The position numbers were made by a program, and so were the translations under genes. From positions 1 through 64,000 of the forward strand of contig JAROBA010000022.1 in the NCBI GenBank assembly GCA_029432815.1: DNA of 64,000 bases, read 5' to 3'. The notes beneath the pieces were generated by a model, which was not told the origin of the DNA, made no database searches, and was given only the letters and a program-made list of their open reading frames with translations. Below are positions 1-64,000 of the stretch, in pieces (the first letter of the stretch is position 1; the number at the start of each line of letters is the position of its first letter). Source of the stretch: Pontiellaceae bacterium B1224 (lineage in GTDB: Bacteria; Verrucomicrobiota; Kiritimatiellia; Kiritimatiellales; Pontiellaceae).

Positions 1-28
1 TATCTTCGCTATGCGGGGTAGTCGTCAT
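1..28 (-). CDS. Start of a gene running off the left edge (partial)
   Basis: Only the first nine codons are visible, giving MTTTPHSED. The ATG at 28 is preceded by a good Shine-Dalgarno (aaaggagg) about five bases upstream, which is the main reason to call it. It lies 67 bp downstream of the hydA stop on the same strand, so it is probably the next gene of the hydrogenase operon. No function can be read from so little sequence. An overlapping ATG at 33 in another frame stops after seven codons. Confidence 0.45.
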
Positions 29-95
29 TCATGCCTCCTTTGTTAGTTGTGTATCAAAGGATTATAAGGCCGATGTAAACCCCCACATAGCATCT

Positions 96-2012
96 TTATA
101 CAATGTATTTTCCGCGAGGCGTGTAGCCGGTGTGGAGCAGTTTGTGGGTGAGCGGACTACAGGGGCCTTCGGTGAAAAACTCGGTGTAGAGTTTGGCGAT
201 GGCCGGGTTTTCGTGCGATTTGCGGATTTCGTAGGCCGTATCCTCGGCATAAATTGCTCTGGCCCGCGCGGCGCGGATGGCCGGGCTGGTCGGAATCGGC
301 TGGCCGCCGCCGCCGAGGCACCCGCCGGGACAGGCCATGAATTCGATGAAATGACATTCACTGCAGCGTCCGCCGGCTTTGATGTCTTCCATCACCCGCC
401 GGGCGTTGGCGGTTCCGTGGGCCACCGCCACTTTCAGCGTGACGCCCTCCAGCCATTCCCAGGATTGGAAATGATGTTGAAGCAGATCGGGCACCGGCCC
501 GACTTTGGTGATGGGCAGTTCCATGAAGCGGATGCCTTCGAACCCGCGCACGGGAATAATGTCGGCGTGTTCGAACAGGTCTTCAACCTTTATGCCGCAT
601 ACCAGTTCAATGACGCTGCGCAGGGCGGCTTCCATCACGCCGCCGGTGGCCCCGAAAATGACGCCGGAGCCGGTGGCGGTTCCGAAGGGATCATCAAAAT
701 CGGACTTCGGCATGGCGGGCAGGTCGATGCCGGCCTCGCTGATCATCTGTGCCAGCTCGCGGGTGGTGAGGCCGTAGTTGATGTCTTTATATCCGCTGTC
801 GCACATTTCCGGCCGGTTGCATTCGAACTTTTTGGCGGAGCAGGGCATGAGGGCCACCGTGACGATGTCCTTCGGGTTGAGGCCGTTGAGGTCGGCATAG
901 TAGGTTTTAATCACGGAGCCGAACATTTGCTGGGGACTTTTGGCGGAGGAGAGGTTGGGAATGTATTGCGGATAGAAATGCTCCAGATATTTCACCCAGC
1001 CGGGCGAGCAGCTGGTGAATTGGGGAAGGGCCACATTCGTTTCCGCCACCAGCGCTTTATACAGGCGCTGGAGCAGTTCGGTGCCTTCTTCAATAATCGT
1101 CAGGTCGGCGCTGAAATTGGTGTCGAACACTTTGTCGAAACCGCATTCGCGCAACGCGGTATTCATTTCGAAGGTGAGCGGATGCCCCGGTTCGAGCCCG
1201 AAACATTCGCCGATGCCTGCGCGCGGGCTGGGCGCGGTCTGGATGACAACGTGTTTGTCCGGGTCTTCGATGGCGGCCCAGACTTCGTCGGTCGGATCGT
1301 TGGCGCGCAGGGCGCCGGTGGGGCAGCGGTTGATGCATTGCCCGCAGTTGATGCAGACCACATCGCCGAGTGGTTTGTCGCCGAAGGTGATGATTTTGGA
1401 GCGGTCGCTGCGTTTATCAACTTCGAGCACGCCGACCTCCTGGAGGTCGATGCACGTGCGCACGCAACGGCGGCATAGAATGCATTTGTCCATGTCCCGC
1501 ACCACGCTGTGGCTGGAGCGATCGACCGTGAAACGCGCTTTGTCGGGATGGCCGAAGCGGAAGCAGTCCACTCCATATTCCTTGGCCAGCGCCTGAAGCT
1601 CGCAGTTGTTGTTGCGGAAGCAGGCATAGCATTCGCCGTGGTGTTTGGAGAGCATCAGGTCGAGAATATGCCGCCGCGCTTTCCGGACTTTCTGGGTGTG
1701 GGTGTGGATGACGATGGGCTCGCTTATTGGATAGCTGCAGGCGGTCTGCAGCGTGCGCTGCCCTTCCACTTCCACCACGCAGATGCGGCAGACCCCTGCC
1801 ACGCAAAGGTCTTCGTGATAGCATAGGGTGGGAATGCGAATCCCGATCTGCCGGGCTGCTTCCAGAATGGTGGTGCCGGAATCGATGGAGATTTCTTTGT
1901 CGTCGATGGTGATGACGACCGGCTCATCGCTATGCTCCATTCCGGGGATGCCCATCGGCTGGGCACGCTGGCTGAGCGGCGTGCGGGAATGATTACTTTG
2001 CAGGGTTTTCAT
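96..2012 (-). CDS. hydA: [FeFe] hydrogenase catalytic subunit (HydA/HndD type)
   Basis: 638-aa cytoplasmic iron-only hydrogenase that evolves or takes up H2 at the H-cluster. The order of cofactor domains is visible: an N-terminal [2Fe-2S] ferredoxin domain (CxxxxxCRxC near residue 70), a His-Cys cluster motif (HHGECYACFRNNNC), two [4Fe-4S] motifs (CILCRRCVRTC and CINCGQCINRCP), then the H-cluster motifs TSCSPGW (about residue 331), MPCSAKK (about 388) and MACPGGC (about 557). This is the modular HydA of trimeric NAD(P)- and ferredoxin-linked, often electron-bifurcating enzymes. The ATG has a gggagg ribosome site and overlaps the hydB stop by four bases, so hydC-hydB-hydA is one translationally coupled operon. 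The enzyme family is certain. The bifurcating mode is inferred from the partners. Confidence 0.95.
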   Translation of the reverse strand: MKTLQSNHSRTPLSQRAQPMGIPGMEHSDEPVVITIDDKEISIDSGTTILEAARQIGIRIPTLCYHEDLCVAGVCRICVVEVEGQRTLQTACSYPISEPIVIHTHTQKVRKARRHILDLMLSKHHGECYACFRNNNCELQALAKEYGVDCFRFGHPDKARFTVDRSSHSVVRDMDKCILCRRCVRTCIDLQEVGVLEVDKRSDRSKIITFGDKPLGDVVCINCGQCINRCPTGALRANDPTDEVWAAIEDPDKHVVIQTAPSPRAGIGECFGLEPGHPLTFEMNTALRECGFDKVFDTNFSADLTIIEEGTELLQRLYKALVAETNVALPQFTSCSPGWVKYLEHFYPQYIPNLSSAKSPQQMFGSVIKTYYADLNGLNPKDIVTVALMPCSAKKFECNRPEMCDSGYKDINYGLTTRELAQMISEAGIDLPAMPKSDFDDPFGTATGSGVIFGATGGVMEAALRSVIELVCGIKVEDLFEHADIIPVRGFEGIRFMELPITKVGPVPDLLQHHFQSWEWLEGVTLKVAVAHGTANARRVMEDIKAGGRCSECHFIEFMACPGGCLGGGGQPIPTSPAIRAARARAIYAEDTAYEIRKSHENPAIAKLYTEFFTEGPCSPLTHKLLHTGYTPRGKYIV

Positions 2013-3193
2013 GGCTGGATCCTCCCCATGATTTCATCTTTGAAATTATCGATAATCGAAAGAAACGCGTTGGGGCTGGACTGCCCGAGCCCGCACTTGG
2101 AGGTAAGCTGAATGCTCTCGCCGAGCGAGTGCAGCTCGCGAAGATACTGCATGGAGCAGCGTCCGTTCTGCAGCAGATGGATGCCTTCGAGCAGTTTGGC
2201 ATTGCCTTCCCGGCAGGGCGTGCATTGACCGCAGGATTCATCCACAAAGAACTCCATAAAATTTTCGGCGACATTGAGCATGTCGCGGTCGGGGCCGATC
2301 ACAATAATGGACCCGCCGGTCGGGATGTCTTCGAAGCAGATGTTCCGGTCGAATTCCGCGGCCGGAATACAGCGGCCGGAAGCGCCGCCCGCCTGAACCG
2401 CTTTGGCATGGCTGCCATCGACCTCTTCGAGCAGTTCTTTGAGTGTGATGCCCATCGGGAATTCAAAGACGCCGTGTTTTCCGCAGTCGCCGGAAACACT
2501 GAAGAGTTTCAGTCCTGTCGACTTTTCGGTTCCGATATCGTGGAACCAGGGCGCGCCTTTGGTCACAATACAGGGCACCCACGTGAAGGTTTCGACGTTA
2601 TTTACAATGGTTGGATGTCCCATGAAGCCAGTGTTGACGGGGAAGGGCGGACGGTTGCGCGGTTCGCCGCGCTGTCCTTCGAGCGATTCAATCAGCGCGG
2701 TTTCCTCGCCGCAGACATAGGCCCCGGCCCCCATACGGATTTCAATGTCGAAATTGAATCCCTCTGTTTTCAGAATGTTTTTACCCAGCAGGTTCCCGGC
2801 GCGGCGCTGGGCAATCAGGTCCGTTAAAAATGCACGCAGATAGGTGTATTCTCCCCGCAAATAAATAATGCCTTTCGTGGCCCCGATAGCGCGCGCACCG
2901 ATTGTCATGCCATCGAAGATCAGGTCCGCAAAGTGGCTTAGAATAAACCGATCCTTAAAGGTTCCCGGTTCTCCCTCATCGGCGTTGCAGACCACATATT
3001 TAAGTTCGTCGTCGCTGTCGGCGGCCAGTTTCCATTTAATGTCGGTAGGGAATCCGGCTCCGCCGCGCCCTTTGAGGCCGGACTCGGCAATGAGGTCGAT
3101 AATTTCTTCGGAGGCCATTTTCAGCGCCTGCCGGAGCCCGGCACCGGGTTCCACGCTGGAGAAGGTCATTTTGCTGACGTCGGAAGTTCGCAT
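2009..3193 (-). CDS. hydB: Hydrogenase flavoprotein subunit (HydB/HndC, NuoF-like)
   Basis: 394-aa NADH-binding FMN/[4Fe-4S] subunit related to NuoF. Visible signatures are GRGGAGFPTDIKW for nucleotide/FMN binding near the N-terminus, YVCGEETALIESLEG in the middle, and the C-terminal cluster motif CGQCTPCREG with a later Cys (SKCGLGQ). I start it at 3193 because ATG there follows aaaggagatgtc. An upstream in-frame extension would lie entirely inside hydC. The gene overlaps hydC by 28 bp and hydA by four. It is shorter than typical HydB (about 600 aa): neither the N-terminal thioredoxin-like [2Fe-2S] domain nor the C-terminal two-[4Fe-4S] ferredoxin domain is present. Electrons from NAD(P)H would pass through it to HydA. 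Confidence 0.93.
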   Translation of the reverse strand: MRTSDVSKMTFSSVEPGAGLRQALKMASEEIIDLIAESGLKGRGGAGFPTDIKWKLAADSDDELKYVVCNADEGEPGTFKDRFILSHFADLIFDGMTIGARAIGATKGIIYLRGEYTYLRAFLTDLIAQRRAGNLLGKNILKTEGFNFDIEIRMGAGAYVCGEETALIESLEGQRGEPRNRPPFPVNTGFMGHPTIVNNVETFTWVPCIVTKGAPWFHDIGTEKSTGLKLFSVSGDCGKHGVFEFPMGITLKELLEEVDGSHAKAVQAGGASGRCIPAAEFDRNICFEDIPTGGSIIVIGPDRDMLNVAENFMEFFVDESCGQCTPCREGNAKLLEGIHLLQNGRCSMQYLRELHSLGESIQLTSKCGLGQSSPNAFLSIIDNFKDEIMGRIQP

Positions 3194-3708
3194 GACATCT
3201 CCTTTTCCTGAAGGGTGGTGTGGACGCCGAATACCTCGCGGCATTCTTCGAGTATATCGTGGACCGATTGCGGGGTGACCTGCGTATAAATCCGTTCATT
3301 CACCAATAGTGCGGGGCCTTGATCGCACATGCCCAGGCAGTTCGCCCATTCGAGGGTAAAGTTGCCATCATCCGTAGTTTCGCCAAAGTGGATTCCCAGA
3401 TCGTTTTCGAGCTGGCGGGCCACGCGTTCTTTTCCTTTCATTTCACAGGGCAGGGTCCGGCAGAGGCGGATAATGAAGCGGCCTTTCGGTTTGTGGCCAA
3501 TAAAACTGTAAAAAGAGGCCACGCCGTAAACTTCGACCGGATGGATGTGAAGGACGTCGGCGAGTACCTGCATGACGTACTCTGAGACATGCCCGTATTT
3601 CTGCTGTACTTCCTGAATTACGGGGATGAGGGCGCTGCGGTTGTTCCCGAAGTCAATGACGCGGCGCTCGATGTTGGCTCGCAGTTGTTCGCGTTCCGAA
3701 ATCAGCAT
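3166..3708 (-). CDS. hydC: Hydrogenase [2Fe-2S] subunit (HydC/HndA, NuoE-like)
   Basis: 180-aa NuoE-like subunit with a helical N-terminus and a thioredoxin-fold [2Fe-2S] domain. The four ligands are visible as LCRTLPC (C-x4-C) and ANCLGMC (C-x3-C). Conserved NuoE wording such as LIPVIQEVQQKYGHVSE and VYGVASFYSFIGHKPKG is present. It is the first gene of the operon. The ATG at 3708 has a strong aaaggagg site nine bases upstream. With HydB it forms the diaphorase module of a trimeric cytoplasmic hydrogenase. Subunit order C-B-A is the same as in Thermotoga-type clusters (family knowledge). Confidence 0.94.
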   Translation of the reverse strand: MLISEREQLRANIERRVIDFGNNRSALIPVIQEVQQKYGHVSEYVMQVLADVLHIHPVEVYGVASFYSFIGHKPKGRFIIRLCRTLPCEMKGKERVARQLENDLGIHFGETTDDGNFTLEWANCLGMCDQGPALLVNERIYTQVTPQSVHDILEECREVFGVHTTLQEKEMSCELPTSAK

Positions 3709-3907
3709 GGTGTGCCTCCTTTGCGTTTGAGGCGGGCACCAAGTGCCGAATAGCGTGTTTGCTGCTTCGAAACCTAACCCGCCTCCGAATGCAAAAGGGA
3801 GTATAGCTCGGATGCCGAATATTGGAAGCTTTAATCGATCAGAAAGTATCGAAATGGGTTATTCGTTCTGATGAGGGCGTATGAACAGGATTTCAGGGGT
3901 TCCGATT

Positions 3908-5287
3908 CTACCACTTGATAACGTTCATCGAGCCGTTGGAAGCCGCCCTGGCTTCGCTGGTTTTGACCCATCGTTCGGCGAAACGGGGCCCCCAGCTATC
4001 GGAGATCGCGATCTCATCGGTTTGTTTATTGTAGCCGATGATCAGGCAGATGTGCCCGCCGGCGTTGCTGTCTTCGCTTTGTCCGGAATTGTTTTTGATA
4101 CGTTCTTCTTTCCCGTTTCGCCGTGCGGTGTTGTTGCTGGCGTGTATCTGGAAAGCGGGTGTGCTGATCAGACGCCACATGATCGGAAGTCCCATGTCGA
4201 TATATTCCGAGATTCCTTCGGGATTGAGCGATTCGCGAACCTCTTCGAGTTCCCGGCCGTTGGCGGATATCAATGATTTGGTGGCTTTCAGCATTTTAGA
4301 CGAGGAGGTGCCGCCGCCAATGCCGGTATTGCCGGCGAGGGCCAGCAGATACATATCGGCCGGAATATCCATATAGCGCAGATAGCGTTCCCACGTGGCC
4401 GGGGAGCAGTAGCCTTTCGGTCCCTGATTGACCATTGGAATGTTATTGATCACCACGTCGCCGTTGTCGCGCCGTTCAACGCAGGAGGCCATCCGTGCTT
4501 TCAGTTCTCCTTCTGTAATACGATCCATCCGCCCGCCGTCATCCGCCCGTTCGGTCGGCATAATACGCAATGCGGCATATTTGCCCTCCTGAAGGGAAAG
4601 CATAATCGCATGCCCGTTCCAGTCCCAGCGCCAGACCTTTTCGCGCATATCGCCTCTGCCGAGCGTATCGCGCTTGGGGTTTCCAAGAATTGGAAGCAAG
4701 ACGTTGTGAACATTCATTCCGCTGTCTTCAATCTTGCGCTCCATTGCCTTGCGGTCATCGGGATGATTCATCGTATCGGAGTTCGGGATATCGCCCGCGT
4801 TCAGGAAAACAAAGGAAATGCTGCCGACCTGTTCATCTCCGCCATAAAGCACGGTGGTGTAGACCGGCTCGTTGAGCACCTTTTCTTTGCCGAGTGGGTA
4901 GGCGCGGTGGTTTTCCATGAAATCGGTGCGGGATTCTTTTTTCAGTTTCAGGCGTTTCGCTGTTTCAGAAGGCGAGTCGTCCCACAGGTTGTCGTCCTGC
5001 CAGATTTCAAGGCCGAAAAGAGCGTTGAGTTCATTCCACGGAACAGCATGGAGCTTGCCGCGCCCCTTGCGGGAGAGCAGGTAGTTCAGATGCTTGACAT
5101 CTTTAGCAGCAAATGTACTGAACGGAACGGTAACCGTTTTTCCCAGGCTGGTCCTGAGGACGACCGTTCGGTCGGGATTCACCATCACCACTTCGGCTTC
5201 AATCTCGCGACCATCGGGCGTTTTCCAGATTCTTGCCTGTACAGTCACGGCAAGCAGTATGATGCAGAGGGATGGCAGAATTTTCAT
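3908..5287 (-). CDS. Secreted SHD1-domain protein with C39-like cysteine peptidase domain
   Basis: 459-aa predicted exported protein. A signal peptide (MKILPSLCIILLAVTVQA) is followed directly by an SHD1-like domain (ARIWKTPDGREIEAEV ... VTVPFSTF), a module common in PVC bacteria. The C-terminal half resembles a papain-fold C39 peptidase: Cys near residue 292 in QGPKGYCSPATW, His near 410 in GGHICLIIGYN, and Asp/Ser near 428 in ISDSWG. I chose the start at 5287 because it gives the signal peptide. The upstream in-frame extension overlaps the divergent lipoprotein gene. The substrate is unknown, and the protein may be a transglutaminase-like or inactive relative. A dispersed palindrome lies inside it at 4681-4695. 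Confidence 0.78.
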   Translation of the reverse strand: MKILPSLCIILLAVTVQARIWKTPDGREIEAEVVMVNPDRTVVLRTSLGKTVTVPFSTFAAKDVKHLNYLLSRKGRGKLHAVPWNELNALFGLEIWQDDNLWDDSPSETAKRLKLKKESRTDFMENHRAYPLGKEKVLNEPVYTTVLYGGDEQVGSISFVFLNAGDIPNSDTMNHPDDRKAMERKIEDSGMNVHNVLLPILGNPKRDTLGRGDMREKVWRWDWNGHAIMLSLQEGKYAALRIMPTERADDGGRMDRITEGELKARMASCVERRDNGDVVINNIPMVNQGPKGYCSPATWERYLRYMDIPADMYLLALAGNTGIGGGTSSSKMLKATKSLISANGRELEEVRESLNPEGISEYIDMGLPIMWRLISTPAFQIHASNNTARRNGKEERIKNNSGQSEDSNAGGHICLIIGYNKQTDEIAISDSWGPRFAERWVKTSEARAASNGSMNVIKW

Positions 5288-5411
5288 GTTCCACAAGATA
5301 GGGGTACGAAGAAATTTTGTGGAGCAAAAAACGTTTTCCAGGGGCAGGAACCGATGGTTTGCCCAAGGAATGGTTTGCCGGGGCAGGGTGGTTTCAGTAG
5401 TTTCCGGCGCT

Positions 5412-7202
5412 ATGCGTGGTGGATTAATATACTTATTGGTGGGAACCGCTGTGCTTTCCGGTTGTTCAAGCATCCCGGAGCGGGAGCTTGAAAATGCATT
5501 CAGGTATCTGCGGCTGAAGCGGAATGAAATTCATGAAATTAAACCGATTCCGTCGGAGTATCAGGAGCTGGCTTCCAAAGCCTGGAAAAACAGGGAGCAG
5601 GGTGGAACCGCAGAATATGTGAGTATTCTGGAGCTGGGTGACGATGCGCTGCTGGCCCGGATTCATTTAATTCGGGCGGCTGAAGAGTCCATTGATATAC
5701 AGACCTATATTTGGAAAGACGATCCCTGCAGTCGGTTTGTTTTTGACGAGCTGGTGAAGGCTGCCGAGCGCGGGGTTTTGGTTCGGATTCTGTGCGATGC
5801 CATGAATATGCCCGGCGATCCGTATCAAATGGCACGCATGGCTCAGGCGCACCGGAATCTGGAGATTGCCGTCTATAAACCGCTTGCGGATGTTTCTGAG
5901 GTCGGGAAAATCGGTTTATGGAAAGGGCTGCTTTTCAAAACCAAACGCATGAACCGTCGTATGCATAATAAACTGATGCTGGTGGATGGGCGCATTGGAA
6001 TTGCCGGCGGGCGCAACTATGAAGATCGGTATTATGATCGGAATATTGATTTTCTTTTCCGCGACCGTGATGTGCTTGTCGCTGGCCCGGCGGTCATCGA
6101 TATGGTCGAATCGTTCGATCGCTTCTGGCAGGATCAGGAGGCGGTTTTCATCACGCAGCTCGAAGATGTTCAGGTGGCATTTAATCAGCTGAACGGTGGA
6201 TATAAACCATTTCTCAATCCGGAAAATAAATGGATGTTTGCTGAAATTGATGAGCAGGCGAATGCCCGTTCACTTTCCAATGTTCGGAAAAGTCTGCAGG
6301 TTTACGAAGCGGACTCGGTTCAGTTTATATATGACACCCCCGCAAAATTTTCGGGCGACCAAGAGGGGAATCAGTTTGATGAATGGTTTGAACATTTGAT
6401 TGAAGAGAGTCAGGAACGGCTCGTTTATCAGACGCCCTATCTCATCTACAGCCGAGATGTTCGCCGGGAACTGAAAAGGAAGCGCAAAAAATATCCAAAC
6501 TACAGGGTCATCGCATCCAGTAACGGCCTCGCCTCGGCCGATCACGTGCATGTATACGCGCTCTCCTTTAAGCACCGTAAAGAACTCTATAAAAAAACCG
6601 GGATCGATATCTATGAATCCAAACCGTTCCCCGGCGATCAGGCGGAGTATGTATATAACCTTTCCGGGCTGGTGGATCAGGCAATCCGGAATGCCGGAAT
6701 TACAAATCGGGCGGATATTGCAGAGATTGACCGGGCTGGACCGACGCTTTGTATCCATGCAAAATCATTTGTGATCGATGGAAAGGTGGCCCTGATTGGG
6801 TCCCATAATTTTGATCCGCGCTCGGCTAAGTTGAATACTGAATGCGGGGTCTTTATTCAGGATGAGGAGGTTGCGGCCGAACTCGAGCGCCTGATTCTGA
6901 ATGCCTGCGAACCGCAGAATGCCTGGACCGTCAGTAAAGGGCCGAAAACCCCGGGCATATCACACTTCAGCGGCGTTGTGGGCGGAATTTCGACCGCCCT
7001 GCCGGTGTTCGATATCTGGCCCTACCGCTATACCACGAACTACGAACTGAAAGATGGGTACGAACCGCTGGAGCCCCGAAACCTGAATTTTCAGCAAAAC
7101 TATGTTGATGTCGGCTATTTCCCTGAAGTGCCCGATTCGTCTACAGTCATTCAAGCGCGATTAATGAAAGGTTTCCTGGGTTGGGCCCGACCCTTCATGT
7201 AG
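5412..7202 (+). CDS. Phospholipase D-like lipoprotein (two HKD motifs)
   Basis: About 596 aa. The start at 5412 gives a lipoprotein signal peptide ending in LSGC, which anchors the protein to a membrane on the periplasmic side. An in-frame ATG at 5370 is the alternative, and no strong Shine-Dalgarno decides between them. Both catalytic motifs of the PLD superfamily are intact: HNKLMLVDG (about residue 184) followed by GGRNYEDRY, and HAKSFVIDG (about 448) followed by GSHNFDPRS. The best match is cardiolipin-synthase/YmdC-like phosphatidyltransferases, so a role in phospholipid synthesis or remodelling is likely. It is divergent from the C39-like gene, with a 124-bp gap that must hold both promoters. 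It is followed 18 bp later by the sensor gene. Confidence 0.88.
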   Translation: MRGGLIYLLVGTAVLSGCSSIPERELENAFRYLRLKRNEIHEIKPIPSEYQELASKAWKNREQGGTAEYVSILELGDDALLARIHLIRAAEESIDIQTYIWKDDPCSRFVFDELVKAAERGVLVRILCDAMNMPGDPYQMARMAQAHRNLEIAVYKPLADVSEVGKIGLWKGLLFKTKRMNRRMHNKLMLVDGRIGIAGGRNYEDRYYDRNIDFLFRDRDVLVAGPAVIDMVESFDRFWQDQEAVFITQLEDVQVAFNQLNGGYKPFLNPENKWMFAEIDEQANARSLSNVRKSLQVYEADSVQFIYDTPAKFSGDQEGNQFDEWFEHLIEESQERLVYQTPYLIYSRDVRRELKRKRKKYPNYRVIASSNGLASADHVHVYALSFKHRKELYKKTGIDIYESKPFPGDQAEYVYNLSGLVDQAIRNAGITNRADIAEIDRAGPTLCIHAKSFVIDGKVALIGSHNFDPRSAKLNTECGVFIQDEEVAAELERLILNACEPQNAWTVSKGPKTPGISHFSGVVGGISTALPVFDIWPYRYTTNYELKDGYEPLEPRNLNFQQNYVDVGYFPEVPDSSTVIQARLMKGFLGWARPFM

Positions 7203-7220
7203 CCAAATGGAGTTTTAATA

Positions 7221-8786
7221 ATGCCGAAGAAAACATGGACCTCCCGCAGAATTGCACGGGATATTATCATCTTACTGGTTGTGCTGTCCACGGCGGTGAT
7301 TGCTCCCGTAGCCTATTTGGCATCACAGGCGCGGCAGGATATATCCGAACAGTTCATCCATAATGCGACCGGTCAGGCGGTCGGTCAGTTTCTCGCCATG
7401 AGCGGATCCATGGAGGCCACACTGGGGCTGGTTCGCGACTGGGGCTCAACCGAAGCGCTTTCCACAGCTAAAACCGAGGTGATCACCCGCATGCTTTTTC
7501 CAATCTTTGGAAGGGAAAAACTGCTGGACGGTATTTCGATTGCCGATATTGAGGGCAACAGCTTTCACATCTTCCACACCGAAGAGGGCTATCGCTCAAG
7601 TCGCGTCAAAGATTCGGGTAAGGGCCGGATTTCGGAAGTTACTTTCTGGGATGAAGACTTGCAGCCCGCTGAACAATACTCCACCAATACAGTGTATGAT
7701 CCACGCAACCGCCCCTGGTTTGCTCCGGCGTTGGCCAAAGATGAAATAGTCTGGACTGACCCCTATAAATTTTTCACCACCGGCGATATCGGGATAACCG
7801 CATCCATTTCCTATTTACGGAAGAAGGACGATATGCAGGTGGTTATCGCCTTCGATGTATTGGTGGATGATCTATTTAAGGAAATGCATCTTCTCGCCCC
7901 CAGCGACAACAGCCTGATCTATATTTTCCGTAGAGATGCCAGTCTCTACGTACCGAAGTCCGAAAATATACAGGCGGCATTTGTTCCCATCGGGGATACC
8001 GGAAGCGATCTCATTCGCAAGGTACATTCCAACTGGTTTGGCGATCAACAGGACAGCGGCCGAGTCATTTCAGTCATGCATGAGGGGCAGCTCTGGTGGT
8101 GCGGGTTCCGGCCTCTGGATCCCGACCGCAAAACAACCTGGATTGCAGTCATGGTGCCGGAACGCGATATTCTCGGCCATGCCGGGCAGCGTTCAAAACG
8201 TCTCTGGTTCATTGGATTCGCTTCCATCCTCATTGCCACCGGCCTCGCGGTTTGGATGGTTCGCCGCTATGGGCGCCCCAATGATGCCACTGCCACGTTT
8301 GACCGCGAAGATCCGGAAGGCAGCGTAGAAAAAATCATCGCCGCCGGTGAAAGCCGCTATGTCGAATTTAAGTCCACCATGCGCATGAATTTGCACACCC
8401 AAAAGCCCGGTAAAGAAATTGAAATGGCCTGGATGAAAGGCGTCGCCGGTTTCCTCAATACGGACGGTGGCATCCTGCTGATCGGCGTCACCGACGACGG
8501 CGAAATCACGGGCCTCGAACGCGACGTCTTTGAAAACGAAGACAAATGCCGCCTTCATTTCAAAAATCTTATCTCCAAACACATCGGCGCCGATCTTTCC
8601 AAATACATTCGTTTCATCATTGTTCCAATGGTTGGAAAAACCATCGGCGTGGTTCGGTGCGACCGGGCGTCCGAACCCGTCTTCGTAAAAGACGGAAACA
8701 AAGAACACTTCTACATTCGCAACGGTCCGTCCTCGGATGAGCTCCCTGTCAGCCAGGCCCTCAACTACATTAAACACCGGGAATAA
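7221..8786 (+). CDS. Membrane sensor: extracytoplasmic Cache-like domain fused to cytoplasmic AlbA_2 domain
   Basis: 521 aa. One membrane helix lies at about residues 12-34. An extracytoplasmic region of about 290 aa follows with PDC/Cache-like features (DPRNRPWFAPALAKDEIVWT and TASISYLR), then a second helix at about 328-350. The cytoplasmic part from about residue 370 is an AlbA_2 (Schlafen AlbA-like) domain: ESRYVEFKST, GFLNTDGGILLIGVTDDGEI and FYIRNGPSS. Cache domains bind small ligands and normally drive kinases, cyclases or chemoreceptors. AlbA_2 is usually linked to helix-turn-helix or ATPase-like regulators, so this pairing is unusual. The start has a ggag site eight bases upstream. 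The gene lies 18 bp after the PLD lipoprotein and is likely co-transcribed. The output mechanism is unknown. Confidence 0.8.
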   Translation: MPKKTWTSRRIARDIIILLVVLSTAVIAPVAYLASQARQDISEQFIHNATGQAVGQFLAMSGSMEATLGLVRDWGSTEALSTAKTEVITRMLFPIFGREKLLDGISIADIEGNSFHIFHTEEGYRSSRVKDSGKGRISEVTFWDEDLQPAEQYSTNTVYDPRNRPWFAPALAKDEIVWTDPYKFFTTGDIGITASISYLRKKDDMQVVIAFDVLVDDLFKEMHLLAPSDNSLIYIFRRDASLYVPKSENIQAAFVPIGDTGSDLIRKVHSNWFGDQQDSGRVISVMHEGQLWWCGFRPLDPDRKTTWIAVMVPERDILGHAGQRSKRLWFIGFASILIATGLAVWMVRRYGRPNDATATFDREDPEGSVEKIIAAGESRYVEFKSTMRMNLHTQKPGKEIEMAWMKGVAGFLNTDGGILLIGVTDDGEITGLERDVFENEDKCRLHFKNLISKHIGADLSKYIRFIIVPMVGKTIGVVRCDRASEPVFVKDGNKEHFYIRNGPSSDELPVSQALNYIKHRE

Positions 8787-8792
8787 AAAAAG

Positions 8793-8844
8793 TAAGGTGT
8801 ATCATCCAACTACCACGATCGGGGGAAATAGATGATATACCTTG
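8793..8844. repeat. Intergenic inverted repeat before tatD-RAYT
   Basis: AAGGTGTATCATC at 8793-8805 and GATGATATACCTT at 8832-8844 are inverted copies with one G-T difference, separated by 26 bases. There is no U-tract, so it is not a simple terminator. It fills most of the gap between the sensor gene and tatD. Confidence 0.6.
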
Positions 8845-8860
8845 AGACAGAATAATTAGA

Positions 8861-10321
8861 ATGAAACTCTTCGATGCCCATAACCACATACAGGATAAAC
8901 GGCTTTTTCCAGACCTTGGAAACGTGATGCAGCGGGCCCGGAAAACCGGAGTCGTGAAGATGGGTGTGAAAGGCTGTAGCGAAGAAGACTGGTCGACTGT
9001 GATTCAGATAGCGCAGATGTACGAAGGCATTTATCCCTCCTTCGGTCTCCATCCCTGGTTCATCGTGAAGCGATCTCCGAGTTGGCTCCAAACCTTGGAA
9101 GATCTGCTAATTCAATTCCCGAATGCGGCGGTGGGGGAAATTGGAATCGATCACGCCATTGAAGAGCGCGATGACGCCGATCAGGAAAAAGTATTCTTCC
9201 AACAGCTGGAACTCGCCCGAAAGCTGAACCGCCCCGTTTCGATCCACTGCCGACGGGCGTGGGGACGCTTGATCGAATTACTCGACCAGTTTGGGGAACT
9301 GCCGCGGGGCATGCTGATTCACTGTTTTGGTGGGTCGGCGGAAATTGCCACCGAGCTGGTAAAGCGCGGCGGCTATATTTCCTTCTCGGGATCGATCACC
9401 CGCCCAAATGCCCGCAAAGCCGGCCCGGCCATCCGTGCCGTTCCGGACGATCGAATTCTCATCGAAACCGATGCACCCGATATTCTGCCAACCACCGCCG
9501 ATGGCCCGCTCAATGAACCGGCGAATGTGAAATTGGTTTTGGAAAAGGCCGCTGAGTTTAAAGGGTGCTCACAAGAAGAACTAGCAGACCTGACATTTCG
9601 GAATGCAGAACGCTTCTTCCATCATGGGCGAGACGCCCATGCCACAAACCGTGGAACGGGCGTCCCGCCCGTTATTCCCCAGTTGCCAAGCGACTACACA
9701 CTAGGAAACTGGAGCGAAGAATTTCATATCCGCTACGGAGCGTATCTTCCGCACTGGACGCGCAATGCCGGGGTGTATGCCGTCACATTCCGCCTGGCTG
9801 ATTCGCTTCCCCCGAATGTTTTGGCATCCTGGGTGATTGAGCGGGACAACATTTTGGAAGCTGCGAAAACTGCCGGGCGTGCGCTGTCGGACCATGAGGC
9901 GAAACGGTTGCAGGACCTCCACGCGGAGCGTGTAGAGAGTTTTCTCGATTCAGGAGCCGGAGCCTGCTGGCTTCAGCATGAACCGATCGCTCAAATCGTG
10001 AAAGATGCTCTGTTCCATTTCGATGGCGACCGCTATGCCATTCAAGCGTGGTGTATCATGCCGAACCATGTACATGTCGTTTTCCAACCATTGGAAGGGC
10101 AGAAACTTCCGGATATTCTGCATTCCTGGAAATCATTTTCGGCAAAAAAAGCGAACCGTCTGCTGGAGCGATTCGGCGACTTCTGGCAACCCGAGTACTA
10201 CGACCACCTCATTCGGGATGAAGAGGATTTCAGGCATGCAGTAACGTATGTGCTGGAGAATCCGGAAAAGGCAGGGTTAAAGAATTGGCCTTGGGTTGGG
10301 GTGAGAAAGTACGCCCATTAA
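8861..10321 (+). CDS. TatD-family hydrolase fused in frame to a REP-associated transposase (RAYT)
   Basis: 486 aa made of two unrelated proteins. Residues 1 to about 253 are a TatD metal-dependent deoxyribonuclease: HNH at 7-9, SFGLHPW, GEIGID, SIHCRRA, IHCFGG and IETDAP. Residues 254-270 (GRDAHATNRGTGVPPV) are the translation of a REP element at 9623-9673. From about 271 on is a Y1 HUH transposase of the RAYT family: GAYLPHW, VTFRLADSLPP, HUH motif MPNHVHVV with His403 and His405, and Tyr463 in TYVLENP. There is no stop between the parts. A TatD protein normally ends where the REP begins, so the element seems to have inserted over the TatD stop. A separate start for the RAYT part is not evident. 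The product may be a bifunctional fusion. Confidence 0.88.
   Translation: MKLFDAHNHIQDKRLFPDLGNVMQRARKTGVVKMGVKGCSEEDWSTVIQIAQMYEGIYPSFGLHPWFIVKRSPSWLQTLEDLLIQFPNAAVGEIGIDHAIEERDDADQEKVFFQQLELARKLNRPVSIHCRRAWGRLIELLDQFGELPRGMLIHCFGGSAEIATELVKRGGYISFSGSITRPNARKAGPAIRAVPDDRILIETDAPDILPTTADGPLNEPANVKLVLEKAAEFKGCSQEELADLTFRNAERFFHHGRDAHATNRGTGVPPVIPQLPSDYTLGNWSEEFHIRYGAYLPHWTRNAGVYAVTFRLADSLPPNVLASWVIERDNILEAAKTAGRALSDHEAKRLQDLHAERVESFLDSGAGACWLQHEPIAQIVKDALFHFDGDRYAIQAWCIMPNHVHVVFQPLEGQKLPDILHSWKSFSAKKANRLLERFGDFWQPEYYDHLIRDEEDFRHAVTYVLENPEKAGLKNWPWVGVRKYAH
9623..9673 (+). repeat. REP element, copy 1 (inside the TatD-RAYT reading frame)
   Basis: 51-bp element with two small hairpins, gggcg-aga-cgccc and aacgggcg-tcc-cgcccgtt, joined by a spacer. 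It matches copy 2 at 10345-10395 in 50 of 51 positions and has the same orientation. It is translated as GRDAHATNRGTGVPPV inside the fused gene. Confidence 0.93.
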
Positions 10322-10344
10322 AAACGGCTGTTCAGGGGTGGCTT

Positions 10345-10395
10345 CATGGGCGGGACGCCCATGCCACAAACCGTGGAACGGGCGTCCCGCCCGTT
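10345..10395 (+). repeat. REP element, copy 2 (downstream of RAYT)
   Basis: Second 51-bp copy, one base different from the copy at 9623-9673 (gggcgggacg instead of gggcgagacg) and in direct orientation. Together they bracket the RAYT coding part exactly. It begins 24 bp after the fused gene's stop and ends 12 bp before the end of the next (minus) gene. Confidence 0.93.
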
Positions 10396-10407
10396 CATCC
10401 ACGTCAG

Positions 10408-10830
10408 TTAAGAAGCGGTGGATTCAAACAGCACTTCCACAACTGTCCACTCACCATCGTCCACCGCTTGTACGGTTTCGATCCGGGCAACTTTAACGGT
10501 TGGAAGTTCGGTATTAAGCAGCAACGCAAGCGGTCGTGGATCGGTGTGGATTTCGATGCAGGTTTCGTCGTTCTGACGGTATTCGATTCGGTAGGCCGAT
10601 TCGGTTTCCGGGTCCAGTTTGCGCACCCGCAGGGCGGTCGCCTTTTTCGGGGCGGCTTTGCGCTTTTTGGGTTTCTTCCGCTTTTGGAGCGAGGGCAGGG
10701 TATCCGGCGGTGCGAGCGGATAGGGCTCGCCGCCAAGGATGCCGTTGATCTGCCGTTCCAGGTCGAATAGTTCGACTAGGCGATCTTCGCGCTCCATGAG
10801 CTTCTGATTAATCTGGATCTGGTTAGACAT
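10408..10830 (-). CDS. Hypothetical basic protein, 140 aa
   Basis: Unrecognised. The N-terminal third is a likely helix (NQKLMEREDRLVELFDLERQI). Then comes a Lys/Arg/Pro-rich stretch (LQKRKKPKKRKAAPKKA, about residues 49-65) that could bind nucleic acid, followed by a mixed beta-rich C-terminus. It is the last gene of a minus-strand row that begins with the FtsK-like gene (14715) and continues with an LRV-repeat protein and an acidic coiled-coil protein. No Shine-Dalgarno is visible: the start abuts an intergenic inverted repeat. A role with the translocase is only suggested by position. Confidence 0.7.
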   Translation of the reverse strand: MSNQIQINQKLMEREDRLVELFDLERQINGILGGEPYPLAPPDTLPSLQKRKKPKKRKAAPKKATALRVRKLDPETESAYRIEYRQNDETCIEIHTDPRPLALLLNTELPTVKVARIETVQAVDDGEWTVVEVLFESTAS

Positions 10831-10833
10831 AAT

Positions 10834-10887
10834 GATGAGTGACGATTGAGGCGTGATTCAATTCACGACTCACGTTTCACGGCTCAC
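10834..10887. repeat. Intergenic inverted repeat, GACGATTGAGGCGTGA family, copy 1
   Basis: Contains atgagtgacgattgaggcgtgattc on one side and cacgactcacgtttcacggctcacg on the other. Related sequence occurs at 12727-12794 and, shorter, at 14779-14817, always between consecutive minus-strand genes of this block. Repeated TGAGTGACG/CGACTCACG words give it a complex inverted structure. Confidence 0.7.
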
Positions 10888-10890
10888 GAA

Positions 10891-11250
10891 TTATTTCTCT
10901 TCTGAGTCAGTCTCTTCGGCTTCCGCTTCGACAGCTTCTTCAACCACTTCTTCTTCCTCAACTAGCGGTTCCGGTTTGGGCTTTTCAACCTTTGGTTTCG
11001 GACGGGATGCGGGAGCAGGCTTGCTGAATCCGGCGACGGGGACGGGGGGTTCGGGATAAACGAAGATGCCTTCTTCGCCAACCAGTTCTTCCACCTGCAG
11101 TTCGAGTTCCTCGATCTGACGGTAGGCTTCTTCGCGTTTCACGAGTAGCTCGTCGATCTTCACGCGCGATTCAAGCGCTTCGCGGATCGTTTCAGCATCG
11201 GCCTGCAGAATAATATCGCGGGCGGTCAGTTCTATGAGTTTCTTTGCCAT
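10891..11250 (-). CDS. Hypothetical coiled-coil protein with acidic tail, 119 aa
   Basis: Unrecognised small protein. Residues 1-60 look like a long helix or coiled coil (ETIREALESRVKIDELLVKREEAYRQ...). A Pro/Lys linker (PASRPKPKVEKPKPEP) follows, then a very acidic tail (EEEEVVEEAVEAEAEETDSEEK). The start has a gaggt ribosome site. It lies between the LRV-repeat gene and the basic 140-aa gene. Its acidic tail and that neighbour's basic stretch could interact, which is speculation from charge alone. Confidence 0.7.
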   Translation of the reverse strand: MAKKLIELTARDIILQADAETIREALESRVKIDELLVKREEAYRQIEELELQVEELVGEEGIFVYPEPPVPVAGFSKPAPASRPKPKVEKPKPEPLVEEEEVVEEAVEAEAEETDSEEK

Positions 11251-11270
11251 GTGTATTACCTCACTACTTA

Positions 11271-12725
11271 CTATTTAAAAAAATTCACGATTTTGGAGAC
11301 GAGGCCGCTGTCCTCATCTTCGGTATCTAAATCAGTTTCTTCTTCCGGCTCTTCTTCCGGCATGCTCTCGAAACGCTTCAATGCTTTTTTGGCTACGGCC
11401 GGGTTCCAATCCTTGGAAAGTTCTTCCATCGCCATGCGGGTGAGAATCGGGTTGTCGCATAATGCGAGCCTGACGGATGGGGCATTATCGCGCATCAGTT
11501 TGCGGACTTGCGCGTGCGTCAGCTGCGCGGCTCCAGCTGCAAACGAGTGAAGCGATGAACGTTTATGCGCTAACAGTTGTTCGAGCAGCTCCGGTTTAGT
11601 GCCTTCGAAAATGATGCCCCGCAGTGCCAGATGTCCAATAAGGTTCAGATCTTCATTCTGGTTCACCAGAATATCGAGCAACTCGTCGGTCAGATCGTCA
11701 CGATAGGCCATGCTCAGGCGAACCAAATCCGACTCATGGTGGCAGAGTTCGACTTTTCCAGCCTCTGGAAGTTTCGGGTTTCCGGCCAGTGCTTCGCAGG
11801 CGGCTGCATCGTTCGAGGCAGCAATACGCAAGGCGACCTCTTCGTCCAGTCCGGGATTCCCGGCCAACGCCACACGCACTTCTTCGACGGCATCGGCAGC
11901 GAGTACATGCTGAATTTCAGCCGGGAGGTCTTCGCGTTTGGCGGTTTCCAACCGTTGGAACTCGTCGTCCGATTCCGCGCGGGCCAGCAGATCGGCCTCG
12001 GTCGGTTCATATAAATCTTTAATCGCTTCCTGTACCACGCCATCCGGGCTCAGGCGCAAGGCCTGGACAATTTCCGGCTTGGGCTTATTTCGCGAAAGCA
12101 TCAGGCGCTGGGCTTCAACATCGTCCGATCCGGCCCAGCTCAGCAGGACTTCCGGCGTCACTTTGCCATAGCCGTAGAGGTTGGCCCGAACCACGGCGCT
12201 TGAATCCGCCGAAAGCGTGTGAATGATCTCGTCCGAAAGTTTGGCGGTGCCGGCCAGCGCGGTGCGAACGCCCGGTTCGGGATCGAGTGCCAATGCGGTG
12301 CGATAGGAATCGTTAATCGACCCGTTGCCCGCCAAGGCGATGCGAACGAATAGATTGGAATCGTTCATCAGCTCGGCGGTGATTTTCGGGTTTAGCAGTT
12401 TATTCGCGGCCAGTGCAGCGCGGACCGGTGCGCCGCCCTCGCGGGCCATCCGAATCAGAAGCAAATGCGTGCAACGCGGGTTGGTTGCGGCGGCCGCCTG
12501 AATTTCAGGATCGGTACACGCTTCCGCCAAATCTTCCAGCACCTGACTGGGGACGGTGGGATAGAGCGCGAGGAAAAGCAGCACATCGCGCTCGGGGTGC
12601 TCGCTGTAGAGATCAATCAGAACGCGGCTCGGCAACAGGTTGTGGCGGTATTGCTTCACAACCTTGCGCGGACCATCCTTGTGAATGGCTTCGAGCAGTT
12701 CTTCTAATTTAATTTCGGCAGGCAT
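11271..12725 (-). CDS. Leucine-rich-repeat-variant (LRV/HEAT-like) protein, 484 aa
   Basis: Alpha-helical solenoid built from about a dozen repeats of the LRV type, for example VRIALAGNGSINDSYRTALALDPEP, VRTALAGTAKLSDEIIHTL and VRVALAGNPGLDEEVALRI. The usual xVRxALAxNPxLxxE pattern is plain. The C-terminus is acidic (EEEPEEETDLDTEDEDS) and ends in a short hydrophobic helix (LVSKIVNFFK). Such solenoids are scaffolds for protein binding, and no enzyme motif is visible. The start abuts an inverted repeat, without a clear Shine-Dalgarno. Three palindromes of the dispersed family lie inside the gene (11404, 11756, 11946). It sits directly downstream of the FtsK-like gene. Confidence 0.82.
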   Translation of the reverse strand: MPAEIKLEELLEAIHKDGPRKVVKQYRHNLLPSRVLIDLYSEHPERDVLLFLALYPTVPSQVLEDLAEACTDPEIQAAAATNPRCTHLLLIRMAREGGAPVRAALAANKLLNPKITAELMNDSNLFVRIALAGNGSINDSYRTALALDPEPGVRTALAGTAKLSDEIIHTLSADSSAVVRANLYGYGKVTPEVLLSWAGSDDVEAQRLMLSRNKPKPEIVQALRLSPDGVVQEAIKDLYEPTEADLLARAESDDEFQRLETAKREDLPAEIQHVLAADAVEEVRVALAGNPGLDEEVALRIAASNDAAACEALAGNPKLPEAGKVELCHHESDLVRLSMAYRDDLTDELLDILVNQNEDLNLIGHLALRGIIFEGTKPELLEQLLAHKRSSLHSFAAGAAQLTHAQVRKLMRDNAPSVRLALCDNPILTRMAMEELSKDWNPAVAKKALKRFESMPEEEPEEETDLDTEDEDSGLVSKIVNFFK

Positions 12726-12726
12726 G

Positions 12727-12794
12727 GGGTGAGTGATGAGTGACGATTGAGGCGTGAGCTAAAAATCACGACTCACGTTTCACTCGTCACGCTC
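12727..12794. repeat. Intergenic inverted repeat, GACGATTGAGGCGTGA family, copy 2
   Basis: Carries gtgagtgatgagtgacgattgaggcgtgag and then tcacgactcacgtttcactcgtcacg, the same words as copy 1 at 10834-10887. It lies immediately upstream of the LRV gene start and takes the place of a normal 5' untranslated region. Confidence 0.7.
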
Positions 12795-12825
12795 TTTATT
12801 TTCTTCAGGTTTCCAGTTTCAAGTT

Positions 12826-14715
12826 TTAGTTTTCAATAAGGATTTCCCGTGGCGTACTTCCAATCTGTGGGCCGACAATACCCTTGGCTTCCATCTCTTC
12901 AATCAGATTCGCCGCGCGATTGTAGCCGACGCGCAGGCAACGCTGGAGATAGGAGGTGGAGGCGCGTTGGTCGCGCAGGATAATTTCAATGGCCTGATCG
13001 AGCAGGGGATCGGCGTCCTCGGCATCTTTCAGGGCATAGCTTTCGTCGCCTTCGCAGGGCGAAAGGTCGGTGATGGATGTTTTAAAGTTCTGTTCGCGTT
13101 GCTCGGCGCAATGTTCCACGACCCGTTGAATTTCGGCATCGTTCACCCACGGGCCCTGCACGCGCTGGAGAATTCCAATGCCCGGAGGACTGAACAGCAT
13201 ATCGCCCTGACCGCGCAGCGCTTCCGCGCCGCGCCCGTCGAGAATGGTGCGTGAATCGATCTGCGAAGAAACCTTGAAGGCCACGCGGGTCGGGAAGTTG
13301 GCCTTGATCATCCCGGTGATGACATTCACGCTCGGTCGCTGGGTGGCGATAATGGTGTGGATGCCGACGGCGCGCGAAAGCTGTGCAATACGGGCGAGGG
13401 CAGTTTCCACATCGGCACCGGTGGTGAGCATAATGTCGGCGAGCTCGTCGATGATGAGGACGAGGAACGGCATACGCTTCATGCCCAGCTCATCCATCTT
13501 TTCGTTGTAGCCGGCAATATTGCGCGCACCGACCTGCGCCATCGTTTTATAGCGTTGCTCCATTTCGCGGACGGCCCATTGCAGGGCCGGAACCACGAGC
13601 TTGGCTTCGGTAATCACCGGGCGGACGAGGTGGGGTAGCTTTTCATAGGCCCCGAATTCGACGCGTTTCGGGTCGATCAGAATCAGCTCCAGCTCGTCGG
13701 GCGAAAAGTGGTTGGTCAGGCACATCAGAATCGTGTTCATGCAGACGGACTTACCGCTACCGGTGGCGCCGGCAATCAGCATATGCGGCGCGGCGGCGAG
13801 GTCGGTGATGCACAGGCTGCCGCCGAGTTCCATGCCCATCATGAGCGGGATAGCGGCTTTCGTATTTTTCCAATCCTTGGAACGCATTAGCAGGCCGAGG
13901 TTGAGCGGAGCGGAGTTGCCGTTCGGGATTTCGAGGCCGACGTAGGGTTTTCCCGGGATGGGAGCCTGAATACGAATGCTCTCCGCCGCGAGCGCCAACG
14001 CGAGATTGTTGCTGAGTGAGCTGATCGATTCCACGCGAACGCCAAGGCCGGGCTTCAGGCGGAGCTGGGTCACGCGCGGGCCGACGACGGCATCCCAGAC
14101 GGTGGCGTCGACCGCAAAGTTGTCGAGCGTGTCCTGAACCGCCTTTTTCTGACGCTCCAGTTCCTCGGGATCGATGAAGATGAATTCGGTGCTTTCGGGC
14201 TGATCGTAGAGATCGGGACCGGGGCGATTGTAGTCGTCGGTGACGGCAGCAATCTGCTCATGAACCTCATGTTCCGGTTCAGCGATTTCGATGGGCTCGG
14301 GCTCAACGATGGGTTCGGCGGCAATAGGCTCGTTACTGGTCTGATCCAGCTTTTGGCGGATGTCTGCGGCCTGCTTTTTCACGCGTTCAATGGCTTTGGC
14401 CTTGGTGGAAATGAAATGTTCCTGCGCCACTTTGCGTTTTTCCAATGCCTGGAAATGTTCGGCGCGCCAGTTTTCGAGTAGCTGTTCGCGTTGAATGCGC
14501 GCTGTTTCGGCGGCTTCCTCAGCGGGGTCGAAATATTCCTCAACAACTTCTTCCGGCTCGTCTTCAACCCGCTCAAAGCCGGAAGCGGCAAGCAGTCCGT
14601 TGCCGATTTTGGACATAAAGGAGCGCACTGCACGAACGGAAAAAGGGTCTGATCCCTTGGCGTTCAACGCGTTGTGGTTTCTGGTTTTGAGGTCTTCTGA
14701 AGAGGCAGTTGGCAT
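12826..14715 (-). CDS. FtsK/SpoIIIE-family DNA translocase without membrane domain
   Basis: About 629 aa. The C-terminal 450 residues are the FtsK motor: alpha region (VGPRVTQLRLKPGLGVRVESI), Walker A GATGSGKSV at about residue 315, Walker B LVLIIDELADIM, the motif IIATQRPSVNVITGMIKAN, and a gamma winged-helix domain at the end (STSYLQRCLRVGYNRAANLIEEME) that in the family reads KOPS/SRS-like DNA. The N-terminal 200 residues are charged and helical, with no transmembrane segment, unlike classical FtsK with four helices. The ATG at 14715 is preferred over a TTG at 14736 and an internal ATG at 14616. It is probably a soluble chromosome-segregation or DNA-pumping ATPase. A membrane partner might be encoded elsewhere. 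Confidence 0.9.
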   Translation of the reverse strand: MPTASSEDLKTRNHNALNAKGSDPFSVRAVRSFMSKIGNGLLAASGFERVEDEPEEVVEEYFDPAEEAAETARIQREQLLENWRAEHFQALEKRKVAQEHFISTKAKAIERVKKQAADIRQKLDQTSNEPIAAEPIVEPEPIEIAEPEHEVHEQIAAVTDDYNRPGPDLYDQPESTEFIFIDPEELERQKKAVQDTLDNFAVDATVWDAVVGPRVTQLRLKPGLGVRVESISSLSNNLALALAAESIRIQAPIPGKPYVGLEIPNGNSAPLNLGLLMRSKDWKNTKAAIPLMMGMELGGSLCITDLAAAPHMLIAGATGSGKSVCMNTILMCLTNHFSPDELELILIDPKRVEFGAYEKLPHLVRPVITEAKLVVPALQWAVREMEQRYKTMAQVGARNIAGYNEKMDELGMKRMPFLVLIIDELADIMLTTGADVETALARIAQLSRAVGIHTIIATQRPSVNVITGMIKANFPTRVAFKVSSQIDSRTILDGRGAEALRGQGDMLFSPPGIGILQRVQGPWVNDAEIQRVVEHCAEQREQNFKTSITDLSPCEGDESYALKDAEDADPLLDQAIEIILRDQRASTSYLQRCLRVGYNRAANLIEEMEAKGIVGPQIGSTPREILIEN

Positions 14716-14778
14716 GAATTCTTTCGGGTGGTTCAAAAGCGTGAGTTTATATAAAAAATCTCCATGTTCGGCGAGCTA

Positions 14779-14817
14779 AATTCGTGACGAGTGAATCGTG
14801 AAACGTGATTTATCCAA
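14779..14817. repeat. Intergenic repeat, degenerate third copy of the GTGACGAGTG/CGTGAAACGTG family
   Basis: gtgacgagtgaatcgtgaaacgtga matches, in opposite orientation, the tcacgtttcac and ctcgtcacg words of the copies at 10834 and 12727. It lies upstream of the FtsK-like gene. Confidence 0.5.
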
Positions 14818-14931
14818 TGAGTGGAAAATACAGGCGAATGATAAGGGAAAGTAGAGCCTGGGCTCAGGGCGGGCCGCCCGTGGGCCTGGCTAGTTTCAGA
14901 GCAGCAGGCGTTTATGAACAAGCTGACAAGG

Positions 14932-15711
14932 CTACGGGCGTTCAAGGAAGATTAAGTGGCCCCATCGGCCCGCGATCCATGGTTTTTCATCTGCAGTCAT
15001 GTCGACGGTGACTGCTGTCGTGGAGACTCCTGATTCATGGCCATCCTCGCGAATGTTCCAGGTTTTTAATTGGAGTCTTTTTCGGGTGTCATAGGATGCA
15101 CTTTTGTGAATGATGCCCTCGGGGCCTTCAATGAGTATGGAGCCGTCGGGCGGGATGAGTTCTGCATCAAAGAAGCGTTTTAGAAGCATGGGTCTAAAGC
15201 AGTCGCTGAACGTGGGAGCGAGGGCTTCACTCTGTTCATGGGTCAGGATCGCTTCTGTTGCCGTGAGAAATTCTTCCTTGTAATGCATGGGAAGGGCGGG
15301 CAGTTCGTAGCTAATTCTTTCTTTCGACTTTTCCTGATAGACCACGTTGGCCGTCTCCCACTCCTTGACTTTGACCATGGTTTGGTCGGAAAGCTCGGAT
15401 AGGGCCTCAATTGTTTTTTCATTGAGCCCTAAAAACCAGGCCATCTCCTTCTTTGGTGCAAAATGTTGTCTTGGAGTGGTGAGTGAATAAAAGGCTTGGG
15501 AGTCAGTTTCGATCCATTGTTTGATGAGCCAGTCGTAACGATCGATTTTTAGGCGGTCGCCGGCAGTTTCTTGTGGGGCAGGAGGCGTGGACTGGATTTC
15601 CGGTGAAGGGCATGCGGGTTGGATCTCCGGTGGAGGAGTGCGCGTGACACGGCCGAGCCCGAAGCCCAGTGCCATCCCGACAAGTATTGTAAGTGCGGTT
15701 GTTATTTTCAT
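14932..15711 (-). CDS. Membrane-anchored hypothetical protein, 259 aa
   Basis: Not recognised. One N-terminal membrane anchor or signal (TTALTILVGMALGFGLG) is followed by a Pro-rich linker (PPPEIQPACPSPEIQSTPPAP) and an extracytoplasmic domain of about 200 residues without known motifs. The start at 15711 has a clear cggaggtgcacc ribosome site. Two very small ORFs lie upstream on the same strand (a 41-aa lipoprotein-like peptide and a CsoR fragment), so all three may be one transcription unit, perhaps the remains of a metal-responsive operon. That link is inference from position only. Confidence 0.72.
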   Translation of the reverse strand: MKITTALTILVGMALGFGLGRVTRTPPPEIQPACPSPEIQSTPPAPQETAGDRLKIDRYDWLIKQWIETDSQAFYSLTTPRQHFAPKKEMAWFLGLNEKTIEALSELSDQTMVKVKEWETANVVYQEKSKERISYELPALPMHYKEEFLTATEAILTHEQSEALAPTFSDCFRPMLLKRFFDAELIPPDGSILIEGPEGIIHKSASYDTRKRLQLKTWNIREDGHESGVSTTAVTVDMTADEKPWIAGRWGHLIFLERP

Positions 15712-15766
15712 GGTGCACCTCCGAAAGAGAAAAAAGTGTGTCGGAATTGGGCATGGGAAAAAAGAT

Positions 15767-15892
15767 TCAATCTGAAGTATATTTTCCGGTTGAAACTCTC
15801 AACGCATGCGGATCATAGCGAGAAGCTTGTGAGCAATCTGCCGCGAACAAAAGGGCTGGTACAATAAAGATTGCAGGTTTCAATATATGCAT
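15767..15892 (-). CDS. Possible 41-aa lipoprotein-like peptide
   Basis: The ORF starts ten bases after the stop of the CsoR-like fragment. It has a hydrophobic start (LKPAIFIVPALLFAADC) ending in a Cys that could be a lipobox, then about 20 polar residues (SQASRYDPHALRVSTGKY). The ribosome site is weak. It may be a tiny lipoprotein, or the broken start of a longer exported protein. No homologue is recognised. Confidence 0.3.
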   Translation of the reverse strand: MHILKPAIFIVPALLFAADCSQASRYDPHALRVSTGKYTSD

Positions 15893-15901
15893 TGCGTCGT
15901 C

Positions 15902-16009
15902 CTATGAATCGCCGTCGTCGATCATGTGTTTTACCCCGTTGATCTGTCCCTTGATACGGGAGAGGCGGGTGATATTTTCAGTATGTGTGGTGGTGTGTCC
16001 CTTCTTCAT
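15902..16009 (-). pseudogene. CsoR/FrmR-family metal-sensing repressor, N-terminal fragment (35 aa)
   Basis: A strong Shine-Dalgarno (gaagggagaaa) precedes an ATG at 16009. The peptide contains ENITRLSRIKGQINGVKHMI, the helix-1 signature of the DUF156 repressors (CsoR, RcnR, FrmR). A TAG follows after 35 codons. The family needs about 85-100 residues, including the Cys/His ligands that would come next, and these are not found in any frame downstream. I read it as a truncated gene with a still intact start. A functional micro-protein cannot be excluded. Confidence 0.6.
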
Positions 16010-16198
16010 TTTCTCCCTTCGTTATAATGATTCAGATAAAAAACGATGAAAGTGCTAATATAATACGCAATAGATTTGTCCGCGTATTTCCAGAGGTTGG
16101 AAACGGTGCGTTTGAGGGGTTAATGGAATTGTATCGGGAGTAGAGAACGGGTAAAAAAGCTGATTCTGTTTATTAAGAAACGATTTGGAGCATTTTTC

Positions 16199-17161
16199 AT
16201 GAGAATTCTGACGGGTATTCAGCCTTCGGGCAAATTGCATATCGGCAACTATTTCGGGGCGATCAAGCCGGCGACGGAGCTGCAGGAGCAGGGTGACGCC
16301 TATATTTTTATCGCGAATTACCACGCGATGACGACGGTACAGGACGGTCCGGCGCTGCGGGAAAGGACAAAAGATGTGGCACTGGACTATCTGGCATGCG
16401 GTATTGATCCGGAAAAGACGGCGTTGTATCGGCAGAGTGATCTGTCGGAGGTGCAGGAACTGGCGTGGCTGCTGTCGGTGGTCTGTCCGATGGGGCTGCT
16501 GGAGCGCTGCCATTCCTATAAGGACAAGATTGCGAAGGGCTTTTCGCCGTCGCACGGTCTTTTCGCCTATCCGGTACTGATGGCAGCGGATATTCTGGCG
16601 GTACAGGGTGAAGTGGTGCCGGTGGGCAAGGACCAGAAACAGCACCTGGAGGTGACTCGCGATCTGGCTATTAAGTTCAATAACCAATATGGCGAAGTCT
16701 TTACGGTTCCGGAAGCGGCGATCCGCGAAAGTGTGGCGGTGGTGCCGGGGATCGACGGGCAGAAAATGTCGAAATCGTATGACAACACCATCGAAATTTT
16801 TGCTGAGGGCAAGCCGCTGAAAAAGCGGGTAATGTCTATTGTGACCGACAGTAAAGGACTGGAGGATCCGAAGGAGCCGGAGGGCGACAATGTTTTTGCG
16901 CTGTATAAACTGTTTGCTTCCGAAGAGGAACAGAATGATCTGGCGGCGCGTTATCGGGCCGGCGGGCTGGGCTATGGCCACGCCAAGCAGGAGCTGCTGG
17001 AAAAAATCAATGAACATTTCGGCCCGATCCGTGAAAAACGCCGGGAATTGGCGGCAAATATGGATTATGTGGAAGACGTGCTGAAGACCGGTGCGGAAAA
17101 GGCGCGGGTGCTTGCCAGTGCAACGTTGCAGAAAGCGCGTCAGGCCGCCGGCCTGGAGTAA
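16199..17161 (+). CDS. trpS: Tryptophanyl-tRNA synthetase
   Basis: 320-aa class I aminoacyl-tRNA synthetase, close to the usual bacterial length. Hallmarks are GIQPSGKLHIGNYFGAI with the HIGH-type motif at residues 14-17, KMSKS at 189-193, and family blocks such as VPVGKDQKQHLEVTRDLA. It charges tRNA-Trp in the cytoplasm. It begins a plus-strand run with scpA, scpB and pheA, though the 110-bp gap to scpA may hold its own signals. No T-box or other leader is obvious upstream. One dispersed palindrome (16088-16102) lies about 96 bp before the start. Confidence 0.97.
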   Translation: MRILTGIQPSGKLHIGNYFGAIKPATELQEQGDAYIFIANYHAMTTVQDGPALRERTKDVALDYLACGIDPEKTALYRQSDLSEVQELAWLLSVVCPMGLLERCHSYKDKIAKGFSPSHGLFAYPVLMAADILAVQGEVVPVGKDQKQHLEVTRDLAIKFNNQYGEVFTVPEAAIRESVAVVPGIDGQKMSKSYDNTIEIFAEGKPLKKRVMSIVTDSKGLEDPKEPEGDNVFALYKLFASEEEQNDLAARYRAGGLGYGHAKQELLEKINEHFGPIREKRRELAANMDYVEDVLKTGAEKARVLASATLQKARQAAGLE

Positions 17162-17271
17162 TGAAGATTTAAGCATTCAGTACGGAGAGTGGCGGGTCTG
17201 CGACAGCTTCTGACGAGGAAGCGAATCGCCCTTTTTCATTCTGAAATCTGCATTCTTAATATAGGACAAAT

Positions 17272-18147
17272 TTGAGTTCCCAAATGGAATTAATTAAAGA
17301 CGACTATAAGGTCTCGCTTGAGGTGTTTGAGGGGCCGCTTGATCTGCTTTTGTATCTGATCAAAAAAGATGAAGTGGATATCTATGATATTCCGATCGGG
17401 CGGATTACCGATCAGTATATGGAGTATCTGCGTCTGATGAAGGTGCTGGACCTGAATATTGCCGGTGATTTTATTGTGATGTCGGCGACACTGATGCTGA
17501 TTAAAAGCCGCATGCTGTTACCCGTGGAGGAACAGAAGGCTGATCAGGATGAAGACGAAGAGGATCCGCGCTGGGATCTGGTACGTCAGCTGGTGGAATA
17601 CAAAAAATTCAAGGATGCGGCGGATCATCTCGAAGATCTTGAGTTGCACATGGAAAATGTGTTCGCCCGCGAGAGTGAACATGTTGAGTTGGGTGCACCA
17701 CCGGATGTGGATTTGAAGGACGCGAGTATTTTTGATCTGATTTCCGCGCTGAATGAGGCGCTCGGCCGGGTGCAGGAAGAGGATCTGCAGGAAATCTTTG
17801 CCGAAGAATACACGGTGGGCCAGAAGGTTACTTTCATTGTTGAGAACCTAAAGGTGGTCAGTCGTATGTGCGTGTCGGATCTGTTCGGGGGCATGACTTC
17901 GCGGCAGGAAATTGTGTGCACGTTTCTGGCTGTACTCGAGCTCATCAAGCTGAATAAGATTGCCTGTGTACAGGATGACCCCTTCAGCCCTATAATGGTG
18001 GAGCCGCGCGAGCCGGACCCGGTGCCGACTCTGCCGCCGGAAGAAGAGGAAGTGCCTCATCCGGAGTTTGAGCTGGATGATGAAAGCGCTGAGGTTGAAG
18101 AAGACCTTGGTGACGACGATGAATTTGATGACGAGGACGAGCTTTAG
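17272..18147 (+). CDS. scpA: Segregation and condensation protein A
   Basis: 291-aa kleisin subunit of the SMC-ScpAB condensin, which bridges SMC heads to organise the chromosome. The N-terminal winged-helix block is typical (YKVSLEVFEGPLDLLLYLIK, EVDIYDIPIGRITDQYMEYL). The central acidic linker and the C-terminal winged helix (VTFIVENLKVVSRMCVSDLF) follow. A very acidic tail of about 50 residues ends the protein. Translation seems to start at a TTG (17272) with aggac upstream, and the ATG at 17284 is the alternative. scpB follows after 17 bp. Confidence 0.94.
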   Translation: MSSQMELIKDDYKVSLEVFEGPLDLLLYLIKKDEVDIYDIPIGRITDQYMEYLRLMKVLDLNIAGDFIVMSATLMLIKSRMLLPVEEQKADQDEDEEDPRWDLVRQLVEYKKFKDAADHLEDLELHMENVFARESEHVELGAPPDVDLKDASIFDLISALNEALGRVQEEDLQEIFAEEYTVGQKVTFIVENLKVVSRMCVSDLFGGMTSRQEIVCTFLAVLELIKLNKIACVQDDPFSPIMVEPREPDPVPTLPPEEEEVPHPEFELDDESAEVEEDLGDDDEFDDEDEL

Positions 18148-18164
18148 ATCGCACGGAGACGAGC

Positions 18165-18899
18165 ATGAGCGAGAGCACGCTAGAGATACTTCCAGAGTTA
18201 AAACAGATTGTCGGTGCCCTGTTGTTTGCTGCCAGGGAGCCGCTGACGATTAAGCGGATGCGCAAGGCGATGATCGAAACCGGTAATGGATTCGGCGGAC
18301 CCTATGAGCAGTATGCCAAAGCAACGGATGCGCAGATTGAAGGGGCCATTGAGCAACTGATCGAAGATTTGGATCATGCCAAAGCGGGTCTCAGTGTAGC
18401 CTTGGTAGCTGGTGCGTATCGCTTGCAGAATGATGCAGCCTGCGGGCCGTTTGTTCGTGCCCTGCTTGAAAAGAATCAAACCATGCGGTTGTCAAAGCCA
18501 GCGCTGGAAACGCTGGCCATTGTAGCCTATCGCCAACCCTGCCTGCGCTCGGAAATTGAAGAGGTCCGCGGGGTCTCGGTGGATGCCGTGCTGCGCAAGC
18601 TCATCGATATGCAGCTGGTACGTGTGGTTCGGCGCTCGGAACTTCCGGGCCGTCCTTGGCTTTTCGGAACCACGCAGAAATTTCTCGAGCATTTTGGAAT
18701 TAACGATATCAATGACCTGCCCGGCAGTCAGGAGCTCAAGCGCGCCATGCCGGTTGAAGAGAAGAAAAAGAAGGAAACGACCGAGGATCTGCCGGCTCTT
18801 AAAGAGGAGCTGAATAAGACTGAATCCGAGGTGGAAGAAGATGCCAGCGATAAATCCATGGCTGCGCTCGATGAAGAGATCGAAAGGGAAGAAAACTGA
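18165..18899 (+). CDS. scpB: Segregation and condensation protein B
   Basis: 244-aa partner of ScpA and SMC with two winged-helix domains. Recognisable text includes LKQIVGALLFAAREPLTI near the start, LSKPALETLAIVAYRQPCLRSEIEEVRGVSVDAVLRKL in the middle, and RPWLFGTTQKFLEHFGINDINDLP. The C-terminal 50 residues are charged and low-complexity (EEKKKKETTEDLP...). An inverted repeat (18904-18953) separates it from pheA. Confidence 0.94.
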   Translation: MSESTLEILPELKQIVGALLFAAREPLTIKRMRKAMIETGNGFGGPYEQYAKATDAQIEGAIEQLIEDLDHAKAGLSVALVAGAYRLQNDAACGPFVRALLEKNQTMRLSKPALETLAIVAYRQPCLRSEIEEVRGVSVDAVLRKLIDMQLVRVVRRSELPGRPWLFGTTQKFLEHFGINDINDLPGSQELKRAMPVEEKKKKETTEDLPALKEELNKTESEVEEDASDKSMAALDEEIEREEN

Positions 18900-18903
18900 A
18901 ACT

Positions 18904-18953
18904 GGAAATCTGAAACTTGAATTTTTTACACCCATTTCAAGTTTCAGGTTTCC
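18904..18953. repeat. Intergenic inverted repeat between scpB and pheA
   Basis: ctgaaacttgaa (about 18910-18921) and ttcaagtttcag (about 18936-18947) can form a 12-bp stem around attttttacaccca, with further matching sequence outside. Similar words (ggtttccagtttcaag) appear once at 12808, so this is one member of another small repeat family. Confidence 0.65.
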
Positions 18954-18972
18954 CTTTTCAAAAAGGAACATC

Positions 18973-20037
18973 ATGAATCTTGATGATTACAGAAAATCAA
19001 TTGACTCGTTGGATAGCGAAATTGTACGCCTGCTGAATGAGCGCATTAATGTAGTGCTCAAAATCGGAGAGGAAAAAAAGAAAGTCGGAGCTGAGATTTA
19101 TGTGCCGTCTCGTGAACGTGCCGTTTTTGACAAGATAAAGTTGCTGAATACGGGCCCGCTGCCGGAAGAGTCGGCCCACGCGATCTATCGTGAAATCATG
19201 TCGGCCGCGCTGGCACTCGAAACCGATATGAAAATTGCCTATCTCGGTCCGGAAGCCACCTTCACGCACCAGGCCGCCCGGAACAAGTTCGGGGTCAGTG
19301 TCGACTATATCCCAACGAGCACCATTGCTGAAGTCTTCGACCGCGTGGCGAGCCGTACGGCAGACTATGGGGTTGTTCCGGTGGAGAACTCCACCGAGGG
19401 GGCGGTCACACACACCTTTGATCAGTTTGCTACGACTCCGCTTAAAATCTGTGCGGAAATCTATCTGCCGATTTCCCTGACGCTCCTGTCGAAGCATCCG
19501 AAGGAAGAAGTCAATCTCATCTTCAGTAAGCAGGAGGCCTTTGGTCAGTGCCGGGCCTGGTTGGCGGCAAATATGCCGAATGCCAAGCTGTCCCCGGTGG
19601 AGAGTACGACCCGGGCGGTACAGCTGGCGATTGAAACTCCCGGAGCTGCGGCCGTGGCCAGTGTGATGGCGTCGGATATGTACAACATTGATGTGCTGGC
19701 TGAAAATATTCAGGACATGCAGGGCAATACCACCCGCTTCCTGATTATCGGCCAGGAATACAGTGCGCCCACCGGAGAAGATAAAACCTCCGTGATGTTC
19801 GGTGTGAAGCATAAAGTCGGTGCGCTCTACGATGCACTCTCTGTCTTTAAAACAGACAACATCAACATGACCAAGATTGAATCGCGCCCCAGCAAAAACA
19901 AAAACTGGGAATACTATTTCTTCGTCGATATCGACGGCCATTCGCAAGAACCGGAAGTGAAACGCGCTTTGGAGGAGCTGCAGGAACATTGCACAGTAAT
20001 GACCGTGCTGGGCTCCTATCCGAAGGCGGAGATTTAG
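18973..20037 (+). CDS. pheA: Chorismate mutase / prephenate dehydratase (P-protein)
   Basis: 354-aa bifunctional enzyme for phenylalanine synthesis. It converts chorismate to prephenate and then to phenylpyruvate. Residues 1-80 are an AroQ-type chorismate mutase (LDDYRKSIDSLDSEIVRLLNER). About 85-265 is the dehydratase domain (KIAYLGPEATFTHQAA, VVPVENSTEGAV, GNTTRFLIIG). The last 75 residues are an ACT domain (KHKVGALYDALSVF, ESRPSKNKNWEYYFFVDI), the usual Phe feedback site. I start it at 18973, where aaaaggaac precedes ATG. An upstream in-frame extension would translate the intergenic repeat. An intrinsic terminator follows the gene. Confidence 0.96.
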   Translation: MNLDDYRKSIDSLDSEIVRLLNERINVVLKIGEEKKKVGAEIYVPSRERAVFDKIKLLNTGPLPEESAHAIYREIMSAALALETDMKIAYLGPEATFTHQAARNKFGVSVDYIPTSTIAEVFDRVASRTADYGVVPVENSTEGAVTHTFDQFATTPLKICAEIYLPISLTLLSKHPKEEVNLIFSKQEAFGQCRAWLAANMPNAKLSPVESTTRAVQLAIETPGAAAVASVMASDMYNIDVLAENIQDMQGNTTRFLIIGQEYSAPTGEDKTSVMFGVKHKVGALYDALSVFKTDNINMTKIESRPSKNKNWEYYFFVDIDGHSQEPEVKRALEELQEHCTVMTVLGSYPKAEI

Positions 20038-20062
20038 CTGATATTTATATTCTGAATACTCG

Positions 20063-20100
20063 AAGATGGTGCGTGTTTTATACATGTGCCATCTTTTTTT
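20063..20100 (+). terminator. Probable intrinsic terminator after pheA
   Basis: aagatgg ... ccatctt forms a seven-bp stem followed by a run of seven or more T. It lies 26 bp after the pheA stop. Confidence 0.65.
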
Positions 20101-20545
20101 AGATATGACATTAAGTCTTGAAACAAAAAACTAGAAGTGGCGTTCTTAAAATAGATATGGAATAGAGTTTAATTAAACCCGTGGTGGGAGTAGACGAATA
20201 GTTTTCGTTGGCACATGGATAGCCGTAAAAATCTGCGTAGAACCAAAAACAAACACTCGATAAAAATCTTTGAATCGCGATGGCGAGCTTGGAGATGGAG
20301 ATTCGGGGGTATGGACTGAGGCTGTTCGGACAATTCTTTCCTTGCCCGAAATAAATGTCGTTTTCTTCCGCAAGGTTCTGCTCCTGCGAGCGTTGGTATG
20401 ACGGACGATTCCGGGACCTTTGGCAATTGCCAATATTTTCCGATCATGCGTCTCTGATCAGGTCTCGAAAGTACACTCTTTCTAGTTTTTCTATTAGCTT
20501 ATAATGAGTGGCTTACGGCTTTTTCGTGCCGGTGTGGCCGGGCGC
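20101..20545. other. 445-bp gap with no supportable gene
   Basis: Two overlapping minus-strand ORFs of 86-92 codons lie here, but neither has a recognised motif, a ribosome site or plausible codon use. The content may be decayed coding DNA or regulatory sequence for the sigma-54 promoter that follows at 20546. I see no hairpin-plus-U terminator and no tRNA or known riboswitch in it. Confidence 0.5.
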
Positions 20546-20561
20546 TGGCATACCTGTTGCA
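20546..20561 (+). promoter_or_regulatory. Sigma-54 promoter for the 78-aa gene
   Basis: TGGCATACCTGTTGCA fits the RpoN consensus: GG at -24 and GC at -12 with exactly ten bases between. It is nearly identical to the amt promoter at 48229-48244 (TGGCACACCTGTTGCA), including the following aata. The gene starts about 140 nt downstream. The leader contains ggtcagcc and ggctgatcc, which could pair. Confidence 0.82.
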
Positions 20562-20701
20562 ATAGCGCTGACATCTTTAACGCAGGGTCAGCCGCCGAAG
20601 TTTAGGAAACATCAGCATCTTCCTGAATACTCCAAGGATTACAGGCTGATCCTTTGTGCCAACACACCCGCTATCTGAATAACTAACAAGGAGATAGGAA
20701 A

Positions 20702-20938
20702 ATGAAAAAAGAAACGCTCGAGAAGATCTTTGAATATGCATCCATGCCGCTACACGGAACGTTGTCGCGTAAACTGAGAAAGGGCATTCAGTGCCAGATT
20801 AACGAAGGGAAGATCTATACCGGTTCAACCCTTTTCCTCGGCGAGGACTTTGTACGGATTACCGAAGCAGACAGCAATACCTATTATGCATGGGAAGGCA
20901 TCTCGTCCGTTCGCACCATTGGCGAGGTTGAGAAATAA
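20702..20938 (+). CDS. Small protein of 78 aa under a sigma-54 promoter
   Basis: Unrecognised. The start has a good ribosome site (acaaggagatagg). The sequence begins with an amphipathic Lys-rich helix (KKETLEKIFEYASMPLHGTLSRKLRKGIQC) and then has beta-prone segments (GSTLFLGEDFVRITEADSNTYYAWEGISSVRTIGE). It is cytoplasmic, with no signal peptide. The upstream RpoN promoter matches the amt one almost base for base, so expression under nitrogen limitation is likely. The convergent neighbour is glutamate dehydrogenase. A nitrogen-stress regulator or inhibitor is a reasonable hypothesis, but nothing in the sequence proves it. Confidence 0.78.
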   Translation: MKKETLEKIFEYASMPLHGTLSRKLRKGIQCQINEGKIYTGSTLFLGEDFVRITEADSNTYYAWEGISSVRTIGEVEK

Positions 20939-20957
20939 TCAGCCGGGCGGTCATCAT

Positions 20958-20990
20958 AAAAAGGCGGGGCCGCGCGGCTCCGCCTTTTTA
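20958..20990. terminator. Bidirectional terminator between the 78-aa gene and gdh
   Basis: aaaaaggcgg ... ccgccttttta: a GC-rich stem (ggcgg/ccgcc, extendable through ggccgcgcggct) with A-run before and T-run after, between convergent genes. Confidence 0.85.
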
Positions 20991-21052
20991 TGTCAGGCAC
21001 AGCACCGAACCGATTTGTAGCCCGGTCTGCATCATACGTTCAATTGGATCAG

Positions 21053-23725
21053 CTAAAGTCGCTCGCGAAAGGCTGTGCTGACTCCGCCTTGTTTGATTAA
21101 GCGGAGAATCTGTTCTTTGTCCGGAAGGGTACTCTTTTCAATAGAGTCAATATATCCCCTGATCTCCGGTTCATAACTCAAATATTCCCGGACAAGGCAA
21201 ATGATCTCTTCGTTGGAAACGCCTTCAAAAAATTCGACGCCTTCCGTATAGACTATTTTTGCGGAAACAATGGCCGCCAGCAGCTTTCGGCAATATTCCG
21301 ACTGCTCGATGTTCCACAGGCGCTGCCGCAACATGGGCGGAATATAGAAATCCGTCACGGTCTTCATCGGTTCAACCAGATCCGGGGCCTGCTGGATATG
21401 AGAGTAGATCACATGAGCGGCATTATTGATGACTTCACTCAGCCGGATACTGATGTCGGGCAGGGTAAGCCGGGGATTGAGTCGATGGGTTCGCAGCAGA
21501 ACCTGCGCTTCAAGGCGGGCCAGCTTTCTGAGGCGATCAATCACTTCAGTCACAAACTGTTCCTTATGCTCGAGAAACTCTTCCCGGGTCAGCAGCATGC
21601 CGGCTAAAATTTCAAAACTGCTGCAGATGACGCCGCACTTATTCGCGGAACTGTCTTTGAAAATTAAAACACCTTTTTCTGACAGGAAGCGCCGGGCATT
21701 TGCTGTTAAAAACAGATTCGCTCCCTCCACAATAATCATGGAAGAAGGTATTCCGTTTTCCTGCAGGAAGTCCTGCCAGTTATATCCATTGATGGTTTTG
21801 GGCCGCCCGCCTCCGGTTAGAAAAACATCGCTCACAATTCGATTATGCATTGAATTTCGAAGTTTCTCTCCGCTGCGGTTGCTGGCGTCGTGCACGCTTC
21901 CCTCGTCGCTGAGGCACGCCGGGTCGAAAGAAACTAGCGGCAGGTTTTCCTCCACCAGTCGGAGCAGTTCCCGATGACTGAGTCCGGCCGGATCCTCCAC
22001 AGCGGCGGTTCCGTCCGCCAGCCCCAGGAACTGGACATTTTTCCCGTAATCACGAATCAGGATCTTAACCAGATTCCCTGCCACATCGCCGTTGGTGCCG
22101 CCGGTCATTTTTACGCTGAAGGGATCTTTCGCCGGGTCAATACCTTTGTAGATCAGCACCTGCTCCAGATAAACATTAACCCCCTCGCTGGTGATTCCGT
22201 ACTCCTTATGATTAATGCCGGCCCCGGGCTTGGAACTCATAAAACAGGCGGGGAGCGGATGCTGTTTCTCTGCGGCGCGATCAATGGCCCAGTTAATCAG
22301 CTCATTGGATACATTCTCGTCCGGTCCAAGAAAAACCAGTTCGGAGTGTTCAGGATAATCCTTGAGATTGAGGTCCAGCAGCGCATCCACAAAGGCCCGT
22401 CCGGCCTTTTCAGGTTGATGTCCGGGGCGCACCAGAAGGGCCGCCTTGGAACCGCCTTCCGGAATATCCTTATTTTTATAATGCTGCGCGGAAGCCAGCC
22501 CGTAGGCCTCTTCGTAGAGATGGTCGTTCTGATGAGAATACAGCTCCAGGCCAGACGGGCAGAGGATTCTCAGTCCGCCGCGGGCAATATTATCGAAGCG
22601 AACGTGATACCCCTGAAACCGGTTGCCGAAGATATAGTAGACGGCAAAGAGGGGGTTGCTTTTAAATGGGCTCTGTTCGAAAAATCCGGGTCCGATGGAT
22701 AGCGCAAGGGCAAGCCGTCGGTCGGCATCCAGATTGCTGGACCGCACTGACGCCAGCAGCAGATAAAAACTGCTTAGAATTTGCCTAACCTGCGATTTGC
22801 TCGAAAGGGCGGAGATATCTTCCGCTCCGTCTATTCCCCCCGGCTCGGAAACGCCCCGCCGCTCAAGCAGCAGCTGCAGCTTTGGGGAAACCACTTCGGC
22901 ATAATCGAGCAACGTCCGCTCGACACTCTCATAGGTAAAGTAGATACGGTCAAGGTGCGACAGCTGATGCTGGATCATATTGCAGAACGCGACAAAAAGT
23001 TCGGCAAACTCAAAGCTCATCTGATGCGCGTCAACCAGCTGAATCACACGCTCATCCAACCGGAGCAGGCGGTCGATTGTATGAACAAGATCGACCTCCT
23101 GATCTGTCAGGCTGGAGGTGAAACCGATGACGGCGATATTGTTCTCATACGCACTGCAGTTGTGCAGATTCACATTTCGAATATCCAGACCGAGCGAGGC
23201 AAAATAGGCCGCCAGCCTTTTTAGAATGGTGGTCGTCTCTGCATTGTCCGCAAAGATCTGAACCGCGGTGTGATCTTCTTCATGTTCGACGCAAACCTCG
23301 ATGGCCTCCGTTCCTGCAATTCGGAGCAGCCTGTCCTCTTCAGGCAATGGTGTCATTTTCTGGGGCGCAAAACTGAAGATATCGACAACAAACTGATTAT
23401 CCGTGGAGGTGAAAACATCGGCCGAGGTTAACAGCTTGTCCTCCGGTAGCTGCTGGAGAAATTCAACCAGTTGCCCCGGCCGGTTTTTCAGGCTGATAAA
23501 AGTGTATTGATTCCGGCTGTCTTTCAGGCGGAAATGGTCCTGTGGAATATTCAGAGAGGTTCCGGCAATGATGGTTTTGAGGTGGTCTTTCTGCGATTCG
23601 CGTGAAACCTTCTCAAAATATTCCTGCGGCATGGATTCATAAAAACCGGTTACGATCTCCCGAATGGATTCTGAAAAGCTGGCATTAATTTCATGGGCAA
23701 TTGCTGAAGAATCTTCTGTTTTCAT
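21053..23725 (-). CDS. Large NAD-type glutamate dehydrogenase
   Basis: 890-aa enzyme of the large Glu dehydrogenase class, longer than the usual 450-aa hexameric type. The N-terminal 330 residues are a regulatory part with ACT-like pieces (FISLKNRPGQLVEFLQQL). The catalytic core shows VRFDNIARGGLRI, IPEGGSKAALLV with the catalytic Lys, VFLGPDENVSNELINWA, GITSEGVNVYLEQVL, KMTGGTNGDVAGN (nucleotide binding) and VEGANLFLTANAR. It links glutamate and 2-oxoglutarate with NAD, usually in the catabolic direction. It is convergent with the sigma-54-driven 78-aa gene and divergent from the leucine leader. The ribosome site is weak. Confidence 0.88.
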   Translation of the reverse strand: MKTEDSSAIAHEINASFSESIREIVTGFYESMPQEYFEKVSRESQKDHLKTIIAGTSLNIPQDHFRLKDSRNQYTFISLKNRPGQLVEFLQQLPEDKLLTSADVFTSTDNQFVVDIFSFAPQKMTPLPEEDRLLRIAGTEAIEVCVEHEEDHTAVQIFADNAETTTILKRLAAYFASLGLDIRNVNLHNCSAYENNIAVIGFTSSLTDQEVDLVHTIDRLLRLDERVIQLVDAHQMSFEFAELFVAFCNMIQHQLSHLDRIYFTYESVERTLLDYAEVVSPKLQLLLERRGVSEPGGIDGAEDISALSSKSQVRQILSSFYLLLASVRSSNLDADRRLALALSIGPGFFEQSPFKSNPLFAVYYIFGNRFQGYHVRFDNIARGGLRILCPSGLELYSHQNDHLYEEAYGLASAQHYKNKDIPEGGSKAALLVRPGHQPEKAGRAFVDALLDLNLKDYPEHSELVFLGPDENVSNELINWAIDRAAEKQHPLPACFMSSKPGAGINHKEYGITSEGVNVYLEQVLIYKGIDPAKDPFSVKMTGGTNGDVAGNLVKILIRDYGKNVQFLGLADGTAAVEDPAGLSHRELLRLVEENLPLVSFDPACLSDEGSVHDASNRSGEKLRNSMHNRIVSDVFLTGGGRPKTINGYNWQDFLQENGIPSSMIIVEGANLFLTANARRFLSEKGVLIFKDSSANKCGVICSSFEILAGMLLTREEFLEHKEQFVTEVIDRLRKLARLEAQVLLRTHRLNPRLTLPDISIRLSEVINNAAHVIYSHIQQAPDLVEPMKTVTDFYIPPMLRQRLWNIEQSEYCRKLLAAIVSAKIVYTEGVEFFEGVSNEEIICLVREYLSYEPEIRGYIDSIEKSTLPDKEQILRLIKQGGVSTAFRERL

Positions 23726-23852
23726 ACGCTCGGTATCTTTTCATTTCGGTTAAATGTTCACATGGAAGTTCGGAATAGTACAAAACGATGAATACCATCT
23801 GGGCGGAATCATGTCCATCGCGAGGCGTGTTTGTAATGAGTGCAAATGGGGG

Positions 23853-23882
23853 TTGACACTTTCCAAGCATTGGAACTATGTT
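23853..23882 (+). promoter_or_regulatory. Probable promoter of the leu leader, with a palindrome in its spacer
   Basis: TTGACA at 23853-23858 and TATGTT at 23877-23882 with an 18-bp spacer. The dispersed palindrome TTCCAAGCATTGGAA (23861-23875) fills the spacer. Transcription would start at about 23889, only a few bases before the leader ATG. A protein bound to the palindrome would block RNA polymerase, but no such protein is known here. Confidence 0.65.
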
Positions 23883-23892
23883 GCCTTCAGTT

Positions 23893-23973
23893 ATGAAAAA
23901 CGAATTCAACAATCTACTGCTAGGCCTGCTACTACTCAATGGGAACGATCCTGTGGAGGCGCTTTGCCTATAA
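23893..23973 (+). CDS. leuL: Leucine-rich leader peptide (attenuator peptide of leuA)
   Basis: 26-codon ORF, MKNEFNNLLLGLLLLNGNDPVEALCL. Seven of codons 8-15 are Leu, with two more near the end. Five of the nine are CTA, a codon little used in the neighbouring genes. Directly downstream lies a perfect terminator hairpin (24003-24026), and the end of the leader (cctgtggagg, 23950-23959) can pair with its left arm. This is the classical arrangement of leucine transcription attenuation as in enterobacterial leu operons. A ribosome stalled on Leu codons leaves 23950-23959 free to form the antiterminator. The Shine-Dalgarno is poor and the transcript may be nearly leaderless. Confidence 0.88.
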   Translation: MKNEFNNLLLGLLLLNGNDPVEALCL

Positions 23974-23996
23974 GTTGTTCGTAAATTCGACCGATT

Positions 23997-24033
23997 TTAA
24001 AACCTCCGCAGGGCAACCTGCGGAGGTTTTTTT
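23997..24033 (+). terminator. Leucine attenuator: terminator with alternative antiterminator
   Basis: CCTCCGCAGG (24003-24012), loop GCAA and CCTGCGGAGG (24017-24026) form a perfect ten-bp stem followed by seven T. The left arm can pair instead with CCTGTGGAGG at 23950-23959 (nine Watson-Crick pairs and one G-U), which lies in the last codons of the leader peptide. Leucine shortage would favour the antiterminator and leuA expression. Confidence 0.9.
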
Positions 24034-24039
24034 GTTTTG

Positions 24040-24142
24040 GAACCGCGAATGAACGCCAATGAACATGAATAGAGATAGAAATTGAAAACTCAAAAAGCAG
24101 ATCATCGGAAGTAGCGTCCATTCGTGTTAATTCGCGGTTAAG
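24040..24142. repeat. Intergenic inverted repeat inside the leuA leader
   Basis: gaaccgcgaatgaacg at the left and cgtgttaattcgcggttaa at the right are near-perfect inverted copies, about 70 bases apart. It lies between the attenuator and leuA. If transcribed, it would make a long stem. Confidence 0.65.
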
Positions 24143-24174
24143 GTTTTTAGTTGAATGAAATGGAATAGAGATGC

Positions 24175-24201
24175 GGGGTTGTTTAAGTTAACCCCCTTTT
24201 T
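24175..24201 (+). terminator. Second small hairpin with U-tract just before leuA
   Basis: ggggtt-gtttaagtt-aacccc followed by cttttt. The U-tract ends one base before the leuA Shine-Dalgarno (aggagag). It may be a weak terminator, a second control point, or only an RNA stem that affects translation. Confidence 0.45.
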
Positions 24202-24213
24202 AGGAGAGAAAAG

Positions 24214-25902
24214 ATGAGTGTACCAAAATATGTAATTCCGGAGATGATTGATCTCCCCGACCGGCAATGGCCGTCAAAGAGTATAACCAAATCGCCGCAA
24301 TGGTGCTCGGTCGATATGCGCGATGGCAATCAGGCGCTGCCCGACCCGATGGACCCGGAGCAGAAACTCGAATATTTCAAGATGCTCTGCGATATCGGCT
24401 TCAAGCACATTGAAATCGGTTTCCCGTCGGCCAGTGCCGATGAATTTAATTTTTTCCGTAAGCTCATTGAGGAGGATCTGATTCCGGATGATGTCTTCAT
24501 TATGGGGCTCACGCAGTCGCGTCCGCATTTGATTGAACGAACGCTCGAAGCCTTCAAGGGCTGCAAGCGCGGTATCGTGCACGCCTATATTGCTCCGTCT
24601 GATTTGCATATGCGCCAGGTGTTCGGCATGGAGCGGCCGCAGCTCATCGAAACCGCTGTGGCGGCAACTACGCAAATTCGCGACTTGGCCGATGCGATGC
24701 CGGAATCGGATATCCGCTTTGAGTTTTCGCCGGAAGAGTTCACGGACACGGATGTGGATTTTTCCGTTGAGCTTTGCGAGGCCGTATTCGAAGCGTGGGG
24801 CAAAGCCACACCGGAAAAACCGTTGATCATGAATCTCCCGGCCACGGTTGAGCGCCGACCGCCGAATCACTACGCGGATATGATCGAATATTTCTGCCGC
24901 AATTTTTCGAAGCGCGACTGCATCACGGTTTCGTTGCATTCGCACAACGACCAGGGCATGGCCGTGGCTGCCACCGAATTAGCGCTCATGGCGGGTGCTG
25001 ATCGTGTGGAGGGCACGCTCTTTGGGCACGGCGAGCGGACCGGTAATGTGGATCTTGTCACGGTCGTCAGCAACCTGTACTCCCGCGGGATCGATACGGG
25101 GATCAATTTTTCCGACCTCGGTCATGTCGCGGAAACGGTCGAGCGGTTGACGGGTATGGGCATTTACTATCGCCAGCCCTATGCGGGCAGCTATGCCTTT
25201 ACCGCATTTTCGGGATCGCATCAGGATGCAATTAATAAGGGCGTGCACAAACTGACGGAAGCGCCGGATCGCTTCGGTATGGGCTGGAAGGTTCCGTATC
25301 TTCATATCGATCCGGCCGATGTCGGCCGTAAATTTGAGCGGCTCATTCGCATCAACTCGCAGTCCGGTAAGGGCGGTATTGCGTGGGTGCTCGAGCAGGA
25401 CTTCGGTATCGAAATTCCGAAAGCCATGCAGCCGGAGCTCAGTAAATATGTACAGGGCTACAGTGAAAAAGTCGGCCGCGAAATCAGTGCCGATGAAGTG
25501 TATTCTGTCTTCCAGAATGAGTTTGTTGCTCCGGATGGTCCGTACGAGCTGGTCGGCTATTGGCCGCGCCCGGACGACAACGATCCGACCTTTATTCACG
25601 GCGAAGTTAAAGTGAAGGTGAATGGCGAAGTGAAGAATGTTTCGGCCGATGGTAACGGACCGATCTCCGCCTTTATGAATGCCATGCGAAGCGTAGTTGA
25701 TTTTGATTTTAAGATCCACGACTACGATGAGGAAGCCATTGGTGAAGGTGCTGATGCGAAGGCTATGGCTTACGTGCCGCTGGAAGTTAAGGGCGTCGGA
25801 ATGATCTATGGTGTTGGTTCCGATTCCAATATTAACCAGGCTGCAGTCAAGGCTATCATCGCCGGCCTGAACCGGATCGCAAAAAAGGAAGTTGCTAAAT
25901 GA
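24214..25902 (+). CDS. leuA: 2-isopropylmalate synthase (long LeuA type)
   Basis: 562-aa first enzyme of leucine synthesis. It condenses acetyl-CoA with 2-oxoisovalerate. The TIM barrel shows SVDMRDGNQAL (metal and substrate binding), IGFPSASADEFNF, SLHSHNDQGMAVA with the metal-binding HxH, and VEGTLFGHGERTGNVDL. The C-terminal regulatory domain (KVKVNGEVKNVSADGNGPISAFMNAM) is the Leu feedback site. Length and start (VPKYVIPEMIDLPDRQWPSK) match the actinobacterial/fungal-like LeuA class. Expression is very likely set by the upstream Leu attenuator. aroE overlaps its stop by four bases, so the two are coupled. Confidence 0.96.
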   Translation: MSVPKYVIPEMIDLPDRQWPSKSITKSPQWCSVDMRDGNQALPDPMDPEQKLEYFKMLCDIGFKHIEIGFPSASADEFNFFRKLIEEDLIPDDVFIMGLTQSRPHLIERTLEAFKGCKRGIVHAYIAPSDLHMRQVFGMERPQLIETAVAATTQIRDLADAMPESDIRFEFSPEEFTDTDVDFSVELCEAVFEAWGKATPEKPLIMNLPATVERRPPNHYADMIEYFCRNFSKRDCITVSLHSHNDQGMAVAATELALMAGADRVEGTLFGHGERTGNVDLVTVVSNLYSRGIDTGINFSDLGHVAETVERLTGMGIYYRQPYAGSYAFTAFSGSHQDAINKGVHKLTEAPDRFGMGWKVPYLHIDPADVGRKFERLIRINSQSGKGGIAWVLEQDFGIEIPKAMQPELSKYVQGYSEKVGREISADEVYSVFQNEFVAPDGPYELVGYWPRPDDNDPTFIHGEVKVKVNGEVKNVSADGNGPISAFMNAMRSVVDFDFKIHDYDEEAIGEGADAKAMAYVPLEVKGVGMIYGVGSDSNINQAAVKAIIAGLNRIAKKEVAK

Positions 25903-26759
25903 ATCTGAGTGGACATACCAAACCGTTTGCTGTGCTGGGTCATCCGATCGGGCATACGCTGTCGCCCGTGATGCATAATGCCTCGATGGAAGCGCTGAAA
26001 TTTGACGGCATCTATCTGGCGCTGGATGTGCATCCTGATCGTCTGATGGAGGTGCTGCCTTCGATGGAGCTGATGGGTTTTGCCGGTGTGAATCTGACCG
26101 TGCCGCACAAAGAAGTGGCTTTCCGAGGATTGGAAAAGCTGGATGCGAGTGCGAAGCTGTTCGGCGCGGCCAATACCGTTGAATTTACCAAAGACGGTAT
26201 GGTCGGTCACAACACCGATGGCTATGGTTTCCTAAAAGCGCTAGAGGAAGCATTTGGTAGAACCGTGAAGGATGAATCCATCTTCGTGCTGGGGTGCGGC
26301 GGGGCAGGGCGGGCCACCGCGCTGCAGGCGGCAACCGCTGGTGCGAAGTCATTGGTGCTGGCCGATATCGATGCGGACCGGGTTCAGAAGTTGGAAAATG
26401 AGATTAAAGCACTGGTTCCAGACATTGGAATTATCCAGGCCCTGGAAAAAGGCAGGCAGATTGAGCTGTGCCGCGAATGCGATCTGGTGGTGCAGGCTTC
26501 GCCGGTCGGCATGAAAAAAGATGATCCATCGCTGCTTCCGCCGGAAGCCTTCCGCGAAGGCCAACGCGCTTTTGATCTGATTTACATGTATCCCGAAACC
26601 GCCTTCCTGACCACCGCCCGCGAAGCTGGCGCGGAAATTGCAAATGGTCTGGGCATGCTGCTGCATCAGGGGTCGCGTGCATTTGAAATATGGACCGGGA
26701 CTGAACCGGATGTTTCGGCGATGCGCAAAGCGCTCGAAGATGCGGTTTACGGGAAGTAG
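25899..26759 (+). CDS. aroE: Shikimate dehydrogenase
   Basis: 286-aa NADP-linked enzyme of the shikimate pathway. Key features are VLGHPIGHTLSPVMHN at the N-terminus (shikimate binding), NLTVPHKE with the catalytic Lys, GAANTVEF, HNTDGYGF with the catalytic Asp, the Rossmann motif VLGCGGAGRATA, and GMLLHQG near the end. It overlaps leuA (ATGA), so aromatic and leucine synthesis are joined in one operon. Through that link aroE is probably also under the Leu attenuator, which is unusual. Confidence 0.95.
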   Translation: MNLSGHTKPFAVLGHPIGHTLSPVMHNASMEALKFDGIYLALDVHPDRLMEVLPSMELMGFAGVNLTVPHKEVAFRGLEKLDASAKLFGAANTVEFTKDGMVGHNTDGYGFLKALEEAFGRTVKDESIFVLGCGGAGRATALQAATAGAKSLVLADIDADRVQKLENEIKALVPDIGIIQALEKGRQIELCRECDLVVQASPVGMKKDDPSLLPPEAFREGQRAFDLIYMYPETAFLTTAREAGAEIANGLGMLLHQGSRAFEIWTGTEPDVSAMRKALEDAVYGK

Positions 26760-26769
26760 TACGTACGGC

Positions 26770-26811
26770 GTATTTCGTATTGCTCTATTCTCCTGATGTA
26801 ATACGAAATAC
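26770..26811. repeat. Intergenic inverted repeat between aroE and pilD
   Basis: gtatttcgtatt (26770-26781) and aatacgaaatac (26800-26811) form a perfect 12-bp stem with an 18-base loop. It occupies nearly the whole gap. Confidence 0.75.
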
Positions 26812-26825
26812 TCAAAAAGGAACGA

Positions 26826-27641
26826 ATGGATTTTTTCGATTGGTATTGGACGGTAGTGGTATTCATCCTTGGGGCTTGTTTAGGCAGTTTCCTGAATGTG
26901 TGCATTTACCGCATCCCGGCAGAGCTGTCGGTAGTGAAGCCGCGATCGCGCTGTCCGAAATGTATGACTGATCTGGCCTGGAAAGATAATATTCCAATCT
27001 TTGGATGGCTTGCCCTCCGTGGAAAATGCCGCTATTGCAGTGTTCCGATTTCGCCGCGCTACCCTTTGATCGAATTGCTGACGGCGATTTTATTTACGCT
27101 GGTTTGGCTGGTCTATCCCTATCAGCTCGTTGTGGTCCCGTATTGCCTGCTGGTGTTCGGGTTGATTTTCGGAAGCATGGTGGATTTCGATGAAATGTGG
27201 ATTCCAGACCGCGTAACTATCGGCGGCGAAATTCTCGGGCCGATCTTCAGCTTTCTGATTCCGGCGATGCACGGCGCGGATACACGGATGGAAGGGCTCA
27301 TTCTTTCCCTAATCGGGCTGGCGGTCGGATTCGGTTCGCTCTGGTTGGTTTCGGTGATCGGAAAACTTGTGCTTAAAAAAGATGCCATGGGTTTCGGCGA
27401 TGTAAAACTGATGGGCTGTCTCGGTGCTTTTCTCGGCTGGGAGTCGGTTATCTTCATTGTTTTTGTTTCTTCGCTGTTGGGCACCATTGTGGGAGTAACC
27501 TTTATTGCAACGGGCAATAAGGAGTGGCAGAGCAAGATTCCATTTGGTCCTTATATTTCTTTGGCGGCCATTCTCTGGATGCTCGGCGGTTCGATGCTGT
27601 GGGATCTGTATGTCAGCTGGGTGCAGAGTGCGGCTTATTAG
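26826..27641 (+). CDS. pilD: Type IV prepilin peptidase / N-methyltransferase (PilD/GspO)
   Basis: 271-aa inner-membrane aspartic peptidase that trims and methylates prepilins for type IV pili or type II secretion. The N-terminal hydrophobic helix with GSFLNVCIYRIP, the zinc-type Cys pairs CPKC (43-46) and CRYC (68-71), and the two catalytic-Asp regions MVDFDEMWIPD (about 119) and GFGDVKLMG (about 190) are all present. Several membrane segments follow. It lies near, but convergent with, the pilus operon at 28.4-33.7 kb, whose products would act with it. Confidence 0.95.
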   Translation: MDFFDWYWTVVVFILGACLGSFLNVCIYRIPAELSVVKPRSRCPKCMTDLAWKDNIPIFGWLALRGKCRYCSVPISPRYPLIELLTAILFTLVWLVYPYQLVVVPYCLLVFGLIFGSMVDFDEMWIPDRVTIGGEILGPIFSFLIPAMHGADTRMEGLILSLIGLAVGFGSLWLVSVIGKLVLKKDAMGFGDVKLMGCLGAFLGWESVIFIVFVSSLLGTIVGVTFIATGNKEWQSKIPFGPYISLAAILWMLGGSMLWDLYVSWVQSAAY

Positions 27642-27657
27642 TTCTTTTGTGTGGATA

Positions 27658-27687
27658 CAAAAAAAGCTCCCCGATAGAGGGAGCTTT
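27658..27687 (-). terminator. Terminator of rpsU (usable in both directions)
   Basis: On the minus strand agctccc-tctatc-ggggagct is followed by seven T. It stands between the convergent pilD and rpsU genes. Confidence 0.85.
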
Positions 27688-27693
27688 CAGCAT

Positions 27694-27708
27694 TTCCAAT
27701 GATTGGAA
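27694..27708. repeat. Dispersed palindrome directly after the rpsU stop
   Basis: TTCCAATGATTGGAA, exact copy of the family TTCCARNNNYTGGAA, two bases after the rpsU stop codon and seven bases before its terminator hairpin. Confidence 0.9.
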
Positions 27709-27709
27709 A

Positions 27710-27892
27710 TTAACGACGTCCGCGACGGCTGTTTGCCAGGCGTTTTTTCTTTTCGCTTGGTTTTTCGTAGCAGCGTTTGGAACGCATCGTTTTAAGAACA
27801 CCTTCTTTATCCAGTGCCTTTTTCAGCCGACGCAGGGCGCGATCAACGCTTTCGCCGCGACGTACTTTCACTTCACAAGTTTCTTGGGCCAT
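27710..27892 (-). CDS. rpsU: 30S ribosomal protein bS21
   Basis: 60-aa basic ribosomal protein. [25 protein letters not shown] and the Arg/Lys-rich end ([17 protein letters not shown]) are typical. I take the ATG at 27892 (MAQETCEV), with gggggaggtg upstream. A longer reading from 27913 would translate the ribosome site itself. The Tyr/Arg region YEKPSEKKK matches standard bS21. It is a single-gene unit with its own terminator. Confidence 0.95.
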
Positions 27893-28012
27893 TTTAAATT
27901 TCACCTCCCCCATTCATTCGGGGTCAAAAGAGCGGAGAAGGTAGGGGAATAGGCTTATGAAGTCAAATGGAATATTTCGTTTGAAATAAGCGGGTTAGGG
28001 GGAGGGCCCGGT

Positions 28013-28417
28013 TTAGTCGGTGGCCAGCGAGGCAAGCTCCGGGTTGAGTGGGGTGCCTTTGTAGATTTGATTGAGGATCAGAGTACTGATGCCCTGCAAG
28101 GCGCCGAGGTGCGGAAGAATTTCAAAATTCACGGCGGTATAGTTTTCTTCCTCTTCTTTGATCTGGCGCGGAATATCAGTGACCACGTGGGTGCCGGCGG
28201 CGAGGAAATAGGGAAAAACCTTAATGGTGGTCGCGCCAGCTTCAACGAGGTCGGCCACGGCGGAATCGATCTGCGGACTGGAAATTTCAAGAAAAGCGCT
28301 GGCAACCAGATCAAAAGCCGGGCCAGAGTTTTCATCGATCCGTTGAGCGAGTCGGCGGACCTCATCATTAGACTCTTTGCGGCGGCTGCCGTGGGCGACA
28401 ATTAGAAGTGCTTTCAT
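28013..28417 (-). CDS. cbiX: CbiX/SirB-like sirohydrochlorin chelatase
   Basis: 134-aa small class II chelatase. MKALLIVAHGSRRKESN carries the N-terminal metal-binding His9, and ATTIKVFPYFLAAGTHVVTDIP the second His region. The family inserts Fe2+ or Co2+ into sirohydrochlorin for siroheme or cobalamin. It is about half the size of two-domain SirB, like the short CbiXS. It follows pilC by 35 bp on the same strand, probably as the tail of the pilus operon without functional relation. Confidence 0.9.
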   Translation of the reverse strand: MKALLIVAHGSRRKESNDEVRRLAQRIDENSGPAFDLVASAFLEISSPQIDSAVADLVEAGATTIKVFPYFLAAGTHVVTDIPRQIKEEEENYTAVNFEILPHLGALQGISTLILNQIYKGTPLNPELASLATD

Positions 28418-28452
28418 GGTTCTCTCCTGGTGCTATGCCGGCGGCTTTTCCG

Positions 28453-29712
28453 CTAGCTGAGGTTACCGATAATAGACACCATGGGGAGGAACATGGCAAT
28501 CACAATTGTGCCTACAACCACGGCGAGAATGACTATCAGGAGCGGTTCGATGATGGAACTGAGCCCCGCAACGACGTTATCTACCTCGTCTTCATACATA
28601 TCCGCCGTTTTAAGCAGCATGGCCGGTAACTCGCCGGTTTCCTCGCCAACTTCCACCATTCCACCGAAGATGGGCGGAAAAATCCGATTGGCTTCAACCG
28701 GGGCGATCATCGGTTCGCCGTCCTTAATGTTATCGTGTATATCCTGTATGGCGTTAACGATAACTTCATTGTTCATGGTTTCTTTCACAATAGTCAGTGC
28801 CTGGAGTACCGGCACTCCCGATTCCATCAGTGTCCCGAGTGTGCGGGCAAAGCGTGCGAGCGCGGCCATGCGAACGAGATTTCCAAAGAGTGGCATGATG
28901 AGCTTCAGCGAATCGAGTGCCAGGCGGCCTGAGTGGAGACGCTTCAGCAGGGAAATTAGAACGAATACGCCCAGCAGGATTCCGATGCCGACCGGCCAGT
29001 TCTTTTGGATATTCTCACTCACGCCCATCACAAACAGGGTGAGTGGGGGAAGCGATCGGCCATCCAGCATGTCAGCAAATATGGTTTCAAATTTAGGGAT
29101 GATCGCCACCATCAGGAACATCATAATACCGGAAGAGGCCAGCAGGACCACCATGGGATAGGTCATGGCGCTCTTGATCTTGTTTTTTACCTTCTGCGCT
29201 TTTTCCATATAGGCAGCAAGACGCTCAAGAACCACGTCGAGCACGCCGCCGGCTTCGCCGGCTTTTACCATGTTGATGTAAAATCGGTTGAAGATTCGAG
29301 GATGCGCGGCCAGTGCATCGGCGAGCGTGCTGCCGCCTTCGATGGCCTCTGAAATTTCGCGGATCGCTTTTTTCAGCGAGGCATTGCTTTCCTGTCGTTC
29401 AAGTACATTCAATCCCCGGAGCAAAGGCAGTCCTGCGTGAATCAGGGTGGCCATCTGTCGGGTGAGAACCATCAGCTGCTTGGTCGGTACCACGCAAAGC
29501 GCGGCCGGCAGACGGATTTCCCGATGCAGCCCTTTGGTGTGTTCTCTGGGATTTCCAGAGGTTGGAAGGGTTAGGTCAGTCCCGGTTACTTCGGTCGGGA
29601 ACAGTCCCTTGCTTTTCAGTTGTTCGGTGGCAACTGCCTGATTGGGTGCTTTGACGGTGCCGGTTTTTTCTTTCCCGTTAATATCACGGGCTATGTATCT
29701 GAATTTAGGCAT
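28453..29712 (-). CDS. pilC: Type IV pilus / type II secretion inner-membrane platform protein (PilC/GspF)
   Basis: 419 aa with the standard two T2SSF domains. The start MPKFRYIARDINGKEKTGTV is typical. Domain 1 has the marks LTRQMATLIHAGLPLLRGL and KAGEAGGVLDVVLERLA, and domain 2 FARTLGTLMESGVPVLQAL and VEVGEETGELPAMLLK. Three membrane helices are visible (about residues 195-215, 245-265 and the C-terminal end). It forms the rotor-like core below the pilus together with the two upstream ATPases. It overlaps the preceding unknown gene by eight bases. Confidence 0.95.
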   Translation of the reverse strand: MPKFRYIARDINGKEKTGTVKAPNQAVATEQLKSKGLFPTEVTGTDLTLPTSGNPREHTKGLHREIRLPAALCVVPTKQLMVLTRQMATLIHAGLPLLRGLNVLERQESNASLKKAIREISEAIEGGSTLADALAAHPRIFNRFYINMVKAGEAGGVLDVVLERLAAYMEKAQKVKNKIKSAMTYPMVVLLASSGIMMFLMVAIIPKFETIFADMLDGRSLPPLTLFVMGVSENIQKNWPVGIGILLGVFVLISLLKRLHSGRLALDSLKLIMPLFGNLVRMAALARFARTLGTLMESGVPVLQALTIVKETMNNEVIVNAIQDIHDNIKDGEPMIAPVEANRIFPPIFGGMVEVGEETGELPAMLLKTADMYEDEVDNVVAGLSSIIEPLLIVILAVVVGTIVIAMFLPMVSIIGNLS

Positions 29713-30385
29713 GAGTTGGCAAGGCTCTGCGAGTCATTGCAATACGCATGGAGGGCATTTCGCCGGATAGATCAGATAATGGTTCCTCAAGAGAGTCGTC
29801 ATATACAGGCTCATGCATTTTCATCTGCTGTCGTTGCTCTTCTTTAAGTTTATACATGTCAATACATTCCCGGAAAAGCGCCTTGAATTTGTGGCGCTCG
29901 GGGAAGGTGTCGTTTCTGAAGGCCGATTGTGTTTCACCGGTGTATTTCAGCAGCAGCGTTTTCCAGTGAACCACGTGGGCCGGCATGGACGCAGAAATAA
30001 ATTCAATGTCTTCATCCGTAATTTCCGACCAAACCCTGAGCTGGTCCCGGTTCAGCAGATGAGCCATGCAGATGGTGCGGACAAATTCATCCGTTTCCGG
30101 ATCGTCCACATATTTCCACAGACGGGCAGTTCCGGCATCGCTGTCACAGGCTCCGATCATCGCCTCTGGAAACTCAATATTCTGGCCGGTGCTGTAAATT
30201 TCCAGGATGTACGGAAGCACGCTGGGGCGCATGATTGCTCTGCCGCGGTCCACGTGCTGCCCTTTGGCCCAGGGACCTTTCGCCCACAGGTAATCGTTGT
30301 AGATGGATTTCATCTCCAGCTTCTTATTGTTCATGAGCAGCACGAAGCCAATCATGCAGATAATTGTTACGATCCACTTAATCAT
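29705..30385 (-). CDS. Unknown membrane-anchored protein within the pilus operon, 226 aa
   Basis: Not recognised. One N-terminal membrane helix (IKWIVTIICMIGFVLLM) is followed by a soluble domain of about 200 residues with many charged and aromatic residues (WKYVDDPETDEFVRTICMAHLLN, EDIEFISASMPAHVVHW). It overlaps the upstream ATPase gene by four bases and pilC by eight, so it is co-translated with pilus parts. It may be an accessory assembly protein. Homology cannot be judged by eye. Confidence 0.78.
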   Translation of the reverse strand: MIKWIVTIICMIGFVLLMNNKKLEMKSIYNDYLWAKGPWAKGQHVDRGRAIMRPSVLPYILEIYSTGQNIEFPEAMIGACDSDAGTARLWKYVDDPETDEFVRTICMAHLLNRDQLRVWSEITDEDIEFISASMPAHVVHWKTLLLKYTGETQSAFRNDTFPERHKFKALFRECIDMYKLKEEQRQQMKMHEPVYDDSLEEPLSDLSGEMPSMRIAMTRRALPTHA

Positions 30386-32064
30386 GTGTATTGCACCACT
30401 TCGTTAAAGGTAGTTTGGCCGCCGAGAATACAACGGATGCCGTCTTCGCGCAAGGTCCGCATGCCGAGCTTGATTGCTTTGTTCCTCAAGACGAGGGAAG
30501 GTTGTTTTTCGGTAATGGCTGTGCGGAATTCATCGGTAATCCGCAGATATTCGAAAATAGCGCGTCGTCCGGCATAGCCGCTATGGTTGCAGGCGTCGCA
30601 GCCTTCGCCGCGATAAAACGGCTGGTTGCCGATTTGGCTTCGGTCGAGTTCCAATAGCTGGAGTGTTTTATCATCCGGTCGAAAGGCCGTTTTGCAGTGC
30701 GGGCAGATTGTTCGAACCAGCCGCTGGGCCACGACGGCTTCCAGTGTGGAGGCAATCAAATAGGGTTCCACATCCATATCAATCAGGCGGGTGATGGCTC
30801 CGGCTGCATCGTTCGTGTGCAAGGTGCTGAAAACAAGATGTCCGGTCAGCGAGGCCTGTATCGAAATTTGAGCAGTAGCCAGATCGCGAATTTCTCCAAC
30901 CATGATGACATCAGGGTCCTGACGCAGGAAGGAGCGCAGCGCCGAGGAAAAAGTAAGGCCGATATTCTCGCGAACCGGCAGCTGGATAATGCCTTCAACA
31001 TCATATTCAACCGGATCTTCCGCAGTCAGGATTTTGGTCTCTGTTTTGTTGATGTGCTGGAGTGCGGCATACAGTGTGGTGGTTTTACCGGAGCCGGTTG
31101 GACCGGTCACAATCACAATACCGTTCGGTTTTTGAATGTCTTCAAGAAAACAGGGGTAAATATCCTCCGGGAAGCCGATGCGGTCAATATCGAGCTGGAC
31201 ATTCGAGCGGTCCAGCACGCGCAACACTACGCTTTCGCCAAATTGGGTCGGGAGGGTGGAGACGCGGAAATCAACGGAGTGTCCGGCCACATTCAGCTGA
31301 ATGCGGCCATCCTGGGGCAGGCGCGACTCCGCAATATCCAGACCGCCGAGAACCTTGATGCGGGAAACAATCGGCAGTGCCAGATTTTTCGGCGGCGGGG
31401 CCATTTCATAAAGCGCCCCATCCACGCGGTAGCGAATTTTGAATTCAGCTTCAAAGGGTTCGAAATGAATATCGGAAGCGCGGTCTTTCACGGCCTGAAA
31501 AAGGACCAGGTTCACAAAGCGAATCACCGGGGTGGCGCAGGCAGCATGCTCGATGTCTTCGAGTTGAATCAGCTCGCCGGCCTCTTTCAGGTCCTGGTCT
31601 AATGCGGAGCGGACTTCATCGATCGACTCATTCTCCTCGCCGTAGAGTTTGAGAATGGCTGCATCGACCTGTTTGTTCGTGGCCACGATATATTCGACCT
31701 GTTTGGACAGAATAAATGCAATGTCATCGCTGATGGCCGGCGTTGGCCAATCTGCCACAGCAAAAACAACGGTGTTCGCGTTGTGCTGGACCGGGACCGC
31801 TTTGTACATCCGGGCAATGCTTGAGGGAACTGATTTTCCAATGTCTGGAAGAATCGGCAGGGCAGAAAGGTTCGCCACTTCGGTATCCAGCATTCGGGCA
31901 ACCGTAGTCAGATAGGTGGCTTCGTCCAGGAAACCCTGATCAAGGACGATGTCGCGGAAGGGGCGGCCCTGTGAAAGATATTCTTCATGAATGGCTTCCG
32001 CTGCATCAGAGCTGAGGCAACCGGATGCAAATAATTCATTCAGGACGGGATGATTATGGTGCAT
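30382..32064 (-). CDS. GspE/PilB-family secretion or pilus assembly ATPase (second of two)
   Basis: 560 aa. The N-terminal MshEN-like domain (LLDQGFLDEATYLTTVARMLDTE) is followed by the ATPase core: Walker A GPTGSGKTTTLY at about residue 320, Asp box TAEDPVEYD, Walker B DPDVIMVGEIRD, His box TGHLVFSTLHTNDA. A zinc-type pair of Cys motifs lies near the end (CPHC ... CDACNHSGY). It powers pilin assembly or secretion from the cytoplasmic face. It starts one base before the preceding ATPase gene ends. Confidence 0.94.
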   Translation of the reverse strand: MHHNHPVLNELFASGCLSSDAAEAIHEEYLSQGRPFRDIVLDQGFLDEATYLTTVARMLDTEVANLSALPILPDIGKSVPSSIARMYKAVPVQHNANTVVFAVADWPTPAISDDIAFILSKQVEYIVATNKQVDAAILKLYGEENESIDEVRSALDQDLKEAGELIQLEDIEHAACATPVIRFVNLVLFQAVKDRASDIHFEPFEAEFKIRYRVDGALYEMAPPPKNLALPIVSRIKVLGGLDIAESRLPQDGRIQLNVAGHSVDFRVSTLPTQFGESVVLRVLDRSNVQLDIDRIGFPEDIYPCFLEDIQKPNGIVIVTGPTGSGKTTTLYAALQHINKTETKILTAEDPVEYDVEGIIQLPVRENIGLTFSSALRSFLRQDPDVIMVGEIRDLATAQISIQASLTGHLVFSTLHTNDAAGAITRLIDMDVEPYLIASTLEAVVAQRLVRTICPHCKTAFRPDDKTLQLLELDRSQIGNQPFYRGEGCDACNHSGYAGRRAIFEYLRITDEFRTAITEKQPSLVLRNKAIKLGMRTLREDGIRCILGGQTTFNEVVQYT

Positions 32065-33695
32065 CAGATTTCATCCCTCATCGTAACGCGCAGGACTTCA
32101 TTCACCGAGGTGATGGCTTCGGTCGCTTTCAGCAGTCCGTCTTCACGGAGCGTCCGCATGCCGCGGGCACGGGCCGCAGCGCGCAGTTCGGTTGCGGGGG
32201 CTCCCGCATAAATCATCTGGCGCAAATCGTCGGTAACGTTCATCAGCTCAAAGATACCTTTACGCCCCAGATATCCCGTGTGGCCACAGGTTGGGCAGCC
32301 TTCGCCTTTCCAAAGGTTGGAAACCGGCCCGACGAGATTTTGTTCTGCAGGCGACGCGGCATAACTGATTTTGCACGATTCACAAATGGTACGAACCAAT
32401 CGCTGGGCCATAATGCCCCGGAGGGACGAGGAAATCAGAAAGGGCTTAATTCCGATGTCGGTCAGGCGGGTAACCGCGCTGGGGGCATCATTCGTGTGCA
32501 GGGTACTGAGGACGAGGTGTCCCGTTAAAGCGGCATTAATTGCAATTTCAGCCGTTTCCCGGTCGCGGATTTCGCCGATCATGATGGTGTTCGGCGCCTG
32601 CCGAAGCATCGCTCGCAGGGCTGCGCTGAAGGTCAGGCCGATATCGGAGCGCACATGCACCTGATTAATGCCGCTCAGCTGATATTCCACCGGATCTTCC
32701 ACCGTAATGATTTTGCGCGCCGGTGTATTCAGGTGATTCAGACACGCATAAAGCGAGGTGGTTTTCCCGGAACCGGTCGGCCCGGTGATCAATAGAATGC
32801 CGTCCGGGTAGAGAATCAACCGCTCGAAGATTTTTTGGTCGTCCTCATGGAATCCAAGATTTGGAAGTCCCAGGGTAAGGTTCTGTTTGTCCAGAATTCG
32901 CATCACAATGCTTTCGCCGTGATTCGTCGGAATGGAGGAAACACGTAGATCCAGGTCGCGGCCCGTCACCCGGATTTCAATACGACCGTCCTGCGGGAGC
33001 CGCTTTTCCGAGATTTTCATGCCGGCCATGATTTTCAAGCGGCTAATGACCGAGGGATGCAGCCGACGCGGCGGACCTTCAACTTCGCGCAAGGTTCCGT
33101 CGATGCGATAGCGCACGCGGAACCGGGTCGAGAGGGGCTCGAGGTGAATATCCGAGGCGCGCTGCTTGAAGCCTTCCATGATCAGGAGGTTCACAAGCTT
33201 AATGATAGGCTCATCGCTGTCGTCTTCGATAGAAAGGGCAACGTCTTCTTTACCGGGGCCAGCATTGTTGCTCGTTCCCGATTCGGTAGGGTAAAGACGG
33301 TCGAGCACCGTACAAATCTGTTCCGGCAGGGCGACGACCACCCGAATTGGTTCTTTAAAAAGATAGCGCAATGTATCGAGTGTCTCGATATCGGTCGGAT
33401 CGCCGAAGGCAAATTTATTTTCTTCCAGCGGAACAATCCGGTAACGCCAAGCTGTTTCTGCATCCAGCAGATCTGCAGCCTCATTTTGAGGGAACGAAGT
33501 ATTCAGCGCCACAGCTTCCATGCCGCAATGCTCGGCAATGCAGGAAAACAGCCGGCTTTTATCGTGGCCGAGCGCTGCAAGCCGGTCCAGCAGGTCGGTT
33601 CCCGTCTGCTCGGCATCCGCAACTGCCGCTTCAAGCTCCATCGGGCTGATGCTGTTTTTAATGATTTCTGCGATATATGCGTTGTTTGTGGCCAC
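32064..33695 (-). CDS. GspE/PilB-family secretion or pilus assembly ATPase (first of two)
   Basis: 543 aa, related to the next gene but clearly diverged. Features are Walker A GPTGSGKTTSLYAC at about residue 304, TVEDPVEYQLSGINQV, APNTIMIGEIRDRETAEIAI, TGHLVLSTLHTNDAPSA, and CESC ... CPTCGHTGYLGRKGIFE. It appears to start at GTG 33695. No Shine-Dalgarno is visible there: an exact copy of the dispersed palindrome sits where it should be (33703-33717). It is the first gene of the operon ATPase-ATPase-unknown-pilC-cbiX. Confidence 0.94.
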   Translation of the reverse strand: MATNNAYIAEIIKNSISPMELEAAVADAEQTGTDLLDRLAALGHDKSRLFSCIAEHCGMEAVALNTSFPQNEAADLLDAETAWRYRIVPLEENKFAFGDPTDIETLDTLRYLFKEPIRVVVALPEQICTVLDRLYPTESGTSNNAGPGKEDVALSIEDDSDEPIIKLVNLLIMEGFKQRASDIHLEPLSTRFRVRYRIDGTLREVEGPPRRLHPSVISRLKIMAGMKISEKRLPQDGRIEIRVTGRDLDLRVSSIPTNHGESIVMRILDKQNLTLGLPNLGFHEDDQKIFERLILYPDGILLITGPTGSGKTTSLYACLNHLNTPARKIITVEDPVEYQLSGINQVHVRSDIGLTFSAALRAMLRQAPNTIMIGEIRDRETAEIAINAALTGHLVLSTLHTNDAPSAVTRLTDIGIKPFLISSSLRGIMAQRLVRTICESCKISYAASPAEQNLVGPVSNLWKGEGCPTCGHTGYLGRKGIFELMNVTDDLRQMIYAGAPATELRAAARARGMRTLREDGLLKATEAITSVNEVLRVTMRDEI

Positions 33696-33702
33696 GATAT
33701 GA

Positions 33703-33717
33703 TTCCAATGATTGGAA
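33703..33717. repeat. Dispersed palindrome seven bases before the pilus operon start
   Basis: TTCCAATGATTGGAA, identical to the copies at 27694 and 58200. It lies between the presumed promoter and the GTG start, a position that could allow control by a binding protein. Confidence 0.9.
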
Positions 33718-33908
33718 AAAGAATCTCACAGGGAGCGGAGGCTTGTCAATCAGGTCGGGCGGCTGAGAGGGGAGGCAAATAAATCACCCCGGGCGGTATT
33801 GGGAACGTGGGTGCAATGCTGTAGATTCGTTATTGAACAAGAAAATATAAAATTTTGCTGACATTATAATTTTATGAAACCAGGCATCTTGTATTCATTT
33901 GCTTTCAA

Positions 33909-34772
33909 ATGAACTTGATGAAAGCACCAGAACCCTTTGCCTCCCGCATACCGATCTTTGTGTTTGCAACGGGCTTTGCGTTCAATGCCATGATCTGGCT
34001 TGGACATATTATTTGTATGGGAATTATTGGTACGCCGCCGGGTAATTATTATGTATCCATGCCGTATGCTGGACTGAGTTATTTCCACTTATGTATGCTG
34101 AATATTTCCGGATTTATTATCCTTGGTTTGATTTCTTTATTGTTTGGGAAACGGAAAATATTCTCTGTGGCTCGGATCATTTCCAGCTTGGCGATCGGAG
34201 CCAACACACTGTTGATGAAGGCCATTCTACGGAAGGGGCATTTGATGTCTATGCAGGGGTGGGTGCAGGGATTGCAGGAATTCAATCCAAATGACCAAGA
34301 GGGGCCATGCTATCATACGCCATATAGATTTCTACTTAACCATGAGGCGCTTACCCTTAACATCCGTCGATGGAATGAGGTTGAATCGAAGACGTTTGTG
34401 CCGGACGTTGAGTTGGTGTCACTGGTGGGGGATTGGGTGTTAGAAACGGAAGAGTATGCCGGAATTTGCCGGTTTGATATTGCCAAATTCTTTTCTGGAA
34501 TTAATTTCTATTTAAAAATAAATGGAGAGGTTAGGAGGGAGACAACGTATCTTCCCCACAAGATTTACAATGAGGATGGAGTGTATAAAATAGTTCTATT
34601 TAGAGGCGGTTGGCGTCCTCCGGAATCGCTATATAAAGCTGTGTACACCGATCTAAGTACGAGTCTCGAATACCGAGTATATTTGGAGATGGCTCCAGAC
34701 AAGCAGTCCTTTTTCATGTATTCGGATGAGACCAAGAAAGGATTGTCTTTGGGGCCGTTCGTCCGACAATAA
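33909..34772 (+). CDS. Hypothetical membrane protein, 287 aa
   Basis: Not recognised. Three hydrophobic segments lie at about residues 15-40, 58-78 and 85-105 (FVFATGFAFNAMIWLGHIICM, LNISGFIILGLISLLFG). A soluble C-terminal domain of about 170 residues follows. No ribosome site is clear, and Met4 is an alternative start. The base composition is visibly more AT-rich than in the neighbours and it has no dispersed palindrome, so recent acquisition is possible. It stands alone between divergent and convergent genes. Confidence 0.65.
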   Translation: MNLMKAPEPFASRIPIFVFATGFAFNAMIWLGHIICMGIIGTPPGNYYVSMPYAGLSYFHLCMLNISGFIILGLISLLFGKRKIFSVARIISSLAIGANTLLMKAILRKGHLMSMQGWVQGLQEFNPNDQEGPCYHTPYRFLLNHEALTLNIRRWNEVESKTFVPDVELVSLVGDWVLETEEYAGICRFDIAKFFSGINFYLKINGEVRRETTYLPHKIYNEDGVYKIVLFRGGWRPPESLYKAVYTDLSTSLEYRVYLEMAPDKQSFFMYSDETKKGLSLGPFVRQ

Positions 34773-34792
34773 TCGATAAGGTACCAAGTCAG

Positions 34793-35800
34793 TTAGTGCG
34801 CCGCCGGCCAATCGTCTGCCCGATCCATCAGCGTTTCCAGACATTGGAAAGCGGCGGGGGAAGTGTTCAGGCAGGGAATCATACGGAACGACTCTCCGCC
34901 CGCTTCCATAAAGATTTCGCGACCGCGCATTTCAATCTCTTCCAGCGTTTCCAGGCAGTCGCAGAAAAAGGCCGGGCAGATAACGGCCAGGTTCTTTTTT
35001 CCAAGGCTTGGAAGTTTGCGCAGCGTCGCTTCGGTCGAAGGCTCCAGCCATGCGTCGCGTCCGAGGCGGGATTGGAAGGAGAGCGAGTATCGCTCTTTTT
35101 GGATGCCCGCTTTTTCAACAATTGCTTTAGTGGTTTCCAAACATTGGAAACGGTAGCAGGTGGCATGTGCGGGCGAGTCGGTTTCGCAACAGTCGTCTTT
35201 CTGCATGCAGTGGCTTCCGGTCGGATCCGTTTTTTTGAGGTGCCGTACGGGCAGACCATGATAGCTGAAAAGAATATGCTCTTCCACATCCTTGAGCGAT
35301 TCCGCCAGCGGTTCGATCAGCGTCGGTTCATTATAGAAGGGCGGAGCAACGCGCAGTCGGGCTCTGCCCTTGATATGTTTTTTCACTACAAAGGTGCAGC
35401 CGCCGGTTGTGGCCATGGCATAGTGCGGGAACAGGGGCAGCAGGCAGATCTCATCGACTCCTTGAGCCAGCAGCTTATCGATGCCTTGTTTGAACGAGGG
35501 GTTCCCATAGGCCATCGCAATTTCAACCGGCTCGTCACGTTTGGCGTCGAGGCCGTCCACCAACTGCTGACAGTAGTGAACCAGCGGCGAACCGTTATCG
35601 GTCCAGATTTCCTGATAGGCCTTTGCCGACTCCGCCGGGCGTTTCGGCAGAATGGCCCAGTGCACCAGCGCGTAGCGCAGCGGGAAGGGCATATCAATCA
35701 CGAACGGGTCCATCAGGAATTCTTTAAGGTACACCCGCAAGGCTGCTTCCGTCGGTGCATCCGGCGAACCGGTATTCATCAGTAAAAATCCACGTTTCAT
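34793..35800 (-). CDS. hemH: Ferrochelatase
   Basis: 335-aa enzyme that inserts Fe2+ into protoporphyrin IX. Family blocks include GFLLMNTGSPDAPTEAALRVYLKEFL, LLPLFPHYAMATTGG with an active-site His, ILFSYHGLPVRHLKK with the catalytic His, YSLSFQSRLGRDAWLEPST, and VICPAFFCDCLETLEEI. It follows hemY with a 42-bp gap filled by an inverted repeat. The gene contains three exact palindromes (34835, 34999, 35135), the densest cluster in the window. Two of them are read as FQCLET. Confidence 0.95.
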   Translation of the reverse strand: MKRGFLLMNTGSPDAPTEAALRVYLKEFLMDPFVIDMPFPLRYALVHWAILPKRPAESAKAYQEIWTDNGSPLVHYCQQLVDGLDAKRDEPVEIAMAYGNPSFKQGIDKLLAQGVDEICLLPLFPHYAMATTGGCTFVVKKHIKGRARLRVAPPFYNEPTLIEPLAESLKDVEEHILFSYHGLPVRHLKKTDPTGSHCMQKDDCCETDSPAHATCYRFQCLETTKAIVEKAGIQKERYSLSFQSRLGRDAWLEPSTEATLRKLPSLGKKNLAVICPAFFCDCLETLEEIEMRGREIFMEAGGESFRMIPCLNTSPAAFQCLETLMDRADDWPAAH

Positions 35801-35805
35801 AATAA

Positions 35806-35873
35806 AATTAACACTAAGGCACGAAGACTACGAAGCGTCGTGTTACTTAGAGTCCTTCGTGTCTTGGTGGTTA
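35806..35873. repeat. Intergenic inverted repeat at the hemY/hemH junction
   Basis: ttaacactaaggcacgaag at the left and cttcgtgtcttggtggttaa at the right are inverted relatives. The right half carries the last codons and stop of hemY. Similar words occur at 59946-60020 and 62641-62704. Confidence 0.65.
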
Positions 35874-37195
35874 AAAATCGTCTCAGCGATCGTGATGCCG
35901 GAGAGGATGGAGTTTGAGACGGATATGCCGTCGCGGTAATGCCCGGCAAAATGAATGCCTTTATAATTCGTTTCAATATCCTTCATCTGATTCAAAAAGC
36001 GCTCATAGCCCACCACATATTGCGGGATGGCTTTCGGCCAAATACTGATGTGTTTAAAATCCGGTTCTGCATCCAGTCCTAGCAGTTCGCGCAAGTCGGT
36101 CAAAACTTTCAACAGCAATTCATCTTCGTTCATCAGTGCGCGTTCCGGCGATTGCGACCCGCCGACAAATACCGTCAGCAAAGTCATGCCGCCCGGAGCC
36201 CGTTCTGCAAAAATTGATGAAGGAAAAAGGGCACCCAGTGAAAAGCGTTTTTCAATCTTCGGGATCAGCATGCCAAACCCATCCAGCGGGTGGGCGAAAT
36301 CATTTTTCCCGAATCCGAGCGAAACACTGGCGACCGGCGGATAATAGATTTCAGCAAACAGATCGAGGTCGAACGGGGTGTTGAGTTCAGGCATGAGATG
36401 CGTGGGTAGGGCCAGGATGACGTCGGAAAATTCCTGGCGGTTCACCATCCACACCCCTTCGTCCAGCATTTGAATACCTTCAACGGGGGTGTTCAGCTGA
36501 ATGGCATCGCCCAGTTTGGCGGCGAGCTGATTTGGCAGGACTTCCATGCCATCGTCGAAGGTGAACATGCGGGCATCTTTCGAGGCAGTTTCCGCACGCT
36601 TTTTCCGAGCCTTGGAACCTTTGATGGCCCCTTTGATCAGCGAGCCATATTCCTGTTCCAGTTCATAGAGCTTCGGGAAGGCATAGCGCGTCGAAAGCTT
36701 CGCCGGATCGCCCGCATAAACGCCGCTTACAAATGGGTTGATGGCATAGTCCAGAAATTCCTGGCCGAGCCGTCGCACCACGAAATCGGCCAGACTTTCC
36801 TGCTCGTTCGACTTTGATTTAATGAACGGTTCTTTCAGCAGGCCCAATTTGGCTTTGGTGGAAAAGGCCTTCGAGCTGAAAAAGGCACCCGGTGAGGCTG
36901 GCAGCGCAATTGGCTTGCCATCGCGCACAATAAAGCGATTCTGCGCGGCCGGTTTGGCCGGAAGTTTGTTGCCTTCCAGGCCCAGCCGTGCAATCAGTTT
37001 TCCAAGGTTTGGATGGGTGTCCAGAATCGAGTTCGGCCCGCACTCCACCAGAAAACCGTCTTCCTTGACGGTTTTGATACAGCCGCCCACCCGCTCCGAT
37101 GCTTCAAACACCGTGCAGTCGATGCCTTGTTGCTTTAGCTCAAACGCGGCGGTCAAGCCGGTGATGCCGGCTCCAATGATGGCTACTTTTTTCAT
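35843..37195 (-). CDS. hemY: Protoporphyrinogen oxidase, HemY type
   Basis: 450-aa FAD enzyme that oxidises protoporphyrinogen IX. The N-terminal dinucleotide motif is KKVAIIGAGITGLTAAFEL, followed by FEASERVGGCIKTV and ECGPNSI. Near the end IHFAGHYRDGISVSNSI closes the FAD site. I start it at 37195 because the motif begins there; 37 extra codons upstream have no sense. The last residues (NHQDTKDSK) are encoded by the intergenic inverted repeat, so the repeat has supplied a new C-terminus. HemY enzymes normally use O2, a contrast with the O2-independent HemN nearby. Confidence 0.93.
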   Translation of the reverse strand: MKKVAIIGAGITGLTAAFELKQQGIDCTVFEASERVGGCIKTVKEDGFLVECGPNSILDTHPNLGKLIARLGLEGNKLPAKPAAQNRFIVRDGKPIALPASPGAFFSSKAFSTKAKLGLLKEPFIKSKSNEQESLADFVVRRLGQEFLDYAINPFVSGVYAGDPAKLSTRYAFPKLYELEQEYGSLIKGAIKGSKARKKRAETASKDARMFTFDDGMEVLPNQLAAKLGDAIQLNTPVEGIQMLDEGVWMVNRQEFSDVILALPTHLMPELNTPFDLDLFAEIYYPPVASVSLGFGKNDFAHPLDGFGMLIPKIEKRFSLGALFPSSIFAERAPGGMTLLTVFVGGSQSPERALMNEDELLLKVLTDLRELLGLDAEPDFKHISIWPKAIPQYVVGYERFLNQMKDIETNYKGIHFAGHYRDGISVSNSILSGITIAETIFNHQDTKDSK

Positions 37196-37561
37196 GAGTC
37201 TATTTAACCACGAATGCAGATGAATAAAAGGTTGGAGTTCCACCTTTAGACCATTGTTTTCTCTTTCGGCGAATGCAGGCGGGAAGGAGTGTCTGCATAC
37301 AATCAATCGATTCCCCGGCCGGTTTCGCCAGCTTAAAATAAGTCGTGGCAGGGCCTGCCGAAACGAGAGAAGTAATGGTAATTAACATAGTCTTGCAAAA
37401 ATAAAAACGTCGCGAATTGTGAATTATTCCTTGCGAAAAAGTTTTCAGGTTCTTACTATCCGAACTTGCAAAGGATACAGCGTTTCAATCAGTGCGATAT
37501 CTAACGAGCGAGTGCCCGTGGCGCCTGAAAAGCGTGGAAGCATAATATCGAGGGATATGAG
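37196..37561. other. 366-bp gap between divergent hemY and the lipoprotein gene, with a probable promoter
   Basis: TTGCGA (37431-37436) and TACTAT (37454-37459) with a 17-bp spacer make a good sigma-70-type promoter for the lipoprotein pair on the plus strand. A 62-codon minus-strand ORF here lacks support. The rest holds nothing I can name. Confidence 0.5.
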
Positions 37562-38377
37562 ATGTATACGAAGCATAAATATCCGTTAGTACTCACCGCC
37601 GCATTTGCTGCCGCGGTATTTTTGACCGGTTGTCAAACCGCCAAAACAGAACCTCCGAAAGAGGACTCAACTGCTCAGGTTGGAGCGGGAGAAACGAATG
37701 CTGCAGTTGGACGCGCATCAAGAACCATTCGGGTTGATGGAGCAACTTCAACAAAGGATGGGCAAACCATCACACTCGACTATCCGGTATTGCAGGATAA
37801 GAATCAGCGCATACCCGACTGGGTCATAAACCCTGCCAGCGGCGGAATTGTTGGTGCCGTGGGCGTCGCGTCTGTGAAAGGACTCGGTATGCGGGAACAG
37901 CTCGACGAAGCCCGCCTGTCCGGACGTCTGGAGCTGGCCAGTATGCTGGAAACCCGCCTGCAAACCGTGGGCCGTTCGACACTGGAAGAAAACCTGATGG
38001 CGAATGCGGAAGGTCGTGGAGAAAATTCACGAAGAAATACACTCGGTGTGGATCGGGATATTCTCGATATTGTGCTGGCCGGGAGCCGACAGCGGGCGCT
38101 GTGGTTCGATCCGGAAACCGACGAATGCTTCGTTTGGATGGTGCTCGATGGCGCTGTTCTTTCGAAAGCTAAGCACTATGTCGTGGATGACCTGTCCGTG
38201 TTTATTGCCAACACGCCGATCGCAAATGAATACAAGCCCGTACGCGCACAGCTCGAACCACCAACGGTCGTCGTTGAAGCTCAGGAACCCGCTCCCCCGC
38301 CGCCGAAAGAACCGGTTGAGCAGCTTGAGGAAAGTCTCAAGCCGATAGAGTCTGTTCCGATTAATGCCAAAAGTTAA
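37562..38377 (+). CDS. LPP20-like lipoprotein, 271 aa
   Basis: Exported lipoprotein: signal MYTKHKYPLVLTAAFAAAVFLTGC with lipobox LTGC. The central domain (PDWVINPASGGIVGAVGVASVKGLGMREQLDEARLSGRLELA) has the pattern of LPP20/LipA-type outer-membrane lipoproteins, known from Helicobacter and many PVC bacteria but without a proven activity. The C-terminus is Pro-rich and ends EQLEESLKPIESVPINAKS. The next gene, 41 bp on, ends with nearly the same words, so the two probably work together. Confidence 0.78.
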   Translation: MYTKHKYPLVLTAAFAAAVFLTGCQTAKTEPPKEDSTAQVGAGETNAAVGRASRTIRVDGATSTKDGQTITLDYPVLQDKNQRIPDWVINPASGGIVGAVGVASVKGLGMREQLDEARLSGRLELASMLETRLQTVGRSTLEENLMANAEGRGENSRRNTLGVDRDILDIVLAGSRQRALWFDPETDECFVWMVLDGAVLSKAKHYVVDDLSVFIANTPIANEYKPVRAQLEPPTVVVEAQEPAPPPPKEPVEQLEESLKPIESVPINAKS

Positions 38378-38418
38378 AAATAGAAGGGCTCATCGAAAGC
38401 CAACCGAGGAAATGTGTT

Positions 38419-38787
38419 ATGATGTTCAAACAACAAACCAATGCTGCATTGTATATCTCCGCTCTGGCAGGAGTCCTGACGCTGTTCATCGTGTCAGGGT
38501 GTAAAAGCCCGCCGGCAAAAGATACCGCGGGGTCGGATTCAACCCAGGTGGACGCAGGTTCAGACTCGGTCGCAAATGCCCCGGCAGAAAAAAGCACCGT
38601 TACGGAAACCCCGCAGAAAACGGTCATAAAGAAAGGTGAAGTAAAGACAGTGGAGGCGGAAGTTGTCGTTGTTCAGACTGGCCCCGGCGACGGACCGCCG
38701 CCCGCTGAAGATACCAAAAAAGCGGTGAAGAAAATGGAACAGAGTCTGGCTCCGCTGGAAGCTGTTCCGGCCATGCCGACCTCCTGA
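38419..38787 (+). CDS. Small lipoprotein, 122 aa
   Basis: Signal peptide with lipobox VSGC at about residue 28, then a mature part rich in Ser, Thr, Asp, Pro and Val without a folded domain in sight. The end (KKMEQSLAPLEAVPAMPTS) parallels the end of the upstream lipoprotein (EQLEESLKPIESVPINAKS), which suggests a common binding tail. It has no recognised homologue. A strong terminator follows. Confidence 0.72.
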   Translation: MMFKQQTNAALYISALAGVLTLFIVSGCKSPPAKDTAGSDSTQVDAGSDSVANAPAEKSTVTETPQKTVIKKGEVKTVEAEVVVVQTGPGDGPPPAEDTKKAVKKMEQSLAPLEAVPAMPTS

Positions 38788-38812
38788 AAAAAACCAGAAT
38801 AGAAAGGAGCAG

Positions 38813-38847
38813 AAAACCCGGCAGAAACAGGAGCGCCGGGTTTTTTA
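38813..38847 (+). terminator. Intrinsic terminator after the lipoprotein pair
   Basis: aaaacccggc ... gccgggtttttt: a nine- to ten-bp stem around agaaacaggagc with a T-run. It also serves the convergent hemN side. Confidence 0.85.
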
Positions 38848-38890
38848 TTGTAGACGCGGCTCGCGATGGAGCTGACTTGCACGAGCGATA

Positions 38891-40249
38891 TTACACGGTT
38901 TGCGAGTAGCGGCCTTTGCGGTTTTCGTTCTGGAGATAGGCATCGAACCGCATGGCGATGATGCGGATGAAGAGGCGACCGAGCGGGGTGACGCGCAGGC
39001 CGGCTTCTTCGCGCTGTAGCAACCCGTCGGTTTCGAGATCGTCGAGCGATGCAAGATCGACTTTAAAGTAGTCGGTGAAGTCAATGCCGAGTTCTGCTGA
39101 GAGTGTGGCATAGTCGATGTAGAGGTTGCACATGATGTGCATGATGGCCTGATACCGAATGCGGTCATCGGCAGTCATTTTATAGCCGCGTATGATCGGA
39201 AGCGAACCGGCATTCAGTGCGGTATAATAGGGTTCGAGTTCTTTGGTATTCTGAAAATAGCATCCGCCTGCGTGAGAAATCGCCGACATGCCAAAGCCGT
39301 GCAGGTCGACGCCCTTATGGGTGCTGTAGCCCTGAAAGTTGCGCTGCAGGGTTCCTTTTGCCAAGGCCTGCGCCATGCTGTCGTCCGGTCGGGCAAAGTG
39401 ATCCATTCCGATGTAGACGTAGCCGGCATCGGTCAGCCGTTCAATGGTGAGTTGCAGCAGGCGCATTTTAAGTTCGGGATCGGGGAGATCTTTTTCAAAG
39501 CTTTTCTGGAAGGGTTTGACCCACGGAATATGGGCGTAGCTGTAGATGGCAAAGCGGTCCGGCGAAAGAAACAGAGAGTCGTCGAGCGTGTTGCCAAAGG
39601 TTTTCAGGCTCTGCTTCGGCAGGCCGTAGATCAGGTCAAAATTAACAGAGTCAAATCCGCTGTCGCGCAGCCATTCGTTGGCTTCGGAAATAAGTTCCAA
39701 TGATTGGATGCGGTTAATGGATTTCTGAACCTCGCCGCAGGTATCCTGTACGCCGAGCGAGGCCCGGTTAAACCCGGCGTCTCTCAGCGCGAGTACCTTA
39801 TCTTTGGTTAACGAGCGAGGGTCGATCTCTACGCCGGCTTCCACGGTTTCTGCCACGGGAAAATATTGACGGATCAGTTCGCCGAGCTGCTTGAGTTCCG
39901 CAGGTTGGAAAAAGGTTGGCGTTCCGCCGCCAAGCTGAATCTGAACCACTTCGGAGTCGGGGTGAATCAAGGCCGCGCGGAGCTTCAGCTCTTTTTCAAG
40001 ATAGCTGAGATATTGTGCGCTCTTCGATGAATCGCCGGTAACAATGTTGGTGCAGCCGCAATAGAGGCATTGCATGGAGCAGAACGGCAGGTGGAAATAG
40101 AGAGAAAGAGGCGCGGGTGAAGCTGGAGGCTTTAAATTTGAAACCTGAAAATCTTCCGTGAAATGCGTGGCCGGCGGATAGGACGTGTAACGCGGCCCCG
40201 CTTGGTCGTATTTCTTTAGCTGATCAAGATGGACGTTTATTTTGCTCAT
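38891..40249 (-). CDS. hemN: Oxygen-independent coproporphyrinogen III oxidase
   Basis: 452-aa radical-SAM enzyme that makes protoporphyrinogen IX without O2. The cluster motif CSMQCLYC with Cys57, Cys61 and Cys64 plus the extra Cys66 of true HemN is present, as are QIQLGGGTPTF, EIDPRSLTKDKV, GVQDTCGEVQKSINR, and the HemN C-terminal domain (GFGMSAISH, YQAIMHIMCNLYIDY). The start overlaps the hemE stop by four bases (ATGA). It fits an anaerobic life. HemE and HemN act one after the other in the pathway. Confidence 0.95.
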   Translation of the reverse strand: MSKINVHLDQLKKYDQAGPRYTSYPPATHFTEDFQVSNLKPPASPAPLSLYFHLPFCSMQCLYCGCTNIVTGDSSKSAQYLSYLEKELKLRAALIHPDSEVVQIQLGGGTPTFFQPAELKQLGELIRQYFPVAETVEAGVEIDPRSLTKDKVLALRDAGFNRASLGVQDTCGEVQKSINRIQSLELISEANEWLRDSGFDSVNFDLIYGLPKQSLKTFGNTLDDSLFLSPDRFAIYSYAHIPWVKPFQKSFEKDLPDPELKMRLLQLTIERLTDAGYVYIGMDHFARPDDSMAQALAKGTLQRNFQGYSTHKGVDLHGFGMSAISHAGGCYFQNTKELEPYYTALNAGSLPIIRGYKMTADDRIRYQAIMHIMCNLYIDYATLSAELGIDFTDYFKVDLASLDDLETDGLLQREEAGLRVTPLGRLFIRIIAMRFDAYLQNENRKGRYSQTV

Positions 40250-41289
40250 TTGAAATTCTGGACGGTTTCGGCAATGGCCTGGATGGTATGAAGGTCGGCC
40301 TCGGGCGGAACGCCGTGGCCGAGGTTGAAGATGAAGCCGTTGCGGCCGCGCATGCTTTCGCAGATGCGTTCGGCTTCAGCGGCTGCAGCTTCAGGTGTTG
40401 CAATCAGCAGGGCGGGATCGAGGTTGCCCTGCACAGCGACGTCTCCAGGAATGGTATCGGCGGTTTCGCGCAGATCGATGCCCCAGTCGATACTCAGTGC
40501 ATTGGCACCGGTCTGAACGACCTTTCGCCAGTTATGGTGCACGTTGCGGGCAAATACGATGGAGGGGGCTTCGCCGCCGATGGCATCGACGATCCGCTGC
40601 ATCCAGATGCCGGAAAATCGCCAGAACATGTTCGGGGCGAGGGTGCCGCCCTGGCTGTCGAAGATTTGAATGACATCGGCCCCTGCGGCAATTTGTGCCT
40701 TGATATAGATGATGGTGGCTTCGGTTATTTTTTCGAGCAGGTTGAAAAACAGTTTCGGTTCGTTGTAGAGCATGGCGCGGGAGCGCAGGTTTTCGCGGGA
40801 GCTTCCGCCTTCGACCATGAAAGAGGCGAGCGTCCACGGGGAACCGGCAAAGCCGATGATGGCCCGTTCGTCGCCGAGTTCCTGGCGGGTGATCTTGATC
40901 GCTTCCGGTGTGTAGCTGATGTGATCGAGCACGCGGGAGGGATCTAGATTGTCGACGTCTGCTTTGGAGTTCAGGGCAAAGTCGACCTGAACACCGCCTT
41001 GTTCGAGTAATTCGTATTTTGCGCCCATGGCTTCGGAAATTACGAGGATGTCGGAAAAGACGACGGCGGCATCGTAGCCGAATCGGCGGATGGGCTGCAG
41101 GGTGACTTCCGCGGCCAGTTCGGGATTCTGAACGAGTTCTGTAAACTTGTGACCCTCCTTGAGTTTCATATATTCAGGTAGGGAGCGGCCCGCCTGACGC
41201 ATCATCCAAATCGGCGGACGGTCGGTGGTTTCGCATTTACAGGCGCGCAGAAAGCGCTCTCGGCAGCTTATGTTATTTTCTTTGTTCAT
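40246..41289 (-). CDS. hemE: Uroporphyrinogen decarboxylase
   Basis: 347-aa enzyme converting uroporphyrinogen III to coproporphyrinogen III. Signatures are RPPIWMMRQAGRSLPEY, FSDILVISEAMGAKYE, IIGFAGSPWTLASFMVEGGSS, and NLGHGVPPEADLHTI at the end. It is the first gene of the hemE-hemN pair. The early heme genes are not in this window. Confidence 0.95.
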   Translation of the reverse strand: MNKENNISCRERFLRACKCETTDRPPIWMMRQAGRSLPEYMKLKEGHKFTELVQNPELAAEVTLQPIRRFGYDAAVVFSDILVISEAMGAKYELLEQGGVQVDFALNSKADVDNLDPSRVLDHISYTPEAIKITRQELGDERAIIGFAGSPWTLASFMVEGGSSRENLRSRAMLYNEPKLFFNLLEKITEATIIYIKAQIAAGADVIQIFDSQGGTLAPNMFWRFSGIWMQRIVDAIGGEAPSIVFARNVHHNWRKVVQTGANALSIDWGIDLRETADTIPGDVAVQGNLDPALLIATPEAAAAEAERICESMRGRNGFIFNLGHGVPPEADLHTIQAIAETVQNFK

Positions 41290-41352
41290 AGGGCGTGTTT
41301 ATGCCATAGGCGGGAAAGGTGATCAAATCAATAGCCGATTAATGGCGAAGAT

Positions 41353-41389
41353 AAAAAATCCAATGTCTGGAAGTTTCCAGACATTGGAT
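41353..41389 (-). terminator. Terminator made from two inverted copies of the dispersed palindrome
   Basis: ATCCAATGTCTGGAA (41358-41372) and TTCCAGACATTGGAT (41375-41389) pair over 15 bases without mismatch and with a tiny loop. On the minus strand the stem is followed by TTTTTTA (41352-41358), so it terminates the RidA-like gene that ends at 41413. Each arm is itself a one-mismatch copy of TTCCARNNNYTGGAA. Confidence 0.88.
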
Positions 41390-41412
41390 CACGGAGGAGG
41401 CAGGAGATAAAT

Positions 41413-42576
41413 TCAGTTGGCTTTTACGGCATCGAGCTCAATCTCGAACAGGAGGTCGTGGCGGCAGACATCGGCATGCGAAATGGCAACCGGCAGTTCC
41501 GGCAGATTATTTTCAACGCAGTATTTTTCAAGCAGGTGCGCTTCGCTGTCGTCCTTGAAATAGGCAATGGCCCGGGCGGTGTCGCCCCAATCCATATCGC
41601 GCGATTTCAGAATTTCGTGCACCACTTCCATCGTAAGCTCGATCTGCTTTTCGGTATTGTCGAGATGAACGGTTGCACCGCCCGGTTCAATGCTGGCAGT
41701 GCCGGAAATGGTTAGCAGGCGCGACCCGGGCTGATCGATTTCGACGGCGCGGGCGAAGGAACTTTTATAGTCCAGTGCCGGGCATTGCAACGGGGAGGGC
41801 ACGGCAAAAACTTTCACCCCATCATGTTTCGGTTTTACGGCGAGCAGGGCGCAGACCATTTCTTCACCGGCGGCGGTGCCGGCACCGATACCGGTGGAGG
41901 CCGGTACCATTTTTTCGAAGGTGCCGCGTTCCTTAAAGAAACGGGTGCGGACCACATTGAATTCATCGTACCAGTCGAGCAGGTTGTTGAGATAGAGCCA
42001 GGTGCGGGCAATATCCGTAAATTCCATACCGGCCTGTTTGAGCAGGGATTCCATTTTTTCGAACACGGCCTGAGCCTGTTCTTCGCGTCCCAGCGTCAGG
42101 TCGTCGGCATGAATGTTTCCCAGCAGGCAGTAGCGCGCGTCGTCGGTATCGTACCAGTTGCCGACCATACGGTCGCCATCCATGACCGGATTGAGTTTGG
42201 CGCCGGAAAGGGCAATAAACTGGGTGCCGGTGACGGTTTCGCCAGAGCAGGCATCGCCATGCAGCAGGGTCAGCGGCCAATCGAGCTTTTTGATCGAGGA
42301 TACGGCCTTCGGATAAAACTGGCGGCCGCCAAAGAGGTATTGGAAGCCGATCCGGGCATCGCGAGCGGCCATTTCGGCGGTTACCTGATCGAAGACATCG
42401 TTCATGGTTTCTTCGGTGGCCTGGGCGGTGATAAAGTGTGCGGTTACGCCATCGTGAGGAAATTCTACGATGTGCAGCGCGTTGGTGGGATTGATGATTG
42501 ATTCGTCCATATTCAGTGTGTCTTTCTTTTGCCCCGCCTTGATTGGGGGCGTCTGTGTTTGGGTTGCAGTTAACAT
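41413..42576 (-). CDS. RidA-superfamily protein resembling chorismatase (FkbO/Hyg5-like)
   Basis: About 387 aa. The C-terminal 130 residues have a RidA/YjgF-like fold (SRLLTISGTASIEPGGATVHLDNTEKQIELTMEVVHEIL). The N-terminal half has a second related domain (HFITAQATEETMNDVFDQ, GFQYLFGGRQFYPKAVSS), as in chorismate-hydrolysing enzymes of the FkbO/Hyg5/XanB2 group. Whether chorismate is the substrate is uncertain. The ATG at 42576 with aaggag upstream is preferred to a start 47 codons earlier, which would run through an intergenic palindrome. It forms a single-gene unit ending in a palindrome-built terminator. Confidence 0.62.
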   Translation of the reverse strand: MLTATQTQTPPIKAGQKKDTLNMDESIINPTNALHIVEFPHDGVTAHFITAQATEETMNDVFDQVTAEMAARDARIGFQYLFGGRQFYPKAVSSIKKLDWPLTLLHGDACSGETVTGTQFIALSGAKLNPVMDGDRMVGNWYDTDDARYCLLGNIHADDLTLGREEQAQAVFEKMESLLKQAGMEFTDIARTWLYLNNLLDWYDEFNVVRTRFFKERGTFEKMVPASTGIGAGTAAGEEMVCALLAVKPKHDGVKVFAVPSPLQCPALDYKSSFARAVEIDQPGSRLLTISGTASIEPGGATVHLDNTEKQIELTMEVVHEILKSRDMDWGDTARAIAYFKDDSEAHLLEKYCVENNLPELPVAISHADVCRHDLLFEIELDAVKAN

Positions 42577-42676
42577 ACCAGACTCCTTGTTTATCCCGCC
42601 TCCCGAACGGATATTCAAAAAGGAGACGCCTGCTGTTTCAGGCCTTGGACAAAAAAAGTAGGAGCAATGTACGCGT

Positions 42677-42691
42677 TTCCAATGGTTGGAA
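42677..42691. repeat. Dispersed palindrome upstream of the RidA-like gene
   Basis: TTCCAATGGTTGGAA, exact copy, about 100 bp upstream of the ATG at 42576 and 26 bp from the terminator of the next gene. Confidence 0.85.
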
Positions 42692-42716
42692 CCTTGTCCT
42701 CGGTCAAGTTTTTCCA

Positions 42717-42749
42717 AAAAAAGAACCGCCGGACAGGGCGGTTCTTTTT
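42717..42749 (-). terminator. Terminator of the PPi-PEPCK-like gene
   Basis: aaaaagaaccgcc-ggacag-ggcggttcttttt: a 13-bp stem including A and T runs, usable in both directions. Confidence 0.88.
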
Positions 42750-42751
42750 AT

Positions 42752-42766
42752 TTCCAGGGATTGGAA
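42752..42766. repeat. Dispersed palindrome directly after the PPi-PEPCK stop
   Basis: TTCCAGGGATTGGAA, exact copy, two bases after the stop codon and directly beside the terminator stem, the same arrangement as behind rpsU. Confidence 0.88.
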
Positions 42767-42768
42767 AT

Positions 42769-45700
42769 TTATTGCGCGATCGGATCGGCGCCGATGGTGC
42801 CGATGAGGTCATCAATGAGCTTGCCGGATTCCACATAGGCCAATCGTTTCTCAACCACTTCCAGCCGTTCTTTGCATTCGAGGGTCTCAACTTCGGCGGC
42901 ATTGTGTTTCATGCTGATGAAGTCGTTGAGGTAGTCGATGTGCTTGCGGCAGGCGGCGGCTTTCCGATCCTGTTTGATCTTCAGACGCTCAATATACCAG
43001 TCGCTTTTCAGAACGGACTCACGCTCAAAGAGACTCCGGATTTCCGGATCTTCAATTCCTTTTCCTTCGAACGAACCGGTGGCCATGATGTTGATCAGGG
43101 CTTTCATGGGCGGGATAAAGCTGTCGATGCTTCCGTCGTCGATATACCGTTGTGCAATCATCTGCTGGGTTTCAACGATGTTGTTGATGCCGTCCACAAA
43201 TTCTTCCAGACTCTGTAACTCGGGCTTCAGCATATCTTCTTCAAATACCGTCGTCGGCGCTTCGAATATCTTACCTAGATAGTCGTTCACAAAGCGATCC
43301 GTGATTCGATATCCCAGCCGGCTGGCAAGGACGGTTTTGCCTTCGTACTCAAAGTCTTCGAGTTTCTCAAGCTGACCGTTGGCCACCATGTTTTTCGGAT
43401 CCCGTTCCGTCTCCGTCAGGCGGCACCAGATTTCCGGAATCAGCAGGCTCACATCGTGTTCCACCTTATGTTTGGAGCCAATGTAACCGGCCGCCGTGGA
43501 AAAACCGTTGCTGCCGGTCAGAATGAACGAAAGGAGGGCGTTATTCAGGTCGGCCGTAGATGGCAGGGCATTAAACGGCCCTTTGGTCAAAGCGCCTTCG
43601 GTGCCGGCTCCGGTGGTGGAGGGCGATTTCCCGGTCAGACTGCAGACAAAGTCCATGAACAGTTCCGGCAGTTCCTGATAGTGAATCGGCCCGTAAACCG
43701 CTAGAGGACGAATACCCGGTTCGGCGGGATTGTTCCGGCGCCCGGGCAGCACCGCATTCACCGGAGTGTACAGTGGACTGCCCGATTTGATTTTTCGGAA
43801 CAGACGGGTGGAAAGCAGCGATAGATATTTCGGCATGCTGTCCACCAGGTCCGGGCGGGTCTGGAGGTAGCGCGGGTTTTTGGTTGGTGCGCCATCCACA
43901 ATACGCGGCGAAGCGGAATCGACAAACAGCGGATCCTGTTTACGCGCATTCGCGGTTTTCCGGATCAGCTTGCGCATCGGTTTGGTGTATTGGTTGAACA
44001 TGACCGAATGGTCCAGAATATCCTGTGCATCCGACCGTTTAAGCGGTGCAAAGTTGGAGAGGAAGTTGTTCGGGCCAGCCAGATCGGCTTCGGCCTGTTT
44101 GTCGAACCCGCGGTTAACGGCTTCATCCGGACGCTGGAAGAGGCGCGATTCGCAGTTCTCTACAATTTTCACGCTTTGGGATTTAGCGTATTCCGGGTTC
44201 AGGTCGGTCAGCAGATTCGACGGTACCACGATAGATGCGGAAATATCGTCTTCCCACTGAACCTTTTCGGCCGGAATAAAGTCGGTGCGCAGTTTGCTCG
44301 TGCGCCAGATGCCGTCGGTGTTCATGCCGATACGCAGATAGTTGCCGGCGATTTTTTTGCCGTCGAATTTGAGCTCGTGCCCTTTTTCGCCGTTAATGAA
44401 GTCCACGCCCAGGTGCGCGCGCCAGTCGGATCCCCATTCAGGTTTGTAGAAGCGTTTGAGCAGGAAGACCAATCCTTTGATCCGGTTCGGAATGCTCTCC
44501 AGCCAGGCATTATATTCATCGGTATTTTCCGTGGACGGGTTCAGCAGTTTAATCACGGAGCCGAGCGAGCGTCCCGGGCCCAGCAGCGGGCGGCTCACGT
44601 GGCCTTCCTCGCGGGGAACTTTGAAGCGGGAACTGTAATTCTGGTCCAGAATTTCCTGAACGGCATCCAGATCTTTTTCAAAGTCGGACACAAAAATGGA
44701 ACCGGAAATCATGGCGTCGGTCAGTGATTTTGAAATCTCGGATTTCCCGCCGCCGGATACGGTACAAGGCTTATGGCAAAGGGTGCCTTCCGCAACGGTC
44801 CCCACCAGACGCCAGGTGCCGGCTGTCGGGCTTTGTTTCAGTCCGACACGATAGCCGGACGGATAGATAAAGATGCTGTCCTCAAGCAGTTTCAGGCGTT
44901 GTGTGGTTCCGGCCTGTAACCAGGTGACACTCTGATCCGGGATGCTGAATTCGGCGGTTTCCGGAATGAAGAACACATTCGGGTGCTCGTTGTCGGTAGC
45001 GTAGCCTTCCCGGTGAATGGTGATCTTATCGCCCATCACGTGCAGTACGTTGGCGAGCGTGTGGTCCAGATGCGACAGCGTGCCATCCGGCGCAAAATGT
45101 TCAGCGAGATTATACTGCGGCACTGCCAGTGCACCTCCGGCATGTTCTTCTTCGCACAGGCCGTACAGGTTGGCCGCAAAGCCGATCTGGGTTTTAACCT
45201 CTTTCTTGCAGTAGCCGAAATAGTTGTCGGCAATCAGGGTGACCATTACGCCGCTTTCATCGCGGGCGGTAATCTTGAAGGGCGTTCCTCCGTTATAAAG
45301 CTCGTCCGGGCTGGCCCAGCACATGCCGTCGCGTTTCTGGCGTTCGGTGGCATCGTCCACATAGGGGAGGCCGAGGTCTTTCTTTTTCAGGCCGCAGATG
45401 TGCGGGGCGAGGATGACACAGCCGGTGTAGCCGCTCCATGCATTCGGATCAAGTCCGGCATCGTTCTGTGGCAGATAGGGGTCGCCGGCATTGCCGAAGA
45501 TGGACTCAACAAAGTCTAGGTTGCAGGCATAATTACCCGGAGCGAAGAAGCGAACTTCCATATTTTTCTCTGGCAGGAAGCCCGGGACTTCGGGGCTGAT
45601 CATCGGGCGCAGCAGCAGGGAAACATGGCAGGCGGCCTTCTTCTCCTGCGCGGAAGTGAAGGGCAGCTCCATCTGATCCTGCGGTGGATTCAGTGCAACT

Positions 45701-46218
45701 TCGAGCAGCTTGGCATAGGTTGCTTTCGGCACTTCAAGTTTATCGGCCGGAACCGGGAAGCCTCCTTCGGCAATATGGAAGACGCCTTTGGTGGTGCGGC
45801 GGTCGTGTTTCGGGTTGTGCAGAACGCCCTGTTGAATGCGGTAGGATTCAATGCCGTTGGCAATGAAGGTATTCTCATGAGGGGGCAGAGACAGCTCGCG
45901 GGCCAGTCCATGACGGTCCAGCGTGAGGGTGCTGTTCGGCAGGGTGGCCACTTCGTCGCATACGTCGGCCAGATAGTCGTTCAGAAAGTTCTGGATACGC
46001 TGGTCAACCGGGCACAGGTAGTCGTGAAGAATGCGGTTTTTTTCGCGGATGTTGTTAATCAGGTCGAGGGTAACATCGAGTTCCTTGCCATCACTTTTTT
46101 CGTAGATGGGCTGATCCAGTGCAGACAGTTTTAAATTGATGTAGGAAATCAGCGATTTGCGGTGGCTTTTTGAGGCCATATCAACGCCGATACCGAGTGA
46201 TTTTTTAAGATTTTCCAT
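42769..46218 (-). CDS. Probable PPi-dependent phosphoenolpyruvate carboxykinase
   Basis: 1149 aa, about 128 kDa, with no signal peptide. Size and overall look fit the PPi-type PEPCK described from Propionibacterium and Entamoeba (about 130 kDa), which interconverts oxaloacetate and PEP using PPi/phosphate instead of ATP or GTP. A P-loop-like element, CTVSGGGKSEISKSL, lies at about residue 487. Other striking segments are RPLAVYGPIHYQELPELFMDF and GSNGFSTAAGYIGSKHKVEHDV. I base the name on length, the GGGKS element and recalled family features, without alignment. A large unknown enzyme is the alternative. It has no copy of the dispersed palindrome inside its 3.4 kb. Confidence 0.62.
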   Translation of the reverse strand: MENLKKSLGIGVDMASKSHRKSLISYINLKLSALDQPIYEKSDGKELDVTLDLINNIREKNRILHDYLCPVDQRIQNFLNDYLADVCDEVATLPNSTLTLDRHGLARELSLPPHENTFIANGIESYRIQQGVLHNPKHDRRTTKGVFHIAEGGFPVPADKLEVPKATYAKLLEVALNPPQDQMELPFTSAQEKKAACHVSLLLRPMISPEVPGFLPEKNMEVRFFAPGNYACNLDFVESIFGNAGDPYLPQNDAGLDPNAWSGYTGCVILAPHICGLKKKDLGLPYVDDATERQKRDGMCWASPDELYNGGTPFKITARDESGVMVTLIADNYFGYCKKEVKTQIGFAANLYGLCEEEHAGGALAVPQYNLAEHFAPDGTLSHLDHTLANVLHVMGDKITIHREGYATDNEHPNVFFIPETAEFSIPDQSVTWLQAGTTQRLKLLEDSIFIYPSGYRVGLKQSPTAGTWRLVGTVAEGTLCHKPCTVSGGGKSEISKSLTDAMISGSIFVSDFEKDLDAVQEILDQNYSSRFKVPREEGHVSRPLLGPGRSLGSVIKLLNPSTENTDEYNAWLESIPNRIKGLVFLLKRFYKPEWGSDWRAHLGVDFINGEKGHELKFDGKKIAGNYLRIGMNTDGIWRTSKLRTDFIPAEKVQWEDDISASIVVPSNLLTDLNPEYAKSQSVKIVENCESRLFQRPDEAVNRGFDKQAEADLAGPNNFLSNFAPLKRSDAQDILDHSVMFNQYTKPMRKLIRKTANARKQDPLFVDSASPRIVDGAPTKNPRYLQTRPDLVDSMPKYLSLLSTRLFRKIKSGSPLYTPVNAVLPGRRNNPAEPGIRPLAVYGPIHYQELPELFMDFVCSLTGKSPSTTGAGTEGALTKGPFNALPSTADLNNALLSFILTGSNGFSTAAGYIGSKHKVEHDVSLLIPEIWCRLTETERDPKNMVANGQLEKLEDFEYEGKTVLASRLGYRITDRFVNDYLGKIFEAPTTVFEEDMLKPELQSLEEFVDGINNIVETQQMIAQRYIDDGSIDSFIPPMKALINIMATGSFEGKGIEDPEIRSLFERESVLKSDWYIERLKIKQDRKAAACRKHIDYLNDFISMKHNAAEVETLECKERLEVVEKRLAYVESGKLIDDLIGTIGADPIAQ

Positions 46219-46453
46219 TTTTCAATTCTCCGTTCATAATATCCTTCAAAGGACTGAAAAATAGGGCGGCATTTCTGAAAACCAAGCCAAATACCTGATT
46301 TTTATCAGGCCGGTATGCGTACAGAAATGTCATATAGACCATATTGAGCTACAAAAATAGGTTGCCCGATTCCGTGTTCAAAATCCGTTGGTTCGTGTGG
46401 AAATCAGCGCCGGTTATGAGCTTAAAACAATCCGAAAGTGGAGGGGCTTAAAT

Positions 46454-48010
46454 TCAGGATGAGGCAAGAAAGGTGCCGCCGCGAAGCTCAGTGTGTTTTC
46501 CGTTTTCCAGGGTATGGAAGCCGTTCACAAAAACGTGGGCCATACCCTCGGAGAGTTGATGCGGATCGGCATAGGTGGTGTTTTCTTTAATCTTGTCGGG
46601 ATCGAAGATCAGGATGTCGGCGGCGTAGCCTTCTTTAAGGAGACCGCGCTTTTTCAGATTAAACTGTTCGGCGGGAAGTCCGGTCATTTTATAGATGGCT
46701 TCGGGTAGCGGAACAGTTTTCCCATCGAGCGCGGCGCGGAGATATTTGGTGTGGCTGCCGTAGGCACGCGGATGCGGGTGGTCGTGGCTGAGCGGGCCCC
46801 AGGGCGCGCGCATGGAACCGTCGGACCCGATCGAAACGTAGGGCTCGGCCAGTACGCGCCAAAGATTATCGTCGGACATACTGAAAAAGATGCCGCCGGT
46901 TTTCAGGTCGTCTTCATCGATCAGCTTCAAAAGGGCATCGACCTCATTCATTTTTAAGGCTTCGGCGACCTCGGGCAGATATTTTCCCTTAAACTCCACA
47001 TACTGGGTCGAACCGACCATCACATTCTCCCAATAGCCATCGGGATGCGCCATCAGCTCATCGCGCAGTTTTTTCCGAACCTTGGAAGTTCGCAGCCGTT
47101 CGAGGATGGCATCTCGCCCGCCGTAGGTGGCCCAGAGGGGAAGAACAATATCCAGATCGGTGCAGCCGGCGGTGTAAGGATAGCGATCCGAACCGATTTG
47201 CATGTGCAGTTGAGCCGCGCGTATTTTTTCAAAGGCGGCATCGATTTTGTTCCAATTATCGGAACCGGAGGCTTTGAGGTGTGAAATCTGCAGTTTGGCG
47301 TCGGAGCGCTCGGCAATATCGATGGCTTCATCGATCGCCTCGAGCAGGCCGCCGGATTCGGAACGCATATGAGTTGTGTAAAGGCCCCCGTGTTGGGCGA
47401 CGATTTTGCAGAGCTCGATAATTTCTTCGCGCGGTACGGCCGAACCCGGGGGATAGGCGAGGCCGGAGCTGAGGCCGATGGCGCCTTCGTCGAGTGCCTG
47501 TTCCAAGGTCTGGAACATTTTTTTCATTTCGTCCGGTGTGGCGGCGCGGGGCTCGTAGCCGCAGATTCCGGCGTGAAGCGTATTGTGGCCGATCAATAGG
47601 GCGGCGTTGATGGCGGGCTGGGCCTCGGCATAGCGCTCGCGATAGTCGGCCACCGTCTTCCAGGGTTTGGAATAATTCTTATCGAGCCAGTCCGACGGCA
47701 TTTTATAGCTGCCATTGAGCGGGGCGGCGGAGGCGCCGCAGTTCCCGCATATTTCGGTGGTGATGCCCTGGTATACTTTAGACGCGGCGCTGGGTTCGAG
47801 TAGCAGATAGGTGTCGGAATGGGAGTGCGCATCAATAAATCCCGGACAAATGGTTAATCCGGTTACTTCGACGGTTTTTTCCGCCTTTGCACCAGAAAGT
47901 TCGCCCATTTTTGTAATTAATCCATCCTTAATACCTATGTCGCAATGAATTGCATCTTCTGATGTTCCTGCGATAACGGTCCCGTTCATGATTTTTATAT
48001 CGAATTCCAT
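46454..48010 (-). CDS. D-aminoacylase / N-acyl-D-amino-acid deacylase family amidohydrolase
   Basis: 518-aa metal-dependent amidohydrolase. PGFIDAHSHSDTYLL gives the metal-binding His62 and His64 with Asp66. GITTEICGNCGASAAP carries the Cys typical of D-aminoacylases. GLYTTHMRSESGG, QISHLKASG and VSIGSDGSM supply further ligands. It should release D-amino acids from N-acyl forms or act on a related amide. I start it at 48010 (MEFDIKIMNGTVI). A 39-codon extension upstream is implausible. It is divergent from amt, sharing a 299-bp regulatory gap. Three exact palindromes lie inside. Confidence 0.88.
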   Translation of the reverse strand: MEFDIKIMNGTVIAGTSEDAIHCDIGIKDGLITKMGELSGAKAEKTVEVTGLTICPGFIDAHSHSDTYLLLEPSAASKVYQGITTEICGNCGASAAPLNGSYKMPSDWLDKNYSKPWKTVADYRERYAEAQPAINAALLIGHNTLHAGICGYEPRAATPDEMKKMFQTLEQALDEGAIGLSSGLAYPPGSAVPREEIIELCKIVAQHGGLYTTHMRSESGGLLEAIDEAIDIAERSDAKLQISHLKASGSDNWNKIDAAFEKIRAAQLHMQIGSDRYPYTAGCTDLDIVLPLWATYGGRDAILERLRTSKVRKKLRDELMAHPDGYWENVMVGSTQYVEFKGKYLPEVAEALKMNEVDALLKLIDEDDLKTGGIFFSMSDDNLWRVLAEPYVSIGSDGSMRAPWGPLSHDHPHPRAYGSHTKYLRAALDGKTVPLPEAIYKMTGLPAEQFNLKKRGLLKEGYAADILIFDPDKIKENTTYADPHQLSEGMAHVFVNGFHTLENGKHTELRGGTFLASS

Positions 48011-48228
48011 GGGGCTGATTTTACAACGAAATCTGCGTATCCATAGTAAAAACAGCGTTATATTGCGGTTATGCCTATAAAAAATACAAATATGTATAAT
48101 TATACCTTGTGTAAACATATATGACATTTATGTGAGGAGTGTTTTAATGACGAGTACTTTGTATGTATTATTTTAAATGTTTGCAGTGGAATGTGTAACG
48201 ATTTTTATAGTCGCTTAAAAACAGCCTT

Positions 48229-48244
48229 TGGCACACCTGTTGCA
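48229..48244 (+). promoter_or_regulatory. Sigma-54 promoter of amt-glnK
   Basis: TGGCACACCTGTTGCA, an almost perfect RpoN promoter (GG, ten bases, GC). It lies about 66 bp before the amt start. tgtgtaacgattttta upstream (about 48193) resembles tgtaac words before the third sigma-54 promoter and could be an activator site. Confidence 0.9.
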
Positions 48245-48309
48245 ATAAGGGCCACCATAAGTCGCGGATAGGGTGTCCGGACATAAGAAACCTCTAGGAG
48301 GATGTAAGG

Positions 48310-49773
48310 ATGAAAATGAAGTGGTTAAAAATACCAGCGCTGATCGCTGCGGCGATTGTGCTGGGGGTAGCTGTTCCGGCTATTGCACAAGATGCTTCTG
48401 ATGCAGAAGCGGCAGCGATGGTTGCTGCGGACATGGCAATGGATGCGGAGGCCATGGCGGCTGATGCTGGTGTGACAGCAGAAATGGCTATGGAAGAGGC
48501 AGAAGAAACTGCATTCGATGGCGAGGTAATCGCCGGTGAGTGGGCGTATGCCATTGATAATATGTTCCTGATGTTCTGTGCGGTGCTGGTGCTTTTCATG
48601 CAGGCAGGTTTTGCTCTGGTGGAATCCGGTTTCAACAGCGCGAAGAACACCGTGAACATTCTGTTTAAGAACCTGATGGACCTGTCGATCGGTATGATCC
48701 TCTACTTCATCATCGGTTATGGTCTGATGTATCCGGGCGACGGGGCGATTAACGGCTTCTTCGGTTTCGGTCAGTTCGGTATCGGCGGTAACGGCGTAGA
48801 TGCTGTTGCAGGTGCCTTGACACTGCAGGTGGACTGGTTGTTCCAGGTTGCGTTTGCGGCAACAGCGGCAACGATTGTTTCCGGTGCGGTTGCCGGACGT
48901 CTGAAATTCAGCGCATATCTGGTATACAGCGCGGTTCTTACCGCAATCATCTATCCGATTTCCGGTTACTGGAAATGGGGCGGTGGATGGCTCGACCAGA
49001 TGGGTTTCTACGATTTCGCTGGTTCGCTGGTTGTACATGCCTGTGGTGGTTTTGCTGCCTTGGCCGGTGCCATTGTTCTCGGTCCGCGTATCGGACGTTT
49101 TGCTAAAGACGGAAAACCAAGAGCCATGCCGGGCCACAACCTGCCGCTGGCCACCTTGGGTGTCTTCATTCTTCTCATCGGCTGGTTCGGGTTCAACCCG
49201 GGCTCCCAGCTTGCAATTGTAGGGAAAGATAATACCGAAGCAGTTATGCTGATTGCGGTTAATACCCTGCTTGCAGCCGGTGCCGGTGCGGTTCTCGCGA
49301 TGGTCGTTACCTGGGTTATCCATAAGAAACCTGACCTGACAATGGCCGCCAACGGCGTTCTGGCCGGTTTGGTCGGTATTACCGCCAACTGCGATGGCGT
49401 GACCAACGTTGAAGCCATCATTATCGGTGCAGTCGCCGGTGTGGTTGTTGTTGCCGGTGTTAAACTGCTCGATAAACTGAAAATCGATGATCCGGTGGGT
49501 GCCTTCCCGGTTCACGGCCTCTGCGGTGTCTGGGGCGGTATTGCCACGGCCATCTTTGGATCATACGGTGATGGGTACGGTAACTGGGTGGCACAGATCA
49601 CCGGTTCCATTGCCATTCCGATCTGGTCTTTCGTAACTATGTTCATTCTGTTCTCCATCCTGAAAGCCGCCGGCATGCTCCGCGTCAGCAAAGAAGAAGA
49701 ACTCCGCGGACTGGATATCGGCGAACACGGCGAAGAAGCGTATCACGGCTTCCAGATCTTCACCTCTAACTAA
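48310..49773 (+). CDS. amtB: Ammonium transporter (Amt family)
   Basis: 487-aa inner-membrane channel for NH4+/NH3. A cleavable signal peptide ([19 protein letters not shown]) is followed by an unusual Ala/Met/Glu-rich stretch of about 45 residues. The Amt core follows: [48 protein letters not shown] with the first pore His, [24 protein letters not shown], and [17 protein letters not shown] with the second. The C-terminal tail ends near [20 protein letters not shown], the conserved regulatory end. It is driven by sigma-54 and followed 19 bp later by glnK, the classical pair in which GlnK plugs the channel. Confidence 0.97.
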
Positions 49774-49792
49774 GCTGGAAAGGAGACGAACA

Positions 49793-50134
49793 ATGAAATT
49801 GATTATTGCATATATTCAGCCCGAACAGCTCAACGAAGTGAAACAGAGCCTGTACGAAAAAGAAGTTTATAAAATGTCGGTGACCAACGCCATGGGCTGC
49901 GGTCAACAGAAGGGCTACCACGAAACCTACCGCGGTGCGGATATCGAGGTGAACCTGCTGAAGAAAGTCCGTATTGAGATCGCAGTGAACGACGAATATG
50001 TCGACACCACGGTTGAAGCGCTGATTGCCGGTGCCCGCACCGGCAATATCGGCGACGGAAAAATCTTTATCCTGGACCTGCCGGAATGTATCCGGATCCG
50101 GACCGGTGAAAAAGGCCCTGAAGCCGTTGGTTAA
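49793..50134 (+). CDS. glnK: PII nitrogen regulatory protein (GlnK type)
   Basis: 113-aa trimeric signal protein that reads ATP/ADP, 2-oxoglutarate and glutamine status and blocks Amt. [20 protein letters not shown], the T-loop [25 protein letters not shown] and the B-loop [14 protein letters not shown] are present. At the usual uridylylation place, residue 51, there is Ile (YRGADIEV) instead of Tyr; Tyr46 is kept. Standard GlnD uridylylation is therefore not possible at that site. The gene has a good ribosome site (aaaggagacgaac) and is co-transcribed with amt. Confidence 0.96.
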
Positions 50135-50252
50135 TGTTAGATTTAGACGGCCGGGTCCCGTGCGATTTCCTTTCGCATCCTCGAGGGACTTTAGCGGGTC
50201 CGGTCGTCGTTCATTTGATAAAAGTAAATAAACAGATAGAAGGAGATAGAAA

Positions 50253-50984
50253 ATGAAAAAAATTATTACGACAACAATTGCAGCCGGTCTGGTTGCTTCC
50301 GCAGCAGTGGCAGATGTTAGTGTTACTTTGGACTTTGCTTCCGCGTATGTATTTCGGGGTGTGACCTTGAATGACGGAGCTGTGTTCCAACCGGGGATCG
50401 AAGTTTCCGGTTTTGGACTGGCCGAAGAATATGGTTCAGTGTCCGCCGGGGCATGGGGTAACTGGGATTTTGATAATTATAATGGTGGAGGTCAGAAAGA
50501 TACCTTCTCTGAAACAGACTGGTATGCATCCTACAGCCTGCCGTCCTTCGTGGAAAACCTCGATCTGTTCATCGGATACTGTGAATACGGATATGGTGCT
50601 GGGTCAGCTGATAAAGAAGCAAATATCGGCGCAGGGTATGAAATCGCAGGCATTGGTTTGGGCGTAACCTATTACCAGGGTGTCGGCGGTCTGATCGGAA
50701 CCTCTTCCTATCTGGAATTTGCTGCCGGATATGGATATGACTTCACAGAAGAGTTGAGCGGATCTCTTGATGCTCGCATCGGATTTGCTGATCAGGATGG
50801 TGGCGAATCTGGTTTCCAGGATTACGATCTCGGTGCAAGTCTGGGTTATGTTCTTTCTGAAAGCTGGAGCGTTGGTGCTTCTATCATGTATGTCGGACAG
50901 GGCGATGACAAAGTGCTGCCTGATGGCGTGGGCGCTTATGATGTCGACTTCGTTGGCATGTTCGGACTGGCTTGCGAAATGTAA
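50253..50984 (+). CDS. Predicted outer-membrane beta-barrel protein, 243 aa
   Basis: A signal peptide (MKKIITTTIAAGLVASAAVA) is followed by an alternating aromatic/small-residue pattern of strands (VSVTLDFASAYVFRGVTLNDGAVFQPGIEVSGFG ... YLEFAAGYGYDF), ending in a strand with an aromatic residue near the C-terminus. The FRGVTLNDGAVFQPGIEVS segment is like the TorF/DUF-type barrel proteins in nitrogen-related gene contexts. It sits 118 bp behind glnK, with a structured gap (tgcga-tttccttt-cgcat) and a good aaggagat ribosome site. It may be part of the nitrogen-regulated unit, perhaps a pore for ammonium or amides. This is inference. Confidence 0.75.
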   Translation: MKKIITTTIAAGLVASAAVADVSVTLDFASAYVFRGVTLNDGAVFQPGIEVSGFGLAEEYGSVSAGAWGNWDFDNYNGGGQKDTFSETDWYASYSLPSFVENLDLFIGYCEYGYGAGSADKEANIGAGYEIAGIGLGVTYYQGVGGLIGTSSYLEFAAGYGYDFTEELSGSLDARIGFADQDGGESGFQDYDLGASLGYVLSESWSVGASIMYVGQGDDKVLPDGVGAYDVDFVGMFGLACEM

Positions 50985-51008
50985 TCTAAGCCTCGGCTGA
51001 TGATATTG

Positions 51009-51040
51009 AAAAGCGTCCCGTTGCGGGGCGCTTTTTTTTT
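51009..51040 (+). terminator. Intrinsic terminator after the beta-barrel gene
   Basis: aaaagcgtcccg-ttg-cggggcgctttttttttt, an 11- to 12-bp stem with a long T-run. Confidence 0.9.
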
Positions 51041-51305
51041 TGATTCAGAACTCCTGCCCGGTTTCGTGATCCGCTTTGTGGCGTTCGGTTTGCCGTGATT
51101 GGAACTGCTGGCGACGCTTATTTTGAAGTGCCAGCCTGTTTCATAAATGAATTATAACCATTTAAAATCAACAATAATGTATATATGTAACAGGTCGCTA
51201 CATATGCGGCTAACTGATTAAGTATATGTAACGGATATCATAAAGTAATCTAAATGAATGGTTAGCAATAGTTATGAGTTGGGGTTCGGTTGCGGATTCA
51301 GGCGG
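51041..51305. other. Upstream control region of the guanidine/urea operon
   Basis: 265 bp with no gene. ATATGTA-acaggtcgc-TACATAT (51183-51205) is a perfect inverted repeat, and tatatgtaacggatatc follows about 40 bp later. These are candidate binding sites for a sigma-54 activator about 100 bp before the promoter, or for the NikR-like protein encoded in the operon. Confidence 0.5.
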
Positions 51306-51321
51306 TGGCACGGTCTTTGCA
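51306..51321 (+). promoter_or_regulatory. Sigma-54 promoter of the guanidine/urea operon
   Basis: TGGCACGGTCTTTGCA: GG and GC separated by ten bases, with TGGCAC and TTTGC in full. It lies about 79 bp before the binding-protein start. I see no guanidine (ykkC-type) riboswitch in the short leader. Confidence 0.88.
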
Positions 51322-51399
51322 TAAGAGATTGGTAACACTGAAGGCGTTACTAGTAATACTGTCAGAGGATGAGAAACCTGAATCAGGAGAATAGAGGAA

Positions 51400-52386
51400 A
51401 TGAAGAAAACTATGGTATCAATGATTAAACCGGCCGCAATGGCTCTCGCACTTATGACCGGCGTTTCAATGACCACGGCGGAACCGCTAAAGATTGCCTA
51501 CAGCGATTGGCCGGGCTGGGTGGCCTGGGATATTGCCCAGGAAAAAGGATTTTTTGAAAAGCAGGGCGTGGAAGTTGAACTGCTCTGGTTTGAATATGTG
51601 GCTTCCATGGATGCGTTTGCGGCAGGAAAAGCCGATGCGGTCTGCGTGGCCAACGGCGACTCCATGGTGCTGAATGCCACGGGAGCCCGCAATGTCATGA
51701 TTCTGGTGAATGACTATTCCAACGGAAATGACAAGATTGTTGCCAAGTCCGGCATTACAGATGTGAAAGGGCTGAAGGGTAAGAAGATCGGCGTAGAAAT
51801 CGGATTCCTCAGTCATGAGTTGCTGATGAAGGCGCTGCAGGATAACGGCATGACCGAGAAGGATGTCGAGCTGATCAATATGCCGACCCATCAGGCGGCG
51901 CAGGTGCTCGCATCCGGCGATGTTGATGCCATCGTGGCCTGGCAACCGCATTCCGGCATGGCTCTCAAAGCATCTGAAGGTTCCACGGCGGTTTATACCA
52001 CGGCCGATGCACCCGGTATTATTTACGACACGCTCGCCGTGGCGCCGGGCAGTCTGCTGAAGCGAAAAGACGACTGGCAGAAAGTGGCTGCCGCCTGGTA
52101 CGACGTGATTGACTACATGAGCGATCCGGCCAATGAAGAGGAAATGCTGAAAATCCTGTCGGCCCGGGTCGGCCTGAGCCCCGCGGAATACCAGCCGTTC
52201 CTTTCCGGGACCAGAATGCTGAGTAAAGATGAAGTGCTCACAGTGCTGGAAATGGGCGAAGGGTTCGACACGCTCTACGGTTCCTGCACGGTGGTAAACG
52301 ACTTCTTTGTGGCCAACAAAGTGTATGAAGAGCCGGTCAAGGTGAAGCGCTGTATCGATCCTTCTTTCACGAAGAATATCAAATAA
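51400..52386 (+). CDS. ABC transporter substrate-binding protein of the urea-carboxylase region
   Basis: 328-aa periplasmic protein with a signal peptide (KTMVSMIKPAAMALALMTGVSMTTA). It has the NMT1/SsuA-like fold (LKIAYSDWPGWVAWDIAQEKGFFEKQGVEVELLWF; DVDAIVAWQPHSGMAL). This matches the binding protein that accompanies urea carboxylase genes. In characterised relatives the imported compound is urea or guanidine. It is the first gene of an eight-gene operon behind a sigma-54 promoter. Confidence 0.88.
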   Translation: MKKTMVSMIKPAAMALALMTGVSMTTAEPLKIAYSDWPGWVAWDIAQEKGFFEKQGVEVELLWFEYVASMDAFAAGKADAVCVANGDSMVLNATGARNVMILVNDYSNGNDKIVAKSGITDVKGLKGKKIGVEIGFLSHELLMKALQDNGMTEKDVELINMPTHQAAQVLASGDVDAIVAWQPHSGMALKASEGSTAVYTTADAPGIIYDTLAVAPGSLLKRKDDWQKVAAAWYDVIDYMSDPANEEEMLKILSARVGLSPAEYQPFLSGTRMLSKDEVLTVLEMGEGFDTLYGSCTVVNDFFVANKVYEEPVKVKRCIDPSFTKNIK

Positions 52387-52487
52387 TCTCTCCTCAAAAG
52401 GCCGGGTGGGGTGGAGACACTCCATCCGGCCTTGACCTTTTACGTTAAAAATTCTCGGGAGGAAATTCCGAGGAGCCGGGGTGCTTT

Positions 52488-53501
52488 ATGTCTATTAAAG
52501 AAGAAAAATGGTTCAGATTCGGAAAGGGGCTCTCGCAGAAGCGGGTGCGCGGTCTGACCGTTGCTTCCTTTATCCTTCCGCTGCTGATCTGGTCGGCCAT
52601 CAGCTATTTGCCACTCTGGCAGCCGGAGATGGAAGTTGTTGAAACCGGCGACACGTTCTATTTTGAAAAAGGTGACCGCGTTGATCGCGAAACCTTCCGG
52701 CTGGAAAATGAAAAGCTGACCGCGGACGGCGATGTTCCCATGGTTGGAAAACGGGTGAACCCGGTTTATTTCCCGGCACCGCACCAAGTGGCCAAGGCAC
52801 TCTACTCGGCCTTCGTCACCGAACCGCGCAGGGAGGGCGACCCGTGGTTTCATGAAAGCGTCGCCCACAGTGTGCGGGTGGTGTTCTGGGGCTTCATCAT
52901 TTCCTCCATCGTCGGGGTTCCGCTGGGCATCATGTGCGGGGTTTTCAGCTTCTTCTCGAAGCTGATCGAGCCGTTTGTGGAGTTCTTTCGCTATTTCCCG
53001 GCACCGGTTTTCGGAGCACTGGCCGTCGCCATTCTGGGCATCAACGATGCCCCGAAAGTGGCCATAATTTTTATCGGAACATTCTTTCAGCAGGTGCTGG
53101 TAATTGCCAACACGACGCGCACGGTCGACTTTGCGCTCGTCGAAGCAGCCCAGACGCTGGGCGCCAAACCGGGGCGGCTGCTCTTTAAAGTCGTGATTCC
53201 CGCCGTGCTGCCGAAGCTCTACATGGATATGCGTATTCTGCTGGGCTGGGCCTGGACCTACCTCATTGTGGCCGAGGTCGTCGGTACCAGTACCGGCATC
53301 AGCTGGTTCATCAACCAGCAGGCCAAATACCGCATGTTCGAAAATGTGTATGCCGCCATTCTCGTGCTCGGCTTCATCGGGCTCGGAACCGATATGATTC
53401 TCGGGGCCATCGGCCGTGAACTTTTTGCCTGGGAGGATGGAAAACGCTCGTTCTTCAGCCGGCTGATGAATAAAAACAAACCTACTCCGGCGGAGGCTTA
53501 G
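52488..53501 (+). CDS. ABC transporter permease
   Basis: 337-aa inner-membrane permease. A first helix ([17 protein letters not shown]) is followed by an unusual periplasmic insert of about 70 residues (residues 45-115). The BPD_transp_1 domain follows with several helices and the coupling loop [30 protein letters not shown]. It pairs with the binding protein before it and the ATPase after it. The gap to the next gene is two bases. Confidence 0.9.
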
Positions 53502-53503
53502 TC

Positions 53504-54406
53504 ATGATGGATATTCCCAACAAACTGAACCTTCCGAGCTACAAAGAGCAGGCTCCCGAAGTCAAAGAGCGCCTCGACTTCATCAAAAGCCAGCCGGTCG
53601 TGCTGGAGATTGATAATCTGGTGAAAGAGTTCCCGACCGAAGAGGGCGTTCGCCGGATTCTGAACGACGTTTCCTTCAAAGTGCATAAGCGCGAATTCAT
53701 GTCGATCATCGGGCCGTCGGGCTGCGGGAAGTCCACGCTGATCCGCATGCTGGCCTGTCTCGAAGATATCACCGATGGTCTGATTCTGCTCGATACCTAT
53801 CCGGTCACCGAGCCCGGCGCGGACCGTGGTATGGTTTTTCAGAAATATACGCTGTTCCCGTGGCTGACTGTGAAAAAGAACGTGATGTTCGGTCTCGAGG
53901 TCGCCAACAAAAGTAAGTTCGATGCTGATCGCGAGGCCCTGCAGTGGCTGGATATTGTCGGGCTGGAAGAATATGCCGATCTCTATCCGGCCCAGCTCTC
54001 CGGCGGCATGCAGCAGCGCGTTGCCATTGCCCGCGCGCTCGCCAACAAACCGAAGGTGCTGCTGATGGACGAGCCGTTCGGGGCGCTGGATGCCCAGACG
54101 CGCGCCAAAATGCAGGCCTATCTGCTGCAAATCCGCCGAAAAATCGATATCACCATTATCTTCATCACCCACGATCTGGATGAAGCCGTTTATCTCTCCG
54201 ACCGCGTGCTCGTGCTAAAGGCCAATCCGGGCGAGGTGCAGGAGCTGGTGGAAGTCCCGGTTTCCCGGCCGCGCGGCCCCGAACAGTTCCTGTCGCCTGA
54301 ATTTCTGACGACTAAAATTCATCTCGAAGAACTGATCCATCCGTCCGTTGAAGAATCGAAAGACGACTTCAAAGTGGTGAAAATGGTCGCGGTGGAAGCG
54401 GAGTAG
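53504..54406 (+). CDS. ABC transporter ATP-binding protein (nitrate/taurine family type)
   Basis: 300 aa. Walker [11 protein letters not shown]-loop [10 protein letters not shown], signature [15 protein letters not shown], Walker [13 protein letters not shown] and His switch [11 protein letters not shown] are complete. About 45 extra residues precede the ABC domain. Translation begins at one of two consecutive ATGs (53504 or 53507). It energises the importer of the operon. Confidence 0.94.
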
Positions 54407-54413
54407 CGGGGCG

Positions 54414-54869
54414 ATGAGGATACCGAAAGTAAAACAGAACTATAAGCGCTTCAGCGTCACTATGCCGGCCGAGCTCTATGAAGAACTGGAACAGATGGGG
54501 CAGGACCGCGGGATGGACAACCGCTCCATGATGATTGCGGATCTGGTGAAACGCGAGCTCCTGAATTATAAGCAGCAGGATCGCAAACGCGTCATGGCCG
54601 GAACGCTCACGCTTTCCTATGATGCGGCGGCGGGCGACAGTGCCAACAAGCTGATTGCGCTGCGCCGCGCCTATCTGGCCGAAGTCATTTCCACCTTTCA
54701 GGTAATGCTTGAAGATGGCAGGAATCTTGAAATCTGGCTGGTGCAGGGCGAGGTGGAAAAACTCTACACGTTGCTGTCGAAAGCTCTCAAGTGCGGTAAG
54801 AGAACGATGGGGCAGATCACCTTTGCCGATGCCATTCTTCCACCGCTTCGCGCCAACCCGCAAATTTAA
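54414..54869 (+). CDS. NikR-like ribbon-helix-helix regulator lacking the nickel ligands
   Basis: 151 aa with the NikR layout. There is an N-terminal ribbon-helix-helix DNA-binding domain (QNYKRFSVTMPAELYEELEQMGQDRGMDNRSMMIADLVKREL) and a C-terminal ACT-like domain (AGTLTLSYDA ... LRRAYLAEVISTFQVMLEDGRNLEIWLVQGEVEKLYTLLSKAL, ending RTMGQITF). Aligned by eye to E. coli NikR, the Ni ligands His87, His89 and Cys95 are Gln, Met and Asn here, and the His76 region is LRRAYL. It therefore should not bind Ni at that site and may sense another ligand. It lies seven bases after the ATPase gene, so it most likely regulates this operon. Confidence 0.82.
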   Translation: MRIPKVKQNYKRFSVTMPAELYEELEQMGQDRGMDNRSMMIADLVKRELLNYKQQDRKRVMAGTLTLSYDAAAGDSANKLIALRRAYLAEVISTFQVMLEDGRNLEIWLVQGEVEKLYTLLSKALKCGKRTMGQITFADAILPPLRANPQI

Positions 54870-54885
54870 ACAAAGGATGCAGAAC

Positions 54886-55611
54886 ATGAATGAGATACCC
54901 ACAGATAAAATAAGTTACGAAACCGTGGTTTCCGGAGGTTGGAATTTTTCAAAGATCATTCGTCGCGGGCGAACCGTCCGCATCACCGACCTCGAAGGCG
55001 GCGCGAATGTCTCCGCCCTCTTTTACAACGCCGACAACTATACCGAGCGCTACAACATGGGCGACACGCTGAAAATTCAGCACATCTCCTCGCTCTTCAA
55101 AAATGCCTGTATCTATTCCGACATGGGCCGCGTGCTGATGAGTGTCGTTGATTCCACCTGCGATTGGCACGATGTCATCTGCGGCGTGACCTATCGCGAA
55201 GACATTCTTAAACGGTTCGGTGTGAAACCCTATCAGGAGTCGCACAACGATTTTTACCGGAACGGTTTTGATTCGCTCACCGTCGAGCTCGCCAAATACG
55301 GCATGACCAAACGCGACTTCACCAACGTAGTGAATTTTTTCTCGAAGACACTCATCGATGATGCCGGCGACATGACCTTTGTGGAAAACTATTCCCCCGC
55401 CGGAGGCTATGTGGATCTGCGCGCGGAAATGGATACACTACTGGTGCTCGATACCGGGATGCATCCACTGAACCCGTCCGCTGAATATCTCAGGAAGCCC
55501 GTGAAAATCACGTTGTTCGAAAGCGATCCCGTTGCGGCCGACGATCCATGCCGTTTGATGTGCCCCGAAAACGAACGCGGCTTCACCAACTCCGAAACCT
55601 ACTATCTCTAG
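54886..55611 (+). CDS. Urea-carboxylase-associated protein 1 (DUF1989; carboxyguanidine deiminase subunit)
   Basis: About 241 aa of the DUF1989 family. Recognisable parts are GRTVRITDLEGGANVSALFYNADNYTERYNMGDTLKIQH, DWHDVICGVTYRED and DMTFVENYSPAGGYVDLRAEMDTLLVLDTGMHPL. Proteins of this kind in urea-carboxylase operons were shown to form carboxyguanidine deiminase (CgdAB), which turns carboxyguanidine into allophanate and ammonia. The start at 54886 has aaaggatg upstream. An earlier in-frame ATG lies inside the regulator gene. Confidence 0.88.
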   Translation: MNEIPTDKISYETVVSGGWNFSKIIRRGRTVRITDLEGGANVSALFYNADNYTERYNMGDTLKIQHISSLFKNACIYSDMGRVLMSVVDSTCDWHDVICGVTYREDILKRFGVKPYQESHNDFYRNGFDSLTVELAKYGMTKRDFTNVVNFFSKTLIDDAGDMTFVENYSPAGGYVDLRAEMDTLLVLDTGMHPLNPSAEYLRKPVKITLFESDPVAADDPCRLMCPENERGFTNSETYYL

Positions 55612-55622
55612 GAGATCCGATT

Positions 55623-56273
55623 ATGAGCGAATTGAAAGAAAGCACCCTTGTGGAAGCAAATGCCCGGCTGAGCGAAACCGTTCCGGCCGGCGAATACTGG
55701 ATGAAAGTGGTTAAAAAAGGCGAGACTCTACGCATCACCGATCTCGAAGGCAACCAGGCCGCCGATACCCTCTTCTTTAATGCGAACAACACCGATGAGC
55801 GCTACCACGCCAACAACACGCTGCGCGAACAGAACAATGTCTACATCAAACTGGGCACCGCCATCCGCTCCAACGAAAATAACGTGATGATGACCGTTAC
55901 GGCCGATACCTGCGGACGGCACGATACGCTTGGCAGCGCCTGCTCCTGCGAAAGCAACACCTCGCGCTATGCCCACGAAAAACGCTACATGCACAGCTGC
56001 CGCGATACCTTCCTGCAGGGGATCATCGACTGGGGGCTGGGCATGGATAAACGCGATCAGGTCTGCAACATCAACTTCTTCATGAATGTGCCCGTGAATC
56101 CCGAAGGCGGTTCCAACTTTGCCGATGGCATTTCGGGCGCCGGAAAATATGTCGAAATGGTCGCCGCAATGGATACGATTGTTTTTGTCTCCAACTGCCC
56201 GCAGCTCAACAATCCGTGTAACGCCTATAACCCGACGCCGGTCCAAATGACCATCTGGGAAGAGGGTCAATAA
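55623..56273 (+). CDS. Urea-carboxylase-associated protein 2 (DUF1989; carboxyguanidine deiminase subunit)
   Basis: About 216 aa, paralogous to the preceding gene (KGETLRITDLEGNQAADTLFFNANNTDERYHANNTLREQ; GAGKYVEMVAAMDTIVFVSNCPQLNNPCN). A Cys/His-rich central part (TADTCGRHDTLGSACSCESNT) could bind metal. It is the second subunit of the presumed CgdAB complex. The start has aggagatccgatt upstream. An inverted repeat lies in the gap before the carboxylase gene. Confidence 0.88.
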   Translation: MSELKESTLVEANARLSETVPAGEYWMKVVKKGETLRITDLEGNQAADTLFFNANNTDERYHANNTLREQNNVYIKLGTAIRSNENNVMMTVTADTCGRHDTLGSACSCESNTSRYAHEKRYMHSCRDTFLQGIIDWGLGMDKRDQVCNINFFMNVPVNPEGGSNFADGISGAGKYVEMVAAMDTIVFVSNCPQLNNPCNAYNPTPVQMTIWEEGQ

Positions 56274-56282
56274 AGACAGGAT

Positions 56283-56346
56283 CATTAAATGACAGGATTA
56301 TTTTCGGTCTGCAGGAAACATTATCCTGTCATTCCATAATCCTGTC
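56283..56346. repeat. Intergenic inverted repeat between UAAP2 and the carboxylase
   Basis: Words acaggat and gacaggattat on the left, and ataatcctgtc and attatcctgtcatt on the right, make overlapping inverted copies around ggtctgcaggaaac. It fills most of a 115-bp gap inside the operon. Confidence 0.7.
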
Positions 56347-56388
56347 CAGAGAACCCGCCGGTCGGGGAGATCTGAAAGGATATTTTTT

Positions 56389-59300
56389 ATGTTTAAAAAA
56401 GTACTGGTTGCCAACCGTGGTGAAATTGCCTGCCGAATTATTCGGTCCCTAAAGGAAATGGGGATCACTTCGGTCGCTGTTTATTCCGACGCCGATGCCG
56501 ATGCCGAACACGTGGCCATGGCCGATGAAGCCTTCAACATCGGACCGGAATTGGCGAAGGACAGCTATCTGAATACCGCCAGGATTCTGGAAGTGATGCA
56601 GGAAAACGGTGTGGAGGCGGTGCATCCGGGCTATGGGTTCCTCAGTGAAAATGTCGAGTTCAGTCGGGCCTGCGCGGAAATCGGCGTCGAATTTATCGGC
56701 CCCGAAGAAAAACATATTCTCGAATTCGGGCTCAAACACATGGCCCGCGACCTCGCCGAAGCCGCCGGCGTTCCGCTGGTGCCGGGAACCGGCCTGCTCA
56801 ACTGTGAAGATGAAGCCCTCGAGGCCGCGGGTCGTATCGGCTATCCGGTCATGCTCAAGAGCACCGCCGGGGGCGGGGGCATCGGCATGCGCATCTGCAA
56901 CAGTTCCGATGAACTCGAAGCGCACTACGAAACCATCAAGCGCCTCGGCAAAAACTACTTTAAAGACGAAGGCCTCTTCCTCGAAAAATACATCAAAACT
57001 TCGCGTCATATCGAAGTGCAGGTATTCGGTAACGGCAAGGGCGATGTGGTGGTGCTCGGCGAACGCGACTGCTCGGTGCAGCGCCGAAACCAGAAGGTCA
57101 TCGAAGAAACGCCCGCTCCGAATATTTCTCAAGAAACCCGCAGCGCGCTGCATGCCGCAGCCAAGGTGCTGACCGAAAAGGTGGCGTATCGCTCCGCCGG
57201 CACGGTGGAATTTATTTACGATACCGAGACGGAAGACTTCTATTTCCTCGAAGTAAACACCCGGCTGCAGGTGGAGCACGGAATTACCGAAGAAGTGTTC
57301 GGTGTCGATCTCGTGCGCTGGATGGTGGAGCTCGCCGCCGGCGAAGATCCAACCCCTGGAAACTTTGATCTTAAGCCGACCGGCTGCGCGATGGAGTTCC
57401 GAGTCTATGCCGAAGATCCGGGCAAGGAGTATCAGCCGTCGAGCGGTATCATAACCAAAGCGGAATTCCCCGATAATATCCGCTGTGACAAGTGGATCGA
57501 AACCGGAACCGAAGTTTCCGCATTTTATGATCCGTTGCTGGCGAAAGTTATCGTCAAAGGAGTTGATCGTTCCGAAACGATTGCCAAATCGATTGAAGCG
57601 CTGACAGCCACAAAACTTTACGGATTTGAAACCAACATTGAGCTGATGAAACAGGTGCTCGAGAACGACACTTTCCGGGCCGGCGACGTGTTTACCGGAC
57701 TGCTCAATACCTTTGCCTATACCGTGAACACGATTGAAGTGGTGATCCCCGGAACGCAGACCACCGTGCAGGATGTGCCGGGCCGCACCGGATTCTGGGG
57801 CGTCGGCGTTCCGCCGTCGGGACCGATGGATATGCTAAATTTCCGGATGGCCAATCGGCTGGTCGGAAATGTGGAAGAGGCCGCGGCATTGGAAATGACG
57901 ATGTCCGGCGGAAGCTATACATTCAATACCAATTCCACGGTGGCCGTAACCGGTGGCGATCTGACGGTGATGCTCAACGACAAAACGGTTCCGTTGTTTG
58001 AAGCCATTGAAGTGTGTGCCGGCGATACGCTGAGCATCAGCGCATTTTATAAAGGTCAGCGTGCTTATCTCGCTGTACGCGGCGGGCTGGATGTGCCGGA
58101 TTACATGGGCAGTAAATCCACCTTCATCCTCGGTAAGTTCGGCGGACACGCCGGCCGCGCACTCGTTGCCGGCGATGTGCTCCGGATCGGGCACGACGTT
58201 TCCAATGATTGGAACATGAAGCAGCTGCCGGAAGCCGAACGGCCCGAAGTTTCCAACCATTGGAAGATCGGTGTGATGTACGGCCCGCACGGCGCGCCGG
58301 ACTTTTTCACGTCGCAGGATATCGAAACCTTCCTCGAACATCAGTGGGAGGTGCACTTTAACTCATCCCGCACCGGCGTACGACTGATCGGTCCGAAACC
58401 GAAATGGGCGCGCACCGACGGCGGCGAGGCCGGCCTGCATCCGTCCAACATTCACGACAATGCCTATGCCATTGGTGCGGTCGACTTTACCGGAGACATG
58501 CCGGTCATCCTCGGGCCGGACGGCCCGAGCCTCGGCGGCTTCGTCTGCCCGGTCACGGTGGTGAGTTCCGAGCTTTGGAAAGTCGGGCAGCTGAAGCCGG
58601 GTGATACCATTCAGTTTATTCCGATGAAGCTGGAAGACGTTTTGAGCGGTGCGGAACCTGCGGCAGTTGATGTTGCTGAAACACCGGCGATTATTGCTTC
58701 GTGGAACACGGACGATGAATTTGAAAAGGTGGTCTGCCGCCAGGCGGGGGATCAATATCTGCTGCTGGAGTTCGGTCCGCTGCAGCTCGACCTGCGTTTG
58801 CGGTTCAAGGTGCATGCCTGGAATCTGAAGTTTGAAGCATTGAAACTGCCCGGCGTGATTGATCTGACGCCCGGCATCCGTTCGTTCCAGATTCATTTTG
58901 ATCCGACCGTGCTGCCCCGTACCCGGCTGCTGGAGCTGATCGACTCGCTGATCATTGAGCTGGGCGAAAATCCGCCGGAAGAGGTGGAGTCGCGTATCGT
59001 GTATCTGCCGCTCAGCTGGGACGATCCGCAGACGCGGCTGGCGATCGAAAAATATATGTCGGCCGTCCGCAAGGATGCGCCGTGGTGCCCCAGCAACATC
59101 GAATTTATCCGCCGCATCAACGGGCTCGATTCCATTCAGGACGTGCAGGATATTCTGTTTGATGCCAGCTACATTGTGATGGGACTCGGCGACGTCTACC
59201 TCGGCGCCCCGGTGGCCACGCCGGTCGATCCGCGGCATCGGTTGGTGACGACCAAATATAATCCGGCCCGCACATGGACGCCGGAAAATGCGGTCGGGAT

Positions 59301-59940
59301 CGGCGGTGCCTATATGTGTGTCTATGGCATGGAAGGGCCGGGGGGCTATCAGTTTGTCGGCCGCACCGTGCAGATGTGGAACCGCTATCACATCACCCGC
59401 GAATTTGAATCCGGCAAACCGTGGCTGCTGCAGCCCTTCGATCAGATCCGCTTCTATCCGGTCTCCGGCGACGAGCTGATGCAGATGCGCCGCGATTTTC
59501 CGAAGGGCCGTTTCTCGCTGAAGATTGAAAAAACGACCTTTAATATTAATGAGTACAATCAGTTTCTGGCCGACGAAGCCGAAGGTATTGACGCCTTTAA
59601 AACGAAGCAGCAGGAATCCTTTGCGGCGGAATATCAGCACTGGGTCGATAACGATCTGCTGACGTTTGAAGAGGCGTCTGTCGGCGCTTCAACGGAAGAA
59701 AACGAAATTGAAGAGGGTTCGGTTCCTGTCATGGCATCGGTGGCCGGAAGCGTTTGGCAGTTTAAGGTGGCGGTCGGGGATGCGGTGGCTGAAGGCGATG
59801 ATGCAGCCATTCTGGAAAGTATGAAAACCGAAATACCGATTGCGGTTCCATGTGCCGGGGAAATTGCGCAGGTGTTCTGTAAAGCCGGCGATACCGTCAA
59901 GCAGGGACAGGTCGTCTGTACCGTCCGACCAACCGAATAG
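56389..59940 (+). CDS. uca: Urea/guanidine carboxylase (biotin-dependent)
   Basis: 1183-aa ATP- and bicarbonate-dependent carboxylase with four parts. Biotin carboxylase is residues 1 to about 450 (KVLVANRGEIACRIIRSLKEMG, STAGGGGIGMR, FLEVNTRLQVEHGITE). A KipA/AHS2-like domain spans about 460-770 (QDVPGRTGFWGVGVPPSGPMD, LAVRGGLDVP). A KipI/AHS1-like domain spans about 780-1040. The C-terminal biotin carrier has ESMKTE, with the biotinylated Lys at 1146. It forms allophanate from urea, or carboxyguanidine from guanidine. The two DUF1989 genes before it point to guanidine. Two exact palindromes occur in the AHS2 part. Confidence 0.94.
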   Translation: MFKKVLVANRGEIACRIIRSLKEMGITSVAVYSDADADAEHVAMADEAFNIGPELAKDSYLNTARILEVMQENGVEAVHPGYGFLSENVEFSRACAEIGVEFIGPEEKHILEFGLKHMARDLAEAAGVPLVPGTGLLNCEDEALEAAGRIGYPVMLKSTAGGGGIGMRICNSSDELEAHYETIKRLGKNYFKDEGLFLEKYIKTSRHIEVQVFGNGKGDVVVLGERDCSVQRRNQKVIEETPAPNISQETRSALHAAAKVLTEKVAYRSAGTVEFIYDTETEDFYFLEVNTRLQVEHGITEEVFGVDLVRWMVELAAGEDPTPGNFDLKPTGCAMEFRVYAEDPGKEYQPSSGIITKAEFPDNIRCDKWIETGTEVSAFYDPLLAKVIVKGVDRSETIAKSIEALTATKLYGFETNIELMKQVLENDTFRAGDVFTGLLNTFAYTVNTIEVVIPGTQTTVQDVPGRTGFWGVGVPPSGPMDMLNFRMANRLVGNVEEAAALEMTMSGGSYTFNTNSTVAVTGGDLTVMLNDKTVPLFEAIEVCAGDTLSISAFYKGQRAYLAVRGGLDVPDYMGSKSTFILGKFGGHAGRALVAGDVLRIGHDVSNDWNMKQLPEAERPEVSNHWKIGVMYGPHGAPDFFTSQDIETFLEHQWEVHFNSSRTGVRLIGPKPKWARTDGGEAGLHPSNIHDNAYAIGAVDFTGDMPVILGPDGPSLGGFVCPVTVVSSELWKVGQLKPGDTIQFIPMKLEDVLSGAEPAAVDVAETPAIIASWNTDDEFEKVVCRQAGDQYLLLEFGPLQLDLRLRFKVHAWNLKFEALKLPGVIDLTPGIRSFQIHFDPTVLPRTRLLELIDSLIIELGENPPEEVESRIVYLPLSWDDPQTRLAIEKYMSAVRKDAPWCPSNIEFIRRINGLDSIQDVQDILFDASYIVMGLGDVYLGAPVATPVDPRHRLVTTKYNPARTWTPENAVGIGGAYMCVYGMEGPGGYQFVGRTVQMWNRYHITREFESGKPWLLQPFDQIRFYPVSGDELMQMRRDFPKGRFSLKIEKTTFNINEYNQFLADEAEGIDAFKTKQQESFAAEYQHWVDNDLLTFEEASVGASTEENEIEEGSVPVMASVAGSVWQFKVAVGDAVAEGDDAAILESMKTEIPIAVPCAGEIAQVFCKAGDTVKQGQVVCTVRPTE

Positions 59941-59945
59941 AAATT

Positions 59946-60020
59946 TAAACACTGAGACACAAAGGACTCAAAGAGGGCTTGATCAGTAAAGCTTAGTGGC
60001 TTTCGTACCTTTGGGGTTAA
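59946..60020. repeat. Intergenic inverted repeat between uca and atzF
   Basis: aacactgagacacaaaggactcaaag and agtggctttcgtacctttggggtt are imperfect inverted relatives, of the same kind as 35806-35873. Confidence 0.55.
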
Positions 60021-60039
60021 AAAAAATAGAGAACTGGAC

Positions 60040-61800
60040 ATGATCAATTTGCAAATTACTTCCCTGCTAAAAGGCTATGCCGCTAGCACATTCACAATCA
60101 ACGATGTCGTCTTCCAATGTTTGGAAATGGCGGAACTGCTGCCGAAGGAAGCGTGGATTCGGAAACTGACCGCGGATGAGGTGGCAGTTTATGTTCAGGC
60201 CTTGGAAGGGGAGTCGCCCGACACGAAGCCGCTCTACGGAATTCCTTTTGTGATTAAGGATAATATTGATTTGGCCGGCATTCCTTCGACTGCCGGTTGT
60301 CCGGACTATGAATATGTTCCGGAGCAATCCGCCCACGTCGTCGCGCAGCTGATTCAGGCCGGGGCGATTCCGCTGGGTAAAACCAATCTAGACCAGTTTG
60401 CCACGGGACTCGTCGGCACGCGCTCGCCCTATGGGGCCTGCCCGAACAGTTTTGATCCCGACTATATTTCCGGCGGTTCGAGCAGCGGCTCGGCGGTGGC
60501 GGTCGCCGGCGGTTGCGCCAGCTTTTCGCTCGGCACGGATACGGCCGGCTCCGGCCGCGTGCCAGCGGCCTTTAATAATCTGATCGGGCTGAAACCGTCC
60601 AAAGGATTGCTGAGCTGCACCGGGGTGGTGCCGGCTTGCAAGAGTCTCGACTGTGTCTCCATCTTTGCGCTTGATGCCGCCGATGCACAGGCCGTTTTCA
60701 ATGTGGCGTCTCATTTCGATGCCGACGATTGCTATGCCCGCAAGCTGGATCAGGTTCCTGTGATTTCCAGTGGTTGGAAATTCGGTGTTCCCAAAATGGA
60801 GCAATTGAAGTTTTTCGGGAACAACGAATATAAAGCCGCATTTAAAGAGAGCGTTGAGATGCTCGAAAAAGCGGGTGGCACACAGGTCGAGATTGATTTT
60901 CAGCCCTTCCTCGATGCGGCCAACCTGCTCTATTCCGGGCCGTGGGTGAACGAACGCTATGCGGCGGTCGGCGACTTTATCGACAAAAATCCTGATGCCG
61001 TGCTCGATACCACCCGCACCATCATTCTGTCCGGACTGCAGATTCCTGCCCCCGAAGTTTTCAATGCCATGTATAAGCTGCAGGCCTTCAAGCGCATTGC
61101 GGATAAAATCATGAACTCGGTTGATATGATCGTAACGCCGACGGCCGGCACCTGCTATACGATCGCCGAAGTCAACGCCGACCCGATACAGCTCAATACC
61201 AACCTGGGCTTCTATACCAACTACATGAATCTGCTCGATTATTGCGCCGTTGCCGTGCCGACGGCGATGACCTCCGCGCTTCCGTTCGGGGTGACTCTGG
61301 TATCGTTTGCCGGGCACGATCTGAAACTGCTGCAGCTGGCCGATCGCCTGCATCAGGTTTCGCGGTTATCGGTGGGGAAAACAAAGGATCGACCGATGCC
61401 GTTTATTCCGGTTCCTGGACGAGGGACCGTCGACCTCGCGGTTTGCGGAGCGCATCTGAACGGTTATCCGCTGCACCATCAGCTGGAAGATCTGAACGCG
61501 GTTTTTGTGGAATCAACAGAAACCGCTCCCGAATACCGGATGTATGCCTTCGAAACCGACGGCGTGGCGAAGCCCGGGCTGATTCGCGGTAAGAAAAAGG
61601 GCGGGGGAATCTATCTGGAAATCTATCGGCTGACCTTTAAAAATTTCGGCAAATTTGTCAGCGCCATTCCCGCCCCGCTCGGTATTGGGAAAGTAAAGCT
61701 CAGGGGCGGTACAGAAGTCTGCGGATTCATTGCCGAGCCGGCGGTTAAGCAAATGGGTGAAGAGATCACCCACCTGAGCGACTGGCGGAAATATTGCTGA
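60040..61800 (+). CDS. atzF: Allophanate hydrolase
   Basis: 586-aa enzyme splitting allophanate to CO2 and ammonia. The amidase-signature domain has the catalytic triad Lys73 (PFVIKDN), Ser147/148 (GGSSSGSAVA) and Ser171 (GTDTAGSGR). The C-terminal 120 residues (VAVCGAHLNGYPLHHQLEDLNAVFV, YRMYAFETDGVAKPGL) are the allophanate-hydrolase-specific domain that removes the carboxyl group. It is the last step and last gene of the operon. Its stop is directly adjacent to the stop of the convergent speB, with no spacer. Two exact palindromes are inside, one read as FQCLEM near the start. Confidence 0.96.
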   Translation: MINLQITSLLKGYAASTFTINDVVFQCLEMAELLPKEAWIRKLTADEVAVYVQALEGESPDTKPLYGIPFVIKDNIDLAGIPSTAGCPDYEYVPEQSAHVVAQLIQAGAIPLGKTNLDQFATGLVGTRSPYGACPNSFDPDYISGGSSSGSAVAVAGGCASFSLGTDTAGSGRVPAAFNNLIGLKPSKGLLSCTGVVPACKSLDCVSIFALDAADAQAVFNVASHFDADDCYARKLDQVPVISSGWKFGVPKMEQLKFFGNNEYKAAFKESVEMLEKAGGTQVEIDFQPFLDAANLLYSGPWVNERYAAVGDFIDKNPDAVLDTTRTIILSGLQIPAPEVFNAMYKLQAFKRIADKIMNSVDMIVTPTAGTCYTIAEVNADPIQLNTNLGFYTNYMNLLDYCAVAVPTAMTSALPFGVTLVSFAGHDLKLLQLADRLHQVSRLSVGKTKDRPMPFIPVPGRGTVDLAVCGAHLNGYPLHHQLEDLNAVFVESTETAPEYRMYAFETDGVAKPGLIRGKKKGGGIYLEIYRLTFKNFGKFVSAIPAPLGIGKVKLRGGTEVCGFIAEPAVKQMGEEITHLSDWRKYC

Positions 61801-62628
61801 TTATTTGCGGGTGATCAGGCCCATCAGATTATAAATCATGCGGGCGCAAAGAAAATCGGGAGCATGTAAGTTCTCGATAGGGGCCAGCTCGACGACGTCG
61901 AATCCAATCACGGTTTTCTGTGCGGTAATCTGTTCCAGACATTGGAACAATTGGAACCAGTTCAGGCCGCCCGGTTCGGGCGTGCCGGTGGCTGGCATGA
62001 TCGAGGGATCGAGTCCGTCGACGTCGATGGTGATGTATACTTTTTCCGGGAAGTCATCCGGCAGCAGGTTATCCGGGATTCCGTTGCGCCCAATCTCATA
62101 GCCATCTAGAAACGGAATATTATTTTCTTTGCGCAGTTCAACTTCCGGAAGCGAAAGCGCGCGAACACCGATCTGAAACAGCGGGAAGTCCATCGCAATC
62201 GCATGATGCAGGGCGCAGGCATGGCTCAGGGCATCGCCTTCATATTCCGCCCGCAGGTCGGCATGCGCATCGAACTGAATGATACCGATATTTTCACCGG
62301 TTTCCTTCATGGCTTTGAGTGCTGCAACGGTAACGGTGTGTTCTCCGCCCAGCATCACCGGAACGTTCCCGGTTTTCAGGACCTCCGAAATTTCGCGCTC
62401 CATGAACTCCAGCGAATATTGCGCCTTGTGCGTGTGGATACCATAGGTGCACGGGCAACTCGCGCCATCGTAGGCTTCCAGCTGATACGACGCATCCAGA
62501 ATGGCCGCCGGCCCTTTCGCTGCGCCGCCGCCATAGGACACCGTCTTTTCATACGGAGCCGGAATAATGTGAAACAGGCAGTCCTCTGCCGGCATATCCG
62601 GGATTTCAGATTCAAGAAACTTTTTCAT
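61801..62628 (-). CDS. speB: Agmatinase / arginase-family ureohydrolase
   Basis: 275-aa Mn-dependent hydrolase, releasing urea from agmatine (or possibly another guanidino compound). Metal-binding motifs are LGGEHTVTVAA, IIQFDAHADLRAEYEG and ITIDVDGLDPSIMPATGTPEPGG. It is next to nspC on the same strand, so agmatine-to-putrescine in a polyamine pathway is the likely job. The urea it frees could feed the operon beside it if that takes urea. A palindrome inside is read as FQCLEQ. Confidence 0.92.
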   Translation of the reverse strand: MKKFLESEIPDMPAEDCLFHIIPAPYEKTVSYGGGAAKGPAAILDASYQLEAYDGASCPCTYGIHTHKAQYSLEFMEREISEVLKTGNVPVMLGGEHTVTVAALKAMKETGENIGIIQFDAHADLRAEYEGDALSHACALHHAIAMDFPLFQIGVRALSLPEVELRKENNIPFLDGYEIGRNGIPDNLLPDDFPEKVYITIDVDGLDPSIMPATGTPEPGGLNWFQLFQCLEQITAQKTVIGFDVVELAPIENLHAPDFLCARMIYNLMGLITRK

Positions 62629-62640
62629 ATGAATTCATTT

Positions 62641-62704
62641 ACCACAGAGGCACGGGGCACAGAGTTTTTTTATTCCCTTCCTCCGAGTCTCCGTGCCTCT
62701 GCGG
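62641..62704. repeat. Intergenic inverted repeat between nspC and speB
   Basis: accacagaggcacgg and ccgtgcctctgcggt pair with one mismatch, separated by about 34 bases containing seven T. It occupies almost the whole 82-bp gap. Confidence 0.75.
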
Positions 62705-62710
62705 TGAAAA

Positions 62711-63820
62711 TTATGCCAGTCGGTGTTTATAGTCCTGATAGTTGAATTCGCGGACGATCTCGATTTTATCGCCGCGCTTGATTCCAATGTCCGGATGCTT
62801 CACCCCGTTAAAGAAGGAGGTCTTTACCATGGAATAGTGCGCCATGTCCTGAAAAACCAGACGGTTGCCGATCTGCAATGGTGCGTCAAAGGAGTAGTCG
62901 CCAATCACATCGCCGGCCAGACAGCTGAGGCCCGCTAATTTATAAGTGTGGTTTTTTTTGTTCGGTAAGTCGCCGCCATCAATCTCCGGACGATAAGGCA
63001 TTTCCAGAACGTCCGGCATGTGGCAGGTGCAGGAGACATCAAGGATGGCAATCGGGCCGTCGTTGTCAATGATGTCGAGTACGCTCGCCACCAGCACGCC
63101 GGCATTCAGCGCAACGGCTTCGCCGGGTTCGAGGATGACCTGCACGTTATATTTGGCCTTGAAATCGTTGATCAGTCGGCAGAGCAGATCGATGTCATAA
63201 TCATCGCGCGTCACATGATGCCCGCCGCCGAAGTTCACCCAGTCCAGCTGCGGCAGAATATCGCTGAACTGTTCTTCGACTGCCTTGAGGGTTGTTGCCA
63301 GATCATCCGAGTTCTGTTCGCAAAGCGTGTGGAAATGCAGGCCCGAGATCCCGGTCAAGTCCTGTCCCTCAAAGTCCTGCTTACGAATTCCCAGTCTGGA
63401 TTTCGGAGCACACGGATCGTAGATCGCATGTTCCGGATCCTGTGTGGAGCATTCGGGATTGATGCGCAGGCCCAGTTTGGTATTCCCCGTTTCCAATGCC
63501 TGGAACTTTTTAAACTGGTTAAACGAATTAAAATCAATTTCGTCGCACAGCGTCAGCAGTTCTTCGAAGTCGGCATCGGAATAGGCCGCCGCAAAGGCAT
63601 GCACCTCCTTGCCGAACTGCTCGCGGCCGAGCCGCGCTTCCCAGGGCGAGCTGGCGCAGACGCCATCGAGATAGTTTCCAATCATTGGAAACATCGGCCA
63701 CAGGGCAAAGCCCTTGAGAGCCAGCAGAATTTTGCAGCCGGTTCGTTCCTTCACCGACGCGAGAATCTCGCAGTTGCGGCGGATCAGTTCTTCATCAACA
63801 ATAAAGGCAGGTGTTTTCAT
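62711..63820 (-). CDS. nspC: Carboxynorspermidine/carboxyspermidine decarboxylase
   Basis: 369-aa PLP enzyme of the alanine-racemase-fold decarboxylases. The start TPAFIVDEELIRRNCEIL with KILLALKGFA carries the PLP Lys. GLRINPECST, GISGLHFHTLCEQ, VNFGGGHHVTRDDYD, EPGEAVALNAG and DVSCTCHMPDVLEMPYRPE are typical. It makes spermidine or norspermidine from the carboxy precursor in the alternative polyamine route. Its start overlaps the stop of the upstream gene by four bases. Confidence 0.95.
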   Translation of the reverse strand: MKTPAFIVDEELIRRNCEILASVKERTGCKILLALKGFALWPMFPMIGNYLDGVCASSPWEARLGREQFGKEVHAFAAAYSDADFEELLTLCDEIDFNSFNQFKKFQALETGNTKLGLRINPECSTQDPEHAIYDPCAPKSRLGIRKQDFEGQDLTGISGLHFHTLCEQNSDDLATTLKAVEEQFSDILPQLDWVNFGGGHHVTRDDYDIDLLCRLINDFKAKYNVQVILEPGEAVALNAGVLVASVLDIIDNDGPIAILDVSCTCHMPDVLEMPYRPEIDGGDLPNKKNHTYKLAGLSCLAGDVIGDYSFDAPLQIGNRLVFQDMAHYSMVKTSFFNGVKHPDIGIKRGDKIEIVREFNYQDYKHRLA

Positions 63821-64000
63821 GAGAGCGCATACTGTTCGGCGAGTTTCATGCCGTCAAGGGCCGAGCTGACAATACCGCCGGCGTAGCCCGCGCCTTCGCC
63901 ACAGGGATAAAGGCCTTTAACACCGGTGGACTGACCATCCGCGTCGCGCAGTACGCGAACCGGGCTGGAGCTGCGTGTTTCGGAGGCATAGAGCAGGGCG
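63817..64000 (-). CDS. FAD-dependent dehydrogenase, C-terminal end (partial)
   Basis: The last 61 codons of a gene entering from the right edge. The text GVKGLYPCGEGAGYAGGIVSSALDGMKLAEQ matches the conserved C-terminus of uncharacterised FAD-dependent dehydrogenases (COG2509-like), which closes the FAD site. It overlaps nspC by four bases (ATGA), so the two are probably co-translated. Confidence 0.8.
   Translation of the reverse strand, partial: ALLYASETRSSSPVRVLRDADGQSTGVKGLYPCGEGAGYAGGIVSSALDGMKLAEQYALS

Follow-up and report, generated by a model that had tools for sequence, protein, structure and literature searches.

Results

The palindromic sites of the window

The window, i.e. the whole stretch of 64,000 nt that was analysed, contains 35 exact matches to the interrupted palindrome TTCCA-N5-TGGAA at 4681-63690, lying both in genes and between genes. 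The sites are listed below without strand, as genic or intergenic, with their state in the aligned relatives L005, L006 and L007 where given; each entry is a palindromic site unless marked otherwise.

4681..4695 (TTCCAAGAATTGGAA), genic
5573..5587, genic (PLD-like protein)
7498..7512, genic
8623..8637, genic
8907..8921, genic (TatD/Y1_Tnp)
9197..9211, genic
10082..10096, genic
11404..11418, genic (DUF2336)
11756..11770, genic
11946..11960, genic
13868..13882, genic (FtsK)
14440..14454, genic (FtsK)
16088..16102, genic; same arms, different centre in L005
23861..23875, intergenic; same arms, different centre in L007, not retained in L005
26416..26430, genic; missing in aligned relatives, L005 and L006 having a site displaced by 17 bp downstream in window coordinates
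27694..27708, intergenic; retained in L007, also in L005 (gapped alignment)
29553..29567, genic; same arms, different centre in L007, not retained in L005
31836..31850, genic (T2SSE); retained in neither L005 nor L007
32308..32322, genic (T2SSE); same arms, different inner base in L005, not retained in L007
33703..33717, intergenic; same arms in L005 and L007
34835..34849, genic
34999..35013, genic
35135..35149, genic
42677..42691, genic
42752..42766, intergenic
46505..46519 (TTCCAGGGTATGGAA), inner base not a pyrimidine, genic
47501..47515, genic
47658..47672, genic
58200..58214, genic (urea carboxylase-like, with biotin carboxylase and carboxyltransferase domains)
58251..58265, genic (same urea carboxylase-like gene)
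60112..60126, genic (allophanate hydrolase-like)
60765..60779, genic (allophanate hydrolase-like)
61933..61947, genic
63491..63505, genic
63676..63690, genic

An earlier note on this DNA had reported 33 exact copies; the number has to be corrected to 35, while the enrichment stands, dinucleotide shuffles of the window holding 0.13 sites on average and 1 at most. Among spacer lengths of 0-15 only a spacer of 5 is enriched in the window (35 compared to 0 or 1 matches), and an order-5 Markov model expects 0.8 sites, so that the count is not near the Markov expectation, an outcome the note had named as speaking against its claim. Codon or codon-pair bias, the other such outcome, is ruled out because the sites use three frames and also lie between genes.

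The sequence make-up only partly follows the earlier description. Purine and pyrimidine at the inner edges are confirmed, 34 of the 35 window sites matching TTCCARNNNYTGGAA. The three central bases had been described as free, but the middle base is G or C in 33/35 window sites and in 264 of the 281 full-motif sites of a 578-kb sample of the window's own genome (G000). Nor is the dyad perfect as proposed: positions 7 and 9, which vary by lineage dialect, are complementary in 58 of these 281 sites compared to 80 expected. The G000 sample reveals TCCA-N5-TGGA as a tighter core, occurring 401 times compared to 6-18 times at each of eight other spacers, with both outer bases also present in 281 of the 401 copies. 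The PflMI-like CCAN5TGG was rejected as core, its 546 copies (109-211 at other spacers) showing no clear excess beyond those of TCCAN5TGGA. The flanking columns show nothing more than a T/A-rich continuation of the palindrome. Deviating sites in G000 differ at the outermost base in 34/74 and at A5 in 29/74 cases; a gathering of deviations at the outermost base is not seen in the genomes G048, G097 and G057. Both asymmetric forms of the inner bases occur on the sense strand at similar frequency (35 and 27 in G000; 6 and 12, 3 and 4, and 3 and 2 in three other samples), which argues for recognition of double-stranded DNA.

Genome-wide and taxonomic distribution

The whole G000 genome carries 2,237 sites in 5,377,058 bases, i.e. 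one per 2.4 kb, compared to 3 copies of the reversed pattern used as a control, and GC content does not go along with site number in G000 (correlation 0.02). Within the class Kiritimatiellia, 60 of 266 genomes have at least 100 sites, and none of 203 genomes from the rest of the phylum has more than 9 copies of the narrower R-S-Y form TTCCARNSNYTGGAA, a search pattern that would miss the TTCCAY dialect of G089, G093 and G240. Among the genomes compared, a motif of this form is restricted to the class Kiritimatiellia, in which the motif-rich G099, G093 and G008 have the motif-poor relatives G101, G092, G003 and G018. A single genus spans 5 to 2,297 copies (20 in genomes being 94-95% complete), and phage contigs, recognised by terminase, portal or integrase genes, also bear arrays of sites. 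Dividing the complete chromosome of G032 into 20 even stretches revealed no origin-terminus gradient by eye, with overdispersed counts per stretch (mean 4.6, variance 10.7). In the literature, five 15-mers and TTCCANNNNNTGGAA were not found in the text of the papers searched, and searches for the class or phylum together with palindromes, repeats, uptake or nucleoid gave no report of the motif in titles or abstract beginnings among the matches listed.

Position relative to genes and conservation of the sites

In the G000 sample, two-thirds of the sites are genic, falling into the three frames 70, 69 and 48 times and spreading evenly over ten gene-length bins with 15 to 21 sites each. Gaps of G000 contain 1.0 site per kb when divergent, 1.0 when convergent and 0.8 when codirectional, and the ratio of intergenic to genic density is 2 in G000, 21 in G048, 19 in G097 and >200 in G057; in the multi-genome comparison the densities of G000, and to a small extent of four other genomes, are lowered by short all-N contigs, which lie outside the 578-kb sample. 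Convergent and divergent gaps contain 6 sites/1.5 kb and 6/1.4 kb in G048 and 13 sites/3.1 kb and 13/2.4 kb in G097, whereas f2 samples have more sites per kb in divergent than in convergent gaps (10 sites/4.6 kb vs 4/2.3 kb; 8/9.1 kb vs 3/14.2 kb). A promoter preference is not consistent across genomes. Gene calling relied on a simple in-house script, which may produce false ORFs through arrays: in one stretch of G083 7/7 sites were genic, but in G083 with more sequence 1/17. By the same script, genic sites amount to 13/31 in G089, 15/21 in G093, 5/12 in G080 and 5/6 in G082.

Orthologs keep exact sites 16/31 and 42/75 times, counted as ordered sequence pairs in which one site pair may count twice and from genomes not being independent, compared to an exact retention of 6-9% that we estimate from 76-78% mean identity over ten positions. 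Permuted half-sites, used as a control, are kept 0/13 times. Ortholog identity is 90% and 89% in the arms and 71% and 69% in the flanks, and this better conservation of the arms indicates selection acting on the DNA. Sites are found in ungapped alignments with site-free relatives, showing that sites can arise by substitution.

Helical phasing of arrays in relatives

The analysis adds helical phasing as a new fact. In 44 motif-rich genomes, 6,215 pairs of sites lie 30-32 bp apart, corresponding to three helical turns, compared to 21 pairs in antiphase at 25-27 bp; in-phase pairs occur in 44/44 of these genomes and antiphase pairs in 8. Between neighbouring sites, 11 of 12 samples have mean values of cos(2 pi d/10.5) of 0.81 to 0.96; G050 and G102, with no and two sites, respectively, in the stretches examined, are excluded. 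Phasing in the window's own genome is weak: the whole G000 genome has 40 in-phase compared to 6 antiphase pairs, most of its sites are isolated, and the 33 neighbouring pairs of the G000 sample show no phasing (mean cosine -0.08).

Some arrays of G057 have common spacers, and several of its contigs start or finish in arrays. Across the five genomes tested, the spacers between sites are mostly unlike. Of 120 pairs of 16-17 bp spacers in G048, one agrees at 9 of 12 positions (control 0.3), so that tandem duplication does not explain the phasing in this genome. The numbers of like pairs are 45/528 in G097 (control 9.3), 11/190 in G057 (5.05), 3/28 in G083 (0.10) and 1/21 in G037 (0.05); as likeness is above the control value in these four genomes, some arrays have likely spread by duplication.

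Candidate binding proteins

Among the candidates examined (Lrp, LysR, type I specificity subunits, Y1_Tnp and ComEC) we found no binder of the motif. The Lrp family is present in 24/24 motif-rich and 24/32 motif-poor genomes, with one or few members each in 48/56, and no relation is seen between motif density and the single conserved Lrp orthologue; its recognition helix, as read from the sequences, is acidic in rich and poor genomes alike. Lrp as the binder is unsupported, though not rejected outright. LysR-type (T-N11-A) proteins, of which a member would be needed in all motif-rich genomes, were rejected, as LysR is missing from 7/23 of them, e.g. from G048 with 1,808 sites. A type I methylase is likewise not required, the specificity subunit missing from 5/25 motif-rich genomes. 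The RAYT-like Y1_Tnp, present in 25/25 motif-rich and 17/21 motif-poor genomes (42/46), and ComEC, present in 39/40 genomes, motif-rich and motif-poor alike, do not track the motif.

Discussion

The sites are dense, conserved in their arms, symmetric with respect to the strands and, in relatives, helically phased. On balance, we consider it probable that the palindrome represents the sites of a dimeric DNA-binding protein assembling cooperatively on one face of the DNA, presumably with an architectural role across the chromosome. According to this model, a dimeric sequence-specific protein of the Kiritimatiellia would bind the palindrome, the half-sites TTCCA and TGGAA, with centres 10 bp apart, placing both contacts about one helix turn apart on the same face. 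Adjacent dimers might touch cooperatively when their sites are separated by two, three, four or more full helical turns, and the protein would probably act chromosome-wide as a nucleoid organiser rather than as a local switch. The earlier suggestion of a DNA-level signal read by a dimeric protein is well supported by arm conservation, the use of three frames and the phasing in relatives, while its specific analogies are weaker. Several points speak against this model as a whole, i.e. the lack of a binder among the candidates examined, an Lrp orthologue that does not track density, the unphased G000 sample, the centre deviating from perfect symmetry, the denser divergent gaps in f2, the like spacers in G097, G057, G083 and G037 and the HIP1-like deviations at the outer base in G000. 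More tentatively, and somewhat short of probable, the palindromes may form a class-wide scaffold code, in which operators with near-invariant arms in genes and gaps, phased where clustered, guide a dedicated one-face architectural protein, with centre dialects differing by lineage and phages having acquired arrays.

Operators of a global transcription regulator, with arrays controlling thousands of genes and lone genic sites as side effects, are an unlikely explanation. Lrp-type regulators typically have phased operator arrays, and both the higher intergenic than genic density in G000, G048, G097 and G057 and the divergent gaps of f2 would fit; however, convergent and divergent gaps are of similar density in G048 and G097, genic sites in the G000 sample are evenly placed along genes, and LysR is missing from several motif-rich genomes. 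An iterated palindrome of the HIP1 type, generated or maintained through a DNA methyltransferase together with mismatch repair, seems quite improbable, even though the density, the genic presence, the quick gain and loss and the dialects all resemble HIPs as described in PMC4390886, according to which HIP1 deviations gather at the outermost base, as do those around the core TCCA-N5-TGGA in G000. The analogy to HIP1 drawn in the earlier note finds some agreement in G000 in this respect, but the A5 deviations and the missing outer-base bias in three other genomes do not fit it, CCAN5TGG has no clear excess of its own, helical phasing is not predicted by the model, and type I specificity subunits are lacking in five motif-rich genomes.

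A DNA uptake or self-recognition signal appears slightly more doubtful still: the motif is genome-wide, class-specific and present in genes, ComEC is present in nearly all genomes examined and phage contigs carry arrays, but ComEC is as common in motif-poor genomes and arrays in phages blur a self mark. The spread of a small mobile or selfish REP/BIME-like palindrome by a RAYT-like transposase, to which the presence of Y1_Tnp in most genomes, the common spacers of some G057 arrays and the arrays at several G057 contig ends would point, is highly unlikely, as the flanking columns lack a GTAG or CGTC tag, the centres vary, sites lie inside genes and can arise by substitution and transposase presence does not follow motif density. 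An RNA hairpin in transcripts can hardly be the explanation: six-bp arms and a three-base loop are foldable, but the G-U and A-C sense forms of the inner pair are about equally frequent, DNA helical pitch is meaningless for RNA, and G000 sites lie in convergent as well as divergent gaps.

Most bacterial nucleoid proteins are held to bind loosely or by DNA shape. If the architectural model is true, chromosome folding would be encoded in the sequence by thousands of selected operators inside genes, phased with the helix in relatives, which would be testable in cultured Pontiella.

The motif can be compared with several known systems. The uptake sequences DUS of Neisseria and USS of Pasteurellaceae are likewise dense across the genome and taxon-restricted, but DNA uptake sequences are not known to be palindromic or helically phased. 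REP/BIME elements with RAYT are also short palindromes, found mainly in intergenic clusters as the motif is in some genomes; in contrast, the motif has neither a terminal tag nor, in the ungapped alignments made, an insertion footprint of a unit, and its arms are conserved inside genes. Sites of the Lrp family, as described in PMC2995911, are palindromic, dimer-bound and two or three helical turns apart, and a 15-bp consensus, TTGCAAAATTTGCAA, is given in PMC4046817. The Lrp/AsnC (feast/famine) operators (e.g. Ss-LrpB box TTGCAAAATTTGCAA) share with the motif a 15-bp dyad, of the form TTxCAA-N3-TTGxAA, and clusters at two or three turns, an arrangement clear in the relatives and weak in G000; they are bound by dimers, as proposed for the motif. 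Lrp/AsnC sites are described as degenerate, whereas the Kiritimatiellia motif occurs in hundreds to thousands of copies with near-invariant arms and the Lrp orthologue of the class does not track it. HIP1 (GCGATCGC) of cyanobacteria resembles the motif in being over-represented and iterated genome-wide (2,237 vs 3 control copies for the motif), genic as well as intergenic, quickly gained and lost, present in alternate forms and, as far as G000 is concerned, least fixed at the outermost base. HIP1 is a continuous GC-rich octamer with known methylase sites, while the Kiritimatiellia motif is an interrupted 15-mer with no known methylase and with phased arrays in relatives. The motif would provide a second large system besides HIP1 for studying the appearance and disappearance of iterated palindromes inside a single genus.

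A spaced palindrome is highly repeated in the window and its genome

A search for exact matches to TTCCA-N5-TGGAA gave 35 in the window, lying between positions 4681 and 63690, compared to a mean of 0.13 and a maximum of 1 in dinucleotide shuffles of the window and an expectation of 0.8 from an order-5 Markov model. The strong repetition of the motif described in the earlier note is thereby confirmed, its count of 33 being slightly too low. Scanning spacers of 0 to 15 nucleotides in the window revealed enrichment at 5 only, any other length giving at most one copy, and 34 of the 35 copies fit TTCCARNNNYTGGAA. The whole genome (5.38 Mb) carries 2,237 copies of the motif versus 3 of the same pattern read backwards as a control. 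The same note had taken the centre to vary freely, which does not hold: G or C occupies the middle position of 264 of the 281 TTCCAN5TGGAA sites found in a 578-kb sample of this genome. In this sample, TCCAN5TGGA occurs 401 times versus 6-18 times at each of eight other spacers and CCAN5TGG 546 times versus 109-211 at other spacers, while sites with one mismatch deviate mainly at the outer T (34/74) and at A5 (29/74). These spacer counts and deviations define TCCA-N5-TGGA as the core in the window's genome, with the outer base being strongly favoured.

Taxonomic spread and conservation

The LeuA protein encoded in the window shares 97% identity with that of Pontiellaceae bacterium B12219, the next matches being from Kiritimatiellales and Pontiella. 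Within the class, 60 of 266 genomes, distributed over 11 numbered families, contain at least 100 copies, and in many other families the count is no higher than that of the control. Within the genus copy numbers range from 5 to 2,297, two genomes of 94-95% completeness having 20. Some genomes of the class use an alternative dialect, TTCCAY-N3-RTGGAA; in two such genomes, G089 and G093, the general pattern occurs 302 and 221 times and the narrower R-S-Y form 0 times and once, respectively. All 203 genomes from other classes of the phylum had at most 9 copies of the narrower form TTCCARNSNYTGGAA, in a search blind to the TTCCAY-N3-RTGGAA dialect. One distant genome of this search, G316, has 52 copies of the reversed control pattern and not of the motif, perhaps representing another repeat.

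Counted over ordered pairs of sequences, exact sites were retained in 16/31 cases in Pontiellaceae (mean identity 78%) and in 42/75 in a second set (76%), compared to 6-9% that we estimate for ten unconstrained positions and to 0/13 for permuted half-sites. Arm identity was 90% and 89% in the two sets, versus 71% and 69% in the flanks and 63% and 73% in the centre. At window positions 16088, 23861, 29553, 32308 and 33703 at least one of two relatives kept the arms with a changed centre. Some window sites are missing in relatives without any alignment gap; that at 26416 is missing in the relatives L005 and L006, which carry a site 17 bp further on. Within the window's genome, a repeat of about 290 bp (L067 19537-19828 and L068 12441-12730, 80% identity) carries sites in both copies.

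Genomic placement

Using genes called by a simple custom caller (coding fraction 0.81 in the sample of the window's genome), 188 of the 281 sites lie inside genes, at a density of 0.40 per kb versus 0.83 in intergenic regions. They fall into the three reading frames 70, 69 and 48 times, are evenly distributed across ten bins along the genes, and their number per 5 kb is near Poisson (mean 2.4, variance 3.1). In several other genomes sites are mainly intergenic, the intergenic/genic density ratio being 21 in G048, 19 in G097, 14 in G077, 79 in G083 and above 200 in G057, and low in G037 (2) and the leuA set (3.5). Array sites within called genes, 13/31 in G089 and 15/21 in G093, may lie in false open reading frames. 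Convergent, divergent and codirectional gaps all contain sites, with a tilt to divergent gaps in the f2 samples, and the motif is about equally frequent on both strands.

Helical phasing of sites

In relatives, sites are arranged in arrays of 2 to 8 copies with distances concentrating at 21-22, 30-33, 42, 63 and 73-74 bp. The 44 motif-rich genomes contain 6,215 pairs at 30-32 bp, i.e. three helical turns, with all 44 represented, versus 21 pairs at the out-of-phase distance of 25-27 bp, in 8 genomes. At a period of 10.5, the mean cosine of neighbour distances lay between 0.81 and 0.96 in all but one of 12 samples; the observed value was reached by 0 of 20,000 jittered sets in 10 of these 11 and by 56 of 20,000 in G077, having three pairs. 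The sole exception was the 578-kb sample of the window's genome, showing no phasing among 33 neighbouring pairs. This genome as a whole has 40 pairs in phase versus 6 out of phase, which we read as weak phasing where most sites stand alone. In the relatives L023 and L026, apparently within the same gene, a pair exactly 63 bp apart has kept its spacing with changed centres.

Spacers within G048 are unlike (1/120 pairs alike, control 0.3). They are alike above control in G057 (11/190), G097 (45/528), G083 (3/28) and G037 (1/21), and therefore some arrays have probably spread by duplication.

Phage DNA carries the motif as well: pairs at 31-32 bp are present in nine IMG/VR stretches from eight contigs, and one further contig has a close pair. 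Comparison of ten proteins from six contigs with PHROG families assigned a terminase large subunit to L085, L086, L090 and L091, additionally an integrase to L085 and a portal protein to L090, and a head maturation protease to L087; L093 gave weak PHROG matches only, and no match was obtained for L088, which comes from the same contig as L090. The terminase genes of L085 and L086 are preceded by the array at a distance of a few hundred bases. The regions upstream of these genes (L085 1600-3600, L086 1400-3200) have no called genes and contain exact and degenerate motif copies.

Candidate binding proteins

Lrp/AsnC family proteins are present in 24/24 motif-rich and 24/32 motif-poor genomes of one panel. 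By our reading of the sequences, the helix-turn-helix of the Lrp orthologue is acidic and similar in rich and poor genomes, and the orthologue is therefore unsupported as the binder. LysR is missing in 7/23 and type I specificity subunits in 5/25 motif-rich genomes, and neither Y1_Tnp nor ComEC presence follows motif density. G234 has at least 74 Y1_Tnp matches, far more than other genomes, and window positions 8861-10321 encode a TatD DNase-like protein with a match to Y1_Tnp in its C-terminal part, which, if real, would be an unusual fusion.

Interpretation and comparison with known systems

The selection of a dyad at DNA level, the helix phase in relatives, the lack of a consistent promoter preference and the near-equality of strands are best explained by a putative dimeric protein binding cooperatively on one face of the DNA. 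From site number, spread and the lack of promoter preference we infer an architectural role for this protein. The outer-base bias in the window's genome is similar to that of HIP1, the iterated palindrome of cyanobacteria, and counts towards the less likely alternative of a methyltransferase-linked palindrome of this type; the other genomes sampled lack this bias.

REP elements are described in PMC3733652. Of the known genomic signals, HIP1 (PMC4390886) comes closest to the motif, and in mode of binding the closest are operator arrays of the Lrp type. Lrp operators closely resemble the motif, the Ss-LrpB consensus being TTGCAAAATTTGCAA (PMC4046817) and Lrp sites being spaced by two or three helical turns (PMC2995911); the Lrp orthologue is unsupported as the binder despite this resemblance.
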